Source: Allacma fusca
Lineage: Eukaryota; Arthropoda; Collembola; Symphypleona; Sminthuridae
Length of the DNA stretch: 64,000 nucleotides
Assembly (NCBI GenBank): GCA_947179485.1
Contig: CAMXBY010000083.1
Span: forward strand, 62,001-126,000
Direction: 5' to 3'
Shown: positions 1 to 64,000 of the stretch, piece after piece
Layout of the letters: every line of letters starts with the position of its first letter
Position numbering within the stretch: the first letter of the stretch is position 1
Program-made: the position numbers and the translations under genes
The notes under the pieces: generated by a model
Database searches by the model: none
What the model was told of the DNA's origin: nothing
The model's input: the letters and a program-made list of their open reading frames with translations, nothing else

Positions 1-2770
1 ATACTCAAATACAAAATACTGTATTTTAAATACAATACTTGGTAAGAAATTTAAAATACTCAAATACAAAATACTGTATTTTAAATACAATACTTGGTAA
101 GAAATTTAAAATACTCAAATACAAAATACTGTATTTAAAATACAATACTTGGTAGGAAATTTAAAATACTCAAATACAAAATACTGTATTTTAAATACAA
201 TACTTGGTACGAAATTTAAAATACTCAAATACAAAATACTGTATTTTAAATACAATACTTGGTACGAAATTTAAAATACTCAAATACAAAATACTGTATT
301 TTAAATACAATACTTGGTAGGAAATTTAAAATACTCAAATACAAAATACTGTATTTTAAATACAATACTTGGTAGGAAATTTAAAATACTCAAATACAAA
401 ATACTGTATTTTAAATATAATACTTGGTAGGAAATTTAAAATACTCAAATACAAAATACTGTATTTTAAATACAATACTTGGTAGGAAATTTAAAATACT
501 CAAATACAAAATACTGTATTTTAAATACAATACTTGGTAGGAAATTTAAAATACTCAATTACAAAATACTGTATTTTAAATACAATACTTGGTAAGAAAT
601 TTAAAATACTCAAATACAAAATACTGTATTTTAAATACAATACTTGGTAAGAAATTTAAAATACTCAAATACAAAATACTGTATTTTAAATGCAATACTT
701 GGTAGGAAATTTAAAATACTCAAATACAAAATACTGTATTTTAAATGCAATACTTGGTAGGAAATTTAAAATACTCAAATACAAAATACTGTATTTTAAA
801 TACAATACTTGGTAGGAAATTTAAAATACTCAAATAAAAAATACTGTATTTTAAATACAATACTTGGTAGGAAATTTAAAATACTCAAATACAAAATACT
901 GTATTTTAAATACAATACTTGGTAGGAAATTTAAAATACTCAAATACAAAATACTGTATTTTAAATACAATACTTGGTACGAAATTTAAAATACTCAAAT
1001 ACAAAATACTGTATTTTAAATACAATACTTGGTAGGATATTTAAAATACTCAAATACAAAATACTGTATTTTAAATACAATACTTGGTACGAAATTTAAA
1101 ATACTCAAATACAAAATACTGTATTTTAAATACAATACTTGGTACGAAATTTAAAATACTCAAATACAAAATACTGTATTTTAAATACAATACTTGGTAG
1201 GAAATTTAAAATACTCAAATACAAAATACTGTATTTTAAATGCAATACTTGGTAGGATATTTAAAATACTCAAATACAAAATACTGTATTTTAAATGCAA
1301 TACTTGGTAGAAAATTTAAAATACTCAAATACAAAATACTGTATTTTAAATACAATACTTGGTAGGAAATTTAAAATACTCAAATACAAAATACTGTATT
1401 TTAAATACAATACTTGGTAGGAAATTTAAAATACTCAAATACAAAATACTGTATTTTAAATACAATACTTGGTACGAAATTTAAAATACTCAAATACAAA
1501 ATACTGTATTTTAAATACAATACTTGGTAGGATATTTAAAATACTCAAATACAAAATACTGTATTTTAAATACAATACTTGGTACGAAATTTAAAATACT
1601 CAAATACAAAATACTGTATTTTAAATACAATACTTGGTACGAAATTTAAAATACTCAAATACAAAATACTGTATTTTAAATACAATACTTGGTAGGAAAT
1701 TTAAAATACTCAAATACAAAATACTGTATTTTAAATGCAATACTTGGTAGGAAATTTAAAATACTCAAATACAAAATACTGTATTTTAAATGCAATACTT
1801 GGTAGGAAATTTAAAATACTCAAATACAAAATACTGTATTTTAAATACAATACTTGGTAGGAAATTTAAAATACTCAAATACAAAATACTGTATTTTAAA
1901 TGCAATACTTGGTAGGAAATTTAAAATACTCAAATACAAAATACTGTATTTTAAATACAATACTTGGTACGAAATTTAAAATACTCAAATACAAAATACT
2001 GTATTTTAAATACAATACTTGGTAGGAAATTTAAAATACTCAAATACAAAATACTGTATTTTAAATGCAATACTTGGTAGGAAATTTAAAATACTCAAAT
2101 ACAAAATACTGTATTTTAAATGCAATACTTGGTAGGAAATTTAAAATACTCAAATACAAAATACTGTATTTTAAATACAATACTTGGTAGGAAATTTAAA
2201 ATACTCAAATAAAAAATACTGTATTTTAAATACAATACTTGGTAGGAAATTTAAAATACTCAAATACAAAATACTGTATTTTAAATACAATACTTGGTAG
2301 GAAATTTAAAATACTCAAATACAAAATACTGTATTTTAAATACAATACTTGGTAGGAAATTTAAAATACTCAAATACAAAATACTGTATTTTAAATACAA
2401 TACTTGGTAGGAAATTTAAAATACTCAAATACAAAATACTGTATTTTAAATACAATACTTGGTACGAAATTTAAAATACTCAAATACAAAATACTGTATT
2501 TTAAATACAATACTTGGTACGAAATTTAAAATACTCAAATACAAAATACTGTATTTTAAATACAATACTTGGTAGGAAATTTAAAATACTCAAATACAAA
2601 ATACTGTATTTTAAATACAATACTTGGTAGGAAATTTAAAATACTCAAATACAAAATACTGTATTTTAAATACAATACTTGGTACGAAATTTAAAATACT
2701 CAAATACAAAATACTGTATTTTAAATACAATACTTGGTAGGAAATTTAAAATACTCAAATACAAAATACT

Positions 2771-4060
2771 GTATTTAAAATACAATACTTGGTAGGAAAT
2801 TTAAATTACTCAAATACAAAATACTGTATTTTAAATACAATACTTGGTAGGAAATTTAAAATACTCAAATACAAAATACTGTATTTTAAATACAATACTT
2901 GGTAGGAAATTTAAAATACTCAAATACAAAATACTGTATTTTAAATACAATACTTGGTAGGAAATTTAAAATACTCAAATACAAAATACTGTATTTTAAA
3001 TACAGTACTTGGTAGGAAATTTCAAATACTCAAATACAAAATACTGTATTTTAAATACAATACTTGGTACGAAATTTAAAATACTCAAATACAAAATACT
3101 GTATTTAAAATACAATACTTGGTAGGAAATTTAAAATACTCAAATAAAAAATACTGTATTTTAAATACAATACTTGGTAGGAAATTTAAAATACTCAAAT
3201 ACAAAATACTGTATTTTAAATACAATACTTGGTAGGAAATTTAAAATACTCAAATACAAAATACTGTATTTTAAATACAATACTTGGTACGAAATTTAAA
3301 ATACTCAAATACAAAATACTGTATTTTAAATACAATACTTGGTAGGATATTTAAAATACTCAAATACAAAATACTGTATTTTAAATACAATACTTGGTAC
3401 GAAATTTAAAATACTCAAATACAAAATACTGTATTTTAAATACAATACTTGGTACGAAATTTAAAATACTCAAATACAAAATACTGTATTTTAAATACAA
3501 TACTTGGTAGGAAATTTAAAATACTCAAATACAAAATACTGTATTTTAAATGCAATACTTGGTAGGATATTTAAAATACTCAAATACAAAATACTGTATT
3601 TTAAATGCAATACTTGGTAGAAAATTTAAAATACTCAAATACAAAATACTGTATTTTAAATACAATACTTGGTAGGAAATTTAAAATACTCAAATACAAA
3701 ATACTGTATTTAAAATACAATACTTGGTAGGAAATTTAAATTACTCAAATACAAAATACTGTATTTTAAATACAATACTTGGTAGGAAATTTAAAATACT
3801 CAAATACAAAATACTGTATTTTAAATACAATACTTGGTAGGAAATTTAAAATACTCAAATACAAAATACTGTATTTTAAATACAATACTTGGTAGGAAAT
3901 TTAAAATACTCAAATACAAAATACTGTATTTTAAATACAGTACTTGGTAGGAAATTTCAAATACTCAAATACAAAATACTGTATTTTAAATACAATACTT
4001 GGTACGAAATTTAAAATACTCAAATACAAAATACTGTATTTAAAATACAATACTTGGTAG
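2771..4060. repeat. 17-monomer (935-bp) higher-order repeat
   Basis: The rare variant GTATTTAAAATAC followed by TTTAAATTACTC occurs at 2771 and again at 3706. The variant TACAGTACTTGG followed by TTTCAAATAC occurs at 3001 and 3936. Both pairs are 935 bp apart, which is 17 monomers. The same block reappears about 4.1 kb further on (TACAGTACTT at 8062), showing longer duplications as well. Confidence 0.8.
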
Positions 4061-7000
4061 GAAATTTAAAATACTCAAATACAAAATACTGTATTTTAAA
4101 TACAATACTTGGTAGGAAATTTAAAATACTCAAATACAAAATACTGTAATTTTAAATACAATACTTGGTAGGAAATTTAAAATACTCAATTACAAAATAC
4201 TGCATTTTAAATACAATACTTGGTAGGAAATTTAAAATACTCAAATACAAAATACTGTATTTTAAATACAATACTTGGTAAGAAATTTAAAATACTCAAA
4301 TACAAAATACTGTATTTTAAATACAATACTTGGTAGGAAATTTAAAATACTCAAATACAAAATACTGTATTTTAAATACAATACTTGGTAGGAAATTTAA
4401 AATACTCAATTACAAAATACTGTATTTTAAATACAATACTTGGTAAGAAATTTAAAATACTCAAATACAAAATACTGTATTTTAAATACAATACTTGGTA
4501 AGAAATTTAAAATACTCAAATACAAAATACTGTATTTTAAATACAATACTTGGTAAGAAATTTAAAATACTCAAATACAAAATACTGTATTTAAAATAAT
4601 ATACTTGGTAGGAAATTTAAAATACTCAAATACAAAATACTGTATTTTAAATACAATACTTGGTACGAAATTTAAAATACTCAAATACAAAATACTGTAT
4701 TTTAAATACAATACTTGGTACGAAATTTAAAATACTCAAATACAAAATACTGTATTTTAAATACAATACTTGGTAGGAAATTTAAAATACTCAAATACAA
4801 AATACTGTATTTTAAATGCAATACTTGGTAGGAAATTTAAAATACTCAAATACAAAATACTGTATTTTAAATGCAATACTTGGTAGGAAATTTAAAATAC
4901 TCAAATACAAAATACTGTATTTTAAATACAATACTTGGTAGGAAATTTAAAATACTCAAATACAAAATACTGTATTTTAAATGCAATACTTGGTAGGAAA
5001 TTTAAAATACTCAAATACAAAATACTGTATTTTAAATACAATACTTGGTACGAAATTTAAAATACTCAAATACAAAATACTGTATTTTAAATACAATACT
5101 TGGTACGAAATTTAAAATACTCAAATACAAAATACTGTATTTTAAATACAATACTTGGTAGGAAATTTAAAATACTCAAATACAAAATACTGTATTTTAA
5201 ATGCAATACTTGGTAGGAAATTTAAAATACTCAAATACAAAATACTGTATTTTAAATGCAATACTTGGTAGGAAATTTAAAATACTCAAATACAAAATAC
5301 TGTATTTTAAATACAATACTTGGTAGGAAATTTAAAATACTCAAATACAAAATACTGTATTTTAAATGCAATACTTGGTAGGAAATTTAAAATACTCAAA
5401 TACAAAATACTGTATTTTAAATACAATACTTGGTACGAAATTTAAAATACTCAAATACAAAATACTGTATTTTAAATACAATACTTGGTAGGAAATTTAA
5501 AATACTCAAATACAAAATACTGTATTTTAAATGCAATACTTGGTAGGAAATTTAAAATACTCAAATACAAAATACTGTATTTTAAATGCAATACTTGGTA
5601 GGAAATTTAAAATACTCAAATACAAAATACTGTATTTTAAATACAATACTTGGTAGGAAATTTAAAATACTCAAATAAAAAATACTGTATTTTAAATACA
5701 ATACTTGGTAGGAAATTTAAAATACTCAAATACAAAATACTGTATTTTAAATACAATACTTGGTAGGAAATTTAAAATACTCAAATACAAAATACTGTAT
5801 TTTAAATACAATACTTGGTAGGAAATTTAAAATACTCAAATACAAAATACTGTATTTTAAATACAATACTTGGTACGAAATTTAAAATACTCAAATACAA
5901 AATACTGTATTTAAAATACAATACTTGGTAGGAAATTTAAAATACTCAAATACAAAATACTGTATTTTAAATACAATACTTGGTAGGAAATTTAAAATAC
6001 TCAAATACAAAATACTGTATTTTAAATACAATACTTGGTAGGAAATTTAAAATACTCAATTACAAAATACTGCATTTTAAATACAATACTTGGTAGGAAA
6101 TTTAAAATACTCAAATACAAAATACTGTATTTTAAATACAATACTTGGTAAGAAATTTAAAATACTCAAATACAAAATACTGTATTTTAAATACAATACT
6201 TGGTAGGAAATTTAAAATACTCAAATACAAAATACTGTATTTTAAATACAATACTTGGTAGGAAATTTAAAATACTCAATTACAAAATACTGTATTTTAA
6301 ATACAATACTTGGTAAGAAATTTAAAATACTCAAATACAAAATACTGTATTTTAAATACAATACTTGGTACGAAATTTAAAATACTCAAATACAAAATAC
6401 TGTATTTTAAATACAATACTTGGTAAGAAATTTAAAATACTCAAATACAAAATACTGTATTTAAAATACAATACTTGGTAGGAAATTTAAAATACTCAAA
6501 TACAAAATACTGTATTTTAAATACAATACTTGGTACGAAATTTAAAATACTCAAATACAAAATACTGTATTTTAAATACAATACTTGGTACGAAATTTAA
6601 AATACTCAAATACAAAATACTGTATTTTAAATACAATACTTGGTAGGAAATTTAAAATACTCAAATACAAAATACTGTATTTTAAATGCAATACTTGGTA
6701 GGAAATTTAAAATACTCAAATACAAAATACTGTATTTTAAATACAATACTTGGTAGGAAATTTAAAATACTCAAATACAAAATACTGTATTTTAAATACA
6801 ATACTTGGTAGGAAATTTAAAATACTCAAATACAAAATACTGTATTTTAAATACAGTACTTGGTAGGAAATTTAAACTACTCAAATACAAAATACTGTAT
6901 TTTAAATACAATACTTGGTAGGAAATTTAAAATACTCAAATACAAAATACTGTATTTTAAATACAATACTTGGTAGGAAATTTAAAATACTCAAATATAA

Positions 7001-8860
7001 AATACTGTATTTTAAATACAATACTTGGTAGGAAATTTAAAACACTCAAATACAAAATACTGTATTTTAAATACAATACTTGGTACGAAATTTAAAATAC
7101 TCAAATACAAAATACTGTATTTTAAATACAATACTTGGTAGGAAATTTAAAATACTCAAATACAAAATACTGTATTTTAAATGCAATACTTGGTAGGAAA
7201 TTTAAAATACTCAAATACAAAATACTGTATTTTAAATACAATACTTGGTAGGAAATTTAAAAGACTCAAATAAAAAATACTGTATTTTAAATACAATACT
7301 TGGTAGGAAATTTAAAATACTCAAATACAAAATACTGTATTTTAAATACAATACTTGGTAGGAAATTTAAAATACTCAAATACAAAATACTGTATTTTAA
7401 ATACAATACTTGGTAGGAAATTTAAAATACTCAAATACAAAATACTGTATTTTAAATACAATACTTGGTAGGAAATTTAAAATACTCAAATACAAAATAC
7501 TGTATTTTAAATACAATACTTGGTACGAAATTTAAAATACTCAAATACAAAATACTGTATTTTAAATACAATACTTGGTACGAAATTTAAAATACTCAAA
7601 TACAAAATACTGTATTTTAAATACAATACTTGGTAGGAAATTTAAAATACTCAAATACAAAATACTGTATTTTAAATGCAATACTTGGTAGGAAATTTAA
7701 AATACTCAAATACAAAATACTGTATTTTAAATGCAATACTTGGTAGAAAATTTAAAATACTCAAATACAAAATACTGTATTTTAAATACAATACTTGGTA
7801 GGAAATTTAAAATACTCAAATACAAAATACTGTATTTAAAATACAATACTTGGTAGGAAATTTAAAATACTCAAATACAAAATACTGTATTTTAAATACA
7901 ATACTTGGTAGGAAATTTAAAATACTCAAATACAAAATACTGTGTTTTAAATACAATACTTGGTAGGAAATTTAAAATACTCAAATACAAAATACTGTAT
8001 TTTAAATACAATACTTGGTAGGAAATTTAAAATACTCAAATACAAAATACTGTATTTTAAATACAGTACTTGGTAGGAAATTTCAAATACTCAAATACAA
8101 AATACTGTATTTTAAATACAATACTTGGTACGAAATTTAAAATACTCAAATACAAAATACTGTATTTAAAATACAATACTTGGTAGGAAATTTAAAATAC
8201 TCAAATACAAAATACTGTATTTTAAATACAATACTTGGTAGGAAATTTAAAATACTCAAATACAAAATACTGTATTTTAAATACAATACTTGGTAGGAAA
8301 TTTAAAATACTCAATTACAAAATACTGCATTTTAAATACAATACTTGGTAGGAAATTTAAAATACTCAAATACAAAATACTGTATTTTAAATACAATACT
8401 TGGTAAGAAATTTAAAATACTCAAATACAAAATACTGTATTTTAAATACAATACTTGGTAGGAAATTTAAAATACTCAAATACAAAATACTGTATTTTAA
8501 ATACAATACTTGGTAGGAAATTTAAAATACTCAATTACAAAATACTGTATTTTAAATACAATACTTGGTAAGAAATTTAAAATACTCAAATACAAAATAC
8601 TGTATTTTAAATACAATACTTGGTAAGAAATTTAAAATACTCAAATACAAAATACTGTATTTTAAATACAATACTTGGTAAGAAATTTAAAATACTCAAA
8701 TACAAAATACTGTATTTAAAATACAATACTTGGTAGGAAATTTAAAATACTCAAATACAAAATACTGTATTTTAAATACAATACTTGGTACGAAATTTAA
8801 AATACTCAAATACAAAATACTGTATTTTAAATACAATACTTGGTAGGAAATTTAAAATAC

Positions 8861-10440
8861 TCAAATAAAAAATACTGTATTTTAAATACAATACTTGGTA
8901 GGAAATTTAAAATACTCAAATACAAAATACTGTATTTTAAATGCAATACTTGGTAGGAAATTTAAAATACTCAAATACAAAATACTGTATTTTAAATGCA
9001 ATACTTGGTAGGAAATTTAAAATACTCAAATACAAAATACTGTATTTTAAATACAATACTTGGTAGGAAATTTAAAATACTCAAATAAAAAATACTGTAT
9101 TTTAAATACAATACTTGGTAGGAAGTTTAAAATACTCAAATACAAAATACTGTATTTTAAATACAATACTTGGTAGGAAATTTAAAATACTCAAATACAA
9201 AATACTGTATTTTAAATACAATACTTGGTAGGAAATTTAAAATACTCAAATACAAAATACTGTATTTTAAATACAATACTTGGTAGGAAATTTAAAATAC
9301 TCAAATACAAAATACTGTATTTTAAATACAGTACTTGGTAAGAAATTTAAACTACTCAAATACAAAATACTGTATTTTAAATACAATACTTGGTAGGAAA
9401 TTTAAAATACTCAAATACAAAATACTGTATTTTAAATACAATACTTGGTAGGAAATTTAAAATACTCAAATATAAAATACTGTATTTTAAATACAATACT
9501 TGGTAGGAAATTTAAAACACTCAAGTACAAAATACTGTATTTTAAATACAATACTTGGTACGAAATTTAAAATACTCAAATACAAAATACTGTATTTAAA
9601 ATACAATACTTGGTAGGAAATTTAAAATACTCAAATACAAAATACTGTATTTTAAATACAATACTTGGTACGAAATTTAAAATACTCAAATACAAAATAC
9701 TGTATTTTAAATACAATACTTGGTAGGAAATTTAAAATACTCAAATAAAAAATACTGTATTTTAAATACAATACTTGGTAGGAAATTTAAAATACTCAAA
9801 TACAAAATACTGTATTTTAAATGCAATACTTGGTAGGAAATTTAAAATACTCAAATACAAAATACTGTATTTTAAATGCAATACTTGGTAGGAAATTTAA
9901 AATACTCAAATACAAAATACTGTATTTTAAATACAATACTTGGTAGGAAATTTAAAATACTCAAATAAAAAATACTGTATTTTAAATACAATACTTGGTA
10001 GGAAATTTAAAATACTCAAATACAAAATACTGTATTTTAAATACAATACTTGGTAGGAAATTTAAAATACTCAAATACAAAATACTGTATTTTAAATACA
10101 ATGCTTGGTAGGAAATTTAAAATACTCAAATACAAAATACTGTATTTTAAATACAATACTTGGTAGGAAATTTAAAATACTCAAATACAAAATACTGTAT
10201 TTTAAATACAGTACTTGGTAAGAAATTTAAACTACTCAAATACAAAATACTGTATTTTAAATACAATACTTGGTAGGAAATTTAAAATACTCAAATACAA
10301 AATACTGTATTTTAAATACAATACTTGGTAGGAAATTTAAAATACTCAAATATAAAATACTGTATTTTAAATACAATACTTGGTAGGAAATTTAAAACAC
10401 TCAAGTACAAAATACTGTATTTTAAATACAATACTTGGTA
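8861..10440. repeat. 16-monomer (880-bp) higher-order repeat
   Basis: The variant TCAAATAAAAAATAC at 8861 recurs at 9741. TACAGTACTTGGTAAG followed by TTTAAACTACTC recurs from about 9327 to 10207, and AAAACACTCAAGTAC from about 9515 to 10395. All three spacings are 880 bp, or 16 monomers. Near-identical shared variants show a recent duplication of the whole block. Confidence 0.8.
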
Positions 10441-11771
10441 CGAAATTTAAAATACTCAAATACAAAATACTGTATTTTAAATACAATACTTGGTAGGAAA
10501 TTTAAAATACTCAAATACATAATACTGTATTTTAAATACAATACTTGGTAGGAAATTTAAAATACTCAAATACAAAATACTGTATTTTAAATACAATACT
10601 TGGTAAGAAATTTAAAATACTCAAATACAAAATACTGTATTTTAAATACAATACTTGGTAAGAAATTTAAAATACTCAAATACAAAATACTGTATTTTAA
10701 ATACAATACTTGGTAGGAAATTTAAAATACTCAAATACAAAATACTGTATTTTAAATACAATACTTGGTAGGAAATTTAAAATACTCAAATAAAAAATAC
10801 TGTATTTTAAATACAATACTTGGTAGGAAATTTAAAATACTCAAATACAAAATACTGTATTTTAAATACAATACTTGGTACGAAATTTAAAATACTCAAA
10901 TACAAAATACTGTATTTAAAATACAATACTTGGTAGGAAATTTAAAATACTCAAATACAAAATACTGTATTTTAAATACAATACTTGGTAGGAAATTTAA
11001 AATACTCAAATACAAAATACTGTATTTTAAATACAATACTTGGTAGGAAATTTAAAATACTCAATTACAAAATACTGCATTTTAAATACAATACTTGGTA
11101 GGAAATTTAAAATACTCAAATACAAAATACTGTATTTTAAATACAATACTTGGTAAGAAATTTAAAATACTCAAATACAAAATACTGTATTTTAAATACA
11201 ATACTTGGTAGGAAATTTAAAATACTCAAATACAAAATACTGTATTTTAAATACAATACTTGGTAGGAAATTTAAAATACTCAATTACAAAATACTGTAT
11301 TTTAAATACAATACTTGGTAAGAAATTTAAAATACTCAAATACAAAATACTGTATTTTAAATACAATACTTGGTAAGAAATTTAAAATACTCAAATACAA
11401 AATACTGTATTTTAAATACAATACTTGGTAAGAAATTTAAAATACTCAAATACAAAATACTGTATTTAAAATACAATACTTGGTAGGAAATTTAAAATAC
11501 TCAAATACAAAATACTGTATTTTAAATACAATACTTGGTACGAAATTTAAAATACTCAAATACAAAATACTGTATTTTAAATACAATACTTGGTACGAAA
11601 TTTAAAATACTCAAATACAAAATACTGTATTTTAAATACAATACTTGGTAGGAAATTTAAAATACTCAAATACAAAATACTGTATTTTAAATGCAATACT
11701 TGGTAGGAAATTTAAAATACTCAAATACAAAATACTGTATTTTAAATGCAATACTTGGTAGGAAATTTAAA

Positions 11772-14310
11772 ATCCTCAAATACAAAATACTGTATTTTAA
11801 ATACAATACTTGGTAGGAAATTTAAAATACTCAAATAAAAAATACTGTATTTTAAATACAATACTTGGTAGGAAATTTAAAATACTCAAATACAAAATAC
11901 TGTATTTTAAATACAATACTTGGTAGGAAATTTAAAATACTCAAATACAAAATACTGTATTTTAAATACAATACTTGGTAGGAAATTTAAAATACTCAAA
12001 TACAAAATACTGTATTTTAAATACAATACTTGGTAGGAAATTTAAAATACTCAAATACAAAATACTGTATTTTAAATACAGTACTTGGTAGGAAATTTAA
12101 ACTACTCAAATACAAAATACTGTATTTTAAATACAATACTTGGTAGGAAATTTAAAATACTCAAATACAAAATACTGTATTTTAAATACAATACTTGGTA
12201 GGAAATTTAAAATACTCAAATATAAAATACTGTATTTTAAATACAATACTTGGTAGGAAATTTAAAACACTCAAATACAAAATACTGTATTTTAAATACA
12301 ATACTTGGTACGAAATTTAAAATACTCAAATACAAAATACTGTATTTTAAATACAATACTTGGTAGGAAATTTAAAATACTCAAATACAAAATACTGTAT
12401 TTTAAATACAATACTTGGTAGAAAATTTAAAATACTCAAATACAAAATACTGTATTTTAAATACAATACTTGGTAGGAAATTTAAAATACTCAAATACAA
12501 AATACTGTATTTTAAATACAATACTTGGTAGGAAATTTAAAATACTCAATTACAAAATACTGTATTTTAAATACAATACTTGGTAGGAAATTTAAAATAC
12601 TCAAATACAAAATACTGTATTTTAAATACAATACTTGGTAAGAAATTTAAAATACTCAAATACAAAATACTGTATTTTAAATACAATACTTGGTAAGAAA
12701 TTTAAAATACTCAAATACAAAATACTGTATTTTAAATACAATACTTGGTAAGAAATTTAAAATACTCAAATACAAAATACTGTATTTAAAATACAATACT
12801 TGGTAGGAAATTTAAAATACTCAAATACAAAATACTGTATTTTAAATACAATACTTGGTACGAAATTTAAAATACTCAAATACAAAATACTGTATTTTAA
12901 ATACAATACTTGGTACGAAATTTAAAATACTCAAATACAAAATACTGTATTTTAAATACAATACTTGGTAGGAAATTTAAAATACTCAAATACAAAATAC
13001 TGTATTTTAAATGCAATACTTGGTAGGAAATTTACAATACTCAAATACTAAATACTGTATTTTAAATGCAATACTTGGTAGGAAATTTAAAATCCTCAAA
13101 TACAAAATACTGTATTTTAAATACAATACTTGGTAGGAAATTTAAAATACTCAAATAAAAAATACTGTATTTTAAATACAATACTTGGTAGGAAATTTAA
13201 AATACTCAAATACAAAATACTGTATTTTAAATACAATACTTGGTAGGAAATTTAAAATACTCAAATACAAAATACTGTATTTTAAATACAATACTTGGTA
13301 GGAAATTTAAAATACTCAAATACAAAATACTGTATTTTAAATACAATACTTGGTAGGAAATTTAAAATACTCAAATACAAAATACTGTATTTTAAATACA
13401 GTACTTGGTAGGAAATTTAAACTACTCAAATACAAAATACTGTATTTTAAATACAATACTTGGTAGGAAATTTAAAATACTCAAATACAAAATACTGTAT
13501 TTTAAATACAATACTTGGTAGGAAATTTAAAATACTCAAATATAAAATACTGTATTTTAAATACAATACTTGGTAGGAAATTTAAAACACTCAAATACAA
13601 AATACTGTATTTTAAATACAATACTTGGTACGAAATTTAAAATACTCAAATACAAAATACTGTATTTTAAATACAATACTTGGTAGGAAATTTAAAATAC
13701 TCAAATACAAAATACTGTATTTTAAATACAATACTTGGTAGAAAATTTAAAATACTCAAATACAAAATACTGTATTTTAAATACAATACTTGGTAGGAAA
13801 TTTAAAATACTCAAATACAAAATACTGTATTTTAAATACAATACTTGGTAGGAAATTTAAAATACTCAAATACAAAATACTGTATTTTAAATACAATACT
13901 TGGTAAGAAATTTAAAATACTCAAATACAAAATACTGTATTTTAAATACAATACTTGGTAAGAAATTTAAAATACTCAAATACAAAATACTGTATTTAAA
14001 ATACAATACTTGGTAGGAAATTTAAAATACTCAAATACAAAATACTGTATTTTAAATACAATACTTGGTACGAAATTTAAAATACTCAAATACAAAATAC
14101 TGTATTTTAAATACAATACTTGGTACGAAATTTAAAATACTCAAATACAAAATACTGTATTTTAAATACAATACTTGGTAGGAAATTTAAAATACTCAAA
14201 TACAAAATACTGTATTTTAAATGCAATACTTGGTAGGAAATTTAAAATACTCAAATACAAAATACTGTATTTTAAATGCAATACTTGGTAGGAAATTTAA
14301 AATCCTCAAA
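11772..14310. repeat. 24- and 22-monomer higher-order repeats
   Basis: The rare variant AAATCCTCAAATAC lies at about 11772, 13092 and 14302. The spacings are 1320 bp (24 monomers) and 1210 bp (22 monomers), and neighbouring variants are shared in the same order. This indicates unequal exchange producing blocks that differ by two monomers. Confidence 0.7.
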
Positions 14311-15801
14311 TACAAAATACTGTATTTTAAATACAATACTTGGTAGGAAATTTAAAATACTCAAATAAAAAATACTGTATTTTAAATACAATACTTGGTA
14401 GGAAATTTAAAATACTCAAATACAAAATACTGTATTTTAAATACAATACTTGGTAGGAAATTTAAAATACTCAAATACAAAATACTGTATTTTAAATACA
14501 ATACTTGGTAGGAAATTTAAAATACTCAAATACAAAATACTGTATTTTAAATACAGTACTTGGTAGGAAATTTAAACTACTCAAATACAAAATACTGTAT
14601 TTTAAATACAATACTTGGTAGGAAATTTAAAATACTCAAATACAAAATACTGTATTTTAAATACAATACTTGGTAGGAAATTTAAAATACTCAAATACAA
14701 AATACTGTATTTTAAATACAATACTTGGTAGGAAATTTAAAATACTCAAATACAAAATACTGTATTTTAAATACAATACTTGGTAGGAAATTTAAAATAC
14801 TCAAATACAAAATACTGTATTTTAAATACAGTACTTGGTAGGAAATTTAAACTACTCAAATACAAAATACTGTATTTTAAATACAATACTTGGTAGGAAA
14901 TTTAAAATACTCAAATACAAAATACTGTATTTTAAATACAATACTTGGTAGGAAATTTAAAATACTCAAATATAAAATACTGTATTTTAAATACAATACT
15001 TGGTAGGAAATTTAAAACACTCAAATACAAAATACTGTATTTTAAATACAATACTTGGTACGAAATTTAAAATACTCAAATACAAAATACTGTATTTTAA
15101 ATACAATACTTGGTAGGAAATTTAAAATACTCAAATACAAAATACTGTATTTTAAATACAATACTTGGTAGAAAATTTAAAATACTCAAATACAAAATAC
15201 TGTATTTTAAATACAATACTTGGTAGGAAATTTAAAATACTCAAATACAAAATACTGTATTTTAAATACAATACTTGGTAGGAAATTTAAAATACTCAAT
15301 TACAAAATACTGTATTTTAAATACAATACTTGGTAAGAAATTTAAAATACTCAAATACAAAATACTGTATTTTAAATACAATACTTGGTAAGAAATTTAA
15401 AATACTCAAATACAAAATACTGTATTTTAAATACAATACTTGGTACGAAATTTAAAATACTCAAATACAAAATACTGTATTTTAAATACAATACTTGGTA
15501 GGAAATTTAAAATACTCAAATACAAAATACTGTATTTTAAATACAATACTTGGTAGGAAATTTAAAATACTCAAATAAAAAATACTGTATTTTAAATACA
15601 ATACTTGGTAGGAAATTTAAAATACTCAAATACAAAATACTGTATTTTAAATACAATACTTGGTAGGAAATTTAAAATACTCAATTACAAAATACTGTAT
15701 TTTAAATACAATACTTGGTAGGAAATTTAAAATACTCAAATACAAAATACTGTATTTTAAATACAATACTTGGTAAGAAATTTAAAATACTCAAATACAA
15801 A

Positions 15802-15805
15802 ATAC
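15802..15805. repeat. Target-site duplication ATAC (left)
   Basis: The four bases ATAC just outside the left LTR match the four bases just outside the right LTR (35655-35658). Removing the element and one ATAC restores an uninterrupted satellite monomer, so the insertion is clean. Four-base duplications are typical of many insect gypsy-type elements. Confidence 0.9.
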
Positions 15806-16848
15806 TGTTGAATTGACTACTCCGCCTCAAGAAATAATCAACCAGATGGATCTAAAGTGGAAACAAGATTATGCAAAGTGGCAAATAAAAGAGAGTGTGT
15901 AGTGGATTTTGGAAACATGTCTACGTGCAAGGTTGAGGCATCCGTCGAATCCGTAACCAGGAACACAAATGAGTAATTTGTAAATGAGAATTATTCTAAG
16001 AATGATGTAAATAAAAATAATGAAAAGGAATTATCGTATATGATTCTGTTCATATCCTTTTAACACGACATTACTTTATTGAATTCCATTACTTAAACCT
16101 TCATATTTATTCTAGGTTCCAATCTGAATGTTAAACTGTCTCTACCTTTGTGAGGGAGGTAGGATTCCCTTCTTAAATCTAGACAAATGTACTCTGATTA
16201 ACTACAGAAAATATAGTGTAAATTGTAGGTATGAAAACTGTTAATAATGTCCGCAGATAATAGTATTCTGGATGTTCTAGAATAACGTACTGCAAATATT
16301 CCATATATTAAAATGTTAAACAAGCAATTTCACCTAACTGACTCTTACTGCTATTTCGTCGTTTAGTTACATGCAATGGTCATCCATAGTGGAGACCTTC
16401 CCCAAATCACCTATCATAAATAGAATTGAGTCGTGAGGAGGAAGACCTCAAACCTATGGGTTTAACTACAGTGAAAACAAAAGTATAAGAAAGAATGTAC
16501 ATTAATTTACAGGCACAACATAATAACTTTACATAGACATACCGGGCAGTCACACAGCCAAGTCGCGTGAGTTTGGGAAAAGGGGGAACTGAAGAGGCAG
16601 CGATGAGCAGGGGTGACGACTGTATCTTCATGTAAATAGTAGGCCGCACACTTGAGAGTTGTGGAGAAGGGTCTTATTTTGGAAGAGAGTGAACTTTACG
16701 AAGGGGAACACATGCGGTGGTCGGGCTTGTATCTCTCCTTCCTTTTCATGATGAAAGTAAAAGTGTCTCTTGGAGAGTTTTAAGATTGTAAGGACTCTTA
16801 GCACATGATGGGGCAACTCGAGTCTCGAAGTGTAAAATATTCAGAGTC

Positions 16849-16854
16849 TTTATT
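16849..16854 (-). promoter_or_regulatory. Polyadenylation signal AATAAA in the 3' LTR
   Basis: TTTATT on the plus strand reads AATAAA in element orientation, about 170 bp downstream of the LTR TATA box. This is the expected order for the end of R, and cleavage would fall roughly 15-30 nt further on. The same hexamer is present in the 5' LTR at 35230-35235. Confidence 0.6.
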
Positions 16855-17019
16855 TTGCACTTATCTCGAAATTATGAGATCGGAACTTCGTAGAAAATAA
16901 CACTTGGAGTGAGGGCTGAATAGAAGATAGTTTAGAAGTTGAACTGGGCGATGTCGAGCTCTGACCCGGAGACGTGGGGCTAGGTGCTGTCGAGCTCTGC
17001 TCTCTGTGTTGGAAGATGT

Positions 17020-17026
17020 TTATATA
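17020..17026 (-). promoter_or_regulatory. TATA box in the left LTR
   Basis: TATATAA in element orientation, in the context CCCTATATAAACATC. It lies about 250 bp from the LTR's 5' end. The active promoter for the element would be the identical copy in the right LTR. Confidence 0.6.
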
Positions 17027-17276
17027 GGGCTTCAAGTTCTCCTCCTCTTGGAGATCTCACCTTCTTAATTTAGTTACCTTTAGTACAGGTTTTAGGCTTT
17101 TGGGGAGCTTGAGAGATCCCTGTTGATCTATTGGTGGTGGGCTGAGATGAGCGTCTGTTTGAAAGAGTTCTCATAGGCGCTCTCGAAGGCGGAAGTCAGG
17201 CCCACTCTCGGTACACCTGTACTTGGATGCTCTTGTATGATTTTTTGTCATGACGTAAGTTTTAGCCTTAACATGG

Positions 17277-17284
17277 CTTTTCTT
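17277..17284 (-). promoter_or_regulatory. Weak polypurine tract candidate
   Basis: AAGAAAAG in element orientation lies three bases (CCA) before the 3' LTR. It is the only purine run next to the LTR and therefore the best plus-strand primer candidate. It is short and not flush with the LTR, so support is modest. Confidence 0.4.
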
Positions 17285-17307
17285 GGCTACTGGTTGTCCT
17301 CAACCAG

Positions 17308-17679
17308 CTATACTGCACTCACTGCAGGTGGACAAAAATCATATTGAGATGGCTCGGTAGTAAAGTGGCCAGGAGGTGTCCACACTGGAGATTGACGAAA
17401 AAGTCGGCGCTGGAGGTATGGGTGGACACAAAATTTGCATATTACGAAGAAGGTTAGAAACCCAATGACTGAATAGGGCAAGACTATAAATATGATGTAT
17501 AATATAGACATTGAAGAGTTTGAATGGATTAGTTCATTTTTGATAGAGTTCGTGAATCCAATTGTTGCCATAATCAGGAAAAAGTAGCGCTGGAACGGAC
17601 TTATAGCTGTGGGGGCGCTGGTGGGTGAGTGTGTGGGGTTGGTTGGTATTTGGCTACTTGCCACGGAAGGCACTCGCAA
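17308..17679 (-). CDS. 123-aa single-pass membrane protein next to the 3' LTR
   Basis: I do not recognise a family. The N-terminus is rich in Ser, Thr and Pro (residues 1-28). A strongly hydrophobic segment at about residues 58-81 is a convincing transmembrane helix, preceded by an N-glycosylation-type NSS. A weaker hydrophobic stretch lies at residues 33-42. The tail is basic (QRRLFR) and then Pro-rich. The ORF starts inside the end of the 139-aa ORF (79-nt overlap) and stops 35 bp before the 3' LTR, the position where env-bearing elements keep their membrane protein. It has no signal peptide, cysteine pattern or fusion peptide to call it Env. It could be a viroporin-like protein, a degraded env remnant or a chance frame. 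Confidence 0.5.
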   Translation of the reverse strand: MRVPSVASSQIPTNPTHSPTSAPTAISPFQRYFFLIMATIGFTNSIKNELIHSNSSMSILYIIFIVLPYSVIGFLTFFVICKFCVHPYLQRRLFRQSPVWTPPGHFTTEPSQYDFCPPAVSAV

Positions 17680-18020
17680 TATGGGAAATCGGGATTGATT
17701 GTCTCGAGCAGGTGCAAAATATTATTCATAGTTTGGGCATAAGTCTCAAAATTGTCAGTGTAATGAGCTCTGATCAAACCATTGGCTGAAAGAATAAATT
17801 TTACACAGTCTATAAGTAATCTGTTGATTAGAATGTTCTGATATGGGAGTGTTTGTTCGAATGGGGTGATGTTTTCAATGGTCTTTTGAATATCTAGCTG
17901 TAACCGGAGGAGCTGGATTGCTGAAGGACCGATGTCGCCTATCTTGTCTGGAACATTCTTTGGTGGTTGTGGTGGAGGATTGGGGATAGACTGGTGACTG
18001 CACGAAGGACGCGCACTCAT
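17601..18020 (-). CDS. 139-aa helical protein of unknown function
   Basis: No family recognised. After a Pro-rich N-terminus (about residues 10-30) comes a region predicted by eye to be mostly alpha-helical (residues 33-110), with regularly spaced Leu and Ile. The C-terminus is His/Pro-rich. Its last 79 nt overlap the start of the 123-aa membrane ORF in another frame, as in compact viral genomes. It is preceded by about 1.2 kb without a convincing gene, so if expressed it probably uses a spliced or subgenomic message. Confidence 0.45.
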   Translation of the reverse strand: MSARPSCSHQSIPNPPPQPPKNVPDKIGDIGPSAIQLLRLQLDIQKTIENITPFEQTLPYQNILINRLLIDCVKFILSANGLIRAHYTDNFETYAQTMNNILHLLETINPDFPYCECLPWQVAKYQPTPHTHPPAPPQL

Positions 18021-19263
18021 GTTGCTTGCACTTTTTATACACTCAAAATTTGTTATACATTCATTCGTTATTTTAATATATTTCCATTCGGTATTTTAAT
18101 ATACTAGAGGTGAAGAATAATTCGGTTTTCCTGATAGTGTATAGGAAAGTTTGGGAAGAATGAGAATTTCGCCCCTAATAACTCGAGCAAAATTGAAATA
18201 AGAATGAAAAATGAAAAGATACGATCTTACAGTGAGAAATCCTATGGATTTTCCTGGAAAGTTACTGTTTTGTGCGACACTTTACGGATCACTCGTTCTG
18301 GTGTTGGAACTTGATCTTCGGGAATCAGGGAATCTGATTGTTCGGGTGATTTGACACACAAGTTCAGGTCACGTCACTGAGAATTTCTTGGGAAACTGCT
18401 TCTTATGATGTAGGAGTAAAGGTGATGATGATCCTTGTCAAAGGCTGCTTTGCAATTTCCGTGGATGTCTCACTTGAGGACTGAAGTACGAAATTTCCCT
18501 GTGATTTGGTCGTCTTCCTTGATATTTTGAGGTAGACTTCTTCCCTGAGGTTTCTTCCTTGTAACGCAGATTGCCGTCTGAAGTTGAAAAAGTACTAATT
18601 GCTGGGGGTTGCCGTTCTTCAATGGCGAAGCACTTTAACGTAGAACTCGTAAATGGTTCAAGTCGCTAATTCACACAGCAAGAGAAAAAGGTTTTCTGGA
18701 AAATTTGAGAATTTGAAGGGACAAAAACTCTTGGCTAGGACGAACCTTTGCTGAATGGTTACAAGAGTGTATCCATGATGAGAGAAAGATAATGGCGTTT
18801 CAGACAAAACTACAATTCGGAAAGTAATACTAACAACTTCTCCAGAACCATTCCAGAAAGTAAGTATTACATTCAAAGGAGAGAGGGATGATATTCCTCA
18901 AACAGAAGTAGCTACGTGAAACTAATAAAGTTTTTAAGTCGCGATTACTCAGACATAGGTGTCAACAGAAAAGTTACAGATTAGAATAAATCTCTTTGGA
19001 TTTATGTAGGCACTTAACTAATGATAATGATATACTTGGTTTAATATACTCGCACTCAATGTTGATAGAAGTTAAAGTAAACTTGATTTCTTAAATATAT
19101 GTAAACTTTAAAGAAAAGTTTAAGAAGTATTCAAAGTAAAATTCAGAGAGAATCTCTATAAGTGTTTAAGAGTGAAGTCAAAATAAAATTTGAATTTGAA
19201 GAGCAAGAGAGAAGTTCAAATAGTGTTGAAGGGTTGATCAGCTCAAGCGAACTGATGCTTCTT
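18021..19263 (-). other. Internal stretch without a convincing gene
   Basis: This 1.24-kb part of the element, between the 218-aa and 139-aa ORFs, has many stops in all minus frames. The longest clean frame is 72 codons (18876-18658) with no recognisable motif; an 85-codon frame (19400-19143) overlaps the end of the 218-aa ORF. It may hold splice signals or a decayed gene. Confidence 0.5.
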
Positions 19264-19920
19264 TCAGTCGCTCTCCGAATATTTATACTCGAGAAGGGAG
19301 TGAGAGGGTGAGTCTGCTCGCTTCTGATTGGAGGGACCAAGTAGCGTACGAAAGTACCTAAAGACTCGTGTGAGAAAAGGGGAGTTGGAGTTGGCTGCAT
19401 TGGAAGTAATGCTGCTTCGGGTACTCGAACCTCGTGTGGTGGAGGATTCCTTTTCTTTTAGAAGGGGAGTGGTATCTTCGGTAGTAGTTGAGTCAGCGGG
19501 GGTCTTGCTGGCGACTCTGAACTTACTAAAGTCCATGTTGAAAATCTGGTCTATTCCTGACTGTGTATGGGTGGAAATAAACTTCTTGGCAGAGGGATTA
19601 GAAAGTACTGGCAGCATGAATGGTAGTGCTGGAGTATTTTCAGCTGCACCTGGCAATGTGAGGCTAACAATAGTGCACATAGAAAGTAAGGGGATTATTC
19701 CTAGGTTGGAGCCTCCTCCTGAACCTGATGTTGAAGGGTTTGAGTCTATTTCCATCGTGTCACCTGTGGCTGTAGCTGTGGTAGGGGGTAAGTTTCGTTG
19801 AGCTTTAGCTAATTCTATAGCAGTGTTGGTGCGTCTGATAGTCTGATGCCTACTGTGCTTAAAGTTTATTTGAGTGGGCTGTCTATTAATAACTCGCAGC
19901 CGGTGGGCGTCTAAGTCCAC
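19264..19920 (-). CDS. 218-aa protein of unknown function with one hydrophobic segment
   Basis: No family recognised. The N-terminal 45 residues are basic (the HSRHQTIRR region could serve nuclear import or nucleic-acid binding). A Gly/Ser linker follows (about 60-71), then a hydrophobic segment at about residues 73-92 that could be a membrane helix. The C-terminal half is rich in Ser and Thr and ends with basic and acidic patches. The ORF starts 44 nt after the stop of the 561-aa ORF in a different frame. A long open frame on the opposite strand (19328-19801) is a shadow of this region. Position after pol and the single hydrophobic segment make a very divergent structural or accessory protein possible. 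Confidence 0.5.
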   Translation of the reverse strand: MDLDAHRLRVINRQPTQINFKHSRHQTIRRTNTAIELAKAQRNLPPTTATATGDTMEIDSNPSTSGSGGGSNLGIIPLLSMCTIVSLTLPGAAENTPALPFMLPVLSNPSAKKFISTHTQSGIDQIFNMDFSKFRVASKTPADSTTTEDTTPLLKEKESSTTRGSSTRSSITSNAANSNSPFLTRVFRYFRTLLGPSNQKRADSPSHSLLEYKYSESD

Positions 19921-19964
19921 GTGAGGTGCAAATAGATGTTTGTACTGGTGGAAAAAGTGTATAT

Positions 19965-21650
19965 CTATGACTTGATATAGCTCTTAACCGTACATATCTG
20001 CACGTCTTCTAAGCATGATACTGATGCAAGTCTACAGGGGGATAGTTCGTTCCCTAATGCATATGTTGTGAGCTGAGCTAGTAGTTTTCTCTCTACATTG
20101 AGATTTTGTTGAACAAAAACAGGGGCTCCATTGTCTGAAATGAATTTTTCAAACTTTTGCTTAAGGGGTATAGTAGTTTTATAGCCTGCTGGGAAATGAA
20201 GATTGTTTATTTCTGAAGGTCTAAACTCTCTAACAAGGGTAATCTCTATTTCCTGCTGGGTAATAGGCAAAAGCTTTAAGGGTGTCTCAGGGATGTTGAG
20301 GAGTCTATTATACTCGTCTAGGTTAATGAACCTTGTGCGAGTATTTATGGGGAGTTGCTGTTGATGTTGAGCTCCTTGCTGTCGGAAAGCTACTAGGCTA
20401 TGGTCAAATGTGAGCTTCTTTCCGGGATATATGCGTCTGTATTCAATTTCTCTCCTCTTGAAGTTTGCCCAAGTTTTAATATGGAATTCTTCGCAAACTG
20501 TGATTTTGGGGAGAAGAGCATTGGCCTTTATAATATCTCCTGCTTGGAGGAAAGTATTATGGTCAGTAGTCAACTTATTGTATGTTCTTGTGGCATCTTG
20601 AGCTGCTTGGAATAATTGTTCTAAAAGGATTTTAAATTCATCCTCTAGAGTGTTACTGTTGTCTGTACTGACTACGTCAATACTTTCAGTACTTTTCGAA
20701 TTATCTGCATATTCTGAGTCAATGGTGTTAATTACTTCGTTAATGGGAATTTGATTTATTTCAGCGTTTTCTTCTTCTTCAGTGATGGTTTCTATCGTAG
20801 TGGGGCCTGTCGTAACTTGATTGTTAACAATGGCTATGGTAGGATAGGTATTTGAGGATGGACCTAATGGACATCCACTGTCAGTTCGTTGCCTAAAATA
20901 AGTCTGACTTATTCGGGAAGGGTGACTGATAGAGGAAGTAGGAATTGAGGAAAGGTCTGAAGTCTCAGATAGATTAGCTCCTACCCTGCTGAGAGATAAT
21001 GAAGAATGAGTGGAGGCCATATCCCTATCAGGTATATGCATTACCGGAATATTTTGAGTTATCTCCTGCTGTTGGTAATCATTCCCATTGTCAGGAACAA
21101 ATTCATATATGGTTTGGGTGGAGTGAGAATAAGGAGTTGCATAAGTATGTTCCTGTGTGATATGTTGGGCTGAAGGATTAGTATGAGTCGAGGAAGGAAA
21201 GATGGGAGTTATAGTAGTAGCCATATTCATAGGAAGGTGAGTAAACATGGGGGCTGGTGTGCATGGCACGTGCCGCAAGGGAGTAGGTTGAACCTGCTCA
21301 GCTTGTTTCTGACTGAATATGCGAGCATTTTCCTTAATAAGCTCTATTTTGAAATTAATTTCGTCTCTTACTGTGTTGGTGAAGTTAGTGGGTAGTCCTC
21401 CTTCAGTCCACTTCTCGTAACTTATGTGGCGGGCTCCGACACCGGACCATGGATGATAGGTGGTTGAGTGTGGGAGTATATCTCCGTTGGAATTGTAAAA
21501 ACACAATCTCACTGTTTGATTAATGGGGAGAAATGCACATAATTCGACTCTTTCATGTACTGCACTATAGCATCGGCGATGATAGGGGTCTGCGAAGTCG
21601 GTAGTCCGGGCTCGTGGGCCTTCTACGGTTGGTCTTCGTCTTTTCTCCAT
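19965..21650 (-). CDS. 561-aa post-integrase protein of unknown function
   Basis: A long intact frame, so very likely coding, but no known family is recognisable. The first 120 residues look folded (many aromatic and charged residues, a cysteine pair near 27 and 38). Residues about 120-300 are low-complexity, rich in Ser, Thr, Pro and Gln. An acidic run lies near 310-320. A helical region with coiled-coil character spans roughly 350-400, and a folded C-terminal region follows. No signal peptide or membrane helix is seen, which argues against a standard Env. The start overlaps the 3' end of the integrase frame by 86 nt in another frame, so expression by frameshift, splicing or reinitiation is possible. 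Confidence 0.7.
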   Translation of the reverse strand: MEKRRRPTVEGPRARTTDFADPYHRRCYSAVHERVELCAFLPINQTVRLCFYNSNGDILPHSTTYHPWSGVGARHISYEKWTEGGLPTNFTNTVRDEINFKIELIKENARIFSQKQAEQVQPTPLRHVPCTPAPMFTHLPMNMATTITPIFPSSTHTNPSAQHITQEHTYATPYSHSTQTIYEFVPDNGNDYQQQEITQNIPVMHIPDRDMASTHSSLSLSRVGANLSETSDLSSIPTSSISHPSRISQTYFRQRTDSGCPLGPSSNTYPTIAIVNNQVTTGPTTIETITEEEENAEINQIPINEVINTIDSEYADNSKSTESIDVVSTDNSNTLEDEFKILLEQLFQAAQDATRTYNKLTTDHNTFLQAGDIIKANALLPKITVCEEFHIKTWANFKRREIEYRRIYPGKKLTFDHSLVAFRQQGAQHQQQLPINTRTRFINLDEYNRLLNIPETPLKLLPITQQEIEITLVREFRPSEINNLHFPAGYKTTIPLKQKFEKFISDNGAPVFVQQNLNVERKLLAQLTTYALGNELSPCRLASVSCLEDVQICTVKSYIKS

Positions 21651-22989
21651 GCTGTTGACCTCTAGTCATGCGATGATATTCTGTTTCTTCGAGACTTCTA
21701 GCTCCGGGACTTCTATAGGTGTAGGTGGGATCACTTTCCTTGATTTTCTTCGGACGACCTCGCCTCGCCTTTTTAACTGTGATGACTGGGACTTCTGGTT
21801 CAATAATTGAGCCTGTCGTCCTTTTGCTCTTTGGAATCTTTCCTCTCTGTTTGAGGGGGGTCGCGAACCGCACACGTTTCTTGGTGGAAGTGGAGGAGGG
21901 CTCAGGTGAGTGCTCTCGGGTGAGGTCGGTTGATGGCCACAAAGGCACGAGAGTAGCCTGCTTAATATCGGCTCTCGGTGGGTCACACTCATGAGTATTT
22001 GGGTCCGAAGCACTTTCCACTAAAGGTTCTTCTATGGCGAAGTCGAAGGCAAAGAAACCGTCTCGATTACGATAATACTTTAATCTATCAGCGTGAACTA
22101 AGATTATTTTTGACGGGTTTGACATTAGGGATAATGAAAAGTTATCCCTCTGATCTTTTGCTATGACTTTGTAGGGACCGGCGTACCTAGCTAAGAATTT
22201 CTCGGCGAAGCCTACTTTTCTCGATGGTGTAAATACTCTCACTAAGTCTCCAACTTCATATCTAGGTTTATTTCTACGTGTATTATAAACCTTAGCGCTA
22301 TATTCCTGACTCTTCGTAATTCTATTGCGAGCTTTCAAAAGTATTTTCTCAAGCTCGGCGGGGGTGCGTTGAGTTTTAAGAATATCTAAGTTTATAATGA
22401 AGTCCAGGGGACGGTTGGCTTCTCGTTTGTAAAAGAGTAAGAAGGGGGACTCTCTAGTGGTTGCATGTACTGCAGTATTGTAAGCAAAGGTTACTTGTGG
22501 TACATATAGGCTCCATAACTTTTGAGCTTCTAGCCCATCTTGTTTATTATTGACAAAATGAGAAATCATTCTCGCAAAAGTCTGATTGGCTCGTTCTGTC
22601 AAACCATTAGTTTGTGGATGATATGGAGTGCTGAACTCTTTCTTACTTCCTAATAATAACATAATGTTATTAAGGAGGCAATTGTTAAATTCTGTACCCT
22701 GGTCTGTAAGTAACACCTTGAAACAACCATGTACACAAATAATATCATTGACGAAGAAGCTAGCTATTTCTTTAGCCTCTTTACTTTTAAGGCATTTGGT
22801 AAATACATATCTCGTGCTATATTCGGTAGCTACAATGATATATTTAAATCCTTCTATGCTTTCAGGGAATGGTCCCATCAAGTCTGCGCCTATTAAGTCA
22901 AATATCTCACCTACTTTTATACTGTGTAATTGGCCTACGGGTCTAGTGGTCGTGTGTTTACTAGCACCGCAAGTCTCAGCTGAGGACAT
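21565..22989 (-). CDS. Integrase with GPY motif and AT-hook tail
   Basis: Catalyses 3'-end processing and strand transfer of element DNA. The triad D36, D96 and E132 has exactly 35 residues between the second Asp and the Glu, in the contexts GADLMG, LTDQGTEF and TNGLTER. A GPY motif lies at 271-273 after the usual RYA context. There is no chromodomain. Instead the long basic tail has a KKARRGRPKK block (RGRP at residues 410-413), the core of an AT-hook that binds the minor groove of AT-rich DNA. The frame differs from that of protease-RT and overlaps it by only 14 nt. The H-H half of the zinc finger is at the end of the upstream ORF and only one Cys of the C-C half is in this one. Its 3' end overlaps the 561-aa ORF. 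Confidence 0.92.
   Translation of the reverse strand: MSSAETCGASKHTTTRPVGQLHSIKVGEIFDLIGADLMGPFPESIEGFKYIIVATEYSTRYVFTKCLKSKEAKEIASFFVNDIICVHGCFKVLLTDQGTEFNNCLLNNIMLLLGSKKEFSTPYHPQTNGLTERANQTFARMISHFVNNKQDGLEAQKLWSLYVPQVTFAYNTAVHATTRESPFLLFYKREANRPLDFIINLDILKTQRTPAELEKILLKARNRITKSQEYSAKVYNTRRNKPRYEVGDLVRVFTPSRKVGFAEKFLARYAGPYKVIAKDQRDNFSLSLMSNPSKIILVHADRLKYYRNRDGFFAFDFAIEEPLVESASDPNTHECDPPRADIKQATLVPLWPSTDLTREHSPEPSSTSTKKRVRFATPLKQRGKIPKSKRTTGSIIEPEVPVITVKKARRGRPKKIKESDPTYTYRSPGARSLEETEYHRMTRGQQHGEKTKTNRRRPTSPDYRLRRPLSSPML
21748..21774 (-). other. AT-hook in the integrase tail
   Basis: The encoded block KKARRGRPK surrounds the RGRP core, flanked by basic residues on both sides, as in HMGA-type AT-hooks. 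It replaces the chromodomain found at this place in some Ty3/gypsy integrases. Binding of AT-rich DNA is known for the motif; a role in target choice is inference. Confidence 0.7.
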
Positions 22990-25753
22990 ATTCAGCTATA
23001 TCCTTAGTCATGCTTTTCCATATATACCTATCTTTGATTCTGCCGAGTGTTTTGGCAAAACCTAAGTGTCCTGAAAAAGTGTCGTCATGGGCAGTTTTCA
23101 GAATAAATTCTACTAAGCATTTAGGTATAAAAAGCTTATAATGGTTATTTTTCTTATGGTATAAAATACCATCTGAGTCAATATGATAATTAGCTATTTT
23201 CTTATTGTTAGGAAGAAGCTTAATTTTCTCTAGTATAGTTTGTATAGTGGGATCAGTGGCTTGCATTTCTTTAATATTATTTGAAGGGAGTGGAGGTTTA
23301 GCTTCTGTTATTATTTCTCCCTCATTGAGTATTCTGAATGGCTGATAATTGTCCTTTTCCTCAATGAGAGCTGCTGCTGCCGCAGTGGGAATATTTTGAT
23401 TGACAGGTCGTAATGCTTTACGAGCCTGTTTGGGTTTTAGCTTTTCTTCTGTCAAAAGTATGTCATGAGGGAGTTTGTCCTCAAGGTCTTGCTCGTCTGT
23501 TTCCTCAACAGGGAGTGGACAACTTGACAGGAAATCAGCGTCTAGGTGTTTCTTACCACTGATATATTGAACCTCATAATCATAATCCAATAATTTAAAC
23601 AAAAAGCGATTTAGTCTCGAGCTATTATTGGTATTTTGTGCTCGTACCTTCAAATTACATGGGGCGTGATGGTCGCTACGTATAAGAAATTTCGATAAAT
23701 ATAGATAGGGTCGGAATTTCCTACAACCAAATACTACAGCAGAAAGTTCGAGTTCAGTTACTGAAAATGAATTTTTCTCTGCAGGTAGTAATCCTCTAGA
23801 GGCATAGCCTACGGGGTGTTCGCCTGTGGGATATTTTTGTAATAGGGAAGCACCTAATCCTCTCCTACTAGCATCGCAATGTAGTATTTTGGGTAGGTCA
23901 GGATTAAAATGCCTAAGTACTGGGGCAGTTATTAATGCTTTCTTTAATGTATGAAATGCATAAGTAGCCTCTGGGGTCCATTTAAACATACTAATTCGGG
24001 TTTTCTTAGCTTTACTGCCTTTGCTTCCTTTCCAGCAAGCAGATATAGGGCCAGCTATACTGGCGAAGTCCTTAATATATTTTCTATAAAAAGAGCATAT
24101 ACCAAAGAAACTTCTGGCTTGTTTTTCTGTTTTGGGTATGGGAACATGCTCGATGGCCTTAAGCTTGTCTTTAAGTGGCATTGTTCCTTCAGGCGTAATG
24201 AGAAAACCTAATATTTCTATACTTTGATATCCAAATTTACATTTGTTGGGCTTGACTACAAACTCGGCTTTACTCAGTCTTAACAGAAATTCTTCTAAAG
24301 CATATAAAATACCTTCCTCATCAGCTGCGTAACAAATAATATCATCTATATATACCATGGCGCTTCTAAATTTTTGGGAGGCTAGTATATGGTCTAGGGT
24401 GCATTGGAAAGCTGCTGGGGCATCTGTGTCACCCATTTGCATTCTCAATGTACACCACATACCGTCCTGAGTGACTACGGCCAATTTCCTGCCTGTGGAT
24501 TTGGTTACAGGGATTTGGTGAAATCCCGCGACAAGATCCATAGTGACAAAATATTTTTTTCCATGAAATTGGTCCAATATGTCGTCAACTCTGGGAATAG
24601 GATTTACTCTATGTTTTACAACCTTGTTTAATTTTCTGTAATTTACTACTGTCCGAAAGGTTCCATCCTTTTTCTTTATAAGAAATAAGGGTGAAGCCCA
24701 TTCACTAATACAAGGCTTAAGTATTCCTTTCTTTACTAACTTCTTAACCTCCTCCATGATATGTTTTCTTTCAGCAGGAGAGGCTCGGTAAGGGGGCTCT
24801 TTGACTGGAGCCGCGTCTCCTGTATTTAAATGATGAGGTGGGACTTTAGCTATAGGCAGTTCTTCTTGGTCAAAATAAAAACATTCTGGGTATCTGCTAA
24901 GTAAATCCCTAAATCGTGCTTGGAATTCTATGGGTAAGTCAGGGTTTATATCTAGTGTGTCAAGTTGTTCGTCTGTTAGGCGTTTATCTACATCCTTAGT
25001 ACTGCGCCTATAATCTGTTAATATCTCGAATGAGTCCTCATACTCTATATGCCCTACAGTGGTAGTTGCATATAGTCGTACGGGTTCATGGCTGGGGTTA
25101 CATAGGTAAACTACAGGATTCTTGGTGGGAATAATAGATCTAGTCCCTAGTACTCGTTGTCTCTGGTAAAATAATCTTGAAGGTTCAAACAAAAATGTTT
25201 TGTCCTTGCAAGGGGGAATATCTATTTCTACCGTAGTGTGAGCATATGCAGGCAATATAATATTCTTTTTAAGTTTTATTGCCCTGTGCTTCTCGGGTTT
25301 CGCTGATTTGAAACTAAAAATTGATCTTAGCTGAGAAAAGTCATGTGATGGCTTTTCTCGGCCAAAAGAGTTTTCTATCCCTAGCATCTGTATGGGATGT
25401 AAATATTTTCCTGTAACTTTCCCATGTTTAAAGTTGATGTTAAGTTCTGCTTGTCTCATGAAATCATTCCCTATGATAAAAAGGGGCTCTAAATTTTCTA
25501 ATACACACACTGTCAGTTTAACTGGGTTTATTCCTAGCTTGCATTCTATTTCCATCATCCCAAGTGGAGTCGTTATATGTCCTGTGGCTGTTCGTATTTT
25601 TAAATTGGTCGGTGGAGGGTCTAATTTGGTATTTGGGGGTAGAAGCTTAAAATGAATGAAACTTCTACTGGCTCCTGTATCAATAAGTGCTGAAAGCTTA
25701 CAGTTATATACTAATGCGGGAATCATAACAACAGAGGTATAGTCGTTACTCAT
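22976..25753 (-). CDS. pol: Pol: protease, reverse transcriptase, RNase H
   Basis: Aspartic protease active site DTGA at residues 25-28. Reverse transcriptase follows, with the YIDD catalytic motif at 468-471. RNase H acidic residues lie in HCDAS (D627), VTELEL, RSDHH and DADF. The C-terminus has the first half of the integrase zinc finger (two His, six residues apart) and then stops. This ORF is in the same frame as gag: between the gag UAG (25820-25822) and this Met there are 22 further sense codons and no other stop, so the natural product is probably a Gag-Pol readthrough protein and not one starting here. RT motif B is unusual: where most gypsy RTs have PFGLxNAPA, this one has QMGDTDAPA. 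RT, RNase H and the His pair otherwise look intact. Confidence 0.95.
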   Translation of the reverse strand: MSNDYTSVVMIPALVYNCKLSALIDTGASRSFIHFKLLPPNTKLDPPPTNLKIRTATGHITTPLGMMEIECKLGINPVKLTVCVLENLEPLFIIGNDFMRQAELNINFKHGKVTGKYLHPIQMLGIENSFGREKPSHDFSQLRSIFSFKSAKPEKHRAIKLKKNIILPAYAHTTVEIDIPPCKDKTFLFEPSRLFYQRQRVLGTRSIIPTKNPVVYLCNPSHEPVRLYATTTVGHIEYEDSFEILTDYRRSTKDVDKRLTDEQLDTLDINPDLPIEFQARFRDLLSRYPECFYFDQEELPIAKVPPHHLNTGDAAPVKEPPYRASPAERKHIMEEVKKLVKKGILKPCISEWASPLFLIKKKDGTFRTVVNYRKLNKVVKHRVNPIPRVDDILDQFHGKKYFVTMDLVAGFHQIPVTKSTGRKLAVVTQDGMWCTLRMQMGDTDAPAAFQCTLDHILASQKFRSAMVYIDDIICYAADEEGILYALEEFLLRLSKAEFVVKPNKCKFGYQSIEILGFLITPEGTMPLKDKLKAIEHVPIPKTEKQARSFFGICSFYRKYIKDFASIAGPISACWKGSKGSKAKKTRISMFKWTPEATYAFHTLKKALITAPVLRHFNPDLPKILHCDASRRGLGASLLQKYPTGEHPVGYASRGLLPAEKNSFSVTELELSAVVFGCRKFRPYLYLSKFLIRSDHHAPCNLKVRAQNTNNSSRLNRFLFKLLDYDYEVQYISGKKHLDADFLSSCPLPVEETDEQDLEDKLPHDILLTEEKLKPKQARKALRPVNQNIPTAAAAALIEEKDNYQPFRILNEGEIITEAKPPLPSNNIKEMQATDPTIQTILEKIKLLPNNKKIANYHIDSDGILYHKKNNHYKLFIPKCLVEFILKTAHDDTFSGHLGFAKTLGRIKDRYIWKSMTKDIAEYVLS

Positions 25754-25793
25754 AGAGTATATCTCTGCGATTTGGTCTTCTTTCGTGATACTT

Positions 25794-25822
25794 GGGAGCC
25801 CTGAGGACTCCCGTAAGTCCTA
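25794..25822 (-). promoter_or_regulatory. Gag UAG stop with downstream readthrough hairpin
   Basis: The gag frame ends CAA CAA UAG, and pol continues in the same frame. Seven nucleotides after the stop (GACUUAC) begins a hairpin: GGGAGUCC (25812-25805), loop UCA, GGGCUCCC (25801-25794). It has eight pairs, one of them U-G. Gammaretroviruses make Gag-Pol by reading through UAG with a structure starting about 8 nt downstream, so the geometry fits. Readthrough itself is inferred. Confidence 0.7.
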
Positions 25823-28615
25823 TTGTTGGTTTGCTTTAGGTGAAGGGCATTCGGCACTGATGTGTCCTATACCTTTACAATTATAGCATTCCCTCGAGGG
25901 ACAGTCTCTGGACATATGACCCTTTTTATGACACGTATAGCATTCAATGTCATTGGAGGAATCGTTACCTTCAGCGACTGAATTGATAACTTCTGCTAAA
26001 TTATCTTTGATATATGACCTTTTCGGTTTGTCATAAGATTTGGTGGGTGCCTTAGGATCTGGAGTTCTCGATCTATTTCTAGGGGCTGGCGATCGGCCTC
26101 TAGAATTAGATCGGTTCCGGCTTTGTTGCCTATTGTTCTGGTTATAGCCGCCACTATTACTATTAGGGTTATTTTGTGTATCCTTAGTACAAGTGCATTG
26201 ACACTTGTGTGGTTGCTGGTCAGCAATGGCTCTATAACCATACTTCATTAACATTTGAGTTAATTCTGGCAAGCTGGGTAGGTCATCATAATTTTTCTTA
26301 TACTCCTTTCGTTCAGGAGTTTTAGAACGTGGTCGGGGTTGCCGTGGGGGGTACTTTTTCTCAGTGCTATCTTTAGGAGGGTCTTTCTTAGCTTCACTAA
26401 TAGCCTTTAGGGCTTGATTAGTGTTGGTTTCAATGCTCTGCATGTGGTCTGTGAGTTTAGCTAATTGTTCCTCCATTGGACGTTTAATAATACTTTGTCC
26501 ATAGCTTAGATCGTACTCCTCTATTTGTTTTACCTTATTGTAAATAGATTCGGTCGTGTCGGATGGTACTCTGTTGGGGGCAATGAGCTTGAGGAGTGGT
26601 CTAGATAATCCTCTCAGTATTAATTCTACTCTGTCGTCCGGGCTTATCTTAGCGTCTACATCGTACTGGTTAATGAGATTTAATTTCTCACTAATGTAGT
26701 GGTGTCCTTTCTCATTGTCTCCCTGACGTCTATTTTCCATAAGCATTTTTAACTGATGGTTATTTAGTTTGTATCTATCTGTGAATTCCTTTTTAAATGC
26801 AGTCCAAGAGCCCTTTCTTCCATCTGCGGCAAATTTGCCTTCGGCCCATGCCTGGAAGGGTCCTTGTAATTGCATTATGAAACATTCTATTTTCTGTTCC
26901 TCTTGCAATCCTCCTGATCCAGTTCTCATGAGATTTAATCCCATGTCTATCTTTCTAATGTACTGTTCAGGGTTATCTCCATCCTTAAATTTGGGAATCT
27001 GATTTAAGACATTCATGTTGTCTTCTAAATCCTCGGAATCACTGTCGTCTGAAGTTGGGACCGAATAAACTCGATATAGTATTTTAGAATGACCTTGGTT
27101 GTCTAGTAATGTTATAAACTGTTTGTTAATTAAGTATTCGATATATTCTGTTGTAAAATATTCACTATCATGCGTTATATCGAATTCTTCTAACGTCCAG
27201 TCTAATTGTAATTGATCGTCCTCGTTAAGTTCGTATATGGGGTCATTGGTTTCCTTCAGAAAAGTTTCTTTAATAATGTGAGGCCACGCAGTATGAATTA
27301 CTGGTGTTAACCAATAGGTTAGTTTTGAATGTACGTGATAGATCTCTAGTACTTCATTTACTCTGCCTCTTATTTCAAGGTATGGATCACTTAATTCTTC
27401 TGGATAGTAATTTTGATTCCTAATTTGGTCCTCTACTCGTAACTTGAAATTTTCCCAGTCGTGCTTGTGTTCGTCAGTGTACACTATCTTTCGTAATCTT
27501 TCCTTAGCATTTGGAGATAATTCTATCAGTCTCGATTTGACTGGGACATCTGTAGTTGCAATTAAGATTTGTCTATATATGCAGTCTACTAACCAGTCTT
27601 GGGGGATTCCGTTTTTCTGGAATTGAGTGAGGGCTATGTGCGCTAACTGAGTAATGATCGTGTGTATCTGTAATGGATCACACGTCCTTACTTTTAAGTG
27701 CTCCTTGACTTTATACTGAAAATATGATTGATAGTTAATAGTACAACTAACGAAACAGTCTAAATCTATGTCCTTAATATTGACTTTGTCCTTATAGGGT
27801 TTTTCAACTTTCACGGGTAATATCTTATTTTTGATTCGCCGTTTACTGTCTTTAACGCTGAGTTTGATTTCAGCTAAAACTCTTGAAACTACTTCAGCGG
27901 TAAAAGTAATTTTTGAGGAATGATATCTGTCAAGGATTCGGATATTTTTATCGTATTCCCTACCGTCAGGGTTTGGGTGGCTTGTAAGGTCGTAAGTAAA
28001 GGGTAATATAAGGATTTTCTCTATGGATTTGGGAGCGGGCTCCTCTACATCATCTCTCCTTATTAGAGGTGGAAATTTGAAAGCCTTTTCCGAATTGAGT
28101 TCGAGAAATTCTAATGACCCTAACTGTAGAAGGTAAGCAATACTTTCCACATTTGTAAAATTATAGACAATCTCGTCTAGTAATATGAAAGGTTCGCTTA
28201 TCCCTAAGATTTCGGTGTCTGTTGGATCTCTGCCCTTGTCAAGACAGATGAGATGGGCATAATATTTAACGAAATAACTTCTCCAGTTGAGTCGTCCTTT
28301 GTAAACCTTACTATCTGCTGAGAGATGTTCAAAGAAAGGTAGTCCAATACATTTGACTGTGATATCAGGGAATAAAAAATATTTCTTGAGTATCCTAATG
28401 TGATCTTCATATAGTGGAAAAATGCTTTTATGTAAACCCTCTTTTATGGTTTTACGCCTTTCTTCTGAAATTATAAAGTCTTGTTCGTGTCTATTTCTGG
28501 TAGTGGCGGTGGGTGTTAAAGGTCGTTCGTCGTATGCAGGGGTGCTTGGGGCGGTATCCTTTTCATTAAAAGATATGTATTCGGCGTCAAGATAATTTTC
28601 TGGGTCATCAGACAT
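25820..28615 (-). CDS. gag: Gag with long N-terminal extension and two zinc knuckles
   Basis: Structural protein that packages element RNA. The retrotransposon-gag region starts near M534 (MNVLNQIPKFKDGDNPEQYI) and runs to about residue 700, with typical FMQLQGPFQAWAEG and WTAFKKEFTDRY elements. A basic Arg/Ser/Asn-rich region follows, then two CCHC knuckles at 892-905 and 910-923 (Cx2Cx4Hx4C), and a short tail. Residues 1-520 are an additional domain not found in ordinary gypsy Gag and not recognised by me. It is joined by an acidic linker (SDDSDSEDLED). At 931 aa it is about two to three times the usual length. The ORF starts 11 nt after the 66-aa membrane ORF. It ends at a UAG with pol in the same frame. 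Confidence 0.93.
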   Translation of the reverse strand: MSDDPENYLDAEYISFNEKDTAPSTPAYDERPLTPTATTRNRHEQDFIISEERRKTIKEGLHKSIFPLYEDHIRILKKYFLFPDITVKCIGLPFFEHLSADSKVYKGRLNWRSYFVKYYAHLICLDKGRDPTDTEILGISEPFILLDEIVYNFTNVESIAYLLQLGSLEFLELNSEKAFKFPPLIRRDDVEEPAPKSIEKILILPFTYDLTSHPNPDGREYDKNIRILDRYHSSKITFTAEVVSRVLAEIKLSVKDSKRRIKNKILPVKVEKPYKDKVNIKDIDLDCFVSCTINYQSYFQYKVKEHLKVRTCDPLQIHTIITQLAHIALTQFQKNGIPQDWLVDCIYRQILIATTDVPVKSRLIELSPNAKERLRKIVYTDEHKHDWENFKLRVEDQIRNQNYYPEELSDPYLEIRGRVNEVLEIYHVHSKLTYWLTPVIHTAWPHIIKETFLKETNDPIYELNEDDQLQLDWTLEEFDITHDSEYFTTEYIEYLINKQFITLLDNQGHSKILYRVYSVPTSDDSDSEDLEDNMNVLNQIPKFKDGDNPEQYIRKIDMGLNLMRTGSGGLQEEQKIECFIMQLQGPFQAWAEGKFAADGRKGSWTAFKKEFTDRYKLNNHQLKMLMENRRQGDNEKGHHYISEKLNLINQYDVDAKISPDDRVELILRGLSRPLLKLIAPNRVPSDTTESIYNKVKQIEEYDLSYGQSIIKRPMEEQLAKLTDHMQSIETNTNQALKAISEAKKDPPKDSTEKKYPPRQPRPRSKTPERKEYKKNYDDLPSLPELTQMLMKYGYRAIADQQPHKCQCTCTKDTQNNPNSNSGGYNQNNRQQSRNRSNSRGRSPAPRNRSRTPDPKAPTKSYDKPKRSYIKDNLAEVINSVAEGNDSSNDIECYTCHKKGHMSRDCPSRECYNCKGIGHISAECPSPKANQQ

Positions 28616-28626
28616 AAGGACTATGC

Positions 28627-28827
28627 TTATTTAGGAAGTTGGTATAGTATGAACCATAGAATAAGGTTTCCTAATATGAGGATGGCAATGAGTGGCACGA
28701 GTATGACTAAAAGACCTTCACATATTTTTGGTCCGTTGGTTTGTAAAATATTTGTGCTTGCTACTGGGACTAAGCGTCTACGACTGACTGTATATACACC
28801 GTTATAGGGAAGTCTCCTCTTGGTCAT
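28627..28827 (-). CDS. 66-aa membrane protein upstream of gag
   Basis: Unrecognised. The N-terminus is basic (TKRRL, SRRRL) and a long, uninterrupted hydrophobic segment at about residues 36-62 is a clear membrane helix, leaving almost no C-terminal tail. This gives a tail-anchored or type III topology with the basic part in the cytosol. It lies 11 nt before the gag start and about 110 nt after the BTB-like ORF, all on the same strand. Small size and one helix are compatible with a viroporin or an anchor for other element proteins; neither role can be shown from sequence. Confidence 0.6.
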   Translation of the reverse strand: MTKRRLPYNGVYTVSRRRLVPVASTNILQTNGPKICEGLLVILVPLIAILILGNLILWFILYQLPK

Positions 28828-28938
28828 AAGAAGGGACTAAGAGTGACTTATCGTCTTATATTTAGTAAAGATTTATAGATTAAGTAAAGAGTGTATACAA
28901 GAAGTAAGAAAATTGTCAAATTGTTTAAGACCTGGACT

Positions 28939-29460
28939 TCAGAGGAAGTCGTTGGGGTTGAGGTCCAATTCAGGGGCATTAAACACAAGGGCTGGTGAGT
29001 GAAGCAGCTTAAACTTCTGATGTATTTGGGATGCTACGTGAGGGTTGGCAGGTACGCATCCATAGTACACGTTGGCGAAGAAAATTGTTGCTTCAATCAC
29101 ATCAGCTTCTGGAATAGGTAGAAGCCAATAATTTCCAATTTTCTGTAATGTGTTTGGAGTTGGTATTAGAGAAGTTTGAGCTTCTAGTACTACACGATGA
29201 CACGCTTTAATCCAACCATGCCCAACTAGAATCACATCGTACGGTTGGTTTCCCATAAGATGATGATATGATGTTTGAGGATGTGTAGGATGGATACTAG
29301 CGGCTGGGGTGGGTTGTTGGCTCATATTTGCTTTTAAGCGCATGTAGTATAAATGCCATAAAATAAAATTATTAAAATTATGCATTGACAAAACATATAA
29401 AAGAAGGATAGAAGTACGAGTTGAAGTAAGGTAAGCGGAGTCATATTGAATTTTTCTCAA
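28939..29460 (-). CDS. BTB/POZ-like protein
   Basis: From M46 (base 29325), which is a likely alternative start giving 128 aa, the protein has a BTB-like pattern. YDVILV matches the opening beta strand, GWIKACHRVVLEAQTS matches the usual 'kfkaHrvvLaarS' stretch with one extra residue, and IPEADVIEATIFFANVYYGCVP matches the 'pdvspeaFealLeflYtGev' segment before the final helices. The usual F..L/MF segment is shortened. BTB domains mediate dimerisation and recruitment of Cullin-3 or corepressors. Recognition is by eye only. The first 45 codons contain a hydrophobic run; they start 7 nt after the previous stop, so the longer form is also possible. Such a domain is not a normal retrotransposon component. 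Confidence 0.55.
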   Translation of the reverse strand: MRKIQYDSAYLTSTRTSILLLYVLSMHNFNNFILWHLYYMRLKANMSQQPTPAASIHPTHPQTSYHHLMGNQPYDVILVGHGWIKACHRVVLEAQTSLIPTPNTLQKIGNYWLLPIPEADVIEATIFFANVYYGCVPANPHVASQIHQKFKLLHSPALVFNAPELDLNPNDFL

Positions 29461-29467
29461 TACTGGC

Positions 29468-29812
29468 TTAACATTCGTAGGATCTTATAAGTGTCCCTCT
29501 CTTAATTTCTTCTAAGTTGTGTACTACCTTGTATCTATATTCTAAAGGCACAATGTATTGATTTGAGTGGAAATATCTATAATGTTGCAGGTTAGGAGTG
29601 AGATTTCGTTTTTGTTTGAAAAGAAAAATTGTTAAAAAGCGTTGAAATCTGAACTGGCTATTTCTAATATTATACAGCTGGCCTACAAATGGAAGAATTC
29701 TATTTAAAATTTCAGCGTCTAATTCTAATAATTGGGGGTTGGTTTCGAAAAGGAACGTATTGTCCGGTCTGGGTACTAGAGTCTTTTCGTTCAGCTCTAG
29801 TGATTGCATCAT
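29468..29812 (-). CDS. 114-aa protein of unknown function
   Basis: Unrecognised, mixed charged and aromatic composition, no membrane helix. It overlaps the preceding 94-aa ORF by 101 nt in a +1 frame and is followed after 7 nt by the BTB-like ORF. Its middle part (an ELDAEILNRIL helix followed by QFRFQRFLTIF and KQKRNL) loosely resembles the C-terminal half of the 81-aa ORF upstream, while the 94-aa ORF resembles the N-terminal half. The 94/114 pair could be one ancestral gene split by a frame change, or two overlapping genes. Confidence 0.45.
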   Translation of the reverse strand: MMQSLELNEKTLVPRPDNTFLFETNPQLLELDAEILNRILPFVGQLYNIRNSQFRFQRFLTIFLFKQKRNLTPNLQHYRYFHSNQYIVPLEYRYKVVHNLEEIKRGTLIRSYEC

Positions 29813-29996
29813 ACATAACCCAGTATGGATTTTGAGAATTCAGAACTTCGTTCTTTCTATATAGAAAATTTGAAAGGTTAACTGCCTGTCTAGAATTTTC
29901 AGCTATTTTGATTATTAATTCCGTGTGGGCTAATTGTGGCTTAGCGTAAGCTATTTGTGAAAGCTGGAAATAAAAATTCTTTCGAAGTTCAGTCAT
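29712..29996 (-). CDS. 94-aa protein, possible paralogue of the 81-aa ORF
   Basis: Unrecognised. The start MTELRKNFYFQLSQI lines up with the start of the preceding 81-aa ORF (MSFLKYSFYTKLSEI): shared FY, LS and I at the same spacing, and a shared NL about 30 residues later. The C-terminal part is basic (IIRIRR). It begins 6 nt after the previous stop and overlaps the next ORF by 101 nt. The packing suggests translation from a shared message by reinitiation or an alternative route. Confidence 0.45.
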   Translation of the reverse strand: MTELRKNFYFQLSQIAYAKPQLAHTELIIKIAENSRQAVNLSNFLYRKNEVLNSQNPYWVMYDAITRAERKDSSTQTGQYVPFRNQPPIIRIRR

Positions 29997-30002
29997 ATTC
30001 TG

Positions 30003-30248
30003 TTATAATTTCAAATTCTTGCCCTTTTGTTGTGGAAATATTTTCCATAAGAGGCGTTGTTTAGTTTGAAACTGGAAAATTTGTTGCTTCAAAATTTTCT
30101 TAAAGACTGGATCTGAAAGTTCTCTTAGGTTGGGAGCTTGGTCAAATTCTTCAGCTTGAAGACTGATAAAGGCTGAGACATAAGGGTTGCAAGGTGAAGT
30201 TTTGATTTCACTAAGCTTTGTGTAAAAAGAATATTTTAAGAAACTCAT
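30003..30248 (-). CDS. 81-aa basic protein of unknown function
   Basis: Unrecognised. It has a FYTKLSEI N-terminal block also seen in the 94-aa ORF and a lysine- and glutamine-rich C-terminal half (KKILKQQIFQFQTKQ), probably helical. It starts 2 nt after the stop of the 53-aa membrane ORF and ends 6 nt before the 94-aa ORF. No signal peptide or membrane helix. Confidence 0.45.
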   Translation of the reverse strand: MSFLKYSFYTKLSEIKTSPCNPYVSAFISLQAEEFDQAPNLRELSDPVFKKILKQQIFQFQTKQRLLWKIFPQQKGKNLKL

Positions 30249-30250
30249 TT

Positions 30251-30412
30251 CTAATTGTAACCTGAATTATTTCTGTATCCATTCCTATCGTTTAAATTTC
30301 TCAGAAGGGAAATATTGAAATAAACAAGAAGCGCTATGAATAGTACCAGCACCACTGTTAATAAATTTCCGGTAGGAATTTCACCATTTGTTGTAAAACA
30401 AATACATGCCAT
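30251..30412 (-). CDS. 53-aa single-pass membrane protein
   Basis: Found by hand-translating the minus strand; the protein starts MACICFTTNGEIPTG. A hydrophobic segment at about residues 16-37 (LLTVVLVLFIALLVYF within it) is a clear transmembrane helix. The N-terminus is short with two Cys, and the C-terminal tail is polar and Asn-rich with RNLNDRNGYRNN. Only 2 nt separate its stop from the next start. It is the first member of the packed ORF block. Size and layout resemble viroporins or small viral membrane proteins, but this is not proof of function. Confidence 0.5.
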   Translation of the reverse strand: MACICFTTNGEIPTGNLLTVVLVLFIALLVYFNISLLRNLNDRNGYRNNSGYN

Positions 30413-31953
30413 TTAAAATTAAAATAAAGACTGACCTGTTGGTAGAAGGTAGTAGTATGAGTACACTGTTCGAGAAGAGTCTCACAATTTGTAGAAAGTG
30501 TTAAAAGAAAAAATTTTAAAAATAAAAATTTAAAATTTTGAAGTAAGGTTGAACAAGAGTGTTCAGTGAGAAGTGAAGAAGTTGAATGGTAAAAATAAAA
30601 TGAAAGATGAATAAGGGATGTAATCGTAGTTGCTCTAGGATTAGTGATTTTTCTCCAGGTTGCACTTCTCATAAGCTTTACTTACGCTTCATCTAGGGTT
30701 GAGGTGAGCCAGGTGAGGGGGATTTTTCTTCGTGTGATAAGATTTAGTCTCTTCTTGTTGGTTGGCTCTAGGAGCGATAGCGTCTTTCTATGCTCCACCT
30801 CTTCACACGTGTTGATGCTAAAAGGGGCTAAAATCCTATTTGTAACACGCAAATAATATTCAACTCTTTTGAATTTACTTACTATTTTAAGTTAACCGAA
30901 GCTCTGGGATTTTTACCCTGAGTACGCGTCACTCACGCACGTGTACTCAGATTAGCTGGGGAATACAAAGTCATAAATTGTTAGATTTCTGACATGTGTT
31001 TCCTGACTGGCTTTTGTCCGGTGCCTATGAGTCTGAAAGTAAATCCTTAAAAATAATTAGATTATTTTCATCCTTTTGTGTAGCCTCAGTCTACCATTAA
31101 CTGATAGTGGTTGGGCTTTTGTTTGCATTTTGACGTTCCTCTTTACAAAGGATTAAGATGTTACTTTCCTTTTGTGTGTAAAAGGGTAACCCGGAACCAT
31201 TAGCAATTGGTTTGCTTCTAGAGGTAAAGTTAAGTGGTGGTGAAAATTTATTACCTCTGCTGTCATCCATTGAGGGTGATGTGGTTCTATTGTGTGCGTT
31301 AGACAGAGTTATTATTTGTCTTGGCGTCCCGTAGGGTAAATACACAGGGTACCTCTTTCACCTTTTGTGAGGCATCGTGATCTATTACTGAAAAAGGATT
31401 AGTTTACTTTACGCATCACCGCACAATCTCATATTAGACTATGTGGTAAGTTCAATGTTTGGCACTTCTGGTAAAACTTGCCTGACAGGTTTACTCATCC
31501 TGTCGACTTAAGTCTCACTTAGCTAGTCATAAATTTTCTTTTCACTACACACGAAGTTTCCAGAGCCACGCGCTCCTTCTCGCTAAGTATGTAGTATGAA
31601 TGTTGTTTTTCATCCATTATAACTTGTTGATTGTAAATACAAGCTTGAGCCTCGCTCTTATCTCCGATCTGTATTACAATGAATAGGCTGTCATCTCGCC
31701 TGGTGGGGTTCTCATGATTTGTGTATGTGTACTACAAGCTTATTGAGCCTCGCTCTTTTCTCCGATCTGTAGTGCACACATGGAGTTCTTTCTTCTCCAT
31801 TTGTAAAGAAAATTTGCTCTCTTTCCTTTACAATGGTATTAAAAATAAAATGAACATTTCCTACCTCATTTGAAATCTTTACACATTGGCTCTCCCATTG
31901 TGTGTTCATTCTGCTCTCATTCTAATACCTTAAGTGGCGTAAAATGAGTTGAC
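30413..31953 (-). other. Leader region with weak small ORFs, distal half
   Basis: Between the primer site and the packed gene block. It holds frames of 104 (30672-30358), 82 (31345-31097) and 65 codons (31909-31712) with no recognisable motif. The 104-codon frame overlaps the 53-aa membrane ORF. A 28-bp direct repeat (TGAGCCTCGCTCTT...CGATCTGTA, one mismatch) lies at 31646-31673 and 31744-31771, each shortly after an AAGCTT. I see no promoter or RNA gene. Confidence 0.4.
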
Positions 31954-32235
31954 TCAAAGTTGGTTGAGAGCCAAAAAGTGGTAGAATTTATGGGCTGACA
32001 GGTTGAACACTACAAGCGATGTTCCTCTCATAATTACTGTTGTAACTGGAGAGTGCCTGTACAAATCCCATAAATCTGTCAACTTGACATGTTTATTGTT
32101 TTCCAGGCGTTGGGGTCTTTTTAGTCTCCAACGGCTAGAACTTTGGTTAAACTGTGAAAACCAGAAGGATTTTTCAAAGTAAAGATTTTCCGTTGGCTGA
32201 TCAGGCCTCGAGAATATTTTTACTTGGGTATCCAA
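31954..32235 (-). CDS. 93-aa hypothetical protein in the leader
   Basis: An open frame of mixed composition with an Arg/Lys patch in the middle and a hydrophobic, His-containing end (VVFNLSAHKFYHFL). It overlaps the end of the preceding 82-codon frame by 16 nt, the same kind of tight packing seen nearer to gag. No family is recognised. Frames of this length arise by chance, so evidence is weak. Confidence 0.28.
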   Translation of the reverse strand: MDTQVKIFSRPDQPTENLYFEKSFWFSQFNQSSSRWRLKRPQRLENNKHVKLTDLWDLYRHSPVTTVIMRGTSLVVFNLSAHKFYHFLALNQL

Positions 32236-32468
32236 CTAACCATGTATGTTCTTGTTATAAGCTTACTCACAGCTAACTTGGTAGCTATAACTCCTTGGGT
32301 AAGGGTTTTCAGCGTATAATCTGAGTATACATACATTTCAGGTCTCTTTCTCAGGCTGTGTGATACACACCACAGCTTGGGGTAAAGTAGACAAACCATG
32401 TCACGAATCAGAGAGGGGAGTCTCACACTGCTCCTCATACGGCGCTCTGTCGTGATGGAGATTTTCAC
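32220..32468 (-). CDS. 82-aa hypothetical protein in the leader
   Basis: A basic protein with two Cys in the CLLYPKLWC stretch and a helical end. It overlaps the next frame by 16 nt. Not recognised; chance cannot be excluded. Confidence 0.25.
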   Translation of the reverse strand: MKISITTERRMRSSVRLPSLIRDMVCLLYPKLWCVSHSLRKRPEMYVYSDYTLKTLTQGVIATKLAVSKLITRTYMVSWIPK

Positions 32469-33430
32469 TTCATGATGATTTTCAGCCTTGTAAAAATTCT
32501 CAATTTTTACTCAGCTCCGTAATTATTCAAAGACGGGGTATTTTTACATTGGAAATACTGCTCCATATATTTGTATGATAATCCTAACAAATATGGTAAA
32601 ATAGGAACCTTACAAAACAAGGTTTAACTCCGCGAGTCAAGTGGCTTGTCTTCATAATTCATTTTCCATACTAAAATAATTTCCTGGTACTCGGCAATAT
32701 TTCAAGCCTTTCTTATCCCATCTATCTCTCTATGGGGGAAATATATTTTACGCTCTAGAAAATCTATCAAAAATTATGAATTTCCGAATAGACATAAGGT
32801 TTTTCTATTACTACGATGTTTAAGCAGACTGTTAGTAATTCTTTTCGCGTTAAAGGAATCATAACTTAAACTTTCACTGATTTTATGTTGTCTCACCCTC
32901 AAAAATACCTTGAAAGTCGTCTTAGCTTAACTACGAGGTTTTGACTCTAATAATATCAAAGCGCTATCGGCATTAAATATAGCAAGCTTAATTTAAGCGT
33001 TTCACTTATTTATAATTTTACTTCTAAAATTAAGAACGAGTTAGACGTTTTTGGAATGGAGACTCGCAGTCTCGAATAATTGGAGAGCTCTCTCCCTACA
33101 ATTATTCTGTTTAAGTGTGCTACACGGCATAACTCTAGCATGCACTTTTACTCATGTTTAAAAGTTTAAAATTATTTTACTCCTATAATTTTAGGACTTT
33201 TTGAATGGCTCTTTACTCAAAATATAGTTTGATACTCGAAGGTAATTGTAGTAACTCCGTTTAGTACAATTTGAATTGGGCTCTTAAAGATTTTTGAAAT
33301 TTTCCAAAATTTTGAAAAGTTTTGAAAAAGTTGGTTGTAAAATTCTGTAATTTGGAGGAATGATGGGCAATAATATTGTTCGTCATCCTGTAAAGTTTGA
33401 AAGGAATCGGATCACTTTTTGTGTACATGG
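32469..33430 (-). other. Leader region without a gene
   Basis: AT-rich sequence with stops in all minus frames apart from short runs. It is presumably 5' untranslated leader carrying packaging or splicing signals; none can be identified by eye. Confidence 0.5.
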
Positions 33431-33955
33431 GGTAATGTGAAACAATATTTTTACTCCATGTTGAATGTAATATTAAAAATTTTTTGGCGTGACCCGTGGG
33501 CGACAAAGTGAAAACAGAATTTTAACCTTCTCTTTTCTAGTATTTGATAACACCATGTTGAAAACCATGTTTGATTATATTCATTAAAAGATAAAGTGTT
33601 TATGGATTTTGGAAAATTTTGACATGAGCTGGGGGCGACAAAGTGAAAACAGAACATTACCTTTTTACTTTTATAGGGTTCTGGGCTCACCATGTTGAAT
33701 TGAATTTTATACTATCTTTATAAAATTTCAATGTGTTTTGGAATTTTTAAAAAAATTGACAGGGTTTGGGGGCGACAAAGTGAAAACAGAAATTTCACCG
33801 TCGCTTTTAAATTTTGGAATTACCATGTTGAATCCAAATCTCATTGTACAATTAATAAGATATAATGTGTTTATAATTTTTGAAAAATTTGGACAGGGTT
33901 TGGGGGTACAAAGTGAAAACAGAATTTTAACCTTCACTTTCAGCTTAAACCCTTG
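33431..33955 (-). repeat. About 135-bp tandem repeat in the leader, four units
   Basis: The plus-strand block GGGGGCGACAAAGTGAAAAC (or close variants) occurs with its ACAAAG core near 33501, 33636, 33773 and 33906, spacing 133-137 bp. The companion block CCATGTTGAA occurs at 33456, 33553, 33690 and 33823. Units are diverged by substitutions and small indels. CCATGTTGAA is also the sequence spanning the primer site and LTR edge at 34184. Open frames of 69-81 codons here are by-products of the repeat. Confidence 0.8.
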
Positions 33956-34170
33956 ATTAAAAATAAAGTTACTAATAATAAATGTTAAATTGCCCTCTGA
34001 AAAAAATTTCTACGTTTTAGAAGCGTTAGTACTAGTGTAGTGGAATGTATACAAGTAAGGCACCAATGGTTCGTAATAGGGGTTTATAAAAATTTCGAAT
34101 TTTTATCAATTAAAAATAAAAATAATTTTCTTATTTTTAATTCTCATTTACACTCTCATTTATAGTGTTC

Positions 34171-34186
34171 CCGGGCGGAAACACCA
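34171..34186 (-). promoter_or_regulatory. Primer-binding site for tRNA-Val
   Basis: The plus strand reads CCGGGCGGAAACACCA directly abutting the LTR, which is the 3' end of a tRNA including CCA. CGGAAAC plus discriminator A pairs with an acceptor arm starting GTTTCCG, the sequence I know for metazoan tRNA-Val (AAC/CAC). In element orientation the site reads TGGTGTTTCCGCCCGG, immediately after the 5' LTR with no spacer. Confidence 0.8.
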
Positions 34187-35654
34187 TGTTGAATTGACTA
34201 CTCCGCCTCAAGAAATAATCAACCAGACGGATCTAAAGTGGAAACAAGATTATGCAAAGGGGCAAATAAAAGAGAGTGTGTAGTGGATTTTGGAAACATG
34301 TCTACGTGCAAGGTTGAGGCATCCGTCGAATCCGTAACCAGGAACACAAATGAGTAATTTGTAAATGAGAATTATTCTAAGAATGATGTAAATAAAAATA
34401 ATGAAAAGGAATTATCGTATATGATTCTGTTCATATCCTTTTAACACGACATTACTTTATTGAATTCCATTACTTAAACCTTCATATTTATTCTAGGTTC
34501 CAATCTGAATGTTAAACTGTCTCTACCTTTGTGAGGGAGGTAGGATTCCCTTCTTAAATCTAGACAAATGTACTCTGATTAACTACAGAAAATATAGTGT
34601 AAATTGTAGGTATGAAAACTGTTAATAATGTCCGCAGATAATAGTATTCTGGATGTTCTAGAATAACGTACTGCAAATATTCCATATATTAAAATGTTAA
34701 ACAAGCAATTTAACCTAACTGACTCTTACTGCTATTTCGTGGTTTAGTTACATGCAATGGTCATCCATAGTGGAGACCTTCCCCAAATCACCTATCATAA
34801 ATAGAATTGAGTCGTGAGGAGGAAGACCTCAAACCTATGGGTTTAACTAAAGTGAAAACAAAAGTATAAGAAAGAATGTACATTAATTTACAGGCACAAC
34901 ATAATAACTTTACATAGACATACCGGGCAGTCACACAGCCAAGTCGCGTGAGTTTGGGAAAAAAGGGAACTGAAGAGGCAGCGATGAGCAGGGGTGACGA
35001 CTGTATCTTCATGTAAATAGTAGGCCGCACACTTGAGAGTTGTGGAGAAGGGTCTTATTTTGTAAGAGAGTGAACTTTACGAAGGGGAACACATGCAGTG
35101 GTCGGGCTTGTATCTCTCCTTCCTTTTCATGATGAAAGTAAAAGTGTCTCTTGGAGAGTTTTAAGATTGTAAGGACTCTTAGAACATGATGGGGCAACTC
35201 GAGTCTCGAAGTGTAAAATATTCAGAGTCTTTATTTTGCACTTATCTCGAAATTATGAGATCGGAACTTCGTAGAAAATAACACTTGGAGTGAGGGCTGA
35301 ATAGAAGATAGTTTAGAAGTTGAACTGGGCGATGTCGAGCTCTGACCCGGAGACGTGAGGCTAGGTGCTGTCGAGCTCTGCTCTCTGTGTTGGAAGATGT
35401 TTATATAGGGCTTCAAGTTCTCCTCCTCTTGGAGATCTCACCTTCTTAATTTAGTTACCTTTAGTACAGGTTTTAGGCTTTTGGGGAGCTTGAGAGATCC
35501 CTGTTGATCTATTGGTGGTGGGCTGAGATGAGCGTCTGTTTTAAAGAGTTCTCATAGGCGCTCTCGAAGGCGGAAGTCAGGCCCACTCTCGGTACACCTG
35601 TACTTGGATGCTCTTGTATGATTGTTTGTCATGACGTAAGTTTTAGCCTTAACA
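34187..35654 (-). repeat. 5' LTR (right copy)
   Basis: 1,468 bp, the promoter-bearing copy for the element. In element orientation it begins TGTTAAGGC and ends AATTCAACA. It differs from the left copy by 13 substitutions (for example GATGG/GACGG near the U5 end and GGGAAAAGGGGG/GGGAAAAAAGGG). Confidence 0.96.
35401..35407 (-). promoter_or_regulatory. TATA box of the element promoter
   Basis: TATATAA in element orientation, about 250 bp into the 5' LTR. Transcription would start about 25-30 bp downstream, near 35375, and run through R and U5 into the primer site. Confidence 0.6.
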
Positions 35655-35658
35655 ATAC
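35655..35658. repeat. Target-site duplication ATAC (right)
   Basis: ATAC repeats the bases before the left LTR. The next bases TGTATTTTAAAT continue the interrupted monomer. Confidence 0.9.
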
Positions 35659-38600
35659 TGTATTTTAAATACAATACTTGGTAAGAAATTTAAAATACTC
35701 AAATACAAAATACTGTATTTGAAATACAATACTTCGTAAGAAATTTAAAATACTCAAATACAAAATACTGTATTTTAAATACAATACTTGGTAGGAAATT
35801 TAAAATACTCAAATACAAAATACTGTATTTTAAATACAATACTTGGTAAGAAATTTAAAATACTCAAATACAAAATACTGTATTTTAAATACAATACTTG
35901 GTAAGAAATTTAAAATACTCAAATACAAAATACTGTATTTTAAATACAATACTTGGTAGGAAATATAAAATACTCAAATACAAAATACTGTATTTTAAAT
36001 ACAATACTTGGTAGGAAATTTAAAATACTCAAATACAAAATACTGTATTTTAAATACAATACTTGGTAGGAAATTTAAAATACTCAAATACAAAATACTG
36101 TATTTTAAATACAATACTCGGTAGGAAATTTAAAATACTCAAATACAAAATACTGTATTTTAAATACAATACTTGGTAGGAAATTTAAAATACTCAATTA
36201 CAAAATACTGTATTTTAAATACAATATTTGGTAGGAAATTTAAAATACTCAAATACAAAATACTGTATTTTAAATACAATACTTGGTAGGAAATTTAAAA
36301 TACTCAAATACAAAATACTGTATTTTAAATACAATACTTGGTAGGAAATTTAAAATACTCAAATACAAAATACTGTATTTTAAATACAATACTTGGTAGG
36401 AAATTTAAAATACTCAAATACAAAATACTGTATTTTAAATACAATACTTGGTAAGAAATTTAAAATACTCAAATACAAAATACTGTATTTTAAAAACAAT
36501 AATTGGTAGGAAATTTAAAATACTCAAATACAAAATACTGTATTTTAAATACAATACTTGGTAGGAAATTTAAAATACTTAAATACAAAATACTGTATTT
36601 TAAATACAATACTTGGTAGGAAATTTAAAATACTCAAATACAAAATACTGTATTTGAAATACAATACTTCGTAAGAAATTTAAAATACTCAAATACAAAA
36701 TACTGTATTTTAAATACAATACTTGGTAGGAAATTTAAAATACTCAAATACAAAATACTGTATTTTAAATACAATACTTGGTAAGAAATTTAAAATACTC
36801 AAATACAAAATACTGTATTTTAAATACAATACTTGGTAAGAAATTTAAAATACTCAAATACAAAATACTGTATTTTAAATACAATACTTGGTAGGAAATA
36901 TAAAATACTCAAATACAAAATACTGTATTTTAAATACAATACTTGGTAGGAAATTTAAAATACTCAAATACAAAATACTGTATTTTAAATACAATACTTG
37001 GTAGGAAATTTAAAATACTCAAATACAAAATACTGTATTTTAAATACAATACTTGGTAGGAAATTTAAAATACTCAAATACAAAATACTGTATTTTAAAT
37101 ACAATACTTGGTAGGAAATTTAAAATACTCAAATACAAAATACTGTATTTTAAATACAATACTTGGTAGGAAATTTAAAATACTCAAATACAAAATACTG
37201 TATTTTAAATACAATACTTGGTAAGAAATTTAAAATACTCAAATACAAAATACTGTATTTTAAAAACAATAATTGGTAGGAAATTTAAAATACTCAAATA
37301 CAAAATACTGTATTTTAAATACAATACTTGGTAGGAAATTTAAAATACTCAAATACAAAATACTGTATTTTAAATACAATACTTGGTAAGAAATTTAAAA
37401 TACTCAAATACAAAATACTGTATTTTCAATACAATACTTGGTAAGAAATTTAAAATACTCAAATACAAAATACTGTATTTTAAATACAATACTTGGTAGG
37501 AAATATAAAATACTCAAATACAAAATACTGTATTTTAAATACAATACTTGGTAGGAAATTTAAAATACTCAAATACAAAATACTGTATTTTAAATACAAT
37601 ACTTGGTAGGAAATTTAAAATACTCAAATACAAAATACTGTATTTTAAATACAATACTTGGTAGGAAATTTAAAATACTCAAATACAAAATACTGTATTT
37701 TAAATACAATACTTGGTAGGAAATTTAAAATACTCAATTACAAAATACTGTATTTTAAATACAATACTTGGTAGGAAATTTAAAATACTCAAATACAAAA
37801 TACTGTATTTTAAATACAATACTTGGTAGGAAATTTAAAATACTCAAATACAAAATACTGTATTTTAAATACAATACTTGGTAGGAAATTTAAAATACTC
37901 AAATACAAAATACTGTATTTTAAATACAATACTTGGTAAGAAATTTAAAATACTCAAATACAAAATACTGTATTTTAAAAACAATAATTGGTAGGAAATT
38001 TAAAATACTCAAATACAAAATACTGTATTTTAAATACAATACTTGGTAGGAAATTTAAAATACTTAAATACAAAATACTGTATTTTAAATACAATACTTG
38101 GTAGGAAATTTAAAATACTCAAATACAAAATACTGTATTTTAAATACAATACTTGGTAGGAAATTTAAAATACTCAAATACAAAATACTGTATTTTAAAT
38201 ACAATACTTGGTAAGAAATTTAAAATACTCAAATACAAAATACTGTATTTTAAATACAATACTTGGTAAGAAATTTAAAATACTCAAATACAAAATACTG
38301 TATTTTAAATACAATACTCGGTAAGAAATTTAAAATACCCAAATACAAAATACTGTATTTTAAATACAATACTTGGTAGGAAATTTAAAATACTCAAATA
38401 CAAAATACTGTGTTTTAAATACAATACTTGGTAGGAAATTGAAAATACTCAATTACAAAATACTGTATTTTAAATACAATACTTGGTAGGAAATTTAAAA
38501 TACTCAAATACAAAATACTGTATTTTAAATACAATACTTGGTAGGAAATTTAAAATACTCAAATACAAAATACTGTATTTTAAATACAATACTTGGTAGG

Positions 38601-39060
38601 AAATTTAAAATACTCAAATACAAAATACTGTATTTTAAATACAATACTTGGTAAGAAATTTAAAATACTCAAATACAAAATACTGTATTTTAAATACATA
38701 CTTGGTAGGAAATTTAAAATACTCAAATACAAAATACTGTATTTTAAATACAATACTTGGTAGGAAATTTAAAATACTCAAATACAAAATACTGTATTTT
38801 AAATACAATACTTGGTAGGAAATTTAAAATACTCAAATACAAAATACTGTATTTTAAATACAATACTTGGTAGGAAATTTAAAATACTCAAATACAAAAT
38901 ACTGTATTTTAAATACAATACTTGGTAAGAAATTTAAAATACTCAAATACAAAATACTGTATTTTAAATACAATACTTGGTAAGAAATTTAAAATACTCA
39001 AATACAAAATACTGTATTTTAAATACAATACTTGGTAGGAAATTTAAAATACTCAAATAC

Positions 39061-41940
39061 AAATTACTGTATTTTAAATACAATACTTGGTAGGAAATTT
39101 AAAATACTCAATTACAAAATACTGTATTTTAAATACAATACTTGGTAGGAAATTTAAAATACTCAAATACAAAATACTGTATTTTAAATACAATACTTGG
39201 TAGGAAATTTAAAATACATAATTACAAAATACTGTATTTTAAATACAATACTTGGTAGGAAATTTAAAATACTCAAATACAAAATACTGTATTTTAAATA
39301 CAATACTTGGTAGGAAATTTAAAATACTCAAATACAAAATACTGTATTTTAAATACAATACTTGGTAAGAAATTTAAAATACTCAAATACAAAATACTGT
39401 ATTTTAAATACAATACTTGGTAAGAAATTTAAAATACTCAAATACAAAATACTGTATTTTAAAAACAATACTTGGTAGGAAATTTAAAATACTCAAATAC
39501 AAAATACTGTATTTTAAATACAATACTTGGTAGGAAATTTAAAATACTCAAATACAAAATACTGTATTTTAAATACAATACTTGGTAGGAAATTTAAAAT
39601 ACTCAAATACAAAATACTGTATTTTAAATACAATACTTGGTAGGAAATTTAAAATACTCAAATACAAAATACTGTATTTTAAATACAATACTTGGTAGGA
39701 AATTTAAAATACTCAAATACAAAATACTGTATTTTAAATACAATACTTGGTAAGAAATTTAAAATACTCAAATACAAAATACTGTATTTTAAATACAATA
39801 CTTGGTAAGAAATTTAAAATACTCAAATACAAAATACTGTATTTTAAATACAATACTTGGTAGGAAATTTAAAATACTCAAATACAAATTACTGTATTTT
39901 AAATACAATACTTGGTAGGAAATTTAAAATACTCAATTACAAAATACTGTATTTTAAATACAATACTTGGTAGGAAATTTAAAATACTCAAATACAAAAT
40001 ACTGTATTTTAAATACAATACTTGGTAGGAAATTTAAAATACATAATTACAAAATACTGTATTTTAAATACAATACTTGGTAGGAAATTTAAAACACTCA
40101 AATACAAAATACTGTATTTTAAATACAATACTTGGTAGGAAATTTAAAATACTCAAATACAAAATACTGTATTTTAAATACAATACTTGGTAAGAAATTT
40201 AAAATACTCAAATACAAAATACTGTATTTTAAATACAATACTTGGTAAGAAATTTAAAATACTCAAATACAAAATACTGTATTTTAAAAACAATACTTGG
40301 TAGGAAATTTAAAATACTCAAATACAAAATACTGTATTTTAAATACAATACTTGGTAGGAAATTTAAAATACTCAAATACAAAATACTGTATTTTAAATA
40401 CAATACTTGGTAGGAAATTTAAAATACTCAAATACAAAATACTGTATTTTAAATACAATACTTGGTAGGAAATTTAAAATACTCAAATACAAAATACTGT
40501 ATTTTAAATACAATACTTGGTAGGAAATTTAAAATACTCAAATACAAAATACTGTATTTTAAATACAATACTTGGTAAGAAATTTAAAATACTCAAATAC
40601 AAAATACTGTATTTTAAATACAATACTTGGTAAGAAATTTAAAATACTCAAATACAAAATACTGTATTTTAAATACAATACTTGGTAGGAAATTTAAAAT
40701 ACTCAAATACAAATTACTGTATTTTAAATACAATACTTGGTAGGAAATTTAAAATACTCAATTACAAAATACTGTATTTTAAATACAATACTTGGTAGGA
40801 AATTTAAAATACTCAAATACAAAATACTGTATTTTAAATACAATACTTGGTAGGAAATTTAAAATACATAATTACAAAATACTGTATTTTAAATACAATA
40901 CTTGGTAGGAAATTTAAAATACTCAAATACAAAATACTGTATTTTAAATACAATACTTGGTAGGAAATTTAAAATACTCAAATACAAAATACTGTATTTT
41001 AAATACAATACTTGGTAAGAAATTTAAAATACTCAAATACAAAATACTGTATTTTAAATACAATACTTGGTAAGAAATTTAAAATACTCAAATACAAAAT
41101 ACTGTATTTTAAAAACAATACTTGGTAGGAAATTTAAAATACTCAAATACAAAATACTGTATTTTAAATACAATACTTGGTAGGAAATTTAAAATACTCA
41201 AATACAAAATACTGTATTTTAAATACAATACTTGGTAGGAAATTTAAAATACTCAAATACAAAATACTGTATTTTAAATACAATACTTGGTAGGAAATTT
41301 AAAATACTCAAATACAAAATACTGTATTTTAAATACAATACTTGGTAGGAAATTTAAAATACTCAAATACAAAATACTGTATTTTAAATACAATACTTGG
41401 TAAGAAATTTAAAATACTCAAATACAAAATACTGTATTTTAAATACAATACTTGGTAAGAAATTTAAAATACTCAAATACAAAATACTGTATTTTAAATA
41501 CAATACTTGGTAGGAAATTTAAAATACTCAAATACAAATTACTGTATTTTAAATACAATACTTGGTAGGAAATTTAAAATACTCAATTACAAAATACTGT
41601 ATTTTAAATACAATACTTGGTAGGAAATTTAAAATACTCAAATACAAAATACTGTATTTTAAATACAATACTTGGTAGGAAATTTAAAATACATAATTAC
41701 AAAATACTGTATTTTAAATACAATACTTAGGAGGAAATTTAAAATACTCAAATACAAAATACTGTATTTGAAATACAATACTTGGTAGGAAATTTAAAAT
41801 ACTCAAATACAAAATACTGTATTTTAAATACAATACTTGGTAAGAAATTTAAAATACTCAAATACAAAATACTGTATTTTAAATACAATACTTGGTAAGA
41901 AATTTAAAATACTCAAATACAAAATACTGTATTTTAAAAA
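39061..41940. repeat. 15-monomer (825-bp) higher-order repeat
   Basis: Three independent variant markers recur at exactly 825 bp. ACATAATTAC is at 39216, 40041, 40866 and 41691. AAATTACTG is at 39061, 39886, 40711 and 41536. TTTTAAAAACAATA is at 39461, 40286, 41111 and 41936. The block is thus present in about three and a half copies with very few differences, indicating recent local amplification. Confidence 0.9.
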
Positions 41941-44900
41941 CAATACTTGGTAGGAAATTTAAAATACTCAAATTCAAAATACTGTATTTTAAATACAATA
42001 CTTGGTAGGAAATTTAAAATACTCAAATACAAAATACTGTATTTTAAATACAATACTTGGTAGGAAATTTAAAATACTCAAATACAAAATACTGTATTTT
42101 AAATACAATACTTGGTAGGAAATTTAAAATACTCAAATACAAAATACTGTATTTTAAATACAATACTTGGTAGGAAATTTAAAATACATAATTACAAAAT
42201 ACTGTATTTTAAATACAATACTTGGTAGGAAATTTAAAATACTCAAATACAAAATACTGTATTTGAAATACAATACTTGGTAGGAAATTTAAAATACTCA
42301 AATACAAAATACTGTATTTTAAATACAATACTCGGTAAGAAATTTAAAATACTCAAATACAAAATACTGTATTTTAAATACAATACTTGGTAAGAAATTT
42401 AAAATACTCAAATACAAAATACTGTATTTTAAAAACAATACTTGGTAGGAAATTTAAAATACTCAAATACAAAATACTGTGTTTTAAATACGATACTTGG
42501 TAGGAAATTTAAAATACTCAAATACAAAATACTGTATTTTAAAAACAATACTTGGTAGGAAATTTAAAATACTCAAATACAAAATACTGTATTTTAAATA
42601 ATATACTTGGTAGGAAATTTAAAATACTCAAATACAAAGTACTGTATTTTAAATACAATACTTGGTAGGAAATTTAAAATACATAATTACAAAATACTGT
42701 ATTTTAAATACAATACTTGGTAGGAAATTTAAAATACTCAAATACAAAATACTGTATTTTAAATACAATACTTGGTAAGAAATTGAAAATACTCAAATAC
42801 AAAATACTGTATTTTAAATACAATACTTGGTAGGAAATTTAAAATACTCAAATACAAAATACTGTGTTTTAAATACGATACTTGGTAGGAAATTTAAAAT
42901 ACTTAAATACAAAATACTGTATTTTAAATGCAATACTTGGTAGGAAATTTAAAATACTCAAATACAAAATACTGTATTTTAAATACAATACTTGGTAAGA
43001 AATTTAAAATACTCAAATACAAAATACTGTATTTTAAATACAATACTTGGTAGGAAATTTAAAATACTCAAATACAAATTACTGTATTTTAAATACAATA
43101 CTTGGTAGGAAATTTAAAATACTCAATTACAAAATACTGTATTTTAAATACAATACTTGGTAGGAAATTTAAAATACTCAAATACAAAATACTGTATTTT
43201 AAATACAATACTTGGTAGGAAATTTAAAATACTCAAATACAAAATACTGTATTTTAAATACAATACTTGGTAGGAAATTTAAAATACTCAAATACAAAAT
43301 ACTGTATTTTAAATACAATACTTGGTAGGAAATTTAAAATACTCAAATACAAAATACTGTATTTTAAATACAATACTTGGTAAGAAATTTAAAATACTCA
43401 AATACAAAATACTGTATTTTAAAAACAATACTTGGTAGGAAATTTAAAATACTCAAATACAAAATACTGTATTTTAAATACAATACTTGGTAGGAAATTT
43501 AAAATACTCAAATACAAAATACTGTATTTTAAATACAATACTTGGTAGGAAATTTAAAATACTCAAATACAAATTACTGTATTTTAAATACAATACTTGG
43601 TAGGAAATTTAAAATACTCAATTACAAAATACTGTATTTTAAATACAATACTTGGTAGGAAATTTAAAATACTCAAATACAAAATACTGTATTTTAAATG
43701 CAATACTTGGTAGGAAATTTAAAATACATAATTACAAAATACTGTATTTTAAATACAATACTTGGTAGGAAATTTAAAATACTCAAATACAAAATACTGT
43801 ATTTGAAATACAATACTTGGTAGGAAATTTAAAATACTCAAATACAAAATACTGTATTTTAAATACAATACTTGGTAAGAAATTTAAAATACTCAAATAC
43901 AAAATACTGTATTTTAAATACAATACTTGGTAAGAAATTTAAAATACTCAAATACAAAATACTGTATTTTAAAAACAATACTTGGTAGGAAATTTAAAAT
44001 ACTCAAATACAAAATACTGTATTTTAAATACAATACTTGGTAGGAAATTTAAAATACTCAAATACAAAATACTGTATTTTAAATACAATACTTGGTAGGA
44101 AATTTAAAATACTCAAATACAAAATACTGTATTTTAAATAATATACTTGGTAGGAAATTTAAAATACATAATTACAAAATACTGTATTTTAAATACAATA
44201 CTTGGTAGGAAATTTAAAATACTCAAATACAAAATACTGTATTTTAAATACAATACTTGGTAGGAAATTTAAAATACTCAAATACAAAATACTGTATTTT
44301 AAATACAATACTTGGTAGGAAATTTAAAATACTCAAATACAAAATACTGTATTTTAAATAATATACTTGGTAGGAAATTTAAAATACTCAAATACAAAAT
44401 ACTATATTTTAAATAATATACTTGGTAGGAAATTTAAAATACTCAAATACAAAATACTGTATTTTAAATACAATACTTGGTAGGGAATTTAAAATACTCA
44501 AATACAAAATACTGTATTTTAAATACAATACTTGGTAGGAAATTTAAAATACTCAAATACAAAATACTGTATTTTAAATACAATACTTGGTAGGAAATTT
44601 ACAATACTCAAATACAAAATACTGTATTTTAAATACAATACTTGGTAAGAAATTTAAAATACTCAAATACAAAATACTGTATTTTAAATACAATACTTGG
44701 TAAGAAATTTAAAATACTCAAATACAAAATACTGTATTTTAAATACAATACTTGGTAAGAAATTTAAAATACTCAAATACAAAATACTGTATTTTAAATA
44801 CAATACTTGGTAGGAAATTTAAAATACTCAAATACAAATGACTGTATTTTAAATACAATACTTGGTAGGAAATTTAAAATACTCAATTACAAAATACTGT

Positions 44901-47900
44901 ATTTTAAATACAATACTTGGTAGGAAATTTAAAATACTCAAATACAAAATACTGTATTTTAAATACAATACTTGGTAGGAAATTTAAAATACTCAAATAC
45001 AAAATACTGTATTTTAAATACAATACTTGGTAGGAAATTTAAAATACATAATTACAAAATACTGTATTTTAAATACAATACTTGGTAGGAAATTTAAAAT
45101 ACTCAAATACAAAATACTGTATTTTAAATACAATACTTGGTAGGAAATTTAAAATACTCAAATACAAAATACTGTATTTTAAATACAATACTTGGTAAGA
45201 AATTTAAAATACTCAAATACAAAATACTGTATTTTAAATACAATACTTGGTAGGAAATTTAAAATACTCAAATACAAAATACTGTATTTTAAATACAATA
45301 CTTGGTAGGAAATTTAAAATACTCAAATACAAAATACTGTGTTTTAAATACGATACTTGGTAGGAAATTTAAAATACTTAAATACAAAATACTGTATTTT
45401 AAATACAATACTTGGTAGGAAATTTAAAATACTCAAATACAAAATACTGTATTTTAAATACAATACTTGGTAAGAAATTTAAAATACTCAAATACAAAAT
45501 ACTGTATTTTAAATACAATACTTGGTAGGAAATTTAAAATACTCAAATACAAATTACTGTATTTTAAATACAATACTTGGTAGGAAATTTAAAATACTCA
45601 ATTACAAAATACTGTATTTTAAATACAATACTTGGTAGGAAATTTAAAATACTCAAATACAAAATACTGTATTTTAAATACAATACTTGGTAGGAAATTT
45701 AAAATACTCAAATACAAAATACTGTATTTTAAATACAATACTTGGTAGGAAATTTAAAATACTCAAATACAAAATACTGTATTTTAAATACAATACTTGG
45801 TAGGAAATTTAAAATACTGAAATACAAAATACTGTATTTTAAATACAATACTTGGTAAGAAATTTAAAATACTCAAATACAAAATACTGTATTTTAAAAA
45901 CAATACTTGGTAGGAAATTTAAAATACTCAAATACAAAATACTGTATTTTAAAAACAATACTTGGTAGGAAATTTAAAATACTCAAATACAAAATACTGT
46001 ATTTTAAATACAATACTTGGTAGGAAATTTAAAATACTCAAATACAAAATACTGTATTTTAAATACAATACTTGGTAGGAAATTTAAAATACTCAAATAC
46101 AAAATACTGTATTTTAAATACAATACTTGGTAGGAAATTTAAAATACTCAAATACAAAATACTGTATTTTAAATACAATACTTGGTAAGAAATTTAAAAT
46201 ACTCAAATACAAAATACTGTATTTTAAATACAATACTTGGTAAGAAATTTAAAATACTCAAATACAAAATACTGTATTTTAAATACAATACTTGGTAGGA
46301 AATTTAAAATACTCAAATACAAATTACTGTATTTTAAATATAATACTTGGTAGGAAATTTAAAATACTCAATTACAAAATACTGTATTTTTAATACAATA
46401 CTTGGTAGGAAATTTAAAATACTCAAATACAAAATACTGTATTTTAAATACAATACTTGGTAGGAAATTTAAAATACATAATTACAAAATACTGTATTTT
46501 AAATACAATACTTGGTAGGAAATTTAAAATACTCAAATACAAAATACTGTATTTGAAATACAATACTTGGTAGGAAATTTAAAATACTCAAATACAAAAT
46601 ACTGTATTTTAAATACAATACTTGGTAAGAAATTTAAAATACTCAAATACAAAATACTGTATTTTAAATACAATACTTGGTAAGAAATTTAAAATACTCA
46701 AATACAAAATACTGTATTTTAAAAACAATACTTGGTAGGAAATTTAAAATACTCAAATACAAAATACTGTATTTTAAATACAATACTTGGTAGGAAATTT
46801 AAAATACTCAAATACAAAATACTGTATTTTAAATACAATACTTGGTAGGAAATTTAAAATACTCAAATACAAAATACTGTATTTTAAATAATATACTTGG
46901 TAGGAAATTTAAAATACTCAAATACAAAATACTGTATTTTAAATACAATACTTGGTAGGAAATTTAAAATACATAATTACAAAATACTGTATTTTAAATA
47001 CAATACTTGGTAGGAAATTTAAAATACTCAAATACAAAATACTGTATTTTAAATACAATACTTGGTAGGAAATTTAAAATACTCAAATACAAAATACTGT
47101 ATTTTAAATACAATACTTGGTAGGAAATTTAAAATACATAATTACAAAATACTGTATTTTAAATACAATACTTGGTAGGAAATTTAAAATACTCAAATAC
47201 AAAATACTGTATTTGAAATACAATACTTGGTAGGAAATTTAAAATACTCAAATACAAAATACTGTATTTTAAATACAATACTTGGTAAGAAATTTAAAAT
47301 ACTCAAATACAAAATACTGTATTTTAAATACAATACTTGGTAAGAAATTTAAAATACTCAAATACAAAATACTGTATTTTAAAAACAATACTTGGTAGGA
47401 AATTTAAAATACTCAAATACAAAATACTGTATTTTAAATACAATACTTGGTAGGAAATTTAAAATACTCAAATACAAAATACTGTATTTTAAATACAATA
47501 CTTGGTAGGAAATTTAAAATACTCAAATACAAAATACTGTATTTTAAATAATATACTTGGTAGGAAATTTAAAATACTCAAATACAAAATACTGTATTTT
47601 AAATACAATACTTGGTAGGAAATTTAAAATACATAATTACAAAATACTGTTTTTTAAATACAATACTTGGTAGGAAATTTAAAATACTCAAATACAAAAT
47701 ACTGTATTTTAAATACAATACTTGGTAAGAAATTGAAAATACTCAAATACAAAATACTGTATTTTAAATACAATACTTGGTAGGAAATTTAAAATACTCA
47801 AATACAAAATACTGTATTTTAAATACAATACTTGGTAGGAAATTTAAAATACTCAAATACAAAATACTGTGTTTTGAATACGATACTTGGTAGGAAATTT

Positions 47901-50900
47901 AAAATACTTAAATACAAAATACTGTATTTTAAATGCAATACTTGGTAGGAAATTTAAAATACTCAAATACAAAATACTGTATTTTAAATAAAATACTTGG
48001 TAAGAAATTTAAAATACTCAAATACAAAATACTGTATTTTAAATACAATACTTGGTAGGAAATTTAAAATACTCAAATACAAAATACTGTATTTTAAATA
48101 CAATACTTGGTAGGAAATTTAAAATACTCAAATACAAAATACTGTATTTTAAATACAATACTTGGTAGGAAATTTAAAATACATAATTACAAAATACTGT
48201 ATTTTAAATACAATACTTGGTAGGAAATTTAAAATACTCAAATACAAAATACTGTATTTTAAATACAATACTTGGTAGGAAATTTAAAATACTCAAATAC
48301 AAAATACTGTATTTTAAATACAATACTTGGTAAGAAATTTAAAATACTCAAATACAAAATACTGTATTTTAAATACAATACTTGGTAGGAAATTTAAAAT
48401 ACTCAAATACAAAATACTGTATTTTAAATACAATACTTGGTAGGAAATTTAAAATACTCAAATACAAAATACTGTGTTTTAAATACGATACTTGGTAGGA
48501 AATTTAAAATACTTAAATACAAAATACTGTATTTTAAATACAATACTTGGTAGGAAATTTAAAATACTCAAATACAAAATACTGTATTTTAAATACAATA
48601 CTTGGTAAGAAATTTAAAATACTCAAATACAAAATACTGTATTTTAAATACAATACTTGGTAGGAAATTTAAAATACTCAAATACAAATTACTGTATTTT
48701 AAATACAATACTTGGTAGGAAATTTAAAATACTCAAATACAAAATACTGTATTTTAAATACAATACTTGGTAGGAAATTTAAAATACTCAAATACAAAAT
48801 ACTGTGTTTTAAATACAATACTTGGTAGGAAATTTAAAATACTGAAATACAAAATACTGTATTTTAAATACAATACTTGGTAAGAAATTTAAAATACTCA
48901 AATACAAAATACTGTATTTTAAAAACAATACTTGGTAGGAAATTTAAAATACTCAAATACAAAATACTGTATTTTAAAAACAATACTTGGTAGGAAATTT
49001 AAAATACTCAAATACAAAATACTGTATTTTAAATACAATACTTGGTAGGAAATTTAAAATACTCAAATACAAAATACTGTATTTTAAATACAATACTTGG
49101 TAGGAAATTTAAAATACTCAAATACAAAATACTGTATTTTAAATACAATACTTGGTAGGAAATTTAAAATACTCAAATACAAAATACTGTATTTTAAATA
49201 CAATACTTGGTAAGAAATTTAAAATACTCAAATACAAAATACTGTATTTTAAATACAATACTTGGTAAGAAATTTAAAATACTCAAATACAAAATACTGT
49301 ATTTTAAATACAATACTTGGTAGGAAATTTAAAATACTCAAATACAAATTACTGTATTTTAAATATAATACTTGGTAGGAAATTTAAAATACTCAATTAC
49401 AAAATACTGTATTTTAAATACAATACTTGGTAGGAAATTTAAAATACTCAAATACAAAATACTGTATTTTAAATACAATACTTGGTAGGAAATTTAAAAT
49501 ACATAATTACAAAATACTGTATTTTAAATACAATACTTGGTAGGAAATTTAAAATACTCAAATACAAAATACTGTATTTGAAATACAATACTTGGTAGGA
49601 AATTTAAAATACTCAAATACAAAATACTGTATTTTAAATACAATACTTGGTAAGAAATTTAAAATACTCAAATACAAAATACTGTATTTTAAATACAATA
49701 CTTGGTAAGAAATTTAAAATACTCAAATACAAAATACTGTATTTTAAAAACAATACTTGGTAGGAAATTTAAAATACTCAAATACAAAATACTGTATTTT
49801 AAATACAATACTTGGTAAGAAATTTAAAATACTCAAATACAAAATACTGTATTTTAAATACAATACTTGGTAAGAAATTTAAAATACTCAAATACAAAAT
49901 ACTGTATTTTAAAAACAATACTTGGTAGGAAATTTAAAATACTCAAATACAAAATACTGTATTTTAAATACAATACTTGGTAGGAAATTTAAAATACTCA
50001 AATACAAAATACTGTATTTTAAATACAATACTTGGTAGGAAATTTAAAATACTCAAATACAAAATACTGTATTTTAAATAATATACTTGGTAGGAAATTT
50101 AAAATACTCAAATACAAAATACTGTATTTTAAATACAATACTTGGTAGGAAATTTAAAATACATAATTACAAAATACTGTTTTTTAAATACAATACTTGG
50201 TAGGAAATTTAAAATACTCAAATACAAAATACTGTATTTTAAATACAATACTTGGTAAGAAATTGAAAATACTCAAATACAAAATACTGTATTTTAAATA
50301 CAATACTTGGTAGGAAATTTAAAATACTCAAATACAAAATACTGTATTTTAAATACAATACTTGGTAGGAAATTTAAAATACTCAAATACAAAATACTGT
50401 GTTTTGAATACGATACTTGGTAGGAAATTTAAAATACTTAAATACAAAATACTGTATTTTAAATGCAATACTTGGTAGGAAATTTAAAATACTCAAATAC
50501 AAAATACTGTATTTTAAATAAAATACTTGGTAAGAAATTTAAAATACTCAAATACAAAATACTGTATTTTAAATACAATACTTGGTAGGAAATTTAAAAT
50601 ACTCAAATACAAATTACTGTATTTAAAATACAATACTTGGTAGGAAATTTAAAATACTCAATTACAAAATACTGTATTTTAAATACAATACTTGGTAGGA
50701 AATTTAAAATACTCAAATACAAAATACTGTATTTTAAATACAATACTTGGTAGGAAATTTAAAATACATAATTACAAAATACTGTATTTTAAATACAATA
50801 CTTGGTAGGAAATTTAAAATACTCAAATACAAAATACTGTATTTGAAATACAATACTTGGTAGGAAATTTAAAATACTCAAATACAAAATACTGTATTTT

Positions 50901-53900
50901 AAATACAATACTTGGTAAGAAATTTAAAATACTCAAATACAAAATACTGTATTTTAAATACAATACTTGGTAAGAAATTTAAAATACTCAAATACAAAAT
51001 ACTGTATTTTAAAAACAATACTTGGTAGGAAATTTAAAATACTCAAATACAAAATACTGTATTTTAAATACAATACTTGGTAGGAAATTTAAAATACTCA
51101 AATACAAAATACTGTATTTTAAATACAATACTTGGTAGGAAATTTAAAATACTCAAATACAAAATACTGTATTTTAAATAATATACTTGGTAGGAAATTT
51201 AAAATACTCAAATACAAAATACTGTATTTTAAATACAATACTTGGTAGGAAATTTAAAATACATAATTACAAAATACTGTATTTTAAATACAATACTTGG
51301 TAGGAAATTTAAAATACTCAAATACAAAATACTGTATTTTAAATACAATACTTGGTAGGAAATTTAAAATACTCAAATACAAAATACTGTATTTTAAATA
51401 CAATACTTGGTAGGAAATTTAAAATACTCAAATACAAAATACTGTATTTTAAATACAATACTTGGTAGGAAATTTAAAATACTCAAATACAAAATACTGT
51501 ATTTTAAATACAATACTTGGTAGGGAATTTAAAATACTCAAATACAAAATACTGTATTTTAAATACAATACTTGGTAGGAAATTTAAAATACTCAAATAC
51601 AAAATACTGTATTTTAAATACAATACTTGGTAGGAAATTTAAAATACTCAAATACAAAATACTGTATTTTAAATACAATACTTGGTAAGAAATTTAAAAT
51701 ACTCAAATACAAAATACTGTATTTTAAATACAATACTTGGTAAGAAATTTAAAATACTCAAATACAAAATACTGTATTTTAAATACAATACTTGGTAAGA
51801 AATTTAAAATACTCAAATACAAAATACTGTATTTTAAATAAAATACTTGGTAAGAAATTTAAAATACTCAAATACAAAATACTGTATTTTAAATACAATA
51901 CTTGGTAGGAAATTTAAAATACTCAAATACAAATGACTGTATTTTAAATACAATACTTGGTAGGAAATTTAAAATACTCAATTACAAAATACTGTATTTT
52001 AAATACAATACTTGGTAGGAAATTTAAAATACTCAAATACAAAATACTGTATTTTAAATACAATACTTGGTAGGAAATTTAAAATACTCAAATACAAAAT
52101 ACTGTATTTTAAATACAATACTTGGTAGGAAATTTAAAATACATAATTACAAAATACTGTATTTTAAATACAATACTTGGTAGGAAATTTAAAATACTCA
52201 AATACAAAATACTGTATTTTAAATACAATACTTGGTAGGAAATTTAAAATACTCAAATACAAAATACTGTATTTTAAATACAATACTTGGTAAGAAATTT
52301 AAAATACTCAAATACAAAATACTGTATTTTAAATACAATACTTGGTAGGAAATTTAAAATACTCAAATACAAATTACTGTATTTTAAATACAATACTTGG
52401 TAGGAAATTTAAAATACTCAATTACAAAATACTGTATTTTAAATACAATACTTGGTAGGAAATTTTAAATACTCAAATACAAAATACTGTATTTTAAATA
52501 CAATACTTGGTAAGAAATTTAAAATACTCAAATACAAAATACTGTATTTTAAATACAATACTTGGTAGGAAATTTAAAATACTCAAATACAAAATACTGT
52601 ATTTTAAATACAATACTTGGTAGGAAATTTAAAATACTCAAATACAAAATACTGTATTTTAAATACAATACTTGGTAAGAAATTTAAAATACTCAAATAC
52701 AAAATACTGTATTTTAAATACAATACTTGGTAAGAAATTTAAAATACTCAAATACAAAATACTGTATTTTAAAAACAATACTTGGTAGGAAATTTAAAAT
52801 ACTCAAATACAAAATACTGTATTTTAAATACAATACTTGGTAGGAAATTTAAAATACTCAAATACAAAATACTGTATTTTAAATACAATACTTGGTAGGA
52901 AATTTAAAATACTCAAATACAAAATACTGTATTTTAAATAATATACTTGGTAGGAAATTTAAAATACTCAAATACAAAATACTGTATTTTAAATACAATA
53001 CTTGGTAGGAAATTTAAAATACATAATTACAAAATACTGTATTTTAAATACAATACTTGGTAGGAAATTTAAAATACTCAAATACAAAATACTGTATTTT
53101 AAATACAATACTTGGTAGGAAATTTAAAATACTCAAATACAAAATACTGTATTTTAAATACAATACTTGGTAGGAAATTTAAAATACTCAAATACAAAAT
53201 ACTGTATTTTAAATACAATACTTGGTAGGAAATTTAAAATACTCAAATACAAAATACTGTATTTTAAATACAATACTTGGTAGGGTATTTAAAATACTCA
53301 AATACAAAATACTGTATTTTAAATACAATACTTGGTAGGAAATTTAAAATACTCAAATACAAAATACTGTATTTTAAATACAATACTTGGTAGGAAATTT
53401 AAAATACTCAAATACAAAATACTGTATTTTAAATACAATACTTGGTAAGAAATTTAAAATACTCAAATACAAAATACTGTATTTTAAATACAATACTTGG
53501 TAAGAAATTTAAAATACTCAAATACAAAATACTGTATTTTAAATACAATACTTGGTAAGAAATTTAAAATACTCAAATACAAAATACTGTATTTTAAATA
53601 AAATACTTGGTAAGAAATTTAAAATACTCAAATACAAAATACTGTATTTTAAATACAATACTTGGTAGGAAATTTAAAATACTCAAATACAAATGACTGT
53701 ATTTTAAATACAATACTTGGTAGGAAATTTAAAATACTCAATTACAAAATACTGTATTTTAAATACAATACTTGGTAGGAAATTTAAAATACTCAAATAC
53801 AAAATACTGTATTTTAAATACAATACTTGGTAGGAAATTTAAAATACTCAAATACAAAATACTGTATTTTAAATACAATACTTGGTAGGAAATTTAAAAT

Positions 53901-56900
53901 ACTCAAATACAAAATACTGTATTTTAAATACAATACTTGGTAGGAAATTTAAAATACATAATTACAAAATACTGTATTTTAAATACAATACTTGGTAGGA
54001 AATTTAAAATACTCAAATACAAAATACTGTATTTTAAATACAATACTTGGTAGGAAATTTAAAATACTCAAATACAAAATACTGTATTTTAAATACAATA
54101 CTTGGTAAGAAATTTAAAATACTCAAATACAAAATACTGTATTTTAAATACAATACTTGGTAGGAAATTTAAAATACTCAAATACAAAATACTGTATTTT
54201 AAATACAATACTTGGTAGGAAATTTAAAATACTCAAATACAAAATACTGTATTTTAAATACAATACTTGGTAGGAAATTTAAAATACTCAAATACAAAAT
54301 ACTGTATTTTAAATACAATACTTGGTAGGAAATTTAAAATACTCAAATACAAAATACTGTATTTTAAATACAATACTTGGTAAGAAATTTAAAATACTCA
54401 AATACAAAATACTGTATTTTAAATACAATACTTCGTAGGAAATTTAAAATACTCAAATACAAAATACTGTATTTTAAATACAATACTTGGTAGGAAATTT
54501 AAAATACTCAATTACAAAATACTGTATTTTAAATACAATTGGTAGGAAATTTAAAATACTCAAATACAAAATACTGTATTTTAAATACAATACTTGGTAG
54601 GAAATTTAAAATACTCAAATACAAAATACTGTATTTTAAATACGATACTTGGTAGGGAATTTAAAATACTCAAATACAAAATACTGTATTTTAAATACAA
54701 TACTTGGTAGGAAATTTAAAATACTCAAATACAAAATACTGTATTTTAAATACAATACTTGGTAAGAAATTTAAAATACTCAATTACAAAATACTGTATT
54801 TTAAATACAATACTTGGTAGGAAATTTTAAATACTCAAATACAAAATACTGTATTTTAAATACAATACTTGGTAAGAAATTTAAAATACTCAAATACAAA
54901 ATACTGTATTTTAAATACAATACTTGGTAGGAAATTTAAAATACTCAAATACAAAATACTGTATTTTAAATACAATACTTGGTAGGAAATTTAAAATACT
55001 CAAATACAAAATACTGTATTTTAAATACAATACTTGGTAGGAAATTTAAAATACTCAAATACAAAATACTGTATTTTAAATACAATACTTGGTAGGAAAT
55101 TTAAAATACTCAAATACAAAATACTGTATTTTAAATACAATACTTGGTAGGAAATTTAAAATACTCAAATACAAAATACTGTATTTTAAATACAATACTT
55201 GGTAGGAAATTTAAAATACTCAAATACAAAATACTGTATTTTAAATACAATACTTGGTAAGAAATTTAAAATACTCAAATACAAAATACTGTATTTTAAA
55301 TACAATACTTGGTAAGAAATTTAAAATACTCAAATACAAAATACTGTATTTTAAATACAATACTTGGTAAGAAATTTAAAATACTCAAATACAAAATACT
55401 GTATTTTAAATACAATACTTGGTAGGAAATTTAAAATACTCAAATACAAATTACTGTATTTTAAATACAATACTTGGTAGAAAATTTAAAATACTCAATT
55501 ACAAAATACTGTATTTTAAATACAATACTTGGTAGGAAATTTAAAATACTCAAATACAAAATACTGTATTTTAAATACAATACTTGGTAGGAAATTTAAA
55601 ATACATAATTACAAAATACTGTATTTTAAATACAATACTTGGTAGGAAATTTAAAATACTCAAATACAAAATACTGTATTTTAAATACAATACTTGGTAG
55701 GAAATTTAAAATACTCAAATACAAAATACTGTATTTTAAATACAATACTTGGTAGGAAATTTAAAATACTCAAATACAAAATACTGTATTTTAAATACAA
55801 TACTTGGTAGGAAATTTAAAATACTCAATTACAAAATACTGTATTTTAAATACAATACTTGGTAGGAAATTTTAAATACTCAAATACAAAATACTGTATT
55901 TTAAATACAATACTTGGTAGGAAATTTAAAATACTCAAATACAAAATACTGTATTTTAAATACAATACTTGGTAGGAAATTTAAAATACTCAATTACAAA
56001 ATACTGTATTTTAAATACAATACTTGGTAGGAAATTTAAAATACTCAAATACAAAATACTGTATTTTAAATACAATACTTGGTAGGAAATTTAAAATACT
56101 CAAATACAAAATACTGTATTTTAAATACAATACTTGGTAGGAAATTTAAAATACTCAAATACAAAATACTGTATTTTAAATACAATACTTGGTAGGAAAT
56201 TTAAAATACTCAAATACAAAATACTGTATTTTAAATACAATTGGTAGGAAATTTAAAATACTCAAATACAAAATACTGTATTTTAAATACAATACTTGGT
56301 AGGAAATTTAAAATACTCAAATACAAAATACTGTATTTTAAATACGATACTTGGTAGGGAATTTAAAATACTCAAATACAAAATACTGTATTTTAAATAC
56401 AATACTTGGTAGGAAATTTAAAATACTCAAATACAAAATACTGTATTTTAAATACAATACTTGGTAAGAAATTTAAAATACTCAATTACAAAATACTGTA
56501 TTTTAAATACAATACTTGGTAGGAAATTTAAAATACTCAAATACAAAATACTGTATTTTAAATACAATACTTGGTAGGAAATTTAAAATACTCAATTACA
56601 AAATACTGTATTTTAAATACAATACTTGGTAGGAAATTTTAAATACTCAAATACAAAATACTGTATTTTAAATACAATACTTGGTAGGAAATTTAAAATA
56701 CTCAAATACAAAATACTGTATTTTAAATACAATACTTGGTAGGAAATTTAAAATACTCAAATACAAAATACTGTATTTTAAATACAATACTTGGTAGGAA
56801 ATTTAAAATACTCAAATACAAAATACTGTATTTTAAATACAATACTTGGTAGGAAATTTAAAATACTCAAATACAAAATACTGTATTTTAAATACAATAC

Positions 56901-59900
56901 TTGGTAGGAAATTTAAAATACTCAAATACAAAATACTGTATTTTAAATACAATACTTGGTAGGAAATTTAAAATACTCAAATACAAAATACTGTATTTTA
57001 AATACAATTGGTAGGAAATTTAAAATACTCAAATACAAAATACTGTATTTTAAATACAATACTTGGTAGGAAATTTAAAATACTCAAATACAAAATACTG
57101 TATTTTAAATACGATACTTGGTAGGGAATTTAAAATACTCAAATACAAAATACTGTATTTTAAATACAATACTTGGTAGGAAATTTAAAATACTCAAATA
57201 CAAAATACTGTATTTTAAATACAATACTTGGTAAGAAATTTAAAATACTCAATTACAAAATACTGTATTTTAAATACAATACTTGGTAGGAAATTTTAAA
57301 TACTCAAATACAAAATACTGTATTTTAAATACAATACTTGGTAAGAAATTTAAAATACTCAAATACAAAATACTGTATTTTAAATACAATACTTGGTAAG
57401 AAATTTAAAATACTCAAATACAAAATACTGTATTTTAAATACAATACTTGGTAGGAAATTTAAAATACTCAATTACAAAATACTGTATTTTAAATACAAT
57501 ACTTGGTAGGAAATTTTAAATACTCAAATACAAAATACTGTATTTTAAATACAATACTTGGTAAGAAATTTAAAATACTCAAATACAAAATACTGTATTT
57601 TAAATACAATACTTGGTAGGAAATTTAAAATACTCAATTACAAAATACTGTATTTTAAATACAATACTTGGTAGGAAATTTTAAATACTCAAATACAAAA
57701 TACTGTATTTTAAATACAATACTTGGTAGGAAATTTAAAATACTCAAATACAAAATACTGTATTTTAAATACAATACTTGGTAGGAAATTTAAAATACTC
57801 AATTACAAAATACTGTATTTTAAATACAATACTTGGTAGGAAATTTAAAATACTCAAATACAAAATACTGTATTTTAAATACAATACTTGGTAGGAAATT
57901 TAAAATACTCAAATACAAAATACTGTATTTTAAATACAATACTTGGTAGGAAATTTAAAATACTCAAATACAAAATACTGTATTTTAAATACAATACTTG
58001 GTAGGAAATTTAAAATACTCAAATACAAAATACTGTATTTTAAATACAATTGGTAGGAAATTTAAAATACTCAAATACAAAATACTGTATTTTAAATACA
58101 ATACTTGGTAGGAAATTTAAAATACTCAAATACAAAATACTGTATTTTAAATACGATACTTGGTAGGGAATTTAAAATACTCAAATACAAAATACTGTAT
58201 TTTAAATACAATACTTGGTAGGAAATTTAAAATACTCAAATACAAAATACTGTATTTTAAATACAATACTTGGTAAGAAATTTAAAATACTCAATTACAA
58301 AATACTGTATTTTAAATACAATACTTGGTAGGAAATTTTAAATACTCAAATACAAAATACTGTATTTTAAATACAATACTTGGTAAGAAATTTAAAATAC
58401 TCAAATACAAAATACTGTATTTTAAATACAATACTTGGTAAGAAATTTAAAATACTCAAATACAAAATACTGTATTTTAAATACAATACTTGGTAGGAAA
58501 TTTAAAATACTCAAATACAAAATACTGTATTTTAAATACAATACTTGGTAGGAAATTTAAAATACTCAAATACAAAATACTGTATTTTAAATACAATACT
58601 TGGTAGGAAATTTAAAATACTCAAATACAAAATACTGTATTTTAAATACAATACTTGGTAGGAAATTTAAAATACTCAAATACAAAATACTGTATTTTAA
58701 ATACAATACTTGGTAAGAAATTTAAAATACTCAAATACAAAATACTGTATTTTAAATACAATACTTGGTAAGAAATTTAAAATACTCAAATACAAAATAC
58801 TGTATTTTAAATACAATACTTGGTAAGAAATTTAAAATACTCAAATACAAAATACTGTATTTTAAATACAATACTTGGTAGGAAATTTAAAATACTCAAA
58901 TACAAATTACTGTATTTTAAATACAATACTTGGTAGGAAATTTAAAATACTCAATTACAAAATACTGTATTTTAAATACAATACTTGGTAGGAAATTTAA
59001 AATACTCAAATACAAAATACTGTATTTTAAATACAATACTTGGTAGGAAATTTAAAATACATAATTACAAAATACTGTATTTTAAATACAATACTTGGTA
59101 GGAAATTTAAAATACTCAAATACAAAATACTGTATTTTAAATACAATACTTGGTAGGAAATTTAAAATACTCAAATACAAAATACTGTATTTTAAATACA
59201 ATACTTGGTAGGAAATTTAAAATACTCAAATACAAAATACTGTATTTTAAATACAATACTTGGTAGGAAATTTAAAATACTCAATTACAAAATACTGTAT
59301 TTTAAATACAATACTTGGTAGGAAATTTTAAATACTCAAATACAAAATACTGTATTTTAAATACAATACTTGGTAGGAAATTTAAAATACTCAAATACAA
59401 AATACTGTATTTTAAATACAATACTTGGTAGGAAATTTAAAATACTCAATTACAAAATACTGTATTTTAAATACAATACTTGGTAGGAAATTTAAAATAC
59501 TCAAATACAAAATACTGTATTTTAAATACAATACTTGGTAGGAAATTTAAAATACTCAAATACAAAATACTGTATTTTAAATACAATACTTGGTAGGAAA
59601 TTTAAAATACTCAAATACAAAATACTGTATTTTAAATACAATACTTGGTAGGAAATTTAAAATACTCAAATACAAAATACTGTATTTTAAATACAATACT
59701 TGGTAAGAAATTTAAAATACTCAAATACAAAATACTGTATTTTAAAAACAATACTTGGTAGGAAATTTAAAATACTCAAATACAAAATACTGTATTTTAA
59801 ATACAATACTTGGTAGGAAATTTAAAATACTCAAATACAAAATACTGTATTTTAAATACAATACTTGGTAGGAAATTTAAAATACTCAAATACAAAATAC

Positions 59901-60576
59901 TGTATTTTAAATACAATACTTGGTAGGAAATTTAAAATACTCAAATACAAAATACTGTATTTTAAATACAATATTTGGTAAGAAATTTAAAATACTCAAA
60001 TACAAAATACTGTATTTTAAATACAATACTTGGTAAGAAATTTAAAATACTCAAATACAAAATACTGTATTTTAAATACAATACTTGGTAAGAAATTTAA
60101 AATACTCAAATACAAAATACTGTATTTTAAATACAATACTTGGTAGGAAATTTAAAATACTCAATTACAAAATACTGTATTTTAAATACAATACTTGGTA
60201 GGAAATTTAAAATACTCAAATACAAAATACTGTATTTTAAATACAATACTTGGTAGGAAATTTAAAATACTCAAATACAAAATACTGTATTTTAAATACA
60301 ATACTTGGTAGGAAATTTAAAATACTCAAATACAAAATACTGTATTTTAAATACAATACTTGGTAGGAAATTTAAAATACTCAAATACAAAATACTGTAT
60401 TTTAAATACAATACTTGGTAGGAAATTTAAAATACTCAAATACAAAATACTGTATTTTAAATACAATACTTGGTAGGAAATTTAAAATACTCAAATACAA
60501 AATACTGTATTTTAAATACAATACTTGGTAGGAAATTTAAAATACTCAAATACAAAATACTGTATTTTAAATACAA

Positions 60577-61128
60577 AACGTTTCTTAAAATATCCACGTA
60601 ATGCTAACTCTTTTCGATTTCTAGAACACAAACTTTTTAAAACAGTCACTTCAAAGACTATATATAAGACACGTGTAGTAACAAATTGTGCAACAGCTGC
60701 CGAATAGGTCAGTCCATTATAATTGTGTTTTAAGTCGTTTTGACTGTTAACGAAGTAACATATTAATATGAAATTTGTATTTATTAGTCGTATCTTGAAC
60801 ATGTTTGATGTAGCCAAGGGATTTCTTTCCAACGTAAGTTATTTCAATTTGTAAATTGGAATTTTCAGACATTGCACATCGGATAAGCTGCATACAATGT
60901 CAAAACCAGAAATAGTACCAGTGAAAAGTATTTTGATCAAAATACTTTATTTGAATTACATTTGATATTTCATTCAGAGTAAGTATATACCAAATACTTT
61001 TGTACTTCCTTGCTCTCAAAACACTAAGTACAAAATACTTGCTTACTGCTTATCAACTTTGAAATACAAAATACAAAATACTTTGTGGTCTGAAAATACG
61101 TATTTTAAAATACTGTATTTGAAAATAC
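60577..61128. other. Non-coding flank running into a hAT-like transposon end
   Basis: No gene is supported; the open frames here (106 codons on the minus strand, 60 on the plus) partly read through satellite. A perfect 15-bp inverted repeat, GAACATGTTTGATGT at 60797-60811 and its complement at 61262-61276, brackets part of the region. From about 60930 the sequence becomes rich in AAATACTTT-type words, typical of the subterminal part of hAT-like elements. Confidence 0.5.
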
Positions 61129-61140
61129 TGCATAGCTCTG
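61129..61140 (-). mobile_element. hAT-like terminal repeat, copy A
   Basis: The minus strand reads CAGAGCTATGCA followed by GTATTTTCAAATACAG and further AAATAC words. CAG...-type ends with AATAC-rich subterminal repeats are common in non-autonomous hAT elements. The matching opposite end was not found in the window, so the element is truncated or extends to the left beyond the array. Confidence 0.5.
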
Positions 61141-61879
61141 CTTTTTACCAGCATCATTACAACTTTTACATTGTTTGTAGTTTGAATGATGCTCAACATC
61201 TGTAAGAACTCCATTTTAGCCATGCAATAACATACGTTGGAATGGGTCATTTTTACTAGACACATCAAACATGTTCAGGTTCTCTATATTCAGTATTACA
61301 TATCGCAATTGAATAGGCAAAATAGACTACACTCGTATGCTTTTGTACATCACTTACATTAAGTCCACTGTGGCTCTTTAACTACAATGTTTAAGATCCG
61401 CCGATGACACTCAATTTAATTTTCAGATACTAACTCGGTTACTAAAAATATCATAATAATCTACATTGCTTAATAAACTATCACAATAACTGATTATCTT
61501 TAGTCAAGGTAATTATAACTTATGGACTGACCAATTCAATAAAGGTTGAATCATTTGTAGCTACACAAGTTTTGTATGTAGTCCTTGAAGTGATTACGGG
61601 ATTAGTTATGTAATTGTTTTAATAAAATGCTGCCTTTTAAAGCTGTTTGAGTCCTGAACTGAAATTAAGGAGCATTATTTGTGTATTTTAAGAAAAGTAT
61701 TATATTCAAAATACAGTATTTTGTATTTGAGTATTTTAAATTACCGACCATGTATTTTATTTTTATTTGTATTTTAGTAATGTAACCGGAGGTATTTTAC
61801 TTTGTATTTTCTATAGTTTTACTTCAGGTATTTTATTTTGTATTTTGTCACCTTAGACCAAGTATTTTGCATAGCTCTG
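61141..61879 (-). mobile_element. hAT-like element fragment, copy B
   Basis: Ends at 61879 with the same 12-base end as copy A (TGCATAGCTCTG on the plus strand, 61868-61879) and in the same orientation. Inwards it has repeated AAATAC words with GGTCTAAGG and ACCTCCGG spacers, then one full satellite-like monomer (61695-61749). No transposase frame is visible and no opposite end was found, so it is called a non-autonomous fragment. Confidence 0.5.
61695..61749 (-). repeat. Solitary inverted satellite monomer inside the hAT-like element
   Basis: Read on the minus strand this 55-bp stretch matches the satellite consensus over its whole length with four mismatches (51/55): GGTCGGTAATTT against GGTAGGAAATTT at one end, and GAATATAATACTT against AAATACAATACTT at the other. 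The central TTAAAATACTCAAATACAAA and ATACTGTATTTT are identical. A second, shortened partial unit follows. Confidence 0.85.
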
Positions 61880-62131
61880 CATTTGAGTGAAGCAGCATTT
61901 AAAAATGCAAAGGTCATTTTGCCTCTTTGCGAACGATTTGTACTGTATATCAGTTGACTTGCAATTGCAAATTGCAATTACACTTGGAATTGCACTTATC
62001 GGTGTAATTACATCCAAATGTATTTGTAATTGCCTTACCAATTGCAAGTAACTGATGAACTAATTACTGGTACTTGCTGTATCAATTATAACTGCAATTG
62101 CAACTTCGGTTATTCCTAATACTTGCAACAG
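61880..62131. repeat. AATTGCAATTGC-type simple-word region
   Basis: Multiple copies of TGCAATTGCAA, GTAATTGC and TTGCAATTAC on both strands, as in the subterminal zones of some non-autonomous DNA transposons. No ends, target duplications or gene were recognised. Confidence 0.4.
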
Positions 62132-62340
62132 TACTCTGAGCCACCCTTGAACCAGGGCTCAATGCTCTGAACCACCTCTGAACCAGGACGTCTAGCTCTG
62201 AACCACCTCTGGAGCAGGACGTCTAGCTCTGAACCACCTCTGGACCAGGGCTTCTAGCTCTGAACTATCTCTGAATCAGGGCTCCAGGTTCTGAACCAGA
62301 GTTAATAGCTCTGAACCACTCCTGGACCAGAGTTAAGAGC
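62132..62340 (-). repeat. 31-bp minisatellite, inverted short arm
   Basis: About six and a half units of a 31-bp repeat with the words CTCTGAACCACCTCTG and GGACCAGGGC. These are the reverse complement of the words in the longer arm to the right. Units are more diverged than in the long arm. Confidence 0.8.
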
Positions 62341-62352
62341 TTTTAACACTGA

Positions 62353-63246
62353 TTCAGAACTTGGAGCCTTGGTTCAAAGGTGGTTCAGAGCTTGGAGCCC
62401 TAGTTCAGAGGTGGTTCAGAACTTGGAGCCCTGGTTCAGAGGTGGTTCAGAGGTGGTTCAGAAGTTGGAGTCCTGGTTCAGAGGTGGTTCAGAAGTTGGA
62501 GCCTTGGTTCAGAGGTGGTTCAGAACTTGGAGCGCTGGTTCAGAGCTGGTTCAGGACTTGGAGCGCTGGTTCAGAGGTGGTTCGGAGCGTGGAGGTGTGG
62601 TTCAGAGTTGGTTCAGAACTTGGAGCCCTGGTTCAGAGGTGGTTCAGAGGTGGTTCAGAAGTTGGAGTCCTGGTTCAGAGGTGGTTCAGAAGTTGGAGCC
62701 TTGGTTCAGAGGTGGTTCAGAACTTGGAGCGCTGGTTCAGAGCTGGTTCAGGACTTGGAGCGCTGGTTCAGAGGTGGTTCGGAGCGTGGAGGTGTGGTTC
62801 AGAGTTGGTTCAGAACTTGGTGCCCTGGTTCATAGGTGGTTCAGAGGTGGTTCAAAAGTTGGAGTCCTGGTTCAGAGGTGGTTCAGAACTTGGAGCCTTG
62901 GTTCAAAGGTGGTTCAGAGCTTGGAGCCCTAGTTCAGAGGTGGTTCAGAACTTGGAGCCCTGGTTCAGAGGTGGTTCAGAGGTGGTTCAGAAGTTGGAGT
63001 CCTGGTTCAGAGGTGGTTCAGAAGTTGGAGCCTTGGTTCAGAGGTGGTTCAGAACTTGGAGCGCTGGTTCAGAGCTGGTTCAGGACTTGGAGCGCTGGTT
63101 CAGAGGTGGTTCGGAGCGTGGAGGTGTGGTTCAGAGTTGGTTCAGAACTTGGAGCCCTGGTTTAGATGTGGGTCAGAACTTGGAGCCCTGGGTCAGAGGT
63201 GGTTCAGAACTTTAAGCCTTGGTTCAGAGGTGGTTCAGAGCCTTAT
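62353..63246 (+). repeat. 31-bp minisatellite, long arm with 197-bp higher-order unit
   Basis: Units of 31 bp built from GGTTCAGAGGTGGTTCAGAA and CTTGGAGCCCT, with occasional 11-bp insertions of an extra GGTGGTTCAGA. The marker GGAGCGTGGAGGTGTGG occurs at 62584, 62781 and 63114: 197 bp (six units plus 11 bp), then 333 bp. A 12-bp spacer separates it from the inverted arm. Open frames up to 284 codons exist in several frames only because the repeat lacks stops. Confidence 0.9.
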
Positions 63247-64000
63247 TGCTTTACCCTCATGACGGATAGGAACCGGTTCCTGTAACTTTACAGAAACAAT
63301 ATTTTTTAAAACTCGAACCAGTAAAATTGCCAATTATGTACTATAACTACTATCAACTACCGAGGATCATATACAGAATTTAATCTGTCCCCAAACTTAA
63401 CGTTGCTTGACGCTCACAAGCGGATCTTCGGAAACTATAGGTATATCTTATGTATTTAAAAAAATTATTCAAATCGTAGGAAATAACGTACATATTACAA
63501 ATCACCACTGCACGAATAATTCCTTGGATATTAACTGTAACAATATAATCGTATAGTGATTACGGATACACAACACGCAGCAATACAACAGTTACAATTG
63601 AAAAAACACCATCTTGGATCCTCACTACGTGCAAAGTCAATAAAGGGCGAACCGCTATTTACTATGGAAGGGATGTAACAGCGTCAGGCGTAAGCTAGTA
63701 ACGTATCTATACGTTCCTCTAAAAAACTAAAATATTTATGCACGCATACCAGTGAGCGTATTATATTAAACTTAAAATTAAATAAAAATTATCGCCTCTA
63801 ATCGTAATTTGTGCGGATCCTCAAAATTTTGAAAAACGTTTACAATAATATTCAAATTCCTCATGTGCGAGTTCATGCGACATCTACTGGCTTATGGAAA
63901 AGTTATTTTTGTAACGACAAATCCTACTATATATGGCGTTAAGCTTTACATCCCACGTTCTGTGCATATATACTTGCAAAAATTTATACGTGACCGCATC
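63247..64000. other. Unique flank, nothing recognised
   Basis: AT-rich sequence with no open frame of useful length, no tRNA-like fold seen and no transposon end identified. Confidence 0.5.

Follow-up and report, generated by a model that had tools for sequence, protein, structure and literature searches.

The window, the whole 64,000-nucleotide stretch of Allacma fusca DNA analysed here, contains on its minus strand (15806-35654) a Ty3/gypsy-type LTR element that is a damaged, internally deleted member of a recently active family. We favour, with a probability of roughly 0.7, the interpretation that it is a copy of an autonomous, giant retroelement of this type whose polycistronic RNA is probably translated by reinitiation. 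Besides gag and pol, the family carries 15 further ORFs, all in sense orientation and most of them within three clusters, and nearly all of these bear signs of purifying selection.

Results

Self-comparison delimited two LTRs of 1468 nt (5' LTR, 34187..35654, TGTT...AACA; 3' LTR, 15806..17273; this and all further features on the minus strand), which are 99.1% identical (13/1468 mismatches) and flanked by the 4-bp TSD ATAC (15802..15805 on the left, 35655-35658 on the right), with a 55-bp satellite as the surroundings of the insertion. Directly behind the 5' LTR lies the PBS (34169..34186), TGGTGTTTCCGCCCGGGA, which is identical in 6/6 other copies and which we take to resemble the complement of the 3' end of tRNA-Val. 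The hallmarks of the Ty3/gypsy type are thus present: two LTRs, a TSD within 4-6 bp, a PBS behind the 5' LTR, a zinc-knuckle Gag and a Pol with the order PR-RT-RH-IN. A domain search identified zf-CCHC (E 4.8e-11), RVT_1 (5.3e-23), RT_RNaseH_2 (6.3e-30) and Integrase_H2C2 (1.4e-13), with RVP right at the cut-off (5.1e-4) and both rve (1.5e-4) and Retrotrans_gag (9e-5) short of their own cut-offs. The RT is nearest to Ty3-type RTs, with Ty3 Gag-Pol as the top PDB match (4.2e-96), and the best of 205 database hits for Pol was 33% identical across 53% of the protein. A quick tree with 81 rows, built without named MDG1 references, flagged this element alone, for a long end branch (1.52) that leaves its clade unsure. 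The sequence-only reading had already proposed the LTRs, PBS, Gag and Pol domains, all of which (Gag, protease, RT, RNase H and integrase) were recovered on the minus strand, and its suggestion of an undescribed giant lineage with accessory genes is supported, our literature search having found no description of one.

Three other copies measure 24,555, 24,602 and 24,767 bp from end to end, and the three with both LTRs read show 0/1445, 0/1444 and 0/1445 LTR mismatches, indicating recent insertions; the TSDs of the three other copies with both flanks read are ATAT, CTAT and ATAT. Among the 49 of 454 candidates that were scored, 12 copies, including that of the window, keep gag open over residues 3-931 at minimum. 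Because the window copy lacks ~4.5 kb present elsewhere, the 19.8 kb first taken for the element is the size of a deleted copy rather than the family length of ~24.6 kb. The junction of this deletion lies at 18026..18053, where other copies hold t1-t6. The earlier description as nearly intact is too generous: pol and ORF3 are broken and the ~4.5-kb segment is gone. In the family, we count 17 ORFs (six before gag, gag-UAG-pol, ORF3, t1-t6 and two 3' ORFs). Many additional same-strand ORFs, as noted before, are indeed present in the window copy.

The 3.9-kb leader (30249..34186), with its 65 ATGs, lacks a clear coding signal. Its most conserved block (~31655-32755) is nevertheless 87-98% invariant, and one of its frames (32235-31954) reaches a pairwise dN/dS of 0.17-0.26, derived from 2-4 synonymous and 2-3 nonsynonymous changes. 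The pre-gag cluster consists of p81 (81 aa, 30003..30248; Sd 5/47 vs Nd 3/196), p94 (94 aa, 29712..29996; Sd 12/61 vs Nd 2/221), p114 (114 aa, 29468..29812; Sd 13/70 vs Nd 4/272), p148 (148 aa, 28939..29385; Sd 14.5/97 vs Nd 14.5/347), s43 (43 aa, 28848..28979) and s66 (66 aa, 28627..28827; Sd 9/48 vs Nd 0/150). Of these, p114 and p148 are intact in 6/7 copies and the others in 7/7. s43 contains one hydrophobic segment and overlaps p148 by 41 nt, and s66 has a basic N-terminal part and a strong predicted transmembrane segment; these two membrane ORFs, directly upstream of gag, were missing from the sequence-only list. Among the spacings given there, the 6-nt and 11-nt gaps recur between conserved ORFs, as do the overlaps of 101 nt (p114/p94) and 86 nt. 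The 2-nt gap before gag was not reproduced; the 7-nt gap presupposes a 173-aa ORF with a TTG start, in which conservation is confined to the 148 aa that begin at the ATG; and the 79-nt overlap behind integrase also needs a TTG start, the ATG-started ORF having 87 aa and no overlap.

Gag (931 aa, 25820..28615; domain search) comprises an N-terminal part of its own, a Retrotrans_gag-like capsid (residues 579-671) and two zinc knuckles, and a database search for it returned nothing at E<=0.001. Its TAG stop and the hairpin behind it (25794..25822) form a readthrough signal predicted from fold and conservation. The hairpin has 8 bp and starts 7 nt past the TAG, with the fold adding 4 pairs nearer to it; the 43-nt fold reaches -15.5 kcal/mol (z -3.05, 1/200 shuffles equally stable) and the 73-nt fold a z of -2.02 (8/200 shuffles), and the stretch is identical in 7/7 copies. 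In the window copy, the frame of pol is broken between a first part (22976..25753), encoding protease, RT, RNase H and the integrase zinc domain, and a second part (21565..22989), encoding the integrase core and C-terminal part. The gene is a single 1396-aa ORF in 5/6 other copies and interrupted by an ~860-bp insertion in the sixth. ORF3 is split into a 561-aa part (19965..21650), which overlaps pol by 86 nt, and a second part (19264..19980), previously listed as a 218-aa ORF, and it forms one ORF of 792-796 aa in 6/6 other copies. Both breaks in the earlier list (pol; 561/218 aa) are specific to the window copy.

Complex retroviruses express their accessory genes via alternative cis-splicing, and we give somewhat less than even odds to the idea that the accessory clusters are served in this manner or by internal promoters, with ribosomes translating chiefly the first ORF of any given mRNA. 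The t cluster of copy c6 begins ~3.3 kb behind ORF3, and y139 of the same copy ~1.2 kb behind t6, past stretches without coding signal, so that expression of the t cluster may depend on RNAs that are spliced or that start internally, and good acceptor-like sites lie 3 nt upstream of the t5 start and 44 nt upstream of p114. However, most neighbours within clusters are arranged between a 37-nt gap and a 101-nt overlap, leaving no space for introns, and acceptor-like sites show no enrichment ahead of the starts (2/15 under 5% of background, by a crude score of our own). Moreover, long reads from MDG1-group elements span both small ORFs without splicing, according to the available part of a preprint (PMC11952523). 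A purine at -3 is found at only 3/13 starts of the 5' and t clusters, counting that of gag, a count without background. The small ORFs show no shortage of out-of-frame ATGs (14 observed vs 14.6 expected, 10 vs 12.4 and 6 vs 5.0), which argues against simple leaky scanning.

Reinitiation is the route that we favour. One or few transcripts, unspliced or simply spliced, would start in the 5' LTR, and ribosomes would pass the ATG-rich leader and then translate the clusters from polycistronic RNA, chiefly through termination-reinitiation, as suggested by TAAATG, ATGA, other short overlaps and the weak start contexts. Pol would arise by readthrough of the gag UAG, aided by the hairpin behind it. Against this route, the portion of PMC5902531 available to us names an activator of reinitiation after long ORFs for Caulimoviridae only and describes LTR retrotransposons as making Gag-Pol by frameshifting.

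The position of ORF3 directly behind pol is the usual place of env. It could suggest an endogenous retrovirus-like agent in which ORF3 encodes a divergent Env, with the small ORFs as accessory genes of the ordinary sort. We consider this improbable, given that ORF3 contains no strong transmembrane segment (19-residue hydropathy 1.49 at best) and has no match in Pfam (best E 0.2) or the PDB (best E 1.6) and no relative at E<=0.001 among 5.8 billion proteins; nor was an env-like domain found in the ORFs scanned, with s43 and s66 outside the scan. ORF3 (795 aa) has 3 N-glycosylation motifs and 9 cysteines. Two structure models, each computed from a single sequence, were of low quality (mean pLDDT 35 and 36), and only a helical hairpin of ORF3 came to ~80. 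None of the accessory ORFs searched matched a known protein family.

The segment deleted from the window copy carries six tandem paralogous ORFs, t1-t6 (98, 75, 83, 81, 76 and 78 aa; L023:2178-3713), spaced by 37, 23, 0, -11 and -4 nt. Towards the 3' LTR, y139 (139 aa, 17601..18020; Sd 13/93 vs Nd 5/324) is intact in 4/4 copies read there, absent in one and unreached in two, and y87 (87 aa, 17308..17571), intact in 4/4 copies read there, has a predicted transmembrane segment (residues 26-44) followed by a basic stretch and a proline-rich tail. Against three copies, y87 shows a dN of 0.12-0.14 and a dS of 1.0-1.1; among those three close copies, synonymous/nonsynonymous counts are 3/7, 2/1 and 1/6, so that nonsynonymous changes prevail in two of the three pairs. 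Its upstream TTG extension differs from copy c3 by ~1.7 synonymous and 11.3 nonsynonymous changes, by subtraction. y87 and the N-terminal half of Gag occur as two strongly diverged types (dS ~1.1 vs ~0.15-0.2 in pol/ORF3), while the rest of the backbone is common to both. Since the window copy lacks t1-t6 and copy c2 lacks both y139 and y87, all of these ORFs may be dispensable.

Codons were compared among seven copies, the window copy and six others. Most accessory ORFs show mainly synonymous change; changes are few in s43 and p81 (p 0.047 and 0.008, each the best of six pairs, uncorrected), and the synonymous excess in the others ranges from p 6e-4 (p148) to 2e-21 (ORF3), again without correction and for the best of at most six pairs. 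In the comparison windows, the ratio fell as low as 0.02 for the pre-gag block and 0.01 for the t cluster; the corresponding minima were 0.19 (leader), 0.40 (LTR) and 0.41-0.49 (spacers), and the leader, the spacers and most control frames lack the mainly synonymous pattern. The sequence-only reading had named loss or decay of the ORFs in other copies, with dN/dS near 1, as the outcome that would speak against it, and it withstood this test: six other copies hold the pre-gag block, ORF3 and t1-t6, all evolving mainly synonymously, the counter-evidence being the losses in the window copy (t1-t6) and in c2 (the two 3' ORFs) and single ORFs broken in single copies.

LTR elements take up host sequence, as stated in the accessible part of PMC6431247, and the extra ORFs might be host genes captured not long ago, or a second transposon, nested in the first and hitch-hiking with it. 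This is decidedly unlikely, as they lie on the gag-pol strand, are shared by copies at different sites, are mostly maintained by selection as the element spreads through the genome and, being intron-free with 4-nt overlaps, are unlike host genes. That the ORFs are accidental open frames within conserved non-coding RNA could draw on the invariant leader block, by which high identity alone proves nothing, on the low ratio of the leader frame and on the few changes in s43 and p81, but is very improbable in view of the regional ratios and is ruled out for most ORFs by their synonymous excess. Codon-level conservation thus argues that the extra ORFs are non-accidental, and we infer from it that the small ORFs are translated.

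Discussion

The small membrane proteins s43, s66 and y87 probably carry capsids into new cells without a classical envelope protein, a role modelled on the proposal for sORF2 of the MDG1 group. For the remaining ORFs, among them the amplified t1-t6, an effect on host defence or RNA handling is probable, although what p81-p148, ORF3 and t1-t6 do is a matter of guesswork. It is tempting to speculate further, albeit tentatively and at clearly less than even odds, that 17 conserved cistrons, read polycistronically in clusters by reinitiation, combine amplified t1-t6 with cell-to-cell spread by small membrane proteins that replace the envelope, and that the types of Gag and y87 look as if matched particle and membrane modules had been swapped by recombination.

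LTR retrotransposons are commonly viewed as gag-pol machines of 5-10 kb. The springtail element combines the gene number of a small virus with very recent insertion and selection on most of its small genes, and may live much like a complex virus. It raises the testable questions of how an animal retroelement manages to express so many closely spaced ORFs, and by what means env-less elements move between cells and species. Amplified and diverged within a mobile element, t1-t6 are candidates for host counter-defence.

Complex and endogenous retroviruses have an envelope glycoprotein gene, no counterpart of which emerged from the ORFs scanned here. To our knowledge, Caulimoviridae have neither LTRs nor integrase, unlike the springtail element, an integrating animal LTR element. 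The two resemble each other in their consecutive ORFs with short overlaps or fused stop-start codons and their long leader (PMC5902531, in part). Burro of planarians is, like our element, a giant gypsy-like invertebrate element with extra coding capacity, but exceeds 30 kb and, in the part of PMC6431247 available, places its extra domains in one ~4,900-aa polyprotein, whereas here the ORFs are separate, mostly small and without recognised domains. No such polyprotein with MATH, BIR, ankyrin or BCL2 domains was found, gag having 931 aa and pol 1396 aa. The same source attributes the size of the plant element Ogre largely to long LTRs, and the extra ORFs of the plant element Retand are described as antisense (PMC11963269, in part), in contrast to our 15 sense ORFs. 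Bdelloid rotifer LTR-retrotransposons with captured ORF3s share varied ORF3s and small transmembrane ORFs with our element, but the domains given in the accessible part of PMC5408684 (env, GDSL esterase, DEDDy) were not recognised here. Further precedent for the favoured reading is found in what is available of PMC10085805.

The MDG1 group of insect Ty3/gypsy elements (412, mdg1, Stalker2), known from Drosophila and with sORF1 and sORF2 in front of gag, offers another likeness, one of layout, judged here from the available part of the preprint (PMC11952523). Both have conserved small ORFs immediately ahead of gag, including one for a small membrane protein; an unspliced LTR-to-LTR RNA is a feature of MDG1, and no classical env was found in our element. 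Small pre-gag ORFs (p81-p148, s43, s66), one with a single transmembrane segment, are present here. The N-terminal MGxxxS/T motif is missing from s43 (MPLN), s66 (MTKR) and y87 (MATI or MTTI), as it is, according to the same text, from Stalker1 and Stalker2. By eye, basic residues follow the transmembrane segment in y87 (K46, H50, R55, R56, R59), s43 has just two R, and in s66 the basic part precedes the segment. Whereas the MDG1 group has two small ORFs and ~7-kb transcripts, the springtail element has six pre-gag ORFs, ORF3, t1-t6 and two 3' ORFs within ~24.6 kb.

Anatomy and insertion site of the window copy

The giant LTR element in the window lies at positions 15806-35654 of the minus strand (element coordinate, el, 1 = window 35654), on contig C84 of the 392,743,791-base, 91-contig genome. 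It is embedded in a 55-bp AT-rich satellite spanning positions 1-15808 (287 copies, on the left) and 35654-60576 (453 copies, on the right), and the target-site duplication ATAC flanking it indicates that the insertion lies within this array. The satellite around the element is very homogeneous, with 97% matches. The two LTRs of 1468 nt have TGTT...AACA termini and differ by 13 mismatches, and they are accompanied by the primer-binding site TGGTGTTTCCGCCCGGGA, for which tRNA-Val may be the primer. Domain searches identified two zinc knuckles in the gag product, together with a capsid-like Retrotrans_gag domain just under the cut-off (9e-5), and protease, reverse transcriptase, RNase H and integrase zinc domains in the pol product, with a weak integrase core (1.5e-4) below the cut-off. 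Both pol and the ORF that follows it, ORF3 (~795 aa), are split by frame breaks in this copy. Rfam returned no match at E<=1 within the element. Elsewhere in the window, positions 62134-63241 form a minisatellite of 31- and 62-bp units with 284 codons open on the plus strand (TTG start).

Other copies in the genome

A Gag search of the genome yielded at least 40 matches, at least 12 of which, the window copy among them, are open across at least residues 3-931; both counts are lower bounds, because only 49 of 454 candidates were scored. Six of the 11 other open-gag copies (c2-c7) were compared with the window copy, and a 5.8-kb piece of one further copy was left out of all counts. As far as el ~17,600, counting from the 5' LTR, all six have their genes in the same order as the window copy, with spacers of differing lengths. 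pol is a single ORF in five of these six and ORF3 in all of them, and the pol of the sixth is interrupted by an insertion of ~860 bp (L016:4182-5042, L016 being the sequence of that copy). The three copies traced through the end of the 3' LTR measure 24,602, 24,555 and 24,767 bp, and their LTR pairs show 0/1445, 0/1444 and 0/1445 mismatches, pointing to very recent insertion. Copy c2 arrives at its 3' LTR without the last two ORFs, y139 and y87.

The gag relatives clustered at 66.36-66.61 Mb of contig C1 show 41-86% identity and are mostly decayed, stops being present in many; the cluster has the look of a graveyard left by older members of the element family. Mitochondrial COX1 is present in several nuclear copies on contigs C12, C5 and C8, of which at least four are near-complete, and C91, which bears a further COX1, is presumably the mitochondrial contig.

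The accessory ORFs are conserved as genes

The sequence-only reading had taken the extra ORFs of the window copy for accessory genes, and comparison of the copies bears this out. Upstream of gag, p81, p94, s43 and s66 are intact in 7/7 copies and p114 and p148 in 6/7; gag is intact in 7/7 (counting that of c2, whose frame starts at a nearby ATG of its own and is open), pol in 5/7 and ORF3 in 6/7. Among six tandem ORFs farther downstream, t1 is intact in 5/6 copies and t2-t6 in 6/6 each, not counting the window copy, from which they are deleted, whereas y139 and y87 are each intact in 4/4, c2 (absent) and two copies not reached being left out.

Pairwise dN/dS against the window copy amounts to 0-0.08 for p94, 0.07-0.21 for p114, 0.18-0.37 for the 173-aa ORF (the TTG-start version holding the conserved 148-aa p148), 0.10-0.15 for gag, and 0.07-0.12 and 0.19-0.26 for the first and second parts of ORF3; p81 lies at 0.11-0.23 except in one of its six pairs, where it reaches 0.72. 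For t1-t6 compared with copy c6, dN is 0-0.034 and dS 0.04-0.36. s66 shows 6-9 synonymous versus 0 or 1 nonsynonymous changes, and s43 has too few changes (1-3 synonymous versus 1-2 nonsynonymous). The p values for synonymous excess, uncorrected and in each case taken from the best pair among as many as six, are 0.047 for s43, 0.008 for p81, 6e-4 for p148 and <1e-5 for the others. All six frames were also scanned in 40-codon windows, and the lowest ratios are reported here. The pre-gag block went down to 0.02; its 25 lowest windows span 0.02-0.36, and two of these, with 0.14 and 0.27, are antisense to s66. The t cluster went down to 0.01, its 14 lowest windows lying between 0.01 and 0.04. Minima elsewhere were 0.19 for the leader (4 synonymous, 3 nonsynonymous changes), 0.40 for the LTR and 0.41-0.49 for spacers. 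Taken together, intact frames, synonymous excess and low scan ratios lead us to conclude from sequence comparison that the accessory ORFs are genes, with the case for s43 coming mainly from its intact frame.

Five further candidates (30672-30358, 31357-31097, 33693-33451, 22019-21666 and 19457-19143) were rejected owing to frame breaks, stops or a lack of synonymous excess, and two more (32438-32220 and 32235-31954), inside the conserved leader, have too few changes to tell their coding status. A non-coding leader block at 31655-32755 (el ~2900-4000) has 87-98 of 100 columns invariant across seven copies and is conserved beyond most synonymous sites; it is perhaps a packaging or translation signal. 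The leader, whose length varies among copies, also contains degenerate tandem repeats of ~135 bp with ~74% identity at 33482-33940 (el ~1715-2173).

A tandem gene family and a mosaic backbone

Copies c3, c5 and c6 are longer than the window copy by ~4.5 kb at el ~17,602-17,629. This stretch, which we do not regard as a spliced intron because its ends, read by eye, do not fit GT-AG, contains t1-t6 (98, 75, 83, 81, 76 and 78 aa), spaced by 37, 23, 0, -11 and -4 nt in c6 and each matched in all six other copies. The stop of t3 and the start of t4 are fused as TAAATG, and t5 overlaps t6 at an ATGA. In phmmer comparisons of 16 element proteins, t1-t6 match one another with E values down to 2e-13, some pairs (t1-t4) being weak, and t2-t6 are 16-29% identical to t1; no pair outside t1-t6 is linked below E 0.02. 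On these alignments, t1-t6 are one paralogous family. Paralogy of p81 and p94 was rejected, the E value in the same set being only 0.02-0.03.

The window copy is mostly >90% identical to c3-c7 per 300-bp stretch but only 63-77% over el ~6,900-8,700, the N-terminal part of Gag, across which c2 shares the window type (89-97%). Two of the 12 open gags (window copy and c2) are of this type, and the other 10 are 73-75% identical to the window gag. y87 has also diverged from the window copy (dS 1.0-1.1, dN 0.12-0.14), whereas the adjoining y139 has not (dS 0.12-0.15). Divergence of these two parts amid a similar remainder places two Gag/y87 types on one backbone, with the pairing of y87 types seen in four copies, just one of them of the window type. 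Among the three others, y87 shows 3/7, 2/1 and 1/6 synonymous/nonsynonymous changes, so that constraint on it is visible between types only.

Relatives of the encoded proteins

The best relative of Pol, among the best 120 of 205 proteins matching at E<=0.001, shows 33% identity across 53% of the query (623 bits), and among solved structures Ty3 is the best match. When 80 of those 120 proteins were placed with it in a quick 81-row tree, the giant Pol alone was flagged for the length of its end branch. A search of 5.8 billion proteins brought up no relative for Gag or for ORF3 at E<=0.001. ORF3 was not found in viral contigs either, and hydropathy, Pfam, PDB and protein-database searches revealed neither a strong membrane segment nor an env-like match. 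Family searches, which covered the accessory ORFs other than s43 and s66, gave no Pfam match below E 0.05 for p81, p94, p148, ORF3 and t1-t6, and none at E<=1 for p114, the 173-aa ORF, y139 and the y87 frame. A BTB domain in p148 was rejected: Pfam gave no match up to E 10, nothing in the PDB matched (best E 2.1), and the structural model was useless (pLDDT 35).

Proposed expression and comparison with known elements

gag and pol share one frame, interrupted by a single TAG within a stretch identical in 7/7 copies, and an 8-bp hairpin is predicted 7 nt 3' of this stop (43 nt: z -3.05, 1/200 shuffles as stable; 73 nt: z -2.02, 8/200). Readthrough of in-frame gag-pol stops is known from retroviruses and retrotransposons (PMC10085805). 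Several features of the ORF clusters fit with termination-reinitiation, by which these clusters may be read as polycistronic units: neighbouring ORFs are joined by fused stop-start codons or overlap briefly, starts mostly have a weak context (3/13 with a purine at -3), and acceptor-like splice sites are not enriched before starts (2/15). Leaky scanning as the main mechanism was rejected, since ATG is not depleted. A similar layout of fused stop-starts and short overlaps is described for plant pararetroviruses, as are AUGA overlaps for caliciviruses and UAAUG for non-LTR elements, and according to the same source a reinitiation activator is known from the Caulimoviridae only (PMC5902531).

This element is not described in the portions of open-licence papers that our literature search covered. 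Its giant size, the presence of extra ORFs, the small ORFs ahead of gag and the readthrough all have precedents of their own; within the literature searched, what is new is the number and packing of ORFs in one element, plus the t1-t6 array.

s43, s66 and y87 each contain a single hydrophobic segment (19-residue hydropathy 1.92, 3.03 and 2.58). According to a preprint (PMC11952523), Drosophila MDG1-group elements carry sORF1 and sORF2 upstream of gag on an unspliced RNA, and the small membrane protein sORF2 has been linked with the passage of capsids into the oocyte. Judged by eye, the layout of y87 recalls that of sORF2/FAST-like proteins, with a short outer part before the membrane segment and an apparent basic stretch and a proline-rich tail after it; however, y87 differs in having no N-terminal motif and in its position behind pol, and the same preprint notes downstream positions for Lepidoptera.
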